64,000 nt of DNA, taken from assembly GCA_021234155.1 (NCBI GenBank), contig JAJEKV010000002.1, forward strand, positions 25,288,617 through 25,352,616. Reading direction: 5' to 3'. Below the pieces are notes generated by a model. That model saw nothing but the letters and a program-made list of their open reading frames with translations. It was not told the DNA's origin and ran no database searches. The stretch comes from Isoetes taiwanensis (lineage: Eukaryota; Streptophyta; Lycopodiopsida; Isoetales; Isoetaceae). The position numbers and the translations under genes were made by a program. Shown here piece by piece: positions 1 through 64,000 of this stretch (its first letter is position 1; each line of letters begins with the position of its first letter).

Positions 1-473
1 AAATGTTCGCGTATTTCAAAGTTTTCATGAGTGTGATTTGGCACTGCTAATTCCTTATTTAGCTCTCTCCTCTGCATATAAACAATCTGGCCTTCTCACA
101 GATCCTAATACTTTGTTTAACATACAATTTTATTAGAGTAATTCTCCAGGATTGGAACTCCTGAATTTGGATATACTTTTCTGTTCTTATATCAACCCAG
201 TGGTTCTACAGCTATGGTCCTATAGTCAAGGCAATGGTTTTTCAGACATACTTGAGTGTTGATATTAGAGATTTATGTGTGAGAAAATTTGTCTTCAGTG
301 TTTTGTACCAAAAACACCTGATAACAATTTTTTCTTAGAATGAGCCAATTCTCTGTAGTTTGAGTAATGTGGCATATGTTTTTTACAGATACATCCCTTC
401 TGTAACAATCTCTTCTAATAAACTGCTTAATTATGAATTGACTGCATTAAATATCATAAATATGCTCTTTCAG

Positions 474-1077
474 GGTCCACCTAGGCCATCCTATATGCAC
501 TTGGGGGACAACCAGGTAACAACTGGCAACAATATTGAATTGAAAGACTTTCATTCCAAGTAAATAACTAATTCCCACTCAATCTCTTCATTTCAGCTTG
601 GAAAGCAAATGGCGTCTATGTTCTGCTTCTATGAGAAAAGAAGCTTTTTTACCTGTAATCAACGTGTTGGACCTGAGGTCTCTCTTATCTTATCTTATTT
701 CTTGTTTTTGCTGTTAGAGATTTTGTATTAAGCAACTTTAATTGTCTTTTAGGTCAAATATGTTGAATTCGATACGAGATTTGGTCTGCTATTTAGGATG
801 TTTGACCCATCTAAAACAATCCAATTGGAGATGATGGTGGCAGGTTTTCTGATTTTACCTGAGCACATGATACTTTGCGGATTTGAAATACTAAATTTAC
901 TTTGACACTCAGGACCATAGCAGAGTATGTGCAGGGTTGTACCACGTGCACTTGGGAAGATCTTGATATTTCAAGCTGCGATATAAGCTGTGATGGCATT
1001 TCAGAAGTTCTAGGTGCTCTATCAGCTAAAACTGTTGGGCTACGCAGCTTATCTATTGCAGATAATTATCTTGGGAT
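474..1077 (+). CDS. Leucine-rich-repeat protein, exons a-d (partial)
   Basis: Four candidate exons join in phase: 474-515, 597-677, 753-843 and 924-1077, each with an AG acceptor and a GT donor. The first three encode a region I do not recognise (GPPRPSYMHLGDNQ, then LGKQMASMF..., then VKYVEFDTRFG...). The fourth encodes a ribonuclease-inhibitor-type LRR, with LDISSCDISCDGI followed by LRSLSIADNYLG. No start codon is visible, so the gene begins further left or outside the window. LRRs of this type occur in several plant families, TONSOKU among them, but I cannot assign one. The phase agreement across four exons makes a real gene likely; the product name is inferred from the LRR pattern only. 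Confidence 0.55.
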
Positions 1078-1525
1078 GTAAGCTCTCAACATATTTAAGG
1101 TTGTTTGCAGGATCAAAATGTTAAGACTTACCCTAGAAAGTTTGCATTTACTTTTTATTTTGTTTTAACTGTCATGCTTTATTGCTGTATCTTGTGCTAT
1201 GTCCACATCATATAGCTGATTGCCGTGTACAATTATTAGTTACATCCTTTTGTGAGTCAAGTTTCTTAGGTGCCTTCAAGCTTGTATTCTCTTGCTTTCT
1301 CGAAACTCCTCACAGAATTGGGGACACAGTCGTCTTGGACCTTACAAAGATCCCTAAGGCCTTGCAAAAATTGGATCAAGATCTCTAAGCAGGAACCCTT
1401 CTCTCTAGGCAAGAGCAGGGAAACTAACTTCATGAGGATCAGCAGAAACGTCTTGGGGCAGTAGGAGCAGCAGCTTTCAATCAATCTTGGCACATATTAG
1501 ATGAGGATAAGAAGGTGCAGTTTGG

Positions 1526-1809
1526 GAGGTTGTGAAGCAATTTTGAGCAAAAAAGTCTTCTGAGTCCTACTGGAACTGAGGAGACGAGGCCAGTCCACAT
1601 GTATTTCTACTAGATGTCAATCAGTAATCAAATTAGTGCTATATCAGCTTAAAGTACACGTAACTGCGAGGTTGTGAAGGAATTTTGAGCAAAGAAGTCT
1701 TTAAGTCCTACTGGAATTGAGGAGACGAGGCCAGTCCACATGTATCTCTACTAGCTATCAATTTGTAGTCAGATTAGTGCTATATTGGTGTAAAGTACAC
1801 GTGGGCCAC
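1526..1809. repeat. Two-unit direct tandem repeat, period 142 bp
   Basis: The stretch beginning gaggttgtgaag at 1,526 starts again at 1,668 and runs in parallel to about 1,809 with scattered substitutions. Both units carry gaggagacgaggccagtcc. It lies in the large intron between LRR exons d and e. I see no coding capacity and no terminal inverted repeats. Confidence 0.75.
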
Positions 1810-2597
1810 ATTATAACTTTAAAGTACTTGTTCCAACGGTGTTCAACATGGACACCTACATTAACAAAGTGGTTTAGTCGAGCGGCATTTAACATGATGC
1901 CACAATGTACAAATAACTAGCTTTGTGTATTTATTTACTTAACAATCACTCATCCTTTCCGTATGACAGGCCGAGCAAGGTTTTGTCCAAAATATAGTCA
2001 AGAGGATTTGGTATGTTAAAGCTACTTCTGACAGAGGAAAGTTCCGTCAGCCAAATTGGCATGATACTTAAATCGTACTTAGATGCAAAAATTTTGCCCA
2101 GATAATTGATAACAAAAGGGACTCAACTAGATTTTAAGTTCTAATATTATCATGTACATAGGCTTAAAATAGCTAGTTTATTATAGATGCTGAGGTTTAG
2201 GCTTGTTGTGGTGGTACTCAAGAAATGATTTGGCTTGCTCATCTTCTTGAAGATCCATGGTGAACCTTGGTGATTTAACCCATGTGTCAATAAATGGAAT
2301 CTGGTGCAGTACTCCTTATAGCAGATGGCTTTTGAGTTCAAGCACGTGATACAATCAGACCACGTCATCAGCTTAACTTTATAATCTGATAAGAGTTCAA
2401 AATGTATTGTTGAACTGGAACTAACATATGTAATATAATAGATGAACGGCTGAGGCTGACACAGGCCATGTACAGTTATTAGTTGGTTGCTTTTTGTGAG
2501 TCAATTTCTTGGATACCTATTCTTTCTTTTGCTCTTTATTCTCACACCTTTATTCTCTAGTGATCCATTCTTGTGTTTTCTACACATCCTCTCGCAG

Positions 2598-3980
2598 GTC
2601 CAGATCCATTGGTTTGGCAAGGTTCCTTACCGGGGCACGGTTCAAAGTCTCAATATGTCAGAAGTTGGTCTTGGTTCGACTGGCTGTTCAATAGAACTTC
2701 AAAAAGCATTGATCAATACTCATAGTCTTAAAACAACTTAATATTAGGTTGGGAGACTGGTTTCTTGTATGATGTTATTGACTCAAATACTCAAATATTA
2801 AGATCAAAGGCTTGTCTAAATTAGCTTTTAATGTGTGATCTCATAGTAAAAATCGTATTGGACGAGCTGGAGCAAATCTACTATCAGAAGTCATACTAAA
2901 GGTGAAAGGTGGCTTGGATAGTTTAGACGCAAGTTTTAATCTTCTTGATTTGGAAAGTATGCAAGACCTTGCCATGGCTCTACAGTCCAGGTTGACAGCA
3001 AATCCACGTAAGTTCCACAATCCTTGACTGTAGCTACAGTGTCAGGGTCGATATGTTATTGAATAACAACCAACTATAGCAAAATGAATCAGTTTTTTTG
3101 TTGCTGAACTTTAGAACGTTTAAAAAGTATCCTACTGTTCACCAAAATACAAGGAACATTCAGGAACGGAAGGTTGAAAACATTCTGAAGTTCATGAAAT
3201 TGATAAAGGACTGCAGCGGCTTACATTGAATCCTTAATGTGATAAAGATAGCCTCTATGATTTTTCTTGAAAGTAATATTAGAACCCTCCTAGATCATTT
3301 TTGCAATCACTTTATTGCTTCTAAAATGATAGTACCATGGCAGCCATTTGTGAACCCTTGCATGTCATACCTTTTCCATTCCTTTTGCACTTACTGTTCT
3401 ATCTTCTTACTTTCATACCATGTCGTGATTATATGTATGATGTGCAGGAATAAGTTAGGAGTTGGTATGCTTAGGGGAACAGGAGAGAGTGATTTATTGT
3501 CACCCCTAGACGTAAATATTAACAGCATTGTAGATGCCTGAGTGGTTTAAATATGTTAGTTGTTGTGATTTCAATATTAGTGAGTCATCTATGTATTTTG
3601 TCTAAGCTTTTGCATTAAAAAGCCACGCGTCATGGCTTATTTGTGTCTAGGTTTAAGGCGCCTAGTCTAGAGAATATCCATAATATTCTATGTCTATTAT
3701 TGATCTTGTAATCTGGACCATTCTGATGCCATGTCATGAATCCTAATCACATGTCGTGTTCTAATGGGGCGTGGCTTGTGGCACATTGTACTTATCGGAA
3801 GTCTAGAAGTGATTAAAGTGTGATTAAATTGCTAGCTGGTGCATACGATTGTTCATGTCTCATGTAGATTTATTTATTGATGTTAGTAGTTAGATTTATG
3901 ATTAATGTGCTGTTCTATACAAATGTTTCAGGGCGAATTAAAAAACTTGATTTACGTGGAAATCCTGGTTCTTTTCTTGC
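2598..3980 (+). CDS. Leucine-rich-repeat protein, downstream exons (partial, possibly decayed)
   Basis: Further LRR-coding pieces continue the 474-1077 gene. One exon starts at 2,598 after a CAG acceptor and contains SLNMSEVGLGSTGC. Another piece, ending at 3,007 before GTAAGT, has NRIGRAGANLLSEV followed by LDSLDASFNLLDLES. A short piece starts near 3,449 (NKLGVGML), and one starts at 3,932 with RIKKLDLRGNP. The exon at 2,598 does not hold one frame: entry from exon d gives SRSIGLARFLTG, then the LRR core is in another frame, and a stop follows SLKTT near 2,741. So the gene is either pseudogenised or carries one indel. No terminal stop could be fixed. Confidence 0.45.
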
Positions 3981-4019
3981 TTTAACTATTGGTTTTTTTT
4001 ACTCTTCATGTACAAAATG

Positions 4020-7000
4020 GCTCTACAATTCTGTTGGAGAGTACAAATTATGATCCTTGTGTTCCACATTTACATGATGATGAGCCATAAGTGAGGAACA
4101 TATTGAAATAAGCAAAACACCAGGCAAATTTGTGTATGGAAGTGAGCATGGCTAGCGTTGTGCAATTTTCAGGTGCTGATAATCTCGGACCTTTCTTTTG
4201 TGTATAAACATTTGGATGGCATGTAGATAGCGTGGACAAATTTATTTGATTTGGACACCACATTTCCCCTTGAGAATGTGGCAATACCTAATTGTTAACG
4301 AATAGTGAATGGGACTAGACATGTTGATCTGGCACGTGTTATTTTCCTAGAGAACCTTGAAGGTTCAGGCATTGCATATCTAGGCTCTGGAGCATAATGT
4401 AGTTTCATTCGGTTGCATTGGACCTTGTTGTACCCTCTTAAGTTACCTCTTTGCAAGTTTGCTCTCTCTTTCATCTTAATCATTCTACATCGCTACTATT
4501 GGGCCTTAAAACTCCAGGAAACGAAAGGTTACTCGAATCAAGGGCATTTATGCCTGGTACTCCAGTAGTTATTTTTGTCCTCATCTTAACTTAAAGGGCA
4601 CTCACTATCGAGGATTTCCCTTATTTGGAGATTATTGTTCAAAATATGGTTCATCACTCATCTTGTGAATCTTTTTATATCTACAAGAATTTAGCGCTGG
4701 CAGAGCCATTGCCCTTTTAACCGTGGCAGCTAAGTATAGATATGAGTTTGAGGATGTCGCGCATGCTATTGATTTTTATTTTATTTATTTTATTTATTTA
4801 TTTATTATTATTTTTTTAATCAAATGTTGTACATGATGAAAGCAAAATAAAGTGTATAATTTGATGCATATCCTTGCAATAAAGGCAAGTATAAGGAAAT
4901 AGTCCAAGGACCTAAGGTCTATACAAGATATGTAAAGGGAAAAACATTATGGAAGATATATATCCCTTTAGTGATGATAAAAATATACTAATGGCTTAAA
5001 GACCTATAGGAACAAGGTGCTACGCACGGAGGGTTGCCCTCCATGGTCGGAGAGTGAAGTGGCTTAAATCATAGTTCAAAATCATGTGTTGACAATCAAT
5101 TCAAATTGCTACATCTAGACAATAGAATACTTGATACCATGACTTTATGGGAATCCGCCTCTCCCTCTCCCTCTCAACCCTTCCCCCCCTTCCCCCCGAA
5201 ATAGCCATTTTGTAGACGATGAATGCATGAAAGGGAGGCCTACTTACATTTATTGCGTCGTGACTTAAAATGTTTGCTCAAAAGCGCTATTATTTTGCTT
5301 AAAAACTATATAAGCTTGTCTGCAGAGGCATGTATTTATAATGCATATGAAGCATATGACTTTAATTCAATAAGCTTCTACAAGCATCTTTCTTGTCTCA
5401 ACCGATATAAAAGTTGTAAGTAGCCTCTTTGACCAGGTTTTAAGTACCTGTCATGCTAGAATACGAACAAATGAATTTTTCAAATTGATAGCAATATTAT
5501 GAATTTAGAATTGTTGGCAATATATGGTGCTATATCCAAGAAAGAGACGTGTGGAATTTCAATTCAGATTCAAATTAAAATCATGGAGAATTTAGTACCA
5601 TCTGAAACAAAAGATAACACATATTCTTAACTTGAAAATTTGGAATAATGGCATCTTTTAAGTTACGTTGAATGTTGCGAACCTGATTCTTACCAAACCA
5701 GACTAACAACTTAATGATTGTCAATCCACGTATCATGTCTTTTATGGTTAATGAGAATGAGTCTGTTCATTTTTCCAGTTAGATGGTAGGAGATCTTGCA
5801 AAAATCTATGATGCTCAACCTACTTTCAACTTGTTGCTTCATAGGGATGAGAATCCTAGACCCCTTATATCAGGATATCTTAAAGGTGGTCAAACCGAAC
5901 ATGCTTTAACTTATACCCAAGAATGCAGAACAATAGCATATATCATACTCTTGTAGCTTTGTTTAGAGCTTGCACTAAGTTCAACAGATTCATATTTAGG
6001 TTCAAACTAATAGCGCAGCTCCACATCGTTGTGTTTCAGAGAAATGATAAGGGTATTTGTTATTTTGGTGGTTTAGGCTTGGGGGGGCGTTAGTTCACCT
6101 ATAGTGGAGAATAGGTGAGCAGGCTCACATGGATCAGCATTGCTTACCCGTGGCGAAAAAGGAAATCAATGACTACAAGTACGCAATTTGGCTTGTACTT
6201 TTCGGACGAATCAATCACCACTGGAATGGAATGCAAAGAAAAATTCTCAACTTCCCCATCTGTAAATAAAGTGAATATGAGTTAACTGAGGTAGATGCAT
6301 TTATGCATTAATATAATCTCAACATTTATGTCAACCTTTATTGAAGGGTACAAAATCTGATGGCATCTTCAGATCATAACAAAATAAAATATCCCTTTTG
6401 TAGGTCTCACCCTCTATAAAGGATGGAAGGATGGGGAGTCATTCATAAAACGACACTAGACCTATTATCAAATATGTTTCTTGGCATTAAAACATTTTAG
6501 CAAATTCACAAGATCATATGAAACCCTCAATATAGAAATTTACTTTTATTTCAAAGTATGGAGCTGCAGCTCTTTCCAAGGAGAAATATGGAGGTGAATC
6601 AAAACATGTCACAACTGGATATTGCTGTGATAGACAGGTTCTATCAGTAGTTAAATGATATACATGGTAACATGTTTACTCGTCAAAATGCAGCAACTTG
6701 AAATATTTGCAACCATGTATTATATTTGCAGCAAATATGTGAAATTGCATATGTATAGTATAACATTGAACGGTCAGATTCAATCGAGTTGAGTTCATCT
6801 ATGAACATGAAACCCATTCGTTCAAAGAAGTAATTTAGAAAAAGACGAAAAGGTTGAGAACAAGGTGGTTTCATGAAAAACTTTCTTAAAAGAAAAACAA
6901 ACTCCTTTGGTAAACATAACATCAAGGCTAGTCACCGATGTGTGCTTTTCTGCTGTATTGCTACACTTAAAGTGCTCCTATGTTGTTTATGCAAAATATT

Positions 7001-7700
7001 TAGTTCCAAAGGGAATTACTAATTGCCAAAAAACAGAAACCATGTAATTTACATATTATATTGCCACCGTGAATGTAATTCTAGGCAAGAGGATAGGACT
7101 ACCCTACCTCATCATGCCATCCCCAAATTAGGCCACCACTCTTCTAAAACAACACCAGAGATCAGAGGCATTAATAGAGAAGAACGTACCTAAAAATGTA
7201 AGGTACGTTAAAGTGCTCCTTTCTTTTCCAAGTCCCAAAGTTCCTTTCTTTTCCAAGTCCTATAAACTAATTTTCCACAAGTCATAGCATGCAGCATATT
7301 GTATGTATAACTATAAAAACAACTAAAAGACAAAAATGCCCCAGATCATTCAAAAATCGCGTAGCCTCTATCCAGCATCCAGTACAGTTTCTTAAATAAC
7401 TTTAAAAATAGCACCCAATAGCAGTCGGCCATGTACTTGTATTTTTTTTACGTGGGAAGTTAACAGCTTTCATGTTCCCAACAATCACATTTACAAACTT
7501 TCTAATGGCATCTTTTCTTAAGATACCATGTAATCTTAATAGTTAGTCAACTATCAACAATTCTATACATTGCTGGTTTGCAGTTCTTAAAATGTACAAG
7601 AGTTGATATGGCTATCTCTAATGTTCAACACCCGAATGCAAAAAAAAGAGGAGAAAATGATTAAGGTCTCCATTTCTCAAGTCCACTTATCTAGACATCA
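4020..7700. other. Non-coding stretch, no gene recognised
   Basis: Nothing here reads as a conserved protein on either strand; the open frames are short and compositionally random. There is AT-rich low-complexity sequence of TTTA type at about 4,771-4,820 and a pyrimidine run (ctccctctccctctc type) near 5,157-5,200. No tRNA, rRNA or transposon terminus was found. Confidence 0.5.
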
Positions 7701-7771
7701 ATGAATGACATGATGTATTCAGCACAAAACTGTGTATTTGGAAGGAATCCGTTATCCTGCCAAAATGAGAA

Positions 7772-9805
7772 TTACAGGTTCAACAATTTTAGTTGCTTGT
7801 TTCTTTTTCTTTGCTTGCGCTTGGAAGATGAACTTTCTACTCTCTTTTCAAGAGGTCTTTCTGCTGATTGCGCAGAACTTTCAGAATTCGATGTGCCAAT
7901 GTCAGTGCATTTAGTGGAATCTGTTTCCATCGGTATTGCATTTGCAAACCAAGCCACATGTTTCTTTAAAACTAGTGGGGTTTTCTCTCTCCCTGCGAGT
8001 ACATCATTTTCAGGAGTAGCATCCTCAGAAGCACAGAGGCCAAGCAGCAAAGATGCTGCAAACTCAGTTGAATTAGGTCTCAGCAAAGGAACTAAACAGC
8101 TTTACTTAAAACTGTTTCTCCATTATTCCGCTCTTTGGTGGGCTCCATTACTTCATTGCTTGATGCCAACGTAGCTTGATCTGATTCACTGACTTTATTT
8201 TCCTCCTGTTTGTGATTTTCTTGATTTGCAATGTTGATTTATGCATCTCGAAATGGTCTTCTATTTGGAACTCTGTAATCATTTTCAGTTGAGGAGGCTC
8301 ATTTGGAACTGAATTCAGCTCAAGCCCCCCACCAGTAACAGAAGTCTTTACAACTTTCTTATGATCTGCCTTTGTACCTTGGCAGTCCAAAAGGGTGGAA
8401 AACTTTCCTTGGTCCCAAAATAATCTAGGAGTTTGAATGTGACTCACCTGTGATCCATCTACTGTGTACTCCATGGAAGGATCATAAAAGGATTTGGAGT
8501 TGGAGAAAAACGAATTTTGCAATGCCGTGTTTGATGCATGTACCTGTATCTGATGACGAAGTGCTCCAACTTGTAAAGTGGCTACTTGATGGAGCTGCTG
8601 TGCAGTCTGATGCACGGGCACATAACCATACCATAAGCCAGCATCTATCTTTGAATTTGAAATACCATTATTCGTAAGAGTAGTTCTTAGACTGTTGCAG
8701 ATGGTATGTCAACAGTTGCATGGTGCCCTTCTAAATCATGTGCATTGTCACCTTGCCAGAAGTATTGGGAGTTGTTTTTTGATATGTGTTCATTATAGCC
8801 AACGTAACCATTGTAAAATCCATAAAAGGGTGGAGCTGGAGAGCTTCCAGACAACTTCACAGGAGGGCCTTTAGGATCTGCTCCTGGTGGTTGTTGTTGG
8901 GTTCATTGCAGTGAGGGTTTTCTTAACCCATGGTCGCCATTTTGATAAATGTATATGCTTGGATGCCTTCCATTTTCTATCACGTCATTGCCATATTTCC
9001 TTTGTACTTGTGATGACGCAACTTGACACCTTGCGTCTTGTTCTGCTTTTGCAGAAACAAAAGCCTGTGGATGTACATTAATCCATGTCAGACATATAAG
9101 AGTGCATTCTCCAGGCTAAAAGGGAAGAAAACTGTGAACCTACACATGAATTTGCTAAGTATATGTACACCTTAAATTTCTTAGCAAGTATTGCTGCCAT
9201 GACTAGAACACAAAAGCTGGCATCATGCCGCAACATAGAACTATAAAGATCTTGCAGGAAATGCATGCATTGAATGAGTTTTAACAATGACTTGCAAACT
9301 TAGAAGCCCAATTTGAGACGCGAGCAAGATGAATATGAAGGATCCATATTGAGAAAAGATGCTGGAAAGAGAGCATAAAATTCTGTCTACTATGGGGAAT
9401 AAAGTTGCCAACCTATAAGAACCAATGTGCGTTGGAAACTCCTCCGTGTAGTGTTTTCTCTATTTTGTTACTGCATGATATCTGGCTAAACTTTGTATCA
9501 TCATCTTCTGGTTCTGGTTCCTTCTCAAGATTGAAGCTCTGTATTTCCTTAGTCCCATTGCTGCCATTCACCTTCAAATCGAGGGAGATCTTTCCAAGTC
9601 AACGTCTACATTTCGTATGAGTACGCCAGTTTGGTGGCTTACTGGCCTGGACAATTCTTATATCCCTGGACTCCTTTGCCTTTCTCCATGCTAAGTTCAA
9701 ACTCAAGCATGGACTATCAGGCTCATCCTGGAGATTATCCTTTACATTTTCATACTTAGCAAAACTGCAAAACTTCAAAAAATACTCAGCGTTATAGCCG
9801 ACCAC
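7772..9805 (-). pseudogene. Unidentified coding locus on the minus strand, broken in several frames
   Basis: Read leftward on the minus strand, protein-like segments follow one another but change frame. They are: a segment near 9,805-9,600 (AWRKAKESRDIRIVQASKPP); an acidic one near 9,590-9,480 (SFNLEKEPEPEDDD); a Gly/Tyr/Pro-rich one at about 8,880-8,690 (PPFYGFYNGYVGY, then YFWQGDNAHDLEGHH); one at 8,660-8,250 (AGLWYGYVPVHQTAQQLHQ); a charged one at 8,235-8,105 (KQEENKVSESDQ); and a lysine-rich tail ending near 7,772 (SSSSKRKQRKRNKQ). At least three frame changes are needed, and only some could be introns. The segments share a hydrophilic, nuclear-protein-like composition, so one decayed gene is likely. 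I do not recognise the family. Confidence 0.4.
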
Positions 9806-9819
9806 ATATCTTCCACAAT

Positions 9820-11671
9820 GAAAGAAAGGAACTCCGATCTCTTTTCCTTAAAATTGCCCATGCATATATTGAAGCAACAGTGCTTAGAAAACTTAGCGAA
9901 ACCTTTGTTGCAAGCCTCCAGGAACTTCAAAACCGGATGCAATCTTTTGCCTGGTCACCGTAATGCCCGGCACTACTATTCTGACCGCCAGTTTACAGGC
10001 AACACTGGTTTGTAGCAGTCATCGGCATATCCTAGGTATATTCCAGCATATACCTAAGATATGCCATAAACCCACATAAACAAGGGTTTGGGGCAACCCA
10101 AAAATATCCCTCCAATGATGATAAGCGTATACTAATGGCCTAAGACCTTTAGAAAAAATATTAACTCAAAAGGTGATAATAAAATGTAATAGGTGATAAC
10201 TTATTACAGCCGCCCAAAATAATGAAAATTGATGAGCAGAGGCTGGTGTTTAAGGCTTGAGTTCCCCAATGAAACAGGACTAAAGACTTTTCAACACGAG
10301 AGGAGAGAGGGCATGAGGTGAACACGATGTCAAGTAAAAAAACTTGAACAACATCATTAGGGAGAGGACAAAAAACTCGGTTTGGGGCATGCAAACCTAT
10401 GAAATCGCACTTTCAAGAGAACACAAAGTGCAAGGGAGAGGATCCAAAGCATACCAAGCACTACAAGTTCTCCTGAAAAGTTTGCATCATGGAACTAACA
10501 TGCATTAGGGCGCATAACGAGGGAGTGCTCTCAAGAATTCAAAGTCAGGATATTATTAAAAGGGACATCTGGATAAATTATACATACAATGGGGATATAC
10601 AACATACAAGGCCCATGAAACCCGTCTCATTAGGTACTAGAACAAACATACCTCTAAGTGGCTCAGTTGACCATTTACTATAACAAGCATGTATTTAAGG
10701 GCCAATCTTCATAATGTCATGGTATCAAATTGAAGTAACAATTTTGATTGATTGTGAAAACATGAAATTGAAGTATGATTTAAACCACTTCACCCTCATG
10801 CCATGGAGGGCAAACCTCTGTGCGCAGCACCTTGTTTCTCTTGACGTGGCTTTAACATGACAACCGTAAAAAAATTCATCCAAAAGTCCACAAAGACCCC
10901 GTGTATTTTTTTTTTCAAACATGACCATGGTTGATAAATAAGGCTCTCGGATATGGAGGTGCAAAAAAGACAAGCATAACTCAAAGTTTTGCTTCTCTTT
11001 TACGTCAAGGAAATTTGTATAAATTCTTGTCCCATCCAATTTTATGGCGCCACATGGTGACCATTCTATTCAAGAATGGAAAATTGATAAAGCCATTCTA
11101 GTATGACCTGTTATAGCCAGTTACTGCACAATCAAGAACCTGCGTGAAGCTTCAGTCAAGCAAACGGCAGGAAATGACTAAACCAACTTTGACAAGACTT
11201 CATAGCCAAATTCTCTGAAACTCCATAGTCAAACTTCGGTTGAACTTCTTAGCCAAACTCCAGCTGAATTCCATAGCCAAACTCTGGGTGAAACCTGAAT
11301 CCCTCTTCAAACTCCGGCTAAATTCCATAGCCAAACTCTGGCTGAAACCTGAATCCCGCTTCCCTTAATGTTGTAGCATCGCCATAGCCAAAGTCTTGCT
11401 TTCCTTAACGTTGTGGAATGGCCGAGGTCGACCATTCTATTTGAGCTAGTCAAGCTACCGCCTTTGCCTGGCTGGAGATAGCCGATGGGCCCTGTAAAAC
11501 GTAATGCCCCCCCTGCTATTCCATGTAACATAAAACAACCTACAACAAATTCTGCCTCTCGCAATGCTCGCCATGTGTTAACTGTACTTTCTCGAAATTG
11601 TCGTTTATGCAAAACATACCACTTTACATTCTTGAGTACGCGTATATTACCAAAATACCTTTGATATTTGG
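9820..11671. other. Non-coding stretch left of the large duplication
   Basis: No supported gene. At about 11,206-11,362 there is an imperfect tandem repeat whose units contain ccatagccaaactc and gaaacctgaatccc. The open frames at 11,307-11,612 (-) and 10,725-11,039 (-) show no family signal. The stretch ends at 11,672, where identity with 41,869 begins. Confidence 0.5.
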
Positions 11672-12503
11672 ATTATTTTGATCAACAAAATGCAACTGTG
11701 TTTTGAAGTATTTAGTGGCAAATTTTACTTAAAATCCCACAAACCAACGCTAAATTTTTTTCCCACTATGGTTTGCCATCGCTGCAAGCAACATAGATTT
11801 CCCAGAGGGAAATTTTGGCTATACAAGGGAAGCAACAAGGGATTTCCTATTTTGAAGTTTTGGGCAATTGTAGCTGGGGGATTTGGACGATTACTATGCA
11901 GGGAAATAGCTGGAAGCAAGAATTAGATTTGTGCTCTTCAAGATCCTGTGAGCCCTGGCAAACCTTTTGTTTTCATTTGCCGAGAAAAAATTTTGCCTGC
12001 AAAATCTTCGGAGCTCCTGGTGTTGATGTCGGTGTTGTCGATGATAAGCAATTCCTTGCCTTAAAATTGAAATGAATGGTGAACAAGGACAACACCTGCT
12101 GAGTAAGCTCTTAACGGTGATACTATGGAATTATAGGAGTACATGGGTAGGCTTGCTTTTGTCCAAACCGAGGCGAGGAATAACTTAGAGCAATAGTGCA
12201 AAACAAGTCAAAATCGAGCCGAGCCGAGGCCGAGGCCGAGCCGAGGAATATGTTAAAAGAAAAGGGCTCGCCCGTAGCCTTATTTTATAAAGTTATTAAG
12301 TTACTAGTAACAGTGCCCAGCATTGCTGGGCATAAGTTGGAAACCTGTAAATGATCATCAGTCTCGCCAGAGAGAGAGAGAGAGATGCCTTGGCCACATG
12401 CAGACTTAGAGTAGGTGAGAAAGAATACGAGAGAATACGAGAGGTGAGAGATAATGAGAGATGGGTGAGAGTGGGAAAACTCGACTCTCACCTTGAGAGA
12501 TGA
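11672..12503. other. Left edge of the duplicated unit, no assigned gene
   Basis: An open frame at 11,815-12,075 (+) ends in VDVGVVDDKQFLALKLK. Its counterpart at about 42,005-42,280 is broken, so conservation cannot be tested. A short GC-rich repeat of ccgagg/ccgagc units sits at about 12,213-12,246, and GAGA-rich sequence at about 12,368-12,475. I see no recognisable domain. Confidence 0.4.
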
Positions 12504-12510
12504 TTCGCCC

Positions 12511-12525
12511 CTAACAGCCGTTAGG
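12511..12525 (+). repeat. Candidate left terminal inverted repeat of the Harbinger element
   Basis: The sequence ctaacagccgttagg matches the reverse complement of 16,873-16,890 except for two extra bases (GT) in the right copy. It lies outside both element genes. The motif is short and partly palindromic, so chance is possible. Confidence 0.3.
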
Positions 12526-12835
12526 AGCGTTTCCATTAACCACTAACTTAACAACCCCCTAAAATTATGTCGCCTGAATGTCATGACTGAAAACTTTCCC
12601 TCATCGAAATTCCGGGGTGTCATTTTCCCCTGTTTTTTGGTCTTCAATGCCACGCAATTCCTTGAATTCCCTCTAATTCTTCCATCCGCGCTATTAATTT
12701 CCGTTCTAGAGGTATTTCTCAGCCCTTTCAATCCTTATTTATTCAATTGAATTCGATCTTACATTGTTCTGTTATCAAATTCTAGCCTAGCAGATATTGT
12801 TTCTTGGTTGATTAGCTTGATTTCTATAGACTCCA

Positions 12836-14015
12836 ATGTCTAAGGCAACTAGATCTGCCCTGCCATCAAGCAGCAAACCCTTTGTGCCTCCTCGCATTGA
12901 GAAAATGGCTCCAAGGAAGACACGAAAGATGACAGGGCAGATTTCAATGAACGTGGATTTGGAGGCAATTTCTGAGCCAATTGTAACAGCAAAAGAGCCA
13001 AAGGAAAGGAGATGCAAGCGAGTTCTCAGCGAAATTCAAGCACCTCCCAGTACTGTGAGTGATTCTTCTCAGCCCGATAATTCAATGGCTCTTATCGTTC
13101 AAGAAAAAGAAAATCCCAAGCAAATTGACACAAAGAATAGGAAGGCTCGAGTCCAATGACAGATCAGGGTGTTTCCACCTTTCTGAACCTTCTCAATGAA
13201 ATGAAACTGGTTACTAATGGCAGTCTAAATCTTTCTAATTTACAATGGAGAGAAATTCTTGTGAAATTACAACCAATTGTTGATGGACTAGTAGAAGTTA
13301 GGCAACTGAAGAACAAATGGGATAAACTACAGGCAAAATTCATGGATGAGAAAGAGGCTTCTAGTCAAACGGGTTCTGAGCCTTCAAGCTGGCAGTGGTA
13401 TGAAAGAATGGAAGAAGTCAAATATGGAGTGACATCTGATAACCCCATTCCAGGGGCTGGTGATGATGGGAAATTTTTGGAAATGAAGCTTTTGAGGCTG
13501 CAGATTTGTACACGAATTTTTCTGACAGTTTCTTTGAGACAGTTGGATTTGATGCTGCCTTCGATGACCCCTTTGAGGGTACTGAAGACATTCCCAATGT
13601 CAATGTCAACATAGATAATTCAGGTAGCCCAAGAATGCATGAAATGCCAAATAGTCGAACCCCCACAGGTAACAACACATACTTCTCCAGCCCTAGATCT
13701 GCAGCATGCAATCAACCTGGAGTTTGTGGAAAGCCAACTGACAGAAAAAAGTCCAGATTGCAGATTGATGAAGATATTGCTGTTGGAATCTCACAAATGG
13801 CAAGCACTTTTGGAGAAACAGAAGTGAAGAAACTGGATTTCATTAAAGAAGAATCTGCAAAGAAAATGGAATTGGTTAGGGAATTGGAGATAATTCGTTC
13901 TGCAAATTCTTTGAAGATTGTTGAATCTATGGCAGCAATGACCAAGAGCATATGTCAGATGACAAAGGACACACTTCTTGAAATTGCCAAACTGACAGCC
14001 AAAAACAAAGAATAA
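12836..14015 (+). pseudogene. Harbinger Myb/SANT-like DNA-binding protein, two frameshifts
   Basis: In PIF/Harbinger transposons this protein binds element DNA and helps the transposase act. The start at 12,836 gives MSKATRSALPSSSKPF and a basic N-terminus of about 107 residues. The Myb/SANT-like domain follows from about 13,150 to 13,430, with STFLNLLNEMK, LQWREILVKLQPIV and VRQLKNKWDKLQAKF, which is the conserved Trp and 'LKNKWDxL' pattern of that domain. The C-terminal half, to 14,015, ends in a helical, Lys/Glu-rich tail (ICQMTKDTLLEIAKLTAKNKE-like, stop TAA). Frame breaks occur near 13,158 (the Trp of RVQ-W-TDQ is lost to a missing base) and in the T run near 13,481. Both are also present in copy 2, so they are probably real. 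Confidence 0.75.
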
Positions 14016-14223
14016 AGGTATGATGTTCACTTTCCTACATTCTGTTATACTTTTCTTTTTGTTTCTTTTAGATCTGTCTCAAATTGGTTAACTGTCTTAA
14101 TATTCAACGATTGGTACTTCAATCTAGGCATGTATATATTATAACATAAAGCATTAAATGCCAGTCTTATCAATTTGCCCCATTTAAACGTCCCCTCTAC
14201 CTTCAACTCAAAGCGTGAACGAA

Positions 14224-14707
14224 ATGGCACCAAAGCGTCCAAGATCCTCCTTGAGCCCTCCGACCTCCTCCTCTTCCTCTTCTTCTTCGGAAGAATACTC
14301 CAGGAAGGAGTATTCTTTCCCCCTTGATTCATCTGAAGTCTCCCATGAGACTTCAGATTCGGAGGAAAATTACTACTCCGAATACTCTTCTTGGCCAGAA
14401 ACTTCTGTTGAAGAAGTTCGGGAGGAGTCTTCATCCTCAACTTTTTCGGCCCCTGCTCCTCCTCCTCCCTCCCCCCTGCATATCCTCCCGTGCTCTAGCA
14501 GATGAAGTTCAAGATTCTTCTCCAACTATCGAAGCCGAGGTTGAAGAAGTTGAAGTTCTATCACACAAGGTCATCCACTGCTCTTTGTCACAGCGGGCCG
14601 TGATGAATTTTCTGGATTTGGGAGTCATCATCGAAGCTGAGGTCTTGTCTTGGGCAGAAGCAGCACCTTTGAGACAAAAAGCCCATGTGGATTGTGTCTA
14701 CATCTAG
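14224..14707 (+). CDS. Ser/Glu-rich ORF inside the Harbinger element (unknown function)
   Basis: An ATG at 14,224 opens a frame starting MAPKRPRSSLSPPTSSSS. It runs through acidic and serine-rich sequence (SSEEYSRKEYS, ETSDSEENYYSEYSS) to a proline run (SAPAPPPPSP). A one-base slip in the C run near 14,470 would connect it to the next frame, which reads ALADEVQDSSPTIEAEVEEVEV and ends HVDCVYI at 14,707. About 160 residues in all. It lies downstream of the Myb/SANT gene on the same strand and is duplicated at about 44,470-44,945, where it is more damaged. I know no family for it. It could be a transposon accessory protein, captured host sequence, or untranslated. Confidence 0.4.
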
Positions 14708-14759
14708 CATGCAGGGAAATGGGCATTGCATAAAGTGAAGACTGTCACCGAGTACTGCG

Positions 14760-15425
14760 AACTCTGTGCATGAAGAAAAGAAGATCCTCCTGCCTTGTTT
14801 TTTTTTGTTTTGTTTTTATTTCTGTAATGTTCTTTTGTAAAGCAAAAATTTTTGCTATGAAAAGCCTCCTGGCAACCCCTTCAGCTTATATACGACAAAA
14901 GATGTTTTTTTAATGATGTAAAATGTTTTGATGATTAATAAGGAATACAATATCTTTTTATTTTCTGAATACTTGTCACATTGCTATCTCTATTTCCAGC
15001 TATGGATTGTTGTTTAGTTTACATGTTCTCTATGTTTTGTCTCCACTTTCTGATTGTGTCTGTTAATGCAGATCATAGAGTGTTGAGGACTACGTATCAA
15101 GTTTAAGCTGTTCTTCATTTGTATGCACAGAAACTCAGTTGTACTGCAGTGACATTTTGAATAAAATCTCTATTTCAACTTCAGTTATTCTAGCAGAATG
15201 GTGTTGTTTGTATTTAAGACTTACTTCAGGTCCAGATAAGATGAAATCAATAATATTCGAGAACAAGAAAGAAAGAACAAATTATGAAAGAAATTTGCTG
15301 ACTGAATCATCAAATATTACATCAGCACATGCCCATCCAAGTTCTCAAACAACACATGCCTCATCTGATCTCCTTGTTTCTTTAGACTTCTGTTCATAGC
15401 TTCAGTCTCATAGTAATAAACTGGA
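14760..15425. other. AT-rich spacer between the convergent Harbinger genes
   Basis: This is the 3' region of both Harbinger genes. It is rich in T and A runs and contains AATAAA-like motifs, for example near 15,160 and 14,935. The open frame at 15,139-15,399 has no family signal. Confidence 0.4.
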
Positions 15426-16645
15426 TCAGACTCTTCTTCGATTGGCAGCATGTCCCATTCCATGTCTTCCATAATACAGAAGTTCCAAAGCACACAAGCA
15501 GCATGTATAATCTTGGAGGCCTTGCCAACATGTATGCACAGGCAGATGTTTGAGAATTCTGAATTTCTCTTTCACAATCTCGAACCCATTTTCCACACAG
15601 ACTCTACTCCTGCAAATCCTTTTATTAAACTTGCCATACGGTCCATGATTCTGAGGAAAAACTTTCAAAAGGAAGGGTCTAGCAGCATAGGCAGAATCAC
15701 CGAGCAAAAATAGAGGAATGTTAACCTGGATTTGGTCTTCAGTGGGTTGACATTTCTTCAATTTTCTGCCACTCAAGGTTACAACTGGTTCTTTCAAGAT
15801 TAGTTTCGATGCAATTTTGCTGTATATGGAACTCTTCTTGAGCTGATTTGAGTCATGGACTGATCCAGTTCTTGTAACACAGACATTTATAAACAACCTG
15901 CTGTGTGTGACAATACCTTGCAGAAGACATGAGTGTCTTTTGTATCGACTATAATAGTCATCACCTTTGTCACTCTTCTTGGGTTTCCTCCATAAAAAGA
16001 TATGGGACCCGTCAACAGTACCATACACATTTGGCAATCCTGTTGCATCATGAAATTCTTTTATACATTTAGTCTTGCTCCAGAAGGCATGGCTACAAAC
16101 CTTTTGTAAAGCATTGTCTTCGAAGCCAACAATAGTGTAATATTTTTAGTATATTTCTGCACTGTAGCTTTTCCAACATAGAATCTCTGACCCACATGCA
16201 AAGGCATGTCACCATGTGCCAGAAAGTAAAGAACCATGGCAACAGCCTTCTTGGGATCAACAGGGGGCCTAACCTTAACCCCTGGCCTAATCAAATAGGG
16301 GACAACAAGCCCGACTAGTCTCTCAAAGCTGGCCCTCTTCATTCTGTAAAATTGATGCCACATATCATCTTCAAAATAAGGTAGACAATTCCATGCGTGG
16401 TTATCAATATTATCCCACTGTGTTCTTTGTCTTGGAGCAATCCAAAATCTTCTAGGTGGCCTTCTAACCCGGCATGATCCAGCTAACATCAAAGATGAGG
16501 CAGCACAGAAGAACAGACTGTTATTTTCTTGCAAGTCATCGTCATCGAATAGATACATTGGGTCGTCAAGCTCGTTTAGAAGCTGCAAACAGAACCTTTG
16601 GAATGCGAATCCGATTGTAAGAGCACGTAGCAGCATGGCAATCAT
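15426..16645 (-). pseudogene. PIF/Harbinger DDE transposase (one frameshift)
   Basis: The likely start is the internal Met at 16,645 (MIAMLLRALTIGFAF); the frame is open further upstream to 16,810, but that part looks like leader. The N-terminal half has a helical DNA-binding region ending VGQRFYVGKATVQKYTKN, then FVAMPSGARL. The catalytic half, from about 16,037, reads PNVYGTVDGSHIFLW (first Asp), IPLFLLGDSAYAARPFLL (second Asp) and CVENGFEIVKEKFRIL (Glu), the DDE_Tnp_4 triad. A missing A near 16,045-16,055 puts a stop after GARLNV and shifts the frame. The same defect is in copy 2, so it is older than the duplication or a shared homopolymer call. The protein cuts and inserts Harbinger-type elements. 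Confidence 0.85.
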
Positions 16646-16872
16646 TCCGATAATCACTGGATCGATGATAGAACGGCCGACAAATGGAACCCTATGCAAA
16701 GAACACAGCAAACGAAATATCCCACAAAGCTTACCTACTAGCAGGAACAGGGGAAGAAATATCCCATATTTTGGAGGCCGATTCAAAATTGGAGGGGAAT
16801 TATCCCACAAAAACTTGGCCTACCGGAATGATTCAATGGAGTAGTTCTCCGGCGGGAAACCAAATTTTGAGG

Positions 16873-16890
16873 CCTAACGGACGCTGTTAG
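16873..16890 (-). repeat. Candidate right terminal inverted repeat of the Harbinger element
   Basis: Inverted match to 12,511-12,525 with a two-base gap. It lies beyond the transposase leader and overlaps the C-terminal codons of the coiled-coil ORF that starts at 17,210. Confidence 0.3.
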
Positions 16891-17210
16891 ACCTCGAGAG
16901 ACAGCCTTCTCTCCTCTCCTCCAATTTTGAGCTGCTCGATCTCTGCCATAACCGGTTCTTCTGTTGTTGCTTGCAAATCTGTAATTTCAGACTTCACCAT
17001 ATCGATTTCTCCACGCATTTGCTCCATATTGGCTCGCAACGCTTCATTTTCTGCCCTAAGGTGTCTGCTTTCCATCATCAAATTATCTTCTCTTCTGGCC
17101 GATTCTTGCCGAAATTCAGTAAGCTCCTTCCAGATTGCCGCTAATGAAATCTCTCACACTGATCCCGAAGTCTCTCCCTCAGAATCATATTCCTTCTGCT
17201 GTGTTTTCAT
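16887..17210 (-). pseudogene. Coiled-coil ORF with one in-frame stop, unknown family
   Basis: From the Met at 17,210 the frame reads [18 protein letters not shown], then a TGA at 17,156-17,154, then continues in the same frame through EISLAAIWKELTEF and a strongly heptad-like stretch (HLRAENEALRANMEQMRGE, then EIDMVKSEITDLQ) to a stop at 16,887. The regular Leu/Met/Ile spacing predicts a parallel coiled coil. Such segments occur at the N-terminus of retroelement Gag-like proteins and in many host proteins; I cannot choose. It sits between the Harbinger right end and a (GA)n tract and is repeated in copy 2 at about 47,780-48,120. Confidence 0.4.
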
Positions 17211-17241
17211 TTTTTTGCCATGATACGATTTCACAAGGCTT

Positions 17242-19228
<1,987 letters not shown>

Positions 19229-19283
<55 letters not shown>

Positions 19284-19294
19284 GAGAGAGAGAG
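19229..19294. repeat. (AG)n microsatellite with a GGGG interruption
   Basis: AG dinucleotides starting right after the LINE 3' end (ccat|ag), broken once by gggg near 19,281. Confidence 0.95.
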
Positions 19295-19432
19295 TGTAGA
19301 ACACCTTAGCATTTGCTAAAACCCAATGAAGCAAAGATCTTAATAAATAATTGAAGATAGCAACAAAAATAGGATCAGAAAATACTCACAAAGAAATTAC
19401 ATATTAACATTCAGAGAACATTTTACTCCCTT

Positions 19433-19592
<160 letters not shown>

Positions 19593-19843
19593 CCTTTTTC
19601 TTGCAATGCTTCTCAAGTAGAAGTGCATATTTTGTATTTTTCAAGTATAGCAAAGCTAATAATTTAAATGCCCCTTTCGACAATGTTAGATGCAAAAGTG
19701 TGCACTGTGGATAGCGGCGTTCACATACAAAGAGTGAAATAATCCAGCCTATTCCAGCACCACCAAAAATAGTGCAGAAACATCTATGCAGAAACCTCAA
19801 CCCTGTGAGCAAAAAAAAGACAAAAAATCTTCAACAATCCACA

Positions 19844-20343
19844 GATTTGATCCTCGAGTGTCAGCATTCTGTCTACTGTGCAAGCAAAGGGACGAGACTA
19901 CTGAGCATTGTTTCTTTTTATGTGATCATCTCCAACCTGTTTGGTCTTGGCTGCATTCTCTTTTTTATGTGACATTGACATGTCAGCAAGTGCTCCTGGC
20001 TATTTATCCAGATAGTTGGAATAATTTGCAGAGCCAAGCATTTCATTTAGCATCAGGATGGTTGTTGTGGTCCATCTGGAAGCGCAGGAGATTGTGTGTC
20101 TTTTAGGGTTTGGATATTCCTCCTGCAGTTGTCCTCTAGGACGCACAAGCTCGAATCGCTAAGGCCTACCATTGCTCTTCGCTTGCTCCTGCCAAGCGAC
20201 AGTAGTGTGTTGTCTTATGCATAGGCTGGTGGTTCTATTTAGTGGATCATGGTTATCCTCTGAGATTTTATTCCCGCCTGTGCATTTGTATCTGGCTTTT
20301 GGCTTGGAGTTTCAACAAAGTTTGCCTTCCATAAAAAAAAAAA
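19844..20343 (+). mobile_element. L1-type LINE 3' fragment with zf-RVT domain and poly-A
   Basis: Codons from about 19,844 to 20,106 give RFDPRVSAFCLLCKQRDE, then EHCFFLCDHLQPVWSWL and GWLLWSIWKRRRLCVF. This is the plant reverse-transcriptase zinc-binding region (CxxC ... H ... C) from the end of L1 ORF2. It closely matches the fragment at 21,718-22,572 but has a stop after LCVF. The 3' UTR ends in a run of about 12 A at 20,332-20,343. The 5' limit is unclear; sequence left of 19,844 does not match the sister fragment. I found no convincing target duplication. Confidence 0.7.
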
Positions 20344-21679
20344 GGGAAAGCAAGTTTTCGGGTTAAATATAGACTATCAAGCTTACCCATTGAATCAAAA
20401 TCTTTCACGAACATCACTGAGGTGAGGAGAGATGAAAGACATGTTTGATATCCACACTCTCTTAATATGCTCTCAGTAAATGCACATGTAGATTCCTGGA
20501 ATGCAAAGCTCTTTATGTTAGTCTGTATAGACACTTACATGTATCCATATCCAAACATGCACACCAGAAACGCCAGTGAAATAAAAAGATCTTTATGCGA
20601 ATGTATCCTGGATGTGGAAAATAAATGCAGATGCTTAACTTCCACAAATTAATTTCATTCTACAACTGATATAAGCAATAGTATGAAGAAAGGATGCATT
20701 TATAAGGCAGGATTTAAAACTTATGGCTAGTGCCTGTATGATCCAAAATATGCCAGGATCTTATGAAAGAAACAGTCACATAAAGAAAAGAGAACGTCAT
20801 AGATTTGGAAAATAACAAACATAGAATCTAGTTTTCACAATGTCTTGAAAATTGCTGATAACAGGAAACAATAGAACATTAGACTAAGATGTGATAATTA
20901 TAGCAACAAAAGATGTCATGCTTATCTAAGATGCTAAGCGTATAGTCTAGAAATTCCTCATTAGAAGAAAAATGCAATGAAAGATTCCCTTTGGGCTAAA
21001 CATGATGGAATTACCTTTCTTTTTATTCCAGCAATATGAATTATGCTCAGTTGATTTACAACCTCCTCCAAATTTGGAATATGTATACACAAAACAGAAT
21101 CTCAAATAAATTACTTGTCCATGGCACTGACAGACAATGCTACTGCAATAATATTCTTTGTCTTTAAACGCAACTCGAATTATTCATACTAGTTAAAATA
21201 AAGACTATCAAACTTACCCATTGAACTGAAATCTTTCACGAACATCAATGAGGTGAGGGCAAGTGAAGAGTCTTGTTTGATATCCACACTCTTAATATGC
21301 CTTCGATAAATGCACACGTAGATTCTTGGAATGCAAAGCTCTTTATGTTAGTCTGTACAGACACTTACATGTATCCACATCCAAACATGCACACCGAAAA
21401 GGTCACTGAATTTAAAAAGATCATTATGCCAATGCAATGACAGGTTCCCTTTGGGCTAAACGTGACAGAATTACCTTTCCTTTTGTTCCAACAATATGAA
21501 TAATGCTCATTATGCTTAGTTGATTTACAACCTCCAATGTCAAATAAATTACTCGTCCACGGCACCGACAGACAATGCTACTGCAATAACGTTCTTTGTT
21601 TTTAAAAACTCAGACTATTCATAACTGGTTAAAATATAGACTATCAAGCTTACTTATTGAACGGAAATCTTTCACGAAC

Positions 21680-21694
21680 ATCAATGAGATGAGG
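21680..21694 (+). repeat. Target-site duplication, left copy
   Basis: ATCAATGAGATGAGG, identical to 22,693-22,707 on the other side of the LINE insertion. Confidence 0.9.
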
Positions 21695-22692
21695 ATACCC
21701 CTTGTTGGTGGATACCTGTGGAAAATAATCTTCCACTTTGTGCCTCGGTTCATCCATTAACTCAACGGTGCTGGAGGTTAGCAGGAATCTTGACAGTTGC
21801 GGCATGGTATGATTCTGGCCAGTTAGCGACATGGCAAATCTTTCAAACAAAATTCTCATTGTCTCGATGGGACAGACCTATTTGGCAAAAGATTGCTAGT
21901 ACTCTGCCATTGGTTGCTCCAGAGGCTATTGAAGGGTGCATGTGGGTTTCTCAACAGAGTGTTCACGAGCATAGGCTTGTGAACTCTATGTATAGGCTGC
22001 TTGTCAATAGTGATATCCTTCCGCCATCCACTAGGTGGTCCCTTCAGCTTTCACCTCCTAATTGGAGACGTATGTGGACTTGGGCTTGGGATAAACTACT
22101 CCATCCTAAGGTGGCGGTGCTTTGGTGGCAGATTCTTCACAGATGCCCTCGTGTGAACATGCTTGTCCACAGATTTGATTCTCGAGTGTCAGCACTCTGC
22201 CCACTGTGCGAGCAAAGGGACAAGACCATTGAGCATTGTTTCTTTTTATGTGTTCATCTCCAGCCTGTTTGGTCTTGGCTGCTTTCTCTTTTTCATGTGA
22301 CATTGACAAGTCAGCAAGTGCTTCTGGCTATTTATCCGGATACTTGGAATAAGTTGCGGAGCCAAGCATTTCATTTAGCATCAGGATGGTTGTTGTGGTC
22401 CATCTGGAAGCGCAGAAGACTGTGTATCTTTCAGGGTTTGGATATTTCTCCTGCAGTTGTCCTCCAGGACGCACAAGCTAGAATCACTAAGGCATACCAT
22501 TGTTCTTCGCTTGCTTCTACCAAGCGACAGTTGATATTTGAGTCCTATTTGAGTGTGCTGTCTTATGCATAGGCTGGTGGTTCTACTCAGTGGATCATAA
22601 TTATCCTCTGAGACTTTATTTCCGCCTCTGCATTTGTATTTTACTTTTGGCTTGGAGTTTCAATAAAGTTTGTCGTTCTTCAAAAAAATAAA
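21695..22692 (+). mobile_element. 5'-truncated L1-type LINE insertion with perfect 15-bp target duplication
   Basis: An element of about 1 kb lies between two identical 15-bp direct repeats and ends in a short A-rich tail (aaaaaaataaa). It was inserted into unit 3 of the local tandem array, so the pre-insertion sequence can be read from units 1 and 2. It carries the last roughly 280 codons of L1 ORF2 and a 3' UTR. The perfect repeats and the open frame point to a fairly recent insertion that predates the 30-kb duplication, because copy 2 has it at the same place. Confidence 0.92.
21718..22572 (+). CDS. C-terminal part of L1 ORF2 with zf-RVT domain
   Basis: The open frame has no start of its own; it is the tail of a longer polyprotein cut by 5' truncation. 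The zf-RVT region reads WAWDKLLHPKVAVLWWQILH, then SALCPLCEQRDKTIEHCFFLC (the CxxC/HxxxxC zinc site), then WLLWSIWKRRRLCIFQGL. The stop is TAG at 22,570-22,572. The domain is found at the end of reverse transcriptases of plant L1 elements and is not an independent gene. Confidence 0.88.
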   Translation: MENNLPLCASVHPLTQRCWRLAGILTVAAWYDSGQLATWQIFQTKFSLSRWDRPIWQKIASTLPLVAPEAIEGCMWVSQQSVHEHRLVNSMYRLLVNSDILPPSTRWSLQLSPPNWRRMWTWAWDKLLHPKVAVLWWQILHRCPRVNMLVHRFDSRVSALCPLCEQRDKTIEHCFFLCVHLQPVWSWLLSLFHVTLTSQQVLLAIYPDTWNKLRSQAFHLASGWLLWSIWKRRRLCIFQGLDISPAVVLQDAQARITKAYHCSSLASTKRQLIFESYLSVLSYA

Positions 22693-22707
22693 ATCAATGA
22701 GATGAGG
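22693..22707 (+). repeat. Target-site duplication, right copy
   Basis: Identical to 21,680-21,694 and directly follows the A-rich LINE tail. Confidence 0.9.
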
Positions 22708-23075
22708 GGAGGTGAAGAGGCATGTTTGATATCCACACTCTTAATATGCTCTCAATAAATGCACATGTAGACCCCTGGAATGCAAAGCTCTTTATGTTAG
22801 TCTGTATAGACACTTACATATATCCATATCCAAATATGCACACAGGTCAGTGAAATAAAAAGATCTTTATGCCAATGTATCCTGGATATGGGAAATGCAG
22901 AATGCTTAACTTCCACAATTGATATAAGCAACATTATGAAGAAAGGATGTATTTAACTCCAAAGATATCATGCATATCGAATGAACTCCTTTTACTTCAA
23001 CGTGTATCCGATGCACAAAATATATGTTGATTCTTTTCGTGAACTCTCATTCGGCCTTATGCATACACAAGACCA

Positions 23076-23414
23076 TCAGATGCTGATCGAGAATTTTACT
23101 CTGAGGTAAATGAAGATCTGAAGATAGGTGTTCATAAGAGAAGCGTCGAAATTGGCAGTTTCCACACGTTTGCGTTTGATAACAAGAGAGGAAAGCGCCT
23201 CAAGTGCAGCAGTGTGGGATTTGCCATCAGTCCCCATAGCCAGAACTCTTAGCTCATCAGAATTACTGTTTTGAACCCATACGTGGAGTAAAGTTTGTTT
23301 ACTACAACAAAGAAGATGACGATCATAGGGGATCAGAATGTTGAAGCTGCAAACTGTTACTGCCATACCTATACTAAACCCTAAAACTCGTTCATACCAA
23401 GAATAGATTGGCAA
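23076..23414 (-). other. Possible coding exon on the minus strand, family unknown
   Basis: The minus-strand frame contains DELRVLAMGTDGKSHTAALE followed by ALSSLVIKRKRVETANFD, which has protein-like composition. Its copy-2 counterpart (53,980-54,230) is frame-broken, so conservation cannot be judged. I do not recognise the family, and a chance frame is possible. Confidence 0.25.
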
Positions 23415-23628
23415 TAGACATACTCATTGTTGCAGCTCTTCTTTGCGAGTGGCAGATGCCATACCAGGTGTCAATCTGCTCCAGCAAGTATTCTTTGAAC
23501 CATAGCCATCTTCTGAAGCAACTGAGAAGTTCAGAAACTAAATTTTCTAGAGAAGATGAGTGAATACAACAAAGGGTCTTAGAAACCATACCTTGCAAGA
23601 ATATTCCATGCTCAACAGACGTGTTGCA

Positions 23629-23868
23629 TACAATATAATCTCAGTCACATCTATGGCTTGCTGCATATCAACGGAATTGCAGCTCTGCTAAAATCCGCTC
23701 ATCCAACTTGGAGCCATGCTCGCATATCAGCAGAATTGCAGCTCTGCTAAAATCCGCTCATCCAACTTGGAGCCCTGCGGCAATCAAATCTGCTATCATG
23801 ACCTCTGCCTATAACACAGACACTACCAGATTGCCAAGGAGCCCTCTGTCTTACTCAACAACCGGATT
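23629..23868 (+). pseudogene. Subtilisin-like protease (plant subtilase) fragment
   Basis: Translated segments match the region of the catalytic serine in plant subtilases: [10 protein letters not shown] (usual NIISGTSMACPH, Ser in TSM), then [31 protein letters not shown] and [10 protein letters not shown]. The Gly before TSM is Val here, the PH after it is lost, and a 59-bp direct duplication (23,664-23,722 repeated at 23,723-23,781) shifts the frame. No other subtilase domain is nearby, so this is an isolated relic. Subtilases are secreted serine proteases. Confidence 0.7.
23664..23781. repeat. 59-bp tandem duplication inside the subtilase relic
   Basis: Two units, each starting catatcarc and containing gctctgctaaaatccgctc, differ at a few positions. 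The period is not a multiple of three, so the duplication breaks the frame. Confidence 0.85.
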
Positions 23869-23940
23869 AGGTAAGCTAAAGCAAGACACACACTATATTT
23901 TTGTAATAGAAGATAGCGTAAGTAAGTATGTGATGGCCCA

Positions 23941-24150
23941 TCGCAGTGGTGGTCTAGTGGTAAGGCCTTGGATTGGGGTAATCCCCACCATGGTGGTCTA
24001 GTGGTAAGGCCTTGGATTGAGATAATCCCCACCATGGTGGTCTAGTGGTAAGCCCTTGGATTGGGGTAATCCCCACCAAGGTTCAAAACCCACTGGCCAC
24101 CATCGGGTGGGAGACGTGGGTGGGTGTCATTTTTTACTAAATAAAAGGGA
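23941..24150 (+). mobile_element. tRNA-derived SINE with a triplicated A-box head
   Basis: A pol III A box (TGGTCTAGTGG) appears three times, the 44-bp unit starting at 23,947, 23,991 and 24,035. Only the last unit is followed by a B box (GTTCAAAAC at 24,081-24,089) and then accactgg-type sequence. The head resembles the D-arm of plant tRNA-Gly genes. The element continues with a tRNA-unrelated body (catcgggtgggagacgtggg). It does not fold as a proper tRNA, because the spacing and anticodon arm are wrong. Termini are approximate. Confidence 0.65.
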
Positions 24151-24610
24151 GATAAAGCCTACCCTTTTGTACTAAATAAAAGGGAGATAAAGCCTAAAAC
24201 CCTAACGAAACGTCCAAAACAGAAGCCGAATTTAGAGTCGCCCTGTACCCATGCAACCAGGCTTTGGAGCCAGAACAGGAAGAAGCCGAATTTAGAGTCA
24301 CCCTGTACCCATGCAACCAGGCTTTGGAGCCAGCTCTAGTGCTGAGTCACTGATTTTGTTGTTCCAAAAATAGGGATAACCCCCACCATGGTGGTCTAGT
24401 TTGGGTTCAAAAACCCACTGGCCAGCCATCGGGTGGGAGACGTGGGTGGGTGCCATTTTCTACTAAATAAAAGGGAGATAAAGCCTAAAACCCTTTTGTA
24501 CTAAATAAAAGGGAGATAAAGCCTAAAACCCTAACGAAACGTCCAAAACAGGAAGCCGAATTTAGAGTCGCCCTGTACCCAGGCTTTGGAGCCAGCTCCA
24601 GCGCCGACTT
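24130..24610. repeat. Repeated SINE-tail block and second, internally deleted SINE head
   Basis: The motif actaaataaaagggagataa occurs four times between 24,136 and 24,515, and gaatttagagtcgccctgta or its close variant three times. At about 24,385-24,460 a second SINE head appears with the A box joined almost directly to the B-box region (tggtctagtttgggttcaaa), then the same body. This looks like nested duplication of one SINE and its flank just upstream of GARS. Confidence 0.6.
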
Positions 24611-24723
24611 TGTTTTTCAAAAAATAGGGAGGTATTTCTGAAACCTCCAGTCTGTGGCTTTGATTTCTGAGAGTCGAAGTTGAAATCGAGTTAGGCTAAT
24701 CGTAACGTGCCCTTAGGACAACC

Positions 24724-27077
24724 ATGGCAGCTATGGGAGGCAGCAATCCTATGTTATTCTCCCGAACATCTCATCCCAGCTGTTTTTTTGTTTTGAAATC
24801 TCAAATTTGCTACACATGGACAAACGCAGGGCGAGGCACAGCTTCGAAATGGCTACGCAGTAAGTTACATTATGGAGAATCTTCTGCGTTGAGTTTAATA
24901 AATAAAAGCCAGAAAATGGATTTGGTCGAGTTGAGATTGGATCGGTGCAAAAGGCATACTAGAGTTAAAAAACGGAGGTGGGCTGGATGTACAGTTGCTC
25001 TTGTGGAGGATTTAGTGACAAGCAAGGATACTGGTACGTGTTTTGGGTAGTCTTCATCTCGAAACGAAAATAAATCTTTCTCCGTATTCCCTATTTTGCC
25101 AATTCTCATATATTTAAAACTATCCATGTGCAAATAGAGAATATATGGTGATGTTTTTTTATGACAATGGGACATTGGCCTCTTTACTCCAGCAGGTAGC
25201 GATTCCCCTGTTAGAAAATCTGCATTGTCCATACATGACACTGAGAATCTGAAGACAATATTGAGTTTAAGGAATAAAATGTAGGAGCTTGTTACTCAGG
25301 TACCCAGCATCACAAATATTACCCATGGCATACGGTTAATACACGCATTGCATAGGTGCTCCTATCTTTTGATCCTCATTGTGTTGTGGATCTCAAAGTC
25401 TTATTTTACGCTGCATTACATATTCAACCTTTGGTTTTGAATACATACTTTGGTTGAACTCTTAGTTTTGATGTTCCAAGGGCATGCATGAGAATAGCCT
25501 ATTCCTTTAGCTAAATAATTTAGAAAGATTATTTCTTAAGTTAGTTTCATTAATCCCTGATAACCCTTGTTGTTTTCACTGATCTTCAAATACCTTTTGC
25601 AAAGGAAGGATAATTGTACTGGTAATTGGAAGTGGTGGTAGAGAGCATGCTCTTTGTTATGCCCTGCAACGATCACCTTCTTGCGATGGGGTCTTTTGTG
25701 CACCTGGAAATGCAGGGATCATGGTCTCTGGCAATGCTACATGTATTGCTGACTTGAATATCAAGGATAGCTCTGCAATAGCGACGATTCGTAAAGAATG
25801 GGAAGTTGGGCTTGTGGTTGTTGGTCCCAAGTTCCTCTTGTTGCAGGAATTGTCGATGATCTTGTTGCGTAAGGTATTAGGCTTTTGGTCCATCTGCGGT
25901 GCTTTGCCGCTTTAGAGGGCTCAAAGTCTTTCATGAAGAGCTTGTCAGCGACAAATATGACATTCCAACAGCCAAGGTTTTATCTCGTCAACTCACTGTT
26001 GGTCTTAAATAACAACTCCATATGCTATTAACTTTAGGTGTGTTTTTTCAAGATGCCACTTTCGATAATGCAATGGATGCAAAAGCATACATAAAGGAAC
26101 AAGGAACACCCATTGTCATCAAGGCATGGTTTGGCAGCAGAAAGGGTGTTGTTATTGCAAATTCTGTGGATGAAGCTTTTGATGTCTTGTAGACTCGATG
26201 CTCGATTCGTTGACGAGAGAATTTGGATCAGCAGTGGGGTCAATTGTCATTGAAGAGTTTCTTGAAGGAGAAGAAGCATCCTTTTTGCCATCGTAGATGG
26301 GGAGAATGCCATTCCTTTGGCTTCACTCAAGATCATAAACGTGTTGGGGATGGCGATATTGGTCCGAATACGGGAGGAATGGGGAGCTTATTCTCCAGCT
26401 CCCATTGTAACCCCCAAATGGAGTCATTAGTGATGCGCTATTATCACTCCTACCGTGAAGGGTATGGCCCGAAGGAGGGGTGCAAATTTGTAGGTGTTTT
26501 GTATGCAGTTTGATGATTGATACAAAGAGTGGATTGCCTAAACTGTTGGAATACAATGTTCGCTTTTGAGATCCCCGAATGCCGTGTCCAATGCGCTTAG
26601 AATTGTTTATCTCAGTGTGTTCTATGTTGACATTTCACTTAAAGTTTTGTTAGTTTTATGGTCCGTGTTGATGATGCGCTTACAATCGGATTTGGGAAGA
26701 TTATTGTTGGTTGCCTGTAAGGGGCAGCTTTGGTGGTTCAAAGTAGAATGGGCTAGGGAAGTGGCTCTAGTTGTTGTAATGGCTAGTAAAGGATACCCTT
26801 GAAGTTACAAATCAGGTTCTATAATTAAGAACCTTGAAGAAGCGTGGTTACAGTTCCGCAAAGGAAGGTGTTCCATGTCGCGCCAAAGATTTGATTCACA
26901 TGGAAATCTTATTGCGGTAGGGGAAAGGTGCTTGGGGTGACAAAGATTAGAAGAAAACGTTTCCAGAAGCTCGAGTCGAGCCTACCAAGCACTTGAACAT
27001 ATTATGTGGCGGAAGGCTTTTATAGACATGATATAGGATGGAGGGCTATTGGGCCGAGGTGAACATCATAAACCGTG
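24724..27077 (+). CDS. Phosphoribosylamine-glycine ligase (GARS), copy 1, frame-broken in this assembly
   Basis: GARS makes glycinamide ribonucleotide from phosphoribosylamine, glycine and ATP, the second step of purine synthesis. In plants it is plastid-targeted, and the first exon (24,724-25,033) has a Ser/Lys/Arg-rich leader. Exon 2 is 25,196-25,280 and exon 3 starts at 25,609; both junctions keep phase. Family signatures are [62 protein letters not shown] and TKSGLPKLLEYN, with a last exon giving [10 protein letters not shown]. From about 25.8 kb the frame is lost repeatedly, and copy 2 breaks at different places. Sequencing error is therefore more likely than decay, because most defects are not shared. 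Confidence 0.85.
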
Positions 27078-27680
27078 GAGGTGTCACCTGTGCATTCTTA
27101 TGTAAAATGATCTAGGAGCCCTAGTCGACATCCGGAATAAGAGAAATGCGGTTGAAGTTAGCTTGACTTTGTTTACTTTCGCTCAATAGAAACCAAATAG
27201 GTAAAGAGAAATGTCTAGGAGGAACAACCCGGATGGTACAGCTTTGCACATGGACAAATCCTAGTTGCATTACTTCCTCGCTTGCCATTGTTCGCAATTT
27301 GCCTCATCATGGTTTGATATGATGTGTTGCTAATATAATTCTTTCCGGCAAAGAATCAGATAATAGATGCCAATGTCAATATTACAAATTGCAGGTCTCT
27401 ATGCCGCTGTAAACTTATCTTGCCATTTTAGCTTGGAGATTTGGTGCCCGCTTATATAACCTTACCCGTGTAAAAGTGAACTTGGAAGAAATAAAGAACC
27501 TTATCCAATGGAGTGGCATCCATGGTGCCCTCGCCAAGACTCCTGGTTCATCCATCAATAACTAATAGATGAACCAGGCCTCGATTCAAGACTAGGTTCA
27601 TCCATCAATAACTAATAGATGAACCAACTAATAAAATGTACCACAGTTCGGTTGGGAAGGAATCCGCTTCATCAAATCGC
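27078..27680. other. 3' intergenic stretch between GARS and AKR, copy 1, with a hairpin pair
   Basis: Two near-identical blocks (27,544-27,574 and 27,595-27,625) each have ggttcatc and gatgaacc as 8-bp inverted arms around a 15-nt loop. The stretch lies beyond the GARS stop and before the minisatellite. No other feature is seen. Confidence 0.6.
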
Positions 27681-28690
27681 TTCATAAATCGATGCGTGAT
27701 AATTGCATGCCCGAGAAAACTTTTACAAATCTCTTGTTCACTTTAAATGAAATTATCTCTACTACGCTTGGAAAAAAGTGTTAAAACATTTAGTACTTTC
27801 GCCAGCATCAACATTGGCTTCCCGCTATACTTTTGCTCCAAGACCTCATCCATGATATACAAATTGCCATAGAAGGAAAAAAATCATTTCATAAATCAGA
27901 TGGGAGTATTAATTGCATTTCTGGGAATGCTTTTACAAATCTCTTCTTGTGCACTTTAAACGAAATTATCTCTACTACATTGGATAAAAAAAGTGTTGAA
28001 ACATTCAGCACTTTTAGTTGCAATCGACAATGGCTTCTCTCGCTGTGCGCTTGCTCCAAGACCTCATCCATGATATACAAATTGCCATAGATGGAACAAA
28101 TCATTTCATAAATCGATGGAGGGAGTATTGATTGAATGCCTGAAACTTTTACAAATTTCTTGTTAACTTTAAACAAAATTATCTCTACCACATTGGATAA
28201 AAGTATTTAAGATTCAGCGCTTTCAGTTTAAATCAACAATGGCTTCTAGCTATACTCTTCCTCCAAGACCTCATCCATGAAATACAAATTGCCATAGAAG
28301 AAACAATCATTTCATAAATCGATGAGTATTAATTGCATGCCTCGGAATACTTTTAATCTTTTTGTTCAATTTAAACGAAATTATCTCTATTACATTGATA
28401 AAAGTGTTTAACATTCACTACTTTCAGTTGTAATCAACAATGCTTCTCCATATACTCTTTACTCCAAGACCTCATCCATGAAATACAAATTGCCGGGCCA
28501 TTCTTACATAAGTCGACAAATAATTGCATGCCCGGGAATACTTTAATCCTTTGTTCACTTGAAACGAAATTATCTCTATTACATTGATAAAAGTGTTACA
28601 TTCAGCACTTTCCAATCAACAATGGCTTTTCTCGCTATACTCTTCCTCCAAGACGCCATCCATGAAATACAAATTGCCATAAAAGGAACA
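27681..28690. repeat. Minisatellite, five units of about 210 bp, copy 1 (error-rich)
   Basis: Units share ttcataaatc, gaaattatctctacta and caagacctcatccatgatat. Many small differences from the cleaner array at 58,591-59,605 sit at CAG/CTG. The array abuts the 3' end of the aldo/keto reductase gene. Confidence 0.85.
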
Positions 28691-28723
28691 TGTTTACCAA
28701 GAATGAACATTGGTGGTATTATT

Positions 28724-30988
28724 TCAACGAGGAAGAGAGGGATAGCAATAACGCCGAGATTTTCTTCAACATGTGCAACATTACGCATGCTTTGCTAAGG
28801 CTTTCACAATGTTACGGTACGCATAAATTGCAAAGCCTTTGTGCATCCAGAAGGTGCTGGCGCCTTGACACTATGCGGCAGGCCCTTGCAAAGCTTTGGC
28901 TCAAAACAAAGATAAATAATAATTTCACATCGTGGATTGCACAAAGCAACTAAATAATCTGAAAATAATCAAGGCCTTGATCAGAAAAGGGTATGAAGTA
29001 TAGTCCAACATCATAGAATGCGTAAAAACAACCAACCATAAAGTCATACCCAAGATTAAAGATGCTGATGCTACCACCGATCCTGCAAGCTCCTTTGCAA
29101 AATCTAGCAAAGGTCATAGGCCTATTCTTTTCACAACCTCGTTGGCTTCACGTAAACCTCTTTGCAGTTTAAAATTGAAAGGAAGTTGTATAACCCTTTG
29201 AAATGGTGGTTCCCCTCCTACAAGCACACAAAGCAATTTAAAACATGCTCAAATATACCCAAATAAAAAGTCATCACATAACATCATCTTACTTTACCTC
29301 CGCTTTCCGAAAGGTACCTTTTGTACAAGTCTTTTCTAGGGAAAGATGCCCTTTAGATTGAGGTGGCACGCTGAAACCATTCCATGTGGTTGTACCATAT
29401 GTGCACGATCTTTATCTCTCCACAAGCTCCCCCGGTGCCCCAAAGGTATTCTGTATCCTCTTATAGAACTCCATCATTTGATAATTTCCATTGTTGTGTT
29501 TCGATTGTGCACATAGAAAATGTCAATTGTTCCACCAAGGTTCTTCCTACTCTTTTCAAGTCTGCATAATTTAAATAACTTGTATAAAAAAGTTGGCACT
29601 CCGAGTTGATCGCTAAACTATCGACTCAATACATTAGCAAGCAAATCTTTTCCTCCGACTGGCCCAAGAAGTGAAATCTAAAAATATATATATCATACAT
29701 ATACCATGTTCAATGAACCTCCCCAATTTCCTGTGATTAACTAGACTAGAATAACATCCTTCAAAAATAATAGTCATCTACATAAGATTTACGTGAAGGT
29801 GTTTTTGTAAGATGAGGTGAATGACCGAGAAAGCACAAAGAAATATTCATTTATGCAGTTATACAAGTCCTAGTACAAAATATAAAATTTTAATTAGTCA
29901 AACTAGCAGCTTTTGTAAAATTCAAGATGAATGAAGGCATGGGGCTTATTACAAATGTGGTCAAGTGTCAAGATACCATTTCATAGTTTGTGAATGCTAG
30001 AATGGACACATACCCCATCTTGATATAGGTTGAGACATAAATGACAAATCAAAGAACAAAATCAGCCCATGAGAATATTCCAGCTTGATATAATTTTCTT
30101 CGATCCAACTCCAGGATTTGTTGGGCTTCTAAGGCCAAAGGACAAGTAATTCTCCTTTTGGTACAAAACCAATTTATTTGATTTCTTACAATACCATGGG
30201 AAATGCTGACTAGTAATTGTGATCTAATCTATGGCAATTTCTCTTATCAGCATATTAAGGTAGTTTATTGCTCTATAAAAACACCCGTGGTCAAACCTAG
30301 AAACACAAAAGAAATTCAGGCCTGCTTTAAAGAGGAACTCACGAAGTCAAGAACGCTTTATACCAAGAGATAAAGCTTTCTTTATAGCACATTGATATCA
30401 GATGTCGCCTTCATCAGCCAGTCCTAGGTAAGTTCCTAAACCCAAAGAAGATACCATCAAGTTTCCCACATTTCCAATCCATCTTCATTTCCTCAAGTGC
30501 CCAGGAGCCGAGAAGCACGAAAAACAAAAACGAAAAAATAAGATACGTATAAAAGGAATTGAAGAATAATTTAGCACTAATAATGAACTTTTCACAAGGA
30601 TGCAAATCCATGCCGAAAGCATCTCACGTAATAATGCCTTGAAACGCTAAGCTAATATCCGTGGTTACAAAGGAGAGGGACTTTTAATTTACTTCAAGAA
30701 AACCTACAATATCCTGACATCATGAGAGGCCCCACAATTTGAAAAGGCAATCAGATCATTGCATAGCATAAATGAGTTTTTACAACATTGATGCTTTAAT
30801 TCAATCTTTTAGCCCGCTTTGGGGAATAGTAAAACAAAGGACAAGATTATAGATGAAACTGGCAAAATGAATTGCCAAGATAACAAGTTTACTCAAAGAA
30901 TCGCTGCAAAAGTTTGGGAATAGGAAAGAGTGCTCCTCTCATCGGGCGCGCCGAACGAGGTCCATTTTTAGTCTTAGCATCCGGCCAT
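28724..30988 (-). CDS. Aldo/keto reductase, copy 1, frame-broken in this assembly
   Basis: Same six-exon gene as 59,641-61,878, with the start ATG at 30,988 and the stop at 28,726-28,724. Most exons have small indels at CAG/CTG or C runs; for example, the segment before the stop reads HVEENLGVIAI instead of HVEENADVIAI. Such damage is absent from the right-hand copy. I treat this as an under-polished duplicate, not a proven pseudogene. Confidence 0.75.
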
Positions 30989-32245
30989 CTCGACAAGAAT
31001 CAGCCCTTTCTTTCCTTCAATTTTTTAGCTAAAATGTCAATGTGAGCTAAGTGTCACTTATTTCATAGCCAAGTGTGAAATTTCAGTTATGTATTGAGAG
31101 TTGATTGTTAAATCTCGTTTTGAAACACCCCAAAACCAAAGTGAGGGGGGTCCCTTTCAAACGGAAAAAGGGCTTAATTTATGGCATTCCCAACAAAACT
31201 AAGTTGGGTCGGCCGACAGGCATCTCTTCGCATTGATTAGGCAGCTCATGGAGTCGACAGTTAGTTCGTGGATTCGTTTGCTATAGCTTGTAGCTTGATT
31301 CGTAGCTAAGGGATCATTTCCGCGAAATGATTTTTCCTTTGTTCTTCGCCCTCTGCTCTCTCGTTTCTGCAAATCATTTATTTTCTCTTCATGGGCTGGA
31401 TTCTTGGAAGATGAAGTATTTACAAGAGGCCAAGGAGGTCGAGATAGTCGATTTTCTGCTTGAAATGTTGCATTTTCTGCAAAGTGTTGTCGGACCTTTA
31501 AAGCTTAAGGTCGAAGCTTAACAGTTTTGTTGCTTAAGGTTTCTAGTGTGTGTCTATTGCTTACCTCGCCAAGTTTGTTGGAGCCATTCCGCTTTGAAAC
31601 GATGCCACATGGCACGCTCGTTAAAGTTTCCATAAAAATCGAGACCCAACTTCCGGCTTTGTATACAAGAATGTCATTTTAGGTGACATTCATGGAAACC
31701 ATGTTGGCACATGAGAATGTCATCTTTAAGTGATATTTTTGTTTTTATCGAGGGAGGGTGCCCATAAAGTTCCCAATTAAGTTTAAAACTTTTATTATGA
31801 TGTGTTTTTTTTTTCTTTTTGAATCTCTTATTTTGAAATAACATTATGAAATTTCAAAGTTTAGCCTTCAATTGATACTAAGCACGCAGTCGCTTTGACA
31901 TATTGGAAGGTTGCTATAAAAGAATTCTGGGGCTTGGCTTATCAATAGACCATGCATTTAGCTCAATTTTTAATAGTTCTTAAGGTGGGCTATTAAAGGG
32001 CAAAAGTGATCTATCAAAGGGTAAAAGTGGGCTATTAATGGGCAAAAATGGGCCAAAAGCGGTGGATGAAAGGAGGGCATCCTCCCCTACATTAAGAATG
32101 TTGAGTAACCGAGAATGTTGGGTAATGTCTAGATGCAAAATCTACCAAACATTCTTTAAAAGAATCAACGCTTACGCATCAACAAACCATTATAGGAGGG
32201 AAGAATGTAAAGTGGAGTAAGCGTCTCACAATCTAGCTTTGGCCT
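30989..32245. other. Region upstream of aldo/keto reductase copy 1
   Basis: Likely promoter and 5' flank of the reductase. An imperfect short tandem repeat built on gggctattaa and gggcaaaa units lies at about 31,985-32,052. The open frame at 31,327-31,521 (+) has no family signal. Confidence 0.4.
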
Positions 32246-32624
32246 TAAGAAATTCATATGCCTCAGACATGGTCTAGTGCAGGGGATTTTAAACCGCCAC
32301 AATCACTGGTGTCACAAAATTCAAGTATGGCCAATATCGATCTAATAATGGGGACCTAAAATTCAGTGTCCCAAGCTCAGTGGCTCAACTATGACCAATC
32401 AATCCCGCGGATAGAGACCTTTAAGCCTGCCATATATACAATCTATCATATGGTAGAGACCTTAAACTTGATATAACCACATGCAAAGCCATTTCTAGCA
32501 TATGGTATTGCTGTTAGGTAGTGGATTGGTTTATGTAGAATGATGTAGATATTGTACTCATGATGTGATGGTATAATAAATTGGCGCCCTTCAAAGAAAA
32601 AAAAAACAAATAAGAAGTCTCATA
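32246..32624 (+). mobile_element. tRNA-like SINE (second family), copy 1
   Basis: Same element as 63,176-63,523, with an A-box-like catggtctagtg near its left end and an A-rich tail at about 32,599-32,606. Flanking repeats are taagaaattcatat (32,246-32,259) and taagaagtctcatat (from 32,611). Confidence 0.6.
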
Positions 32625-35600
32625 TTTATCTTATTGTTCTTAATACTCATTAACATGAGAAAGTTCTTATATTATCTATCATTATTCTGTTTTTGTGAAC
32701 ATTGTTTTTCTCTCTCAATAAAAGCAAGCTTAAATACAATGCTTGATTGCTAGTAAATATGTACAATCATGTTTCCTATATGTTTGATGAATATGGTTGC
32801 ATCCTTTATATCCCTTTAAAACTTAGTTGTATGAAAATGACTTGAACTAGATCTACGCCCGTATATTTATTCCTCATATTCTAATCTAATTCGTGAATTG
32901 TCATTTCTTCTGTGAGCGTATCTCAGGCTTGCATTTTAATGATATATCATTGACTTGAAGATGCGGCTTGACATAAGTTATGGCATGTTGCTACTGATAC
33001 ATTAAACAATTGTTTTGAGGGCAATGAAATAAAAATAATTTCTATTACTTCTTCAAAAAAAGAATTATATTGCACTTCCATCTTTAGAATCACAATTGAT
33101 GAACACAATTTTTTAATTTGATCCAAAGAAACATATACCACCAACATTCTTGGATCGGATTCTTGCTAGTAACTTCGTATATCCAAATTCAACAAATCAT
33201 CATCAAGAATACCATCGAAAATGATTAACATTCTATGTGTCAACTTCTCCATATGAACTAGAAATCAAGGAGTTCAACTACTTGGTAATCAAGGGTGCTC
33301 AAGAAATACTACTAGAATAGTGTTAAGAATTGGAGAAAGTGGATGAAGATACTAACACCACTAGCCAAATTTCTATCTTTTTTTCTCGATCTCACTTAAT
33401 AAAGCAAAAATCTTGTGTTTGAGTCACATCCTCAAGTAGCTGATTTGATAGAAAATAATATCATTGTTTATAACTAAATTTTTGTTAAAGAAAGATGAAT
33501 AGGTCAATTAAAGCTAGAAACTCAAATTACAAGATTAAACCTCTTATAGAAGTCACGCTGCCTCCAAGCACTCAAAAACGCTTGGAGTGTTTGATTTTTC
33601 CTGGTAAAAGCATGAAGGGTGTATGTAAATCATACTAAATTGAAGGGCTAATTTGGCGATTTTTGGGTGCATTTTAGGTGTACGACTAGATACTCGCTTT
33701 TGGCTCATTTTGTGGCAAATCTGCAATGATTGCAACAACATCCCATGACAACTTCCCGAATTCTTAGTGAATCAATAGAACCTCGCTTTAAAATGGATGT
33801 CCCTCTAACTCAAATCTCCCCTCCCTTTCCCCCCCTCCCCCAAACATCCCGGGAGGGCGGAACTCCACTAAAGTGGTGTGGTTAAAAATCACGTGTATTT
33901 TGACATTGGATCATATTATACCACAAAACAAATAAAAGCAACATGTTGGAAGGCGGTGGATTGCATTCTTGGCTATTTTACATTTTGTGAGCGGAACAAT
34001 CATGACACCAAGGATTGTTACCTCATAACAATTTAAATAAAATGAAACCTAGCACTTCCTTTGGCAAATCTTGGTAGTCGCTTAAAGTTGTATAAGAGTA
34101 AAGATATCCCTTCTCGTAAATACCATTGCACCATGTTCCCAACGCCATCCTAAATTTCACCACCATCGGTCCAAAATCACAATCTATATATGGGAGTGGC
34201 CGTAAATTATGTGTAACTCCAACTTCTCCATTAAATTGCAAAAGTCAAGGCTACATCGCTCCATTTTTGCAATTAATCATGGTTCCACTTCCTGTCATAA
34301 AAGTTCGACACCGGTGGGATCCTCATTAAAAGTTATTTCGATGATTACTTTATGGAGGCTATGTATTGCATCGATTTGGCCTTTCAATAAAATAATCCTC
34401 GTTTTTGGGAAAGGACCAAATTCAACCTTAAGGCCACTATTATATCCAAAATAAACTGAAAAAGTGAACAATGTCGGACCAGATTCAGTATCGTCGGTTG
34501 GGCAAGTAAATTGGATCCTCTTATAATAAGATATTGTATTGGTTAATTGGAAAGAACACCATCTTGTGCAATCCACCTTTATTACCCAAAATTAATTTGA
34601 GTAAATTGCCAACTTTAGATGATCAAGCTATTAACTATCTACAACAGTGAATTGCTTACATTTGCTCTTTTGCCATTTCCTATGATCAAATGAAGAGTTA
34701 ATTCACGAAAGTACATAATCAACTATGAACTTATTACAAGAACAAGCTATACTCACCGACTAGTCGTATCACCATTCAAAGAGAGTTAGCAATGGCTCGA
34801 TTAAAGCTACCTTCAAATCTAAAGACGGCTCCTTCATATGTTGATGTGGATTTAACTCATTATGGTATATGTTATGTTAACCGCCGCTTTTAACCCGATA
34901 AAGTTATAAGGCATTACGACGGTATTCTTACATTTAAAGAAAAAGACTCGACCCCCAAAAATCATATATTTTACAACAAAAAAATGGTTGGCATATGTAA
35001 TTAAGGGAACACTGTACCCCGTGGCTTCCATAGTGGTAGAGCAAATGCATAGGCAATTGAGAAGTATTAAAAGGCACAATGCTCAAGAATTAGCTTATGC
35101 TACACATCCGCATATAATGATTTCTTACTTCTACCGCTTTTACAGAGTACACAGAGTGGTTTAAAGGAAATGGAATATCATGAGTCAATTTAACGACATT
35201 TAGAGTGATACTCCAATTTTAAATCCTCAAATGGCAACCGACCTAGTTACAACTATGACTTCGCCATGTCGACAAACATACAAAGTTATACCAACATGTC
35301 TTGTTGACCATTAATGAGAAAGTGGACACCATATTAGTTATTCAACAAGACAGTAAACTCTTCAAGATACATTGCATTTGAAAATTCAGGCTTGTAATGA
35401 GCTCGACCAAAAAACTCCAAATGTCCGCACATGACCATGAAAGTCTTCAAAGTAAAAAATCCACGTCTTGGTTAATAGGCAAGAAGTTAAAAACTTCTTC
35501 CAAACAAAATTGGATACTTTGAAAACCAAAGGGAACAACAACTTCAAGTCTTCAAGAACCAACATCAAACATTGAAGGATCAATTGACACATGCACAAAC

Positions 35601-38600
35601 CTTATTGAATACCATTGGCCAATATTTTTCGTGCATGTCATGACCTTTGCCAAGATTTTACTACTTTTGAAGCCAACTATCAATATGATCCGGTAGTTTG
35701 AAAGTCTATTTGCTTATTCATGATATAGATCCTTCCGTTCCCTATATGTCTCCAACTCAATACTCCGGAATTTGGAAAACTTTGTCCTATCCAACACGCT
35801 TGCATCTAGTCACTACCGCTTGTCGTCAGATATTTTTGTGACTCACCTATTTATATGTCAAGATTGGGCGATATCACCGATTTATATCCTTACCTATTTG
35901 GCTTATTCTCAAACCGCAGGATACACCAACAAAGACACCATTAGTAAATTAAAGATGCCATTTTTCTTTCAAGTCTTAAAGACTCCTACCCTCTTGGAGA
36001 AGAATGATCAAGACTTGGCGGCGGAATTTCCACCAAAACAACAAAGACGCCAAACTCTATTTATGCAAGCTATGGAGTGTAATCGCTCAACAACCAAAGG
36101 ACCTCAAGCTTTGGGCTAAGTTTGCTTCTTTGTTCTTTTCTCATTATGACATCATGTTGACTAATGCTACGACTTCCATGACTCAAGCTAATGAAATCAA
36201 TTGGGAGACACCAACGTTAAGAAATGGGGAAGAGATTCAACATTCCTTACCATTTTTTATGCTCTAAAAGGTCAATTTTTGTCCAAATCAGCTAAAACGA
36301 CATTGATGTTTTCCCTGTATGCCTCCTTATCAACTTGCCAAGGATGATACTTTGGTGCATTTCTCTCTTACAATCTCCGGATATCGATCCAACTTTTCTA
36401 GTGCAATCGCCTTCTTGCGTAATGATCCAACTTTGATCCTCAACTTTTACTAGAAGAATGACTTGGACAGTCTATTCGCAACATGTCCCAAACTGCACTT
36501 ATCAAGGGAACCACTTGGGTTACCTGAGGATACTATTCGCAACTTAGAAAGTTTCAAAGACTTGGCTCAAAGCGAGCCCTAAAAAGTTGATTTATGAACA
36601 AGCTCAATTTTGCAAGTTTTTAGTATTTGTACTAACTTCTTCTTCAAGTTCCAGAGAAATGCTCACCAATATTGATCCAAATCGCAGTTGCCAACATACA
36701 CTCATGGATACTGCCATATTTTTGAAGATCAGTCATTTACCTTCTCGTTATATTCAAATCTTTGAAGATATGACAAACAAAGGTTCCTTATCGATGCTTC
36801 AAAAGCTTATTATGATGCTAAACTCCTCCTTGGTTGGGCGTCGGAAACAAGAATCTCGATTCCGCTACGCGAATCGATGACATTTTTAGAAGTATTAAAG
36901 CTAAGGTGAAAGATAAACAAACTAACTAGGAAAGCTAGAAGCACAACATAGATAAAGATGGAAACTCTCAAAAAGAAGGCCGATGAAAAAAGCTTGAAAC
37001 TGAATCAATATATAGGCAAAAAAAAAAAATGCAAGAAAAAGAAGAAGAAAATATTAATTGTGCTAAGTTAGAAATGCAACATGTGTTTGATGATATGTTA
37101 GATGAAAAGAGAACTTGGAAAGGGAAGCAAGGTTGATAGAAATGTCGGCGTAGATGGTAAGCTTATTTGTAAGGCAACTTTGGTAAACCATTTAAATGGC
37201 AGCCCCCTGGCTTTCAAAGGATCGCTGACTAAAGTGAAGAGTCGTATATGAAATTGCCAATAATAAATTGAATGCTTTAACCGCTAGCAGGGATTGGATC
37301 CGACAGCGTATATTTTGAACTTGAAATTCAGCCTAAGGTATCAACAAATAGGAAAGGTAATAATAGGGAAGCGCAAGAATCGCACATTATCAATAAAACA
37401 AAGGCTATTTGGTATTTGGGACGGTTTTGAGTATGAGACTCAAAAGTTGGAAAGGCATGGAAAGAAAGTAGAGAGTCAATTGATTTAACCGACCGGAACC
37501 TTCTTGTTCCGTGGGCGGTAAACCTGCTTGATATAATTCGCATGAGGATGAGGAGAAGCAACGCCAATGGTTTACATACGATCTATCAGATAACCAACTT
37601 ATTTCCCTTGATTCAGTAATATCACTTTTTTATACACAAAAAAATACATATGTGTTAGACAAGACGCACAAAAACACTATTTGATAACTTTCTTTGTCGA
37701 TCAAAATGAGAGGTTTGTTCATATCTTCATTCTATTCATTTAATATATTGAAATATCAATAATTTTTTGTGTACTTCACATTTTTGCAGGTAGCAAAGAC
37801 AAGGACAAGGTTGCTTAGTCCTTTTATCAAGTTTGATAATCTTGACTATATTGGTTGCCATGTTGCTGCTATCTCTTGTTTAAGCTATTTTCCTTGGATT
37901 TCAATTGAATTGCGTATTTTTAATCATTAATTCCTCAATTAAAATTGAAACCAATGTGCATTCTTGCAATCCACAATTCAAATATCCAATCTTTATATAT
38001 ACTAAAGGGATTTTGAGTGTTTGTCATCAATTTCTATTTTGAGCCGTCTGATTTTTTCTAAGATCGAAGGGTTGGGATGCCCTATTGGGCAGAGCGCCCA
38101 ATCAATAACCGCTTTTGGAAAGGTTTTCATCGTACATTTTGTTTTGTTTGGGAGCCATCGATTTATGACATCTTGCTTTGTAAGATTTTTTTGTCATATA
38201 TTTTCTTTGACCATTTGGGTTCCTATGGGAAGCCGAACCATTTTCACCATTCTAGAGTTGAATGGAATTATGTGGAAGACCGAGATAAAATAGGGTTGTG
38301 GTGCCATAAAAAATATGCGCCATCATCAAGCATCGTGTCTCCAGATTCTCCCAAAGAGGGAAGCCCCGCTTCTTTCTATTCTTTTCCTGAAATATGTGTT
38401 TGTGGATTCTACTGCCGAAGCCCGCTTCTTTCCATTACCGATTTTAATTAGTCCAAGGTTTAATTATCATCGATCTTTAGTGCATCGAGCTTTATACACC
38501 TGCTTTTGGCTCGGATTGCTTATTTCAAAATGTCGAAAGTCCATCCACATCTTCAAGCGGCGGCTTGTACAACAAGAAGTTCGATTCAAGATGCGATACA

Positions 38601-39264
38601 TGGCACATATATGCGACATGGCAAAGACGCCTTTAGAGAGGTCGGTATCTCGCGGTTGTTGATTTTACGAGTGCAACAAGCATTTTCGGGCTAGATTAGG
38701 ATTCAAAACCACCCCATTATGTGGGAGGGATTGCTGTGAAGGTTTTACGGCATGGGCATGGAAAATGCTACAACATTCTTGGTTTTTGTTGCCTTTACAA
38801 GATTGGCAAAGTTGTTTCAAATTCCACATCAGGGCATTTCAGATCTCCATGTTTTGATCTGCATGTCTTTCCAGCTAATTAATCATGGAATGCAAGCGAG
38901 GACACAATTCTTCAGACATTGCAAAGGTGGATGCGGGTATTTCGTGGTTTCCTTTGATGTTATATTGATGGTTTCGGTTTTATGATAGATGCTTCCTGAG
39001 CAACCTTCTACATGTAAATTAGACATTGAACATCTATGCGGATTAAATGGAGTATGGCTAGATTGAAACATCCAAACCGGCCTGATCTTTGATTCGGTCC
39101 TTCCACGAAGCCAAGTAAGGATTTGCTTATAAAAGTATAATGGGTACCTTTTTCTGAGGTACAGAAGAAGTTGTTGGATTGTTGGGCTCTGGTTAATATC
39201 GATTTATGCAGGCTGATTCATGGCATTTTTGCTTGGTAAATGATGTTTCTCTTTGCTATTTTAG

Positions 39265-39467
39265 ATGTTGACTATTTGAAACTAAAGACCTATAGCAGCG
39301 ACCTGGATGCTCACTTTGTGGAGAGATTTCTAGAAAATACTTGCAGAGATGATGCTTCATGGATTGCAAGAGTTTCAAAATATATGGCAGAAAGAATAGT
39401 GCTGAAGAACAAGGCAAAGTTGGTTGAAGGATGTTTATATCTCTCGAAGCTCAACTTGGAAAGTTAG
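39265..39467 (+). other. Candidate terminal coding exon, family unknown
   Basis: After a TTTTAG acceptor the frame reads VDYLKLKTYSSDLDAHFVER, then FLENTCRDDASWIARVSKYM and LVEGCLYLSKLNLES with a TAG stop. The composition is protein-like, and CAG/CTG trinucleotides are normal here, so this part is probably well sequenced. No family recognised. Confidence 0.35.
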
Positions 39468-40843
39468 ATATATCATAAGACTTAAGTCGCTTCTTTTATG
39501 GTTTCAATACGTAAAGATCCTTAGAATCAGATAACATATGGCATTCCTTTGTCCTAAATTTAAATCTGACAGTATCCATTATCACGACTATGTTTCGAAT
39601 ATAGCAGCATTGAATGACGACAAAGTTTTTGCTATATTCAAAGAAATGCAACAAGAAGCAATGATATAGCTTTTCTAAACAGCTTGCATATACACACCCA
39701 CACCTGCTTAGTACAAAATGAATTCACCACAAGAAAAAAAAAAATGTAGTTTTTAGCTCTAAAAAACATAGGTTTCCTAATGTATGCCTTTTTAGAATTA
39801 TATAGTCATATTGATGTGGCTCTATTATATATTGAATCTACTTGAGGATGCTTCTATATGGACTCTTAACTATTGTACGTTTTCCGTAGGTGAGAGCTCA
39901 CAAGTCGGATCTAATAAGCCCTAGAACGTAAACTAATTCCTTCGCACATAGGTCCCGGAAATTACCATACATGTGGAACTGGGGTCTGAGAATGGAGATG
40001 AATAGCATTCAACCTGCATAACAAATGAAAAAGCTTTGTTTATTGAAGCATTATTCAAAGATTGAGTGCATACCCGATGCTTAGTACTTTTATACATTCA
40101 CTATCACCACTTTTAAGATTCCAATTAACTTTCTTGTCGCTTAAGGGCCTTTCGATATCCTCTATGACAAAACTCAAATGATCAACTTATTTTTGCAACC
40201 CTTTGTGAGCACACTTTTTATTATCCTGAGCTGCTCCATTTTTTACCACCTTTACTTGAATTTTCAAGTGCTCCATTTTAATAACAAATGGATTATTTTA
40301 GCCCATCAACGCTCAACGCCAATGTGCCCAAGCATGGAATTTCTTTCAAAACATTTCACCCTACAATTTATGATCCTCATTCTTTTGCTCCCCCATCAAT
40401 GTGCCCGCTAAGGAACTCCTCTTGAAAACATTTCACGCTACTTTTATGATCTACTTCTTTGCTCTAATGCTTAACATCACATCTAATCAAAATGCCCAAT
40501 AAAAATATCAACGCCCCCTAATGTCATCAAGAATTTACAATGCGCTTTTATGCGCTTGTTATTTTAATATATTTTTCAATGAAAGCCCAAAGAACTTGGC
40601 ACTTTTTCTAGTTGTATATAAGGGTTTTGAATAATCAAATGTCGATAAAATCGGTAGAAGGCTTACAAATATAATGAAATCCAAACATTGTATGGGAGGG
40701 ATTTTTTAAATGATTTATATGGTGTGGCCACAAAATTGAGAGAGGGTTGCAAGTATAAGAAACAAAAACACCATGGGAGGTATTTTAGCTAAAAAGCAAT
40801 GCACGATATACTAGGGGTTTTTTTACAACCCCATGCGAGGTGG

Positions 40844-40935
40844 CATAACAACCAACACATAACAACCAACATATAACAACCATTGACATTAACAACCAAC
40901 ACATAACTACCATTGACATTAATTAACACAACCAT
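40844..40935. repeat. Short tandem repeat of aacaaccaacacat type
   Basis: Four or so imperfect units of ataacaaccaacacat and aactaccattgacattaa. No coding content. Confidence 0.8.
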
Positions 40936-43079
40936 TGTAAAATCCCTTTAAACCCCTTTGGTTTGGGTGCATATTCACACGGGGTTACTCCGGCAACGAG
41001 TCATCTGGATGGGCATATTTGCCCTTCATTCCAAGATCTGGACCGCATATGGCGATCCTCGCTTGTGGGTATGCATGTCTGAAGTTTTTTGTATCTTGTA
41101 TAACAAAGTTTGCAAAATACTATAAGGTTTAAGAGAATATACTTAATGGTGTTAATTTTGTAAGTCCTCAAAGGCCCGCCTTCTGAGAATGTTGACTACT
41201 TCCAACCCTTAGCAAAACCCCTATCATGGGCTCTGCCCTTACTGGGTTCCCCACCGTAATCATCGTCTACCCCGGGTACTCTCCATATCATTGGTCGGTA
41301 GTCTTGGTCTGAGGCCCTGGATCGTCCTTCCTTTTATATTTCATTCTTTCCCTCATTATTCTCATGAGGGTCCCCCTGCAAGGCGGTAGGAATGAATATA
41401 TACATTGAACAATTTCTTATGTTCCAACTCTAAGGAAGAGAGAGATACGAATGAAGGGAAAAGACAATTCAATGGTTCCAAATCAGTACAAGTAAATATA
41501 AATGGTACATAGATTAAATGCCAATCAAATTACATAAGACCCAATACAATTGTCTAATAAAATCTAGAACTAAGAGGCCTAACTCTTGAACATGCGCTTG
41601 TGTATTAAAACTCAAAGTTCGGCCTGCTAGCCGGGTATAATAATACACTAGGGTTAATTGATGAGGCAAGTACTGATGAAACTATCTCGAGGAACATTTG
41701 TAGCTAATGGCGCCGCAAACCAGCAGACTCAAGTTCATCCAGTTGCCTTCATCGCGTGGTCAAACACGCAATGGTCAGATCAATGATTTACCGTGATGAT
41801 TTTCAAGGTTAGGGGCAACTTCATGGCCCGGCTGTGGGTGAAAGTGCCCTAAGTGCCCATACATTGCTATTATTTTGATCAACAAAAAATGCAACCTGTT
41901 TTGAAGTATTTAGTGGCAAATTTACTTAAAATCCCACAAACCAACGCTAAATTTTTTTCTCCCCACTATGGTTTGCTATCACAAGAAGCAAATATAGATT
42001 TCCCGTGAGGGAAATTTTGGCTATACAAGGGAAGCAACAAGGGATTTCCTATTTTGAAGTTTTGGGCAATTGTAGCCGGGGATTTGGACGACATTACTAT
42101 GGTGGAAATAGCCGGAAGCAAGAATTAGATTTTGTGCTCTTCAAGATCCCTGTGGAGCCCCAAGCAAACCTTTTGTTTTTCATTTGCCGAGAAAAAATTT
42201 TGCCCCGCAAAATCTTCTGAGTTCCCCCGTGTTGATGCTCTGTGGTTGTCGATGATAAGCAACTCCTTGCCTTAAAATTGAAATGAATGGTGAACAAGGA
42301 CAACACCGCCGAGTAAGCTCTTAATCCGGTGATACTATGGAATTATAGGAGTACATGGGTAGGCTTTGCTTTTGTCCAAACCGAGGAGGAATAACTTAGA
42401 GCAATAGTGCAAAACAAGTCAAAATCAAATGCCGGTGTCGAGGCCGAAAATGCCGAGGAATATGTTAAAAGAAAAGGGCTCGCCCGTAGCCTTATTTTAT
42501 AAAGTTATTAAGTTACTAGTAAATTCTTGTCGGGCATAAGTTGGAAACCCCGTGAAATGATCATCGGGCCTCTGCCGCTCCAGAGAGAGAGAGAGATGCC
42601 TTTGGTTCTGTTGAATTTTGTTTATGGCCTTTTTAGAGTAGGTGAGAGAAAGAATAGAGAGAGAATGCCTTGGCCACATGAGAGGTGAGAGATAATGAGA
42701 GATGGGTGAGAGTGGGAAAACTCCCTCTCACCTTGAGAGATGATTCAGCCCCTATGACCCGCTAGGAGCGTTTCCATTAACCACTAACTTAACAACCCCT
42801 AAAAATTATGTCGCCTGAATGTCATGACCGAAACTTTCCCTCATCGAAATTCTCGGTGTCATTTTCCCCTCGCTTTTGGTCTTCAATGCCACGCAATTCC
42901 TTGAATTCCCTCTAATTCTTCCATCCGCCGCCATTAATTTCCGTTCTAGAGGTATTTCTCGGCCCTTTCAATCCTTTTTTTATTCAATTGAATTCGATCT
43001 TACATTGTTCTATTTATCAAATTCCCTAGCCTAGCGGATATTGTTTTCGGTTGATTAGCTTGATTTCTATAGACTCAAA

Positions 43080-44260
43080 TGTCTAAGGCAACTAGATCTA
43101 CCCCCATCAAGCAAAGAACCCTTTGTGCCTCCTCGCATTGAGAAAAATGGCTCCAAGGAAGACACGAAGATGACAAAAGGCATATTTCAATGAAGTGGAT
43201 TTGGAGGCAATTTTGAGCCAATTGTAACAGCAAAAGAGCCAAAGGAAAGGAGATGCAAAGCGAAGTTCTCACAAATTCAAGCACCTCCCAAGATCGCGGA
43301 GTGAGTGATTCTTCTCAGCCCGATAATTCAATGGCTCTTATTGTTCAAGAAAAAGAAAAAATCCCAAGCAAATTGACACAAAGAATAGGAAGGTCGAGTC
43401 CAATGACGCATCGTGGTGTTTCCACCTTTCCCGACCTTCTCAATGAAATGAAACCGGTTACTAATGGCAAATAAATCTTTCTAATTTACAATGGAGAGAA
43501 ATTCTGTGAAATTACAACCAATTGTTGATGGACTAGTAGAAGTTAGGCAACCAAGAACAAATGGGATAAACTACGTGCAAAAATTCATGGATGAGAAAGA
43601 GGCTTCTAGTCAAACTGCCCCGAGCCTTCAAAATTTTAGCAAAGGTATGAAAGAATGGAAGAAGTCAAATATGGAGTGACATCTGATAACCCCATTCCGT
43701 GGGCTGGTGATGATGGGAAATTTTTGGAAATGAAGCTTTTGAGGTCGCTGCAGATTTGTACACCTAATTTTTCCTCGGACGTTTCTTTGAGACGAATGGA
43801 TTTGATGTCGCTTCGATGACCCCCTTTGAGGGTACTGAAGACATTCCCAATGTCAATGTCAACATAGATAATTCAGTAGCCCAAGAATGCATGAAATGCC
43901 AAATAGTCGAACCCCACAGTAACAACACGCATTTCTCCAATGATTCTAGATCTCGCGGCATGCAATCAACTGAGTTTGTGGAAAACCAACCGACGTAGAA
44001 AAAGTCCATTGCAGATTGATGAAGATATTGTCGTTGGAATCTCACAAATGGCAAGCACTTTTGGAGAAACGTATGAAAGAACTGATTTCATTAAAGAAGA
44101 AGAATGCGAAAGAAAATGGAATTGGTTAGGGAATTGAGATAATTCGCTCGCAAATTCTTTGAAGATTGTTGAATCTATGGCAAAGAATGACCAAGAGCAT
44201 ATGTCGATGACAAAGGACACACTTTTGAAATTGCCAAACCGCAACCAAAACAAAGAATAA
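43080..44260 (+). pseudogene. Harbinger Myb/SANT-like protein, copy 2
   Basis: Counterpart of 12,836-14,015. It keeps KLQPIVDGLVEVRQ and DEDIVVGISQMASTFGET. It shares the two frame breaks of copy 1 (missing base before MTH/MTD, T run near 43,718) and has many extra indels at CAG/CTG that I attribute to sequence error. Confidence 0.7.
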
Positions 44261-44469
44261 AGGTATGATGTTCACTTTCCTACATTCTCAAGTATACTTT
44301 TCTTTTGTTTTCTTTTAGATCTGTCTCAAATTGGTTAACCTGCCTTAATATTCAATGATTGGTACTTCAATCTAGGCATGTATATATTATAACATAAAGC
44401 ATTAAATGCCGCCTTATCAATTTGCCCCATTTAAACGCCCCTCTACCTTCAACTCAAAGCGTGAACGAA

Positions 44470-44945
44470 ATGGCACCAAAGCGCCCAAGATCCTCCTTGA
44501 GCCCTCCGACCTCCTCCTTTCCTCTTCTTCTTCTAAGAATACTCCGGAAGGAGTATTCTTTCCCCTTGATTCATCCAAGTCTCCCCATGAGACTTCTCGT
44601 GATTCTGAGGAAAAATTACTACTCCCAATACTCTTCTTGGCCGTAAACTTCCATTTGAAGAAGTTCTGAGGAGTCTTCATCCTCAACTTTTTCGCCCTCT
44701 CCTCCTCCCTCCCTCCCCCCCTGATATCCTCCCTCGTGGCTCTAGCAGATGAAGTTCAAGATTCTTCTCCAACTATCGGGGCCCAGGTTGAAGAAGTTGA
44801 AGTTCTATCACACAAGGTCATCCATCGCTCTTTGTCACAAATGGGCCGTGATGAATTTTCCGGATTTGGGAGTCATCATCGGCCGGTGAGGTCTTGTCTT
44901 GGGCGTATGCACCTTTGAGACAAAAGCCCATGTGGATTGTGTCTA
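44470..44945 (+). pseudogene. Ser-rich Harbinger ORF, copy 2
   Basis: Counterpart of 14,224-14,707. It keeps MAPKRPRSSLSPPTSS and ALADEVQDSSPTIGAQVEE but is frame-broken in between. Confidence 0.4.
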
Positions 44946-45689
44946 AGACATAGCATGCGTGGAAATGGGCATTGCATAAAGTGAAGATCGTCACCGAAGT
45001 ACTACGAACTCAGGCATGAAGAAAAGAAGATCCTCCTCGCTTTGTTTTTTTTTTTGTTTTGTTTTTTATTTCAGAATGTAAAGCAAAAAATTTTTGCTAT
45101 GAAAAGCCTCCCCCGCAACCCCTTCAAATTATATATAATGACAAAAGATGTTTTTTAATGATGTAAAATGTTTTGATGATTAATAAGGAATACAATATCT
45201 TTTTTATTTTCTCAATACTTGTCACATTGCTATCTCTCTATTTCCAAATATGGGATTGTTGTTTAGTTTACATGTTCTCTATGTTTTGTCTCCACTTTCC
45301 TCGATTGTGTTCATAATGCAGATCATAGAGTGTTGAGGACTACGTGATCAAGTTTAAAATTTTATTTCATTTGTGGCCATTTTTTGTATGCATAAAACTC
45401 GCTTTGTACCGCAAAGGACATTTTGAATAAAATCTCTATTTCAACTTCCGCTATTCTAGCGTAATGGTGTTGTTTGTATTTAAGACTTACTTCAGGTCCG
45501 GATAAGATGAAATCAATAATATTCGAGAACAAGAAAGAAAGAACAAATTATGAAAGAAATTTGTCCATCAATCATCAAATATTACATCGAAAGACATGCC
45601 CATCCAAGTTCTCAAACAACACATGCCTCATCCGATTCCTCCTTTTTTTTTAGACTTACATAGCTTCCGCCTCATAGTAATAAACCGGA

Positions 45690-47540
45690 TCGCTCTTCTT
45701 CGATTGGCAAAGATGTCCCATTCCATGTCTTCCATAATACGTGGTTCCAAAGCACACAAGCAAAGATGTATAATCTTGGAGGCCTTGCCAACATACACCA
45801 ATATTTTGTTAAATTTCGCCAAAATCCATTTTCATGCGTTTAAAAAACGTTTTTTAAGATTTTTGAAGATTTTAAAATTTTTTCAAAAAAGGGTCTTAAA
45901 AACGTATTTTTATATAAAATAGGAATGTTAAAAAATCTTTTGGTCTCTTTAAAATCCTTAAAAATCCTTAAAAATCTTTAAAAATCCTTAGAATGTGATT
46001 TGTTTAATTTGAATATATGATATTCTTGAACTTATTTATCCGTATATATAAACTTCTTATATTTCTTAACCTCTATAATAATGTTTTTCCTAACTTTCTT
46101 AAGATTTGTATGGCAAAACATCTATGATATCTTTGTACTTGAACTTAATAGTTTCTAATAGCAAGATAAGCTCTGATTTACTTGTTGGTATGCATACGCC
46201 TTTATACCTTTGTAACAAAAAATGTGCATTTTAACAATAGCAAATATGTCCAATGGGGCTAAACCTTTTGTAAAAGAATGTGCAATTTTTTTATTTTTAT
46301 TTTTGGCCATACCAAATCATAAAAATCCTTTAAAAACGCGTGAGGATTTTTTATAGAGGTACTTTAAAAATAAAAAGAAGTTTTTAACAACATTGACATG
46401 TACAGGGCCTATGTTTGAGAATTCCTCAAATTTCTCTTTCACAATCCGAACCCATTTTCCACAATACGACTCTTACTCCACACAAAAATCCTTTTATTAA
46501 ACTTGCCATACGGCCCATGATTCTCGAGGAAAAACTTTCAAAAGGAAGGGTCTAGCAAAGATAGGCGTAATCACCGAAAGCAAAAATAGAGGAATGTTAA
46601 CCCGGATTTGGTCTTCAGAAGGGTTGACATTTCTTCAATTTTCGACCACCACTCAAGGTTACAAGCGTTCTTTCAAGATTAGTTTTGGATGCAATTTTGG
46701 ACAAGATATGGAACTCTTTCTTGAGCTGATTTGAGTCATGGAATCCATCCAGTTCTTGTAACACGCACATTTATAAACAACCCGGCACCAGTGGTGTGAC
46801 AATACCTTTTGCGTACATGAGTGTCTTTGTATCGACTATAATAGTCATCACCTTTGTCACTCTTCTTGGGTTTCCTCCATAAAAAGATATGGGACCCGCC
46901 AACAGATTACCACATACACATTTGGCAATCTTTTGCATCATGAAATTCTTTTTATACATTTAGTCTTGCTCCGAAGGCATGGCTACAAACCTTTGTAAAG
47001 CATTGTCTTCAAGCCAACAATAGTGTAATATTTTAGTATATTTCTCAGATCAGAGCTTTTCCAACATAGAATCTCCATTGTATACATTGTACATGCAAAG
47101 GCATGTCACCATGTGCCGTAAAAGTAAAGAACCATGGCAACAAAATTTTCTTGGGATCAAAAGGGCCTAACCTAAACCCTCGCCTAATCAAATAGGGGAC
47201 AACAAGCCCGACTAGTCTCTCAAAGTCGGCCCTCTTCATTCCCAGAAAATTGATGCCACATATCATCTTCAAAAATAAGGTAGACAATTCCATGCGTGGT
47301 TATCAATATTATCCATCAGGTTCTTTGTCTTGAGCAATCCAAAATCTTCTAGGTGGCCTTCTAACCCGCATGATCCAAATAACATCAAAGATGAGGCAAA
47401 AGATCCTCACGTGATCATATTTTCTTTGCAAGTCATCACCATCGACATAATAGATACATTGGGTCGTCAAGCTCGTTTAGAAGCGCAAACGTAACCTTTT
47501 TTGAATGCGAATTCGAAAGAGCACGTAGTCTCAGATGGCA
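45690..47540 (-). pseudogene. Harbinger transposase, copy 2, interrupted by a 600-bp insertion
   Basis: Counterpart of 15,426-16,645. Recognisable pieces include FERLVGLVVPYLIRRG near 47,220 and YGRHGMGH-like codons near 45,730. It shares the GARLNV frameshift of copy 1, carries many further small indels, and is split near its 3' end by the AT-rich insertion at 45,796-46,400. Confidence 0.75.
45796..46400. mobile_element. About 600-bp AT-rich insertion present only in copy 2, MITE-like
   Basis: Sequence left (cttgccaacat) and right (tgtttgagaattc) of the insertion is continuous in copy 1. The insert is very AT-rich and has inverted subterminal segments: about 45,821-45,870 (aaaatccattttcatgcg and onward) resembles the reverse complement of about 46,313-46,352 (containing cgcgtgaggatttttt). 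The short word caacat occurs at both edges and could be a target duplication. No protein is encoded. An artefact of noisy sequence is the alternative. Confidence 0.5.
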
Positions 47541-47779
47541 ATCATTCCGATAATCATCGGATGTTCGATGATAGAACGCGAAAATGGAACCCTATGCAAG
47601 AATACAAAGCAACTAAATATCCCACAAAGCTTACCTACCAAATAGAATGGGGAAGAAATATCCCATATTTTGAGGCCGATTCAAAATTGAGGGGAATTAT
47701 CCCACAAAAAAACTTGGCCTACCTAATGATTCAATGGAGTAGTTCTCCCGCTGGAAACCAAATTTTGAGGCCTAATTCC

Positions 47780-48125
47780 ACGCCGTTATTAGACCTCGAG
47801 AGACCTTTCTCCTCTCCCCTCAAGAATTTTGAGCTGCTTCGATCTTTTCCGCCATAACCGTTCTTCCCTTTTGCTTGCAAATGTAATTTCAACTTCACCA
47901 TCGATTTCTCCACGCATTTGCTCCATATTGGCTCGCAAACGCTTCATTTTCTGCCCTAAGGTGTGTTCGCTCCATCATCAAAAGGCCTTATCTTCTCTTC
48001 CGGGCCGATTCTTGCCGAAATTCCAAAAGCTCCTTCCGCATTGCCGCTAATGAAATCTATCACACCGATCCCTCAAGTCTCTCCCTTAGAATCATATTCC
48101 TTCTCACGGTTTTCATTTTTTGCCA
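47780..48125 (-). pseudogene. Coiled-coil ORF, copy 2
   Basis: Counterpart of 16,887-17,210, frame-broken by small indels. It lies between the transposase leader and the (GA)n tract, as in copy 1. Confidence 0.35.
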
Positions 48126-48162
48126 TGATACGATTTCACAAGGCACAAAAGAAACAGAGAGA

Positions 48163-48280
<118 letters not shown>

Positions 48281-48289
48281 GAGCATCCG

Positions 48290-50090
48290 CAAATGATAAG
48301 GCAAAGGATGTGGGAGACAGATGGGCACGCGGCGAGTATCCAAGTCCGGCCCGTGCAAAGAAATTCATCTAAACATTGCGTTAAAATGCTCACGGTAGAG
48401 CTATGTCTCAAAGGAATTCCGAAAGGATTGGCGATAAAATGGGTGATTCCTATATATAAGAGCGGATCTTTATTGGAAGTGAATAATTATAGGACAATTT
48501 TGGTTAGCAGCATATTTTCAAAACTCATTGCAACTATTTTAGAAAAGAAGATCGAAGTGCATGGGAAGAGACCAACCATAAAAAGAGCAAATCAATAAGT
48601 GCGGTTTTACTGGACTAATAGGTCGACTTTGGACCATTTGTTAGTGCTCAAAGCTATTTTTGACATGGTAAAAGGTAATTTTAAAAAACTGCTTATGTAG
48701 CTTTTGTTGATTTCAAAAAAGCTTTTGATAAGGTTCCATGAGCTCAACTGTGGGATCGCATGGACCAATTAAATGTCCCGAAGGACTTGCAAGATGCGGT
48801 AAGTCTTCTTTATGAGAAGATCTTGGTTCAGCTCTCATGGCCTCTCTCTTTGGAAAAACCAGATTATACGGAGAGCACAATCGGGGTTAAACAGGGCTGT
48901 CCTATGTCCCCCACATTATTCTTGCTTTATTGATAGACTAGAGGAAGTGTTTAGGAGAATTGTCCAAAGCGGTGTTGAAATCCATGGATATGTGCTTTCG
49001 CTTTTGATGTATGCCGGCGATGTTCCACTTTTTTCAATGCTCTAAGGAGCATATGATAAGACACTTGAATGGATTGGCGCAGATTTTGTGATGACAATCT
49101 TCCATGCAAGTTAACTTGGAAAAGACTAATACTATGGCCGGGCCGAGCTATTGAGCAAGCATCCTTCACATATTAGGGAAATATGGTAAGCCCATGTGAC
49201 TCTATAAATATTTAGGACTAATATTCCACGTAAATCATAGATAGAACACTTGTGTTAATCAGAGAATTGATGGCGGGCATAAGGCCCTCAGATGCTATGC
49301 ACTAGTATGTGCAGAAAGCATTCCCATGGTCCCCGCATCTTAAAATAAGACTTTTTAATTCACTAGTACAAAGTGTGGTTTTATATGGATGTGAAATTTG
49401 GGGACCAAGTTTGCCTCAAGGTCTTTGGGAAGATGTAGAGCAAGTCCTGAAGAAATTCTTGAGATTAGAGTTAGAGTAAAAGCCCAAACCCATATCCCAT
49501 GATGTTGTGCTAGAAAGTGGGACCATGCCATTAGAGGGTGAAGCCATCTTAAGGTGTATCGAGATATCTTCAAAATTGCTACAAATGGAACAATCAAGAG
49601 TTCCTCAAATGGCTATGCAATCTAGCAGGGACAAGGGATGGTTTAAGGATGTAGAAAACTGGTTTGCAAAATGGGATATTCAGCATAAGGAGGCAGTTTT
49701 GGTACAGGTAGATCTAAGGCAATGGGTATTTGAGAAAATTCAGAAGAAACTCTGGCTTCAGCCGAAAACCAAGATGATCCTTTACAAGCAAACAATGAAT
49801 CCTAATTTGGAGAAGGCAGGCTACCTAGGAGAGAATATTTCTATACAAAAAAGACATAATATCGCGAATCCATCTTAGTTCACACCATCCGAAGTGGGAA
49901 ATGGGAAGGTGGGGTCACGTGGGTGCCTAGAACAAAAAGATAAGCTGTGTATATGGAGAAGACAAAGCCGGTAAACGAGGAACATGCCTTTGTTATCTTG
50001 TGGTTGCCCGCGCAAGGTTACCAGAGATAAGTTTGGTATATAGGCCCAAAATCTCCAAACATTCTTCCCCCTAGAAGGGAGTATAAATTG
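48290..50090 (+). pseudogene. LINE ORF2 reverse transcriptase, copy 2
   Basis: Counterpart of 17,383-19,119. It has IPIYKSGSLLEVNNYRTI and the TGA after KAFDKVP. Stretches at about 48,700-48,920 and 49,580-49,860 are base-identical to copy 1, while neighbouring stretches are full of indels; YADD reads YAGD here. The frame shifts several times. Confidence 0.85.
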
Positions 50091-50181
50091 AGCTTATTTG
50101 ATAGAAACTAACTTTAGAGAGAGAGTTGTATTAAAAAAACCTAAACAACTTTTGGGAAGTTGTTGATAACATGAGGCACCC

Positions 50182-50183
<2 letters not shown>

Positions 50184-50228
<45 letters not shown>

Positions 50229-50242
50229 GGGAGAGAGAGAGG
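50184..50242. repeat. (AG)n microsatellite, copy 2
   Basis: Counterpart of 19,229-19,294, shorter and interrupted. Confidence 0.95.
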
Positions 50243-50316
50243 TAGAACCCTAGCATTTGAAAACCCTAATTGAACAAAGAGAGAGAGAGAGAGAACATTC
50301 AGAGAACCAACCCCCT

Positions 50317-50471
<155 letters not shown>

Positions 50472-50714
50472 CCTTTTTCTTGCAATGCTTCTCAAGTAGA
50501 AGTGCATATTTTGTATTTTTCAAGTATAGCAAAGCTAATAATTTAAATGCCCCTTTCGACAATGTTAGATGCAAAAGTGTGCACTGTGGATAGCGGCGTT
50601 CACATACAAAGAGTGAAATAATCCACCCTATTCCAAAGACCACCAAAAATAGTGCGTAAACATCTATGCGTAAAACCTCAACCCCGCGGAGCAAAAAAGA
50701 CAAAAAATCTTCAA

Positions 50715-51228
50715 CAATCCGCGATTTGATCCTCGAAAGTGTCGATTCTCTGCCTCTTGTGCAAGCAAAGGGGACGAGACTATTTGAGCATTGTTTCTTT
50801 ATGTGATCATCTCCAACCTGCTTGGTCTTGGTCAGATTTCTCTTTTTATGTGACATTGACATGTCGCCAGTGCTCCCGGCTATTTATCCGTATAGTTGGA
50901 ATAATTTGCGAGCCAAGCATTTCATTTAGCATCGATGGTTGTTGTGGTCCATCCGAAGCCAGGAGATTGTGTGTCTTTAGGGTTTGGATATTCCTCCCGC
51001 AGCTTGTCCTCTAGGACGCACAAGCTCGAATCGCTAAGGCCTACCATTGCTCTTTCGCTTTGCTCCCCGCCAAGCCGACGGTGTGTTGTCTTATGCATAG
51101 GCTGGTGGTTCTATTTAGTGGATCATGGTTATCCTCTCAGATTTTATTCCCTTTTGCAAGCATTTGTATCCGGCTTTTGGCTTGAGTTTCAACAAAGTTT
51201 GCCTTCCATAAAAAAAAAAGGAAAGCAA
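50715..51228 (+). mobile_element. L1-type LINE 3' fragment (zf-RVT), copy 2
   Basis: Counterpart of 19,844-20,343, frame-broken, with an A run at about 51,210-51,219. Confidence 0.65.
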
Positions 51229-52571
51229 GTTTTCGGGTTAAATATAGACTATCAAACTTTTACCCATTGAATCAAAAATCTTTCACCTAACATCATTGAG
51301 GTGAGGAGAGATGAAAGACATGTTTGATATCCACACTCTCTTAATATGCTCTCAAGAAATGCACATGTAGATTCCCTGGAATGCAAAGCTCTTTATGTTA
51401 GTCTCAGATAGACACTTACATGTATCCATATCCAAACATGCACACCGTAAACGCCGGGAAATAAAAAAGATCTTTATGCCAATATCCTGGATGTGGAAAA
51501 TAAATGCAGATGCTTAACTTCCACAAATTAATTTCATTCTACAACCGATATAAGCAATAGTATGAAGAAAGGATGCATTTATAAGGCAGATTTAAAACTT
51601 ATGGCTAGTGCCCAGATGATCCAAAATATGCGGGATCTTATGAAAGAAACAAATACATAAAGAAAAGAGAACGCCATAGATTTGGAAAATAACAAACATA
51701 GAATCTAGTTTTCACAATGTCTTGAAAATTGCCGATAACAGAAACAATAGAACATTAGACTAAGATGTGATAATTATAGCAACAAAGATGTCATGCTTAT
51801 CTAAGATGCTAAGCCGTATAGTCTAGAAATTCCTCATTAGAAGAAAAATGCAATGAAAGATTCCCTTTGGGCTAAAACATGATGGAATTACCTTTCTTTT
51901 TCATTCCAAAGAATATGAATTATGCTCTCATTGATTTTACAACCTCCTCCAAATTTGGAATATGTATACACAAAAAACGTAATCTCAAATAAATTACTTG
52001 TCCATGGCACCGACAGTACAATGCTACAAGAATAATATTCTTTGTCTTAAACGAACCTCGAATTATTCATACTAGTTAAAATAAAGACTATCAAACTTAC
52101 CCATTGAATCTGAAATCTTTCACGAACATCAATGAGGTGAGGGCAAGTGAAGAGTCTTGTTTGATATCCACACTCTTAATATGCCTTCGATAAATGCACA
52201 CGTAGATTCTTGAATGCAAAGCTCTTTATGTTAGTCCATGCATGCACACTTACATGTATCCACATCCAAACATGCACACCGAAAGGTCACTGGAATTAAA
52301 AAGATCATTATGCCAATGCAATGACATCCTCCCTTTGGGCTAAACGTGATGACAATTACCTTTCCTTTTGTTCCAACAATATGAATAATGCTCATTATGC
52401 TTAGTTGATTTACAACCTCCAATGTCAAATAAATTACTAGGCCCACGCAAGACCTATTGCACAATGCTATCGCAATAACGTTCTTTGTTTTTAAAACTCG
52501 CATTATTCATAATGTCTTTAAAATATAGACTATCAAGCTTACTTATTGAACTAAAATCTTTTACTTATAAC

Positions 52572-52586
52572 ATCAATGAGATGAGG
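52572..52586 (+). repeat. LINE target-site duplication, left, copy 2
   Basis: ATCAATGAGATGAGG, the same word as at 21,680. Confidence 0.88.
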
Positions 52587-53587
52587 ATACCCCTTTGTTG
52601 GTGGATAACCGTGGAAAATAATCTTCCACTTTGTGCCTCGGTTCATCCATTAACTCAACGGTCGGAGGTTAGCAGTGAATCTTGACAGCTTGGCGGCATG
52701 GTATGATTCTCGCCGCTTAGCGACATGGCAAATCTTTCAAACAAAATTCTCATTGTCTCGATGGGGATAGACCTATTTGGCAAAAGATTGCTAGTACTCG
52801 CCATTGGTTGCTCCGCAGGCTATTGAAGGGTGCATGTGGGTTTCTCAACGTAGTGTTCACGAAAGCATAGGCTTGTGAACTCTATGTATAGGCTGCTTGT
52901 CAATAGTGATATCCTTCCTAACATCCACTAGGTGGTCCCTTCAGCTTTCACCTCCCAATTGGAGACTTATGTGGACTTGGGCTTGGGATAAACTACTCCA
53001 TCCTAAGGTGGCGGTGCTTTGGTGGCAGATTCTTCACGATGCCCCTCGTGTGAACATGCTTGTCCACGATTTGATTCTCGAAAGTGTCGCGATCGCCTAA
53101 TCGGCGAAAGCAAAGGGACAAGACCATTGAGCATTGTTTCTTTTTATGTGTTCATCTCCATTTTGCTTGGTCTTGGCTTGCTTTCTCTTTTCATGTGACA
53201 TTGACAAGTCAGCAGTGCTTTACGGCTATTTATCCTGATACTTGGAATAAGTTATGAGCCAAGCATTTCATTTAGCATCGATGGTTGTTGTGGTCCATCC
53301 GGAAGCGTAAGACCGTATATCTTTCAGGGTTTGATATTTCTCCCAGCTTACCTCCGTGACGCTAATCAAGCTAGAATCACTAAGGCATACCATTGTTCTT
53401 CGCTTTTCTACCAAGCTTATCTTGATATTTGAGTCCTATTTGAGTGTGCAGGTCTTATGCATAGGTTGGTGGTTCTACCAATGGATCATAATTATCCTTC
53501 CAGACTTTATTTCCGGGCCTCTGCATTTGTATTTTAATTTTTGGCTTGGAGTTTCAATAAAGTTTGTCGCTCTTCAAAAAAATAAAA
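52587..53587 (+). mobile_element. 5'-truncated L1-type LINE insertion, copy 2
   Basis: Counterpart of 21,695-22,692 with the same flanking 15-bp repeats. Its ORF2 tail is broken by indels; WAWDKLLHPKVAVLWWQILH is still readable near 52,975. Confidence 0.85.
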
Positions 53588-53602
53588 ATCAATGAGATGA
53601 GG
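53588..53602 (+). repeat. LINE target-site duplication, right, copy 2
   Basis: ATCAATGAGATGAGG, directly after the A-rich tail. Confidence 0.88.
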
Positions 53603-54509
53603 GAGGTGAAGAGGCATGTTTGATATCCACACTCTTAATATGCTCTCAATAAATGCACATGTAGACCCCTAATGCAAAGCTCTTTATGTTAGTCCAGATA
53701 GACACTTACATATATCCATATCCAAATATGCACACAAATTGAAATAAAAAAGATCTTTATGCCAATGTATCCATTATGGGAAATGCGCCATGCTTAACTT
53801 CCACAATTGATATAAGCAACATTATGAAGAAAGGATGTATTTAACTCCAAAGATATCATGCATATCGAATGAACTCCTTTTACTTCAACGTATCCGATGC
53901 ACAAAATATATGTTGATTCTTTTTCGTGAACTCTCATTCGCCTTATGCATACACAAGACCATCGATGCCGACGAGAATTTTACTGTATTCGAGGTAAATG
54001 AAGATCTGAAGATAGGTGTTCATAAGAGAAGTTGCTTCGAAATTGGCAGCTTTCCACACGCTTATGCTTTTGATAACAAGAGAGGAAAGCTCAAAAAGCG
54101 GTTGGGATTTGCCATCAAATCCCCATAAGCCGTAACTCTTAGCTCATCGAATTACCTATTTTGAACCCATACGTGGAGTAAAGTTTGTTTACTACAACAA
54201 AGAAGATGACGATCATAGGGGATCTTGTTGAAGCTGCAAACTGGATTAAAGCCATACCTATACTAAACCCTAAAACTCGCTCATACCAAGAATAGATTGG
54301 CAATAGACATACTCATTGTTGCAGCTCTTTCTTTGAAAGTGGCGATGCCATACCAGTGTCAATCTGCTCCAGCAAGTATTCTTTGAACCATAGCCATCTT
54401 CCTGAAGCAACCGAAGTTCGAAACTAAATTTTCTAGAGAAGATGAGGAATACAACAAAGGGTCTTAGAAACCATACCTTGCAAGAATATTCCATGCTCAA
54501 ACGGACGTG

Positions 54510-54760
54510 TTGCATACAATATAATCTCAGACATCTATGGTTTGCTGATATCAATTTTTTAATTGCGCCTCTCGCTAAAATCCGCCATCCAACTTGGAGC
54601 CATGCTCGCGATATCGCCAGAAATGCAAAGGATACCGCTTTGGCCATCCAACTTGAGCCCTCAAGGCAATCAAATCTGTACTACGCTATCATGACCTCTT
54701 ATAACACGCAGACACTACCAACATTGCCAAGGAGCCCTCTCTAGTCTTACTCCAACAACC
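54510..54760 (+). pseudogene. Subtilase fragment, copy 2
   Basis: Counterpart of 23,629-23,868; the duplicated 59-bp segment is present but heavily altered. Confidence 0.55.
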
Positions 54761-54834
54761 GATTAGGTAAGCTAAAGCAAGACACACACTATATTTTTGT
54801 AATAGAAGATAGCGTAAAGTAAGTATGTGATGGC

Positions 54835-55030
54835 CCATCAGTTGGTGGTCTAGTGGTAAGGCCTTGGATTGGGGTAATCCCCACCATGGTGGTCTAGTGG
54901 TAAATACCTTGATTGAGATAATCCCCACCATGGTGGTCTAGTGGTAAGCCCTTTGATTGGGGTAATCCCCACCAAGGTTCAAAACCCACCTGCCACCATC
55001 GGGGAGACGGGTGGGTGTCATTTTTTTACT
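54835..55030 (+). mobile_element. tRNA-derived SINE with triplicated A-box head, copy 2
   Basis: Counterpart of 23,941-24,150. Three tggtctagtgg words are again present, with the B box at about 54,977 (gttcaaaac). A further deleted head follows near 55,280. Confidence 0.6.
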
Positions 55031-55617
55031 AAATAAAAGGGAGATAAAGCCTACCCTTTGTACTAAATAAAAAGGGAGATAAAGCCTAAAACCCTAACGA
55101 AACGCCCAAAAACGTAAGGTTTAATTTAGAGTCACCTGCACCCATGCAACCTCCAAGCTTTGGAGCCGTAATGAAAGAAGCCACTTAGAGTCTACCCACC
55201 CATGCAACTGTGCACATGAGCCAAACTCTAGTGCCGAGTCACTGATTTTGTTGTTCCAAAATAGGGATAACCCCCCACCATGGTGGTCTAGTTTGTTCAA
55301 AAACCCACTGGCCAGCCATCGGGTGGGAGACGTGGGTGGGTGCCATTTTCTACTAAATAAAAAGGGAGATAAAGCCTAAAAACCCTTTGTACTAAATAAA
55401 AGGGAGATAAAGCCTAAAACCCTAACTAAACGCCCAAACAGAGAAGTGAATTTAGAGTCGCCTGCACTCCATGAACTTTGGAGCCAGCCAGCCAGTTTTT
55501 TGTTTTTTCAAAAATAGGGAGGTATTTCAAACCTCCAAATTGTGGGTTTTGATTTCCGAGAGTCAAGTTGAAATCGAAGTTAGGCTAATCGTAATTTCGC
55601 GTTCCCTTAGGACAACC

Positions 55618-57989
55618 ATGGCAGCTATGGGAGGCAAAGAATCCTATGTTATTCTCCCGAACATCTCATCCCATTTGTTTTTTGTTTTGAAATCTCAAAT
55701 TTGCTACACATGGACAAACGCGAGGCTTGGCACGGGACTTAAAATGGCTATCGCAAGTGAAGTTACATTATGGAGAATCTTCTCGTTGAGTTTAATAAAT
55801 AAAAGCCAAAAAATGGATTTGGTCGAAGTTGAGATTGGATCGGTGCAAAAGGCATACTAGAGTTAAAAAACTGAGGTGGGCTGGATGTACGCTTGCTCTT
55901 GTGGAGGATTTAGTGACAAGCAAGGATACCGGTATGTGTTTTGGGTAGTCTTCATCTCGAAACGGAAAATAAATCTTTTCTCCGTGAAGATTCCCTATTT
56001 TGCCAATTCTCATATATTTAAAACTATCCATGTGCAAATAGAGAATATATGGTGATGTTTTTTTATGACAATGGGACATTGGCCTCTTTACTCCAGCAGG
56101 TAGCGATTCCCCTGTTAGAAAATCTGCATTGTCCATACATGACAATCGAGAATCTGGAAGACAATATTGAGTTTAAGGAATAAAATGTAGGAGCTTGTTA
56201 CTGTGTACCCAAAGATCACAAATATTACCCATGGCATACCTAAGTTAATACACGCATTGCATAGGTGCTCCTATCTTTTGATCCTCATTGTGTTGTGGAT
56301 CTCAAAGTCTTATTTTACAGATTACATATTCAACCTTTGGTTTTGAATACATACTTTGGTTGAACTCTTAGTTTTGATGTTCCAAGGGCATGCATGAGAA
56401 TAGCCTATTCCTTTAGCTAAATAATTTAGAAAGATTATTTCTTAAGTTAGTTTCATTAATCCCCCGATAACCCTTTGTTGTTTTCAACCGATCTTCAAAT
56501 ACCTTTTGCAAAGGAAGGATAATTGTACCGGTAATTGGAAGTGGTGGTAGAGAGCATGCTCTTTGTTATGCCCCGCAACGATCACCTTCTTGCGATGGGG
56601 TCTTTTGTGCACCCGAAATGCGGGGATCATGGTCTCGCAATGCTACATGTATTGCTGACTTGAATATCAAGGATAGCTCGCAATAGCAAAGATTCTCAGA
56701 AAGAATGGGAAGTTGGGCTTGTGGTTGTTGGTCCCGGTTCCTCTTGTTGCGTGAATTGTCGATGATCTTGTTGCGTAAGGTATTCCGCTTTTGGTCCATC
56801 TACAAATGGAATGCCCGCCGCTTTAGAGGGCTCAAAGTCTTTCATGAAGAGCTTGTCAGCGACAAATATGACATTCAAAATGTCCAGGTTTTATCCGTCA
56901 ACTCACCGCTGGTCTTAAATAACAACTCCATATGCTATTAACTTTAGGTGTGTTTTTTCAAGATGCCACTTTCGATAATGCAATGGATGCAAAAGCATAC
57001 ATAAAGGAACAAGGAACACCCATTGTCATCAAGGCGCGATGGTTTGGCAACAGAAAGGGTGTTGTTATTGCAAATTCTGCGGGATGAAGCTTTTGATGTT
57101 TGTAGACTCGATGCTCGATTGACGAGAATTTGGATCAGCCAGGTGGGTCAATTGTCATTGAAGAGTTTCTTGAAGGAGAAGAAGCATCCTTTTTGCCATC
57201 GTAGATGGGGAGAATGCCATTCCTTTGGCTTCACTCAAGATCATAAACGTGTTGGGGATGGCGACTTGGTCCCTAATCACCTGAGGAATGGGAGCTTATT
57301 CTCCAAAGTCCCATTGTAACCCCTATCAAATGGAGTCATTAGTGATGCGCTCTATTATCACTCCCTCTTGTGAAGGGCATGGCGAAGGAGGGGTGCAAAT
57401 TTGTAGGTGTTTTGTATGCGTTTGATGATTGATACAAAGAGTGGATTGCCTAAACCTGTTGGAATACAATGTTCGATTTGGAGATCCCGAATGCCGTGTC
57501 CGCGGGCAGTTAGAATTGTTTATCTCGTGTGTTTCTATGTTGACATTTCACTTAAAGTTTTGTTAGTTTTATGGTCCGTGTTTGATGATGCGCTTACAAT
57601 GGATTTGGGAAGATTATTGTTGGCTGCCCTGTAAGGGGCAGCTGCGAGGTTCAAAGTAGAATGGGCTAGGAAGTGGCTCTAGTTGTTGTAATGGCTAGTA
57701 AAGGATACCACGGAAGCTACAAATCAGGTTCTATAATTAAGAACCTTGAAGAAGCGAGTTCTGATTCCGGCGTGAAGGTGTTCCATCTTTGGCCTGACAT
57801 TTGATTCACATGGAAATCTTATTGCAAAAGAGGGGAAGGGTGCTTGGGGTGACAAAGATTAGGAAGAAACGCGTTTGAAGCTCGAGTCGAGCCTACCAAG
57901 CACTTGAACATATTATGTGGCCAGAAGGCTTTTATAGACATGATATAGGATGGAGGGCTATTGGCCGAGGTGAACATCATAAACCGTGA
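55618..57989 (+). CDS. Phosphoribosylamine-glycine ligase (GARS), copy 2, frame-broken in this assembly
   Basis: Counterpart of 24,724-27,077, start ATG at 55,618. The end is clearer here: [20 protein letters not shown] followed by RGEHHKP and a TGA at 57,987-57,989. Conserved pieces include [43 protein letters not shown] and the [11 protein letters not shown] region. Indels are at different places from those in copy 1, so reading the two copies together suggests an intact original. Same role: GAR synthesis in the plastid. Confidence 0.82.
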
Positions 57990-58590
57990 GGTGTCACCCA
58001 GGCATTCTTATGTAAAATGATCTAGGAGCCCTAGTCGGACATCTGGAATAAGAGAAATGCGGTTGAAGTTAGCTTGGACTGTTTACTTCGTTCAATAGAA
58101 ACCAAATAGGTAAAGAGAAATGTCTAGGAGGAACAACCAGATGGTACAGCTTTGCACATGGACAAATCCTAGTTGCATTACTCTCGCTTGCCATTGTCGG
58201 GTAATTTGCCTCATCATGGTTTGATATGATGTGTTGCTAATATAATTCTTTACGGCGATAGAATCGTATAATAGATGCCAATGCTGAATATTACAAATTG
58301 CAGGTCTCTATGCCAGTGCAACTTATCTTGCCATTTTAGCTTGGAGATTTGGTGCCTGTTTATATAACCTACCTGTGTAAAAGTGAACTTGGAAGAAATA
58401 AAGAACCTTATCCAATGGAGTGGCATCCATGGTGCCCTCAGTTCAAGACTCGGTTCATCCATCAATAACTAATAGATGAACCAGGCCCTCAGTTCAAGAC
58501 TAGGTTCATCCATCAATAACTAATAGATGAACCAACTAATAAAATGTACCGTCGTGCCTGGGTTGGGAAGGAATCTGCTTCATCAAATCG
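57990..58590. other. Intergenic stretch between GARS and AKR, copy 2, with a hairpin pair
   Basis: Two tandem 51-bp units (58,434-58,484 and 58,485-58,535) each contain an inverted repeat, ggttcatc ... gatgaacc, with a loop of 15 nt (58,452-58,482 and 58,503-58,533). No gene is seen. Confidence 0.65.
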
Positions 58591-59605
58591 TTTCATAAAT
58601 CAGATGCAGTATTAATTGCATGCCTGAGAAAACTTTTACAAATCTCTTGTTCACTTTAAATGAAATTATCTCTACTACGTTGGAAAAAGTGTTAAAACAT
58701 TTAGTACTTTCAGTTGCATCAACATTGGCTTCCCTGCTATACTCTTGCTCCAAGACCTCATCCATGATATACAAATTGCCATAGAAGGAACAAATCATTT
58801 CATAAATCAGATGGGAGTATTAATTGCATTTCTGGGAATGCTTTTACAAATCTCTTCTTGTGCACTTTAAACGAAATTATCTCTACTACATTGGATAAAA
58901 GTGTTGAAACATTCAGCACTTTTAGTTGCAATCGACAATGGCTTCTCTGCTATGCGCTTGCTCCAAGACCTCATCCATGATATACAAATTGCCATAGATG
59001 GAACAAATCATTTCATAAATCAGATGGAGGGAGTATTGATTGAATGCCTGGAAACTTTTACAAATTTCTTGTTAACTTTAAACAAAATTATCTCTACCAC
59101 ATTGGATAAAAGTATTTAAGATTCAGCGCTTTCAGTTGCAATCAACAATGGCTTCTCTGCTATACTCTTCCTCCAAGACCTCATCCATGAAATACAAATT
59201 GCCATAGAAGAAACAATCATTTCATAAATCAGATGAGTATTAATTGCATGCCTGGGAATACTTTAATCTCTTGTTCAATTTAAACGAAATTATCTCTATT
59301 ACATTGGATAAAAGTGTTTAACATTCACTACTTTCAGTTGTAATCAACAATGGCTTCTCTGCTATACTCTTCCTCCAAGACCTCATCCATGAAATACAAA
59401 TTGCCAGTCATTTCATAAGTCAGACGAGTAATAATTGCATGCCTGGGAATACTTTAATCCTTTGTTCACTTGAAACGAAATTATCTCTATTACATTGGAT
59501 AAAAGTGTTAACATTCAGCACTTTCAGTTGCAATCAACAATGGCTTCTCTGCTATACTCTTCCTCCAAGACGTCATCCATGAAATACAAATTGCCATAAA
59601 AGGAA
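58591..59605. repeat. Minisatellite, five units of about 190-213 bp, copy 2
   Basis: Units start with tttcataaatc at 58,591, 58,798, 59,011, 59,220 and 59,411. Each contains a start codon followed by gcttctctgct and caagacctcatccatga, giving a repeated 19-22 codon frame of the type MASLLYSSSKTSSMKYKLP. The array ends about 35 bp before the aldo/keto reductase stop codon, so it forms the 3' flank or 3' UTR of that gene. Confidence 0.9.
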
Positions 59606-59640
59606 CATGTTTACCAGTAATGAACATTGGTGGTATTATT

Positions 59641-61878
59641 TCAACGAGGAAGAGAGGGGATAGCAATAACGTCAGCATTTTCTTCAACATGTGCAACATT
59701 ACGCATGCCAGCTAAGGCTGTCACAATGTTGGGCGTGGTACGTACAAATTGCAAAGCAGCTTGTGCATCTGTAAGGTGCTGCGTCTTGACACTATGCGGC
59801 AGGCCCTTGCAAAGCTTTGCCTGTAAAACAGTATAAATAATAATTTCACATCAGGGATTGCACAAAGCAACTAAATAATCTGAAAATAATCAAGGCCTTG
59901 ACTGTAAAAGGGTATGAAGCATAGTCCAACATCATAGAATGCAGAAAACAACCAACGATGTCATACCTGCATTAAAGATGCTGATGCTACCACCGAGATC
60001 CCAAGCTCTTTTGCAGCATCTAGCAGTGTCATAGGCCTATCTTTCACAACCTGTGTTGGCTTCACAGAAACCTCTTGCAGGTTTAAATTGAAAGGAAGTT
60101 GTATAACCTTGAAATGGTGGTTCTCCCCTCCTACAAGCACAAAGCAATTTAAAAACATGCTCAACATACCCAACATAAAAGTCATCACATAACATCGTCT
60201 TACTTACCTGCCTTCTGAGCAGCTTGTACAAGTCTTTCTAGGGAAAGATGCCCTTTAGATTGAGGTGGCACGCGGAAACCATTCCATGTGGTTGTACCAT
60301 ATGTACTGATCTTACCCTCTCCACAAGCTCCCTCAAGTGCCCCAAAGGTATCTTGTATCCTCTTATAGAACTCATCATTTGATACTTCATTAAGTTGTGT
60401 TTCGGGATTGTGCACATAGAAAATGTCAATTGTCTCCAGTCCAAGGTTCTTCCTACTCTTTTCAAGCTGGCATAATTTAAATAACTTGTATAAAAAGTTG
60501 GCACTCCAGAGTTGATCGCTAAACTATCGACTCAATACATTAGCAAGCAAATCTTTCTGGACTGGCCCAAGAAGTGAACGAAAATATATATATCATACAT
60601 ATACCATGTTCACGCAACCTTCCCCAATTTCAGTATTAACTAGACTAGAATAACATCCTTCAAAAATAATAGTCATCTACATAAGATTTACGTAAGGTGT
60701 TTTTGTAAGATGAGGTGAATGACTGAGCACAGCAAATATTCATTTATGCAGTTATACAAGTCCTAGTACAAAATATAAAATTTCTTAATTAGTCAAACTA
60801 GCAGTTCTTTGTAAAAATTGGCGGATGAATGAAGGCATGCGGCTTATTACAAATGTGGTCAAGTGTCAGAAGATACCATTTCATAGTTTGTGAATGCTAG
60901 AATGGACACATACCTGATCTTGGATATAGGTTGGAGACATACAATGACAACCAGCAACAAAATCAGCCCATGAGAATATTCCAGGCTTGATATAATTTTC
61001 TTCGATCCAACTCCGAGGATTTGCTGGGCGGTTAAGGCCAAAGGACAAGTACCCTCCTTTGGTACAAACCACGATTTGATTTCTCTTTACAATACCATGG
61101 GAAACAGCACTAGCAATTGCACGACCCATGGCAATTTCACTGCGCATATTGCGGTAGTTTATTGCTCTATAAAACACCCGTGGTCAAACCTAGGAAACAA
61201 AAGAAATTCAGGCCTAAGCGAAAGAGGAACTCACGAGTCAAGAACGTTTATACCAAGAGATAAAGCTTTCTTTATAGCACATTGATACTGTATGTCAGCT
61301 TCATCAGTTTCAGGTCCTAGGTAAGTTCCTAAACCCAAAGAAGATACCATCAAGTTTCCCACATTTCCACCGATCTTCATTTCCCTGAAGTGCCCAGGAG
61401 CTGAGAAGTATCGAAAAAACAAAAACGAAAATAAGATACAGAAGCAAAGGAATTGAAGAATAATTTAGCACTAATACGAACTTTTCACAAGGATGCAAAC
61501 TACAGCGAGCATTCTGCCAGAATAATGCCTTGAAACGTTTAAGCTAATATCCGTGGTTACAAAGGAGAGGGACTTTAATTTACTTCAAGAAAACCTACAA
61601 TATCTGACATCATGAGAGGCTCCTATACAATTTGAAAAGCAATCAGATCATTGCCATAGCATAAATGAGTTTTCTTACAACATTGGATGCTTTAAGACCA
61701 ATCTTTTAGCCCGCTTGGGGAATAGTAAAACAGTGACAAGATTATAGATGAAACTGCAGCGAATTGCCAAGATAACAAGTTTACCGAAGAATCTTTGCAA
61801 AGTTTGGGAATAGGAAAGAGTGCCCTCTGCATCGGCGCGGCCGGGAACGAGGTCCATCTTAGTCTTAGCATCCGCCAT
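59641..61878 (-). CDS. Aldo/keto reductase family protein, intact six-exon gene
   Basis: Exons on the minus strand are 61,878-61,785, 61,400-61,235, 61,166-60,914, 60,466-60,208, 60,130-59,967 and 59,820-59,641. All junctions are GT-AG and all phases agree, giving 371 codons and a TGA. The fold is the (alpha/beta)8 barrel of NAD(P)H-dependent oxidoreductases. All four catalytic residues are seen: Asp86 and Tyr91 (NVLDSAINYRNMRSE), Lys123 (IVVCTKGGY) and His190 (FYVHNPET). The LGTYLG stretch near residue 56 is typical of the N-terminal barrel. The Lys-to-His spacing is 67 residues, longer than in classical members, owing to an insert around residues 130-170. The first 31 residues are an unrelated, partly basic leader. 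Substrate unknown. GARS is convergent. Confidence 0.93.
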
Positions 61879-63161
61879 CTCGACAGTAATCAGCCCTTTT
61901 CAGCTTCAATTCTTTTAGCTAAAATGTCACGTAGCCAAGTGTCACTTATTTCATAGCCAAGTGTGAAATTTCAGTTATGTATTGGAGAGTTGATTGCTAA
62001 ATTCCGGTTTTGAAACATCCCCCAAAACCAGTGAGGGGGTCCCTTTCAAACGGAAAAAGGGCGACCTATGGCATTCCCCAACAAAACGGAAGTTGGGTCG
62101 GTCGATTAGGCATTCTCTTCAGATTGATTAGGCAGTTCATGGAGTCGATTGTAGTTCAGGGATTCGGTTTGCTATAGCTTGTAGCTTGATTCGGCAGTTA
62201 AGGGATCGAGTTTCCGCAGTCAGGATTTTTTTTTCCTCTTTGTTCTTCGTCCTCTGTTCCTCTGTTCTAAGCAAATCATTTATTTTCTCTCTTCGGCGGG
62301 CTGGATTCTTGGAAGATGAAGTATTTACAAGAGGCCAAGGAGGTCGATAGTCGCATTTTCTGCTTGAAATGTTGCATTTTCTGCTAAAGTGTTGCCGGAC
62401 CTTTGAAGCTTAAGGCCGGAAGCTTAAGAAGCTTTGTTGCTTAAGGCTTCTAGTGTGTCTATTGCTTACCTCGCCAAGTTTGTTGGAGCCATTCCGCCTT
62501 GGAAACGATGCCACATGGCATCGCCAGATTAAAGCTTCCATAAAAATCGAGACCCAACTTCCGTTTTGTATACAAGAATGTCATTTTAGGTGACATTCAT
62601 GTGGAAACCATGTTGGCACATGAGAATGTCATCTAAGTGATATTTTTGTTTACTGAGGGGAGGGTGCCCATAAAGCTCCCACTTAAGCGAAAAAACTTTA
62701 TTATGATGTGTTTTTTTTTTTCTCTTTTGAATCTCTTATTTTGAAATAACATTATGAAATTTCAAAGTTTAGCCTTCAATTGATACTAAGCACGAGTCGT
62801 TTTGACATATTGGAAGGTTGCTATAAAGAATTTAAGTTGCTTATCAATAGACCATGCATTTAGCTCAATTTTTAATAGTTCTTAAGGTGGGCTATTAAAG
62901 GGCAAAAGTGATCTATCAAAGGGTAAAAAGTGGGCTATTAATGGGCAAAAAATGGGCCATTAAAGCGGGTGGATGAAAGGAGGGCATCCTCCCCTACATT
63001 AAGAATGTTGAGTAAATCTGGAGAATGTTGGGTAAATGTCTAGATGCAAAATCTACCAAACATTCTTTAAAAGAATCACTGCCACGCATCAACAAACGAT
63101 TAGAGTAGGAGGAAGAATGTAAAGTAAGTGGAGTAAGCGGTTCACAATCTAGCTTTGGCCT
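61879..63161. promoter_or_regulatory. Upstream region of the aldo/keto reductase
   Basis: Likely promoter and 5' flank by position only; no specific site is claimed. An imperfect tandem repeat with gggctattaa and gggcaaaa words lies at about 62,886-62,957. Confidence 0.35.
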
Positions 63162-63175
63162 TAAGAAATTCATAT
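63162..63175 (+). repeat. SINE target-site duplication, left
   Basis: taagaaattcatat; matches 63,524-63,537 with one difference. Confidence 0.7.
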
Positions 63176-63523
63176 GCCTTCAGGACATGGTCTAGTGGCA
63201 GGATTTTAAACCGCCACACCGCCGAGGTCACAAATTCAAGTATGGCCAATATCGATCTAATAATGGGGGACCTTAAAATTCAGTGTCCCAAGCTCAGGGC
63301 TCAACTATGACCAATCAATCCTGTGATAGAGACCTTAAGCCTGCCATATGTACAATCGATCATATGGTAGAGACCTTAAACTTGATATAATCACATGCAA
63401 AGCGACTCTAAGCATATGGTATTGCTGTTAGGTAGTGGATTGGTTTATGTAGAATGTGATGTAGATATTGTACTCATGATGTGATGGCGAATAAATTGGC
63501 GTCCTTCAAAGAAAAAAAACAAA
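63176..63523 (+). mobile_element. tRNA-like SINE (second family), copy 2
   Basis: About 348 bp between near-identical 14-bp direct repeats. Near the left end is an A-box-like atggtctagtgg and about 40 bp later a B-box-like aattcaagt. The body is tRNA-unrelated and ends in an A-rich tail (gaaaaaaaacaaa). It is a different family from the SINE at 54,835. Confidence 0.68.
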
Positions 63524-63537
63524 TAAGAAGTTCATAT
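63524..63537 (+). repeat. SINE target-site duplication, right
   Basis: taagaagttcatat, directly following the A-rich tail. Confidence 0.7.
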
Positions 63538-64000
63538 ATTTATCTTTATTGTTCTTAATACTATTAACATGAGAAAGTTCTCATATTATCTATCATTATT
63601 CTGTTTCTTGTGAACATTGTTTTTCTGCTTCAATAAAGCAAGCTTAAATACAATGCTTGATTGCTAGTAACATGTGAATATCATGTTTCCTATATGTTTG
63701 ATGAATATGGTTGCATCCTTTATATCCTCAGGTTAAAACTTAGTTGTATGAAAATGACTTGAACTAGATCTACGTCCGTATATTTATTCGCATATTCTAA
63801 TCTAATTCGTGAATTGTCATTTCTTCTTGTGAGCGTATCTCAGGCTTGCATTTTGGATATATCATTGACTTGAAGATGCGGCTTGACATAAGTTATGGCA
63901 TGTTGCTACTGATACATTAAACAATTGTTTTGAGGGCAATGAAATAAAGTAATTTCTATTACTTCTCTTCAAAACAGCAATTATATTGCACTTCCATCTT
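63538..64000. other. Right end of the window, no gene
   Basis: AT-rich sequence matching 32,625-33,084. No coding or structural feature recognised. Confidence 0.5.

Follow-up and report, generated by a model that had tools for sequence, protein, structure and literature searches.

About 32 kb in the middle of the 64-kb window analysed here (the whole stretch C1018:25,288,617-25,352,616, in a 1.66-Gb genome) is most likely a raw, or at least one-strand and uncorrected, Oxford Nanopore (ONT) read of DNA methylated at CG and CHG sites, which would have been used to fill a gap between two clean contigs. We put the probability of this reading at roughly 85%. The block runs from one copy of a 30-kb tandem duplication into the other. 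Taking the clean copy as the reference (copy 1 up to position 25,760 and copy 2 from 58,300; 28,488 bases in five aligned stretches, leaving out sites a few bases from the ends of the stretches), we found that the other, "dirty" copy differs at 2,416 positions, and that CAG or CTG is miscalled in it at 561 of 742 sites. We regard the block as a technical artefact of a known kind, because the errors sit where plants methylate cytosine; each ingredient of the explanation is already known, and no new biology is needed.

The tandem duplication and the edges of the block

Self-comparison of the window revealed direct repeats at approximately 11.67-33.08 kb and 41.87-64.00 kb. They comprise three pairs of BLAST matches between copy 1 and copy 2 (11672-15531/41869-45794, 15526-19337/46388-50280 and 19438-33084/50317-64000), the last of which reaches 41863/72792 once 40 kb of downstream sequence is added. 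The duplication is a 30-kb tandem, and its second copy extends beyond the end of the window (Table 1). Sequence that is free of methylation contexts and homopolymers shows 252 differences between the copies in 11,462 bases (176 indels and 76 mismatches), a background of about 2%, and because only 76 of these are mismatches, divergence by substitution outside methylation contexts and homopolymers is at most about 0.7%. Two AG microsatellites have nearly equal lengths in the two copies–56.5 units at both 17244-17356 and 48166-48278, and 76.5 units at 19437-19589 compared to 76 units at 50317-50468–which fits a very recent duplication.

Table 1. Features of the window (positions count from its first base).
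Feature	Position	Strand	Evidence	Remark
Tandem duplication, copy 1	11672..41863	+	BLAST	clean up to ~25.78 kb, then dirty
Tandem duplication, copy 2	41869..64000, on to 72,792 in window numbering	+	BLAST	dirty up to ~57.88 kb, then clean
Junction, unit end to unit start	41850..41885	+	sequences of both unit ends and junction	in dirty block; ~5 extra bases
Dirty block, probably a raw nanopore read in clean assembly	25780..57880	window +	comparison with paralogue L028, error rates, one-orientation spectrum	
Doubly dirty zone	25780..26970 (counterpart ~56.69-57.88 kb)	+		no clean copy within window
Clean left sequence	1..25780	.		ends within copy 1, inside presumed PurD-like gene
Clean right sequence	57880..64000	.		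begins within copy 2, continues beyond window
Insert, 594 bp, dirty copy 2 only	45794..46388	+		missing from copy 1 at 15,531
Myb/SANT ORF	13141-13611	+	Pfam PF13837 2.8e-8	
DDE_Tnp_4 ORF	15429-16145	-	Pfam PF13359 8.7e-19	
LINE-like reverse transcriptase and zf-RVT ORFs	17224..22569	+	Pfam PF00078 9.3e-9, 6.8e-19; PF13966 1.1e-9	
Aldo-keto reductase (AKR) gene, exon-like ORFs, clean copy	59644..61400	-	PF00248 7.6e-9 on 60203-60523; open ORFs	

To locate the edges of the block we used a third sequence, the paralogue L028, which is 3.5 Mb away and covers both edges. L028 agrees with the clean copy on both flanks, so it marks which copy is wrong. At 24660-25779, copy 1 keeps 29 of the 36 CAG/CTG sites of the paralogue and copy 2 keeps 6; at 26970-27513 (copy 1 numbering) copy 1 keeps 2 of 15 and copy 2 keeps 11. 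Differences from L028 that are private to copy 1 number one in 24,900-25,799 (at 25,783) and become numerous past about 25,879, which places the left edge between 25,774 and 25,879. The last cluster of differences private to copy 2 lies at 57,872-57,880, followed up to 58,420 by four isolated columns, because of which the right edge, at about 57,880, could lie as far along as 58,260. We observed these columns at 58,089 and 58,252-58,259, and they may be real differences or residual errors. An edge at 58.27 kb, drawn from CAG/CTG sites only, was dropped since all private columns together place it near 57.88 kb. The original prediction of one contiguous dirty block of about 32 kb, occupying copy 1 after its left edge and copy 2 before its right edge, is borne out by both the private differences and the kept sites, as is its left edge at 25.8 kb; its right edge of 58.2 kb has to move 0.3 kb earlier, to about 57.9 kb.

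The density of CAG plus CTG is also lower in the block: it is 10.9 per kb in 25.8-58.25 kb, whereas the first 25.7 kb of the window have 27.9 per kb. A low density does not suffice to identify dirty sequence, since 10.0 per kb was also measured in a stretch of contig C1044 that looks clean (bases 50,000-60,000 of a 70-kb piece); the evidence is the paired comparison of the copies.

In the coordinates of the duplicated unit, about 1.2 kb separates the end of the clean left sequence from the start of the clean right one, leaving a zone that is dirty in both copies (25,780-26,969). Here copy 1 keeps 15 and copy 2 keeps 9 of the 47 CAG/CTG sites of the paralogue. Both copies are wrong at 30 of the 47 sites, and at 8 of these 30 they show the same error. 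Genuine divergence from the paralogue probably accounts for some of the 8, because the two copies share a departure from it at 6 of the 36 sites in the left zone as well. The remaining sites that are wrong in both differ between the copies, as expected of two noisy passes. The sites that survive are concordant between copies (Fisher P = 0.0025), which fits methylation or a plain fault of the base caller alike, because the k-mers are identical in both copies.

The assembly contains a direct repeat with a junction from unit end to unit start, but the junction occurs only within the dirty sequence. It is therefore possible that the duplication is false: the filler read could be chimeric or derive from an extrachromosomal circle, with the locus present once and interrupted by a gap of about 1.2 kb. 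This alternative, which is compatible with a raw-read origin of the block, would account for the closeness of the clean ends and for the 5 or so unmatched bases at the junction. We consider it unlikely, though worth serious weight. A random chimera of two molecules from one 30-kb locus in a genome of this size would be improbable, ordinary reads would have closed a gap so short, and a MITE-like insert is present in copy 2 but missing from copy 1. Nor does an 11-base sequence that we take to be the ONT adapter tail occur with one mismatch or fewer on either strand of the 104 kb searched; allowing two mismatches gave 10 and 6 matches on the two strands compared to about 13 expected on each, and one of these matches lies at 25,740, close to the left edge. 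Since the junction links the end of one unit with the start of the next, and since copy 2 has the 594-bp insert, we conclude that the duplication is probably real in the plant.

Outcomes of the errors suggest a single uncorrected read

The commonest change at CTG is to CCG (61 of 349 CTG sites). CAG has more varied outcomes: among 393 sites it became CG at 46, CA at 25, CGT at 23, CAA at 22, and CGC, CGG or CAAAG at 17 each. The hexamer GCAGCA turned into GCAAAGA in 6 of 16 cases and was unchanged in 2. The conversions quoted in the original prediction (CTG to CCG, CAG to CGT or AAAG-containing forms, GCAGCA to GCAAAGA) are thus real. Length is altered at 290 of the 561 failing CAG/CTG sites.

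The outcomes at CTG are unlike the reverse complement of those at CAG (cosine 0.42-0.48; chi-square P = 1e-15 and 1e-9), and for either triplet the two halves of the block give closely similar spectra (cosine 0.91 for CAG and 0.91 for CTG). The same orientation of error leads in all eight 4-kb bins, with ratios between 27 to 2 and 20 to 10 (the weakest, at 38-42 kb); the outcome classes were picked after inspection of the pooled data, so the bins test the constancy of the orientation and not its existence. Homopolymers are also poorly called, with runs of five A right in 22 of 43 cases and runs of five G in none of 6. The block combines percent-level indels, homopolymer errors and sharp edges (with the four isolated private columns beyond the right one), and is most likely one raw nanopore read. 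A read from one strand is favoured because a mixed-strand consensus would be both symmetric and cleaner.

For the same reason we think it improbable that the block is an unpolished consensus contig of a nanopore assembly, left dirty when short-read polishing sent the reads of both copies to whichever was already the cleaner. Such a process would explain why, outside the 1.2-kb zone, every position of the unit is clean in one copy and dirty in the other, but reads from two strands should give a symmetric spectrum and an error far below 2% outside methylation contexts, neither of which was observed, and it does not explain why both copies are dirty in the zone itself (approximately 25.78-26.97 and 56.69-57.88 kb).

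Sequence context of the errors and the role of methylation

Errors are concentrated around CG and CHG triplets: of the 2,416 positions that differ, 1,869 are at most 3 bases away from one, a zone that makes up 9,837 of the 28,488 bases compared. CCG is wrong at 50 of 100 sites and CGG at 71 of 108, whereas AT-only triplets away from CG/CHG are wrong at 183 of 3,850. To control for composition, we compared sites from which any other CG/CHG is more than 6 bases away. Isolated CAG is wrong at 153 of 211 sites and isolated CTG at 155 of 202. The triplets of the same composition are nearly all intact, with errors at 8/118 AGC, 10/140 GCA, 1/80 GAC, 9/119 GCT, 4/140 TGC and 0/77 GTC sites, which gives a pooled contrast of 308/413 for CAG/CTG against 32/674. 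Isolated CCG (28/50) and CGG (28/46), together 56/96, likewise stand apart from GCC (4/69) and GGC (5/80). Isolated triplets containing CG are wrong in 33-54% of cases (TCG 32/94, ACG 35/83, CGA 46/89, CGT 26/48, CGC 12/36, GCG 20/41). The affected set is therefore CG plus CHG, the contexts of 5-methylcytosine (5mC) in plants. The clustering of differences at CAG/CTG that was originally predicted is confirmed, but the restriction to CAG/CTG does not hold because CCG, CGG and plain CG fail too.

Across 19,534 clean bases, the per-base error is 38% within CAG/CTG and 20%, 8%, 4.5% and 3% at distances of 1, 2, 3 and 4 bases from the nearest CG/CHG, falling to background about 4 bases away. Some errors have another origin: CTT, CCT, TCT and CTC far from CG/CHG are wrong in 15-20% of cases, for which CG/CHG methylation gives no account. 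These are probably raw-read errors in pyrimidine runs, with which any errors due to CHH methylation, a further possibility, would coincide. All non-methyl triplets together are wrong at 816 of 12,651 sites.

Given a nanopore read, methylation very probably drives the errors. In the scenario that we favour, two accurate contigs would stop within a recent 30-kb tandem duplication which accurate reads failed to bridge, and a raw ONT read that did bridge it would have been placed, uncorrected, as a 32.1-kb gap filler. The read would come from native plant DNA carrying 5mC at CG and CHG, and a base caller untrained on 5mC in these contexts would misread the k-mers concerned, turning CTG into CCG and CAG into CG, CA, CGT, CGC or CAAAG. 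The halo of error, about 3 bases wide, would be expected if the pore senses several bases at once. Nanopore base-calling error with 5mC as its likely driver had been put forward in the original prediction, and the failure of CG, CCG and CGG with sparing of the matched triplets supports it.

A context-specific fault of the caller without methylation, in which CAG/CTG k-mers fail in any DNA, had been named there as the rival. In its favour, failure is nearly uniform along the block. It extends into exons, as had been pointed out for the AKR gene: CAG/CTG sites fail at 28 of 34 in the exon-like AKR ORFs and 5 of 6 in the PurD-like exon, compared to 434 of 571 in the rest, and transposon ORFs behave similarly (37/46 in those of PIF/Harbinger type, 57/85 in LINE-like ones). 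Clustering of CAG/CTG failures beyond that due to k-mers is weak, with 22 of 2,000 permutations reaching the observed value; with CG added, 0 of 1,000 permutations match the value of one of the five distance bins, and none of the other four is clearly exceptional (95, 532, 433 and 55 of 1,000). But a plain fault does not account for the failure of CG, CCG and CGG while GAC, GTC, AGC, GCA, GCT, TGC, GCC and GGC are spared, and few genomes could usefully be read with a caller that lost three-quarters of CAG/CTG even where the DNA is unmethylated. We judge it improbable, slightly more so than the unpolished consensus.

Plant genes are usually low in CHG methylation. Because the exons fail like the rest, an explanation by methylation requires that these copies of the AKR and PurD-like genes are CHG-methylated (silenced), and the block nearly throughout. 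Three patches of the block (36600-38100, 38970-39860 and 49600-49900) have fewer differences and more surviving CAG/CTG. They could possibly be less methylated stretches, the statistical support being weak. We did not adopt the error pattern as a map of methylation patches, since the clustering amounts to 22 in 2,000 permutations and one bin in five.

Biological mutation of one copy, by methylation-driven decay or a process like RIP, would also place differences at methylation contexts, but we give it practically no credence: the outcomes of deamination (CTG to TTG or CTA, CAG to CAA or TAG) account for 41 of the 561 failing sites, compared to 61 for CTG to CCG alone and 290 with altered length, so that C to T or G to A transitions do not dominate, and the block runs from one copy into the other with its edges inside the copies and not at their ends.

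A precedent exists in the Dcm methylation of native bacterial DNA read by nanopore. Dcm places 5mC at the inner C of its site, in a CWG core, and this core is the motif that fails most in the block. Default ONT models fail at the Dcm sites CCAGG and CCTGG, which made up about 70% of consensus errors with the callers then current, according to the Dcm count of Wick et al. (2019, PMC6591954). In both cases untrained 5mC leads to systematic errors at a methylation motif; the differences are that the set in the block is CG plus CHG and that the block has the look of a single uncorrected read, whereas the Dcm count was made on consensus sequence. Ferguson et al. (2022, PMC9749173) suggested methylation differences, in plants among others, as a likely cause of the lower accuracy of generic ONT models. 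Their study resembles ours in that native plant DNA shows a loss of accuracy ascribed to methylation as the likely cause, but CHG, CTG and CAG occur 0 times in its main text, which thus contains no error table of this kind. Among the titles listed by our literature searches for plant base-calling errors at CHG, PMC9749173 alone concerns plant base-calling accuracy, and none concerns CHG errors. TGS-GapCloser, as described in PMC7476103, closes gaps with raw long reads and the inserted raw segments need error correction. The use of raw long reads as filler is what we propose for the block; the tool differs in that it includes a correction step, and our proposal of gap-filling implies no particular tool.

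Consequences, and genes and elements in the duplication

The genes of the block are unreliable as printed. In the dirty copy, the exon-like AKR ORFs, 1,096 bases in all, have lost 44 bases and show insertions at 39 points, and with these indels and 2,416 of 28,488 positions differing, any estimate of copy divergence, gene count or selection test that spans the duplication would be misleading. The signature of the block is loss of CAG/CTG together with an excess of CCG and CGC over CGG and GCG. Used preferably together with a paralogue, this signature could help to find raw-read patches in assemblies of other plants; as stand-alone detectors we rejected both CAG/CTG density and a 3-mer score, since on the three contigs that we examined some sequence that looks clean also scores as dirty. 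We suggest tentatively, as a possibility that may well fail, that raw-read patches in published plant assemblies are accidental methylation records of single molecules, and that here a young 30-kb duplication, including AKR and PurD-like exons, is CHG-methylated almost throughout and was silenced soon after it arose. If so, surviving and miscalled CG/CHG sites could be read as methylation from a FASTA file alone, given a clean paralogue.

Our Pfam scan covered 20 ORFs, some of which gave only matches below the curated cut-offs. We take the Myb/SANT and DDE_Tnp_4 ORFs to be remnants of a PIF/Harbinger-type element. The limits of the AKR exons were drawn by eye from open ORFs, one of which (60884-61183) had no Pfam match. 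The segment at 24660-27513 has its second copy, L028, at approximately 21.84 Mb on C1018, with about 93% identity. We presume it to be a PurD-like (GAR synthetase) gene from its sequence motifs, and the ORFs adjoining it to be retroelement-like.

The 594-bp insert consists for the most part (from 45,837 onwards) of a member of a high-copy MITE-like family, of which 39 other genomic copies at 82-87% identity were found among 40 candidates scored; inverted matches lie close to its ends. The family was uninformative as a further arbiter of which bases are wrong, because only 2 CAG/CTG sites are conserved in at least 8 of 9 aligned copies (of the 39 found). On the left flank, positions 1-5012 and 10100-10807 have relatives with 88-95% identity on contigs C1032 and C1044, which stop ahead of the duplication; matches longer than 500 bases to the 70-kb pieces of these contigs are confined to the first 5 kb and to 10.1-10.8 kb of the window.
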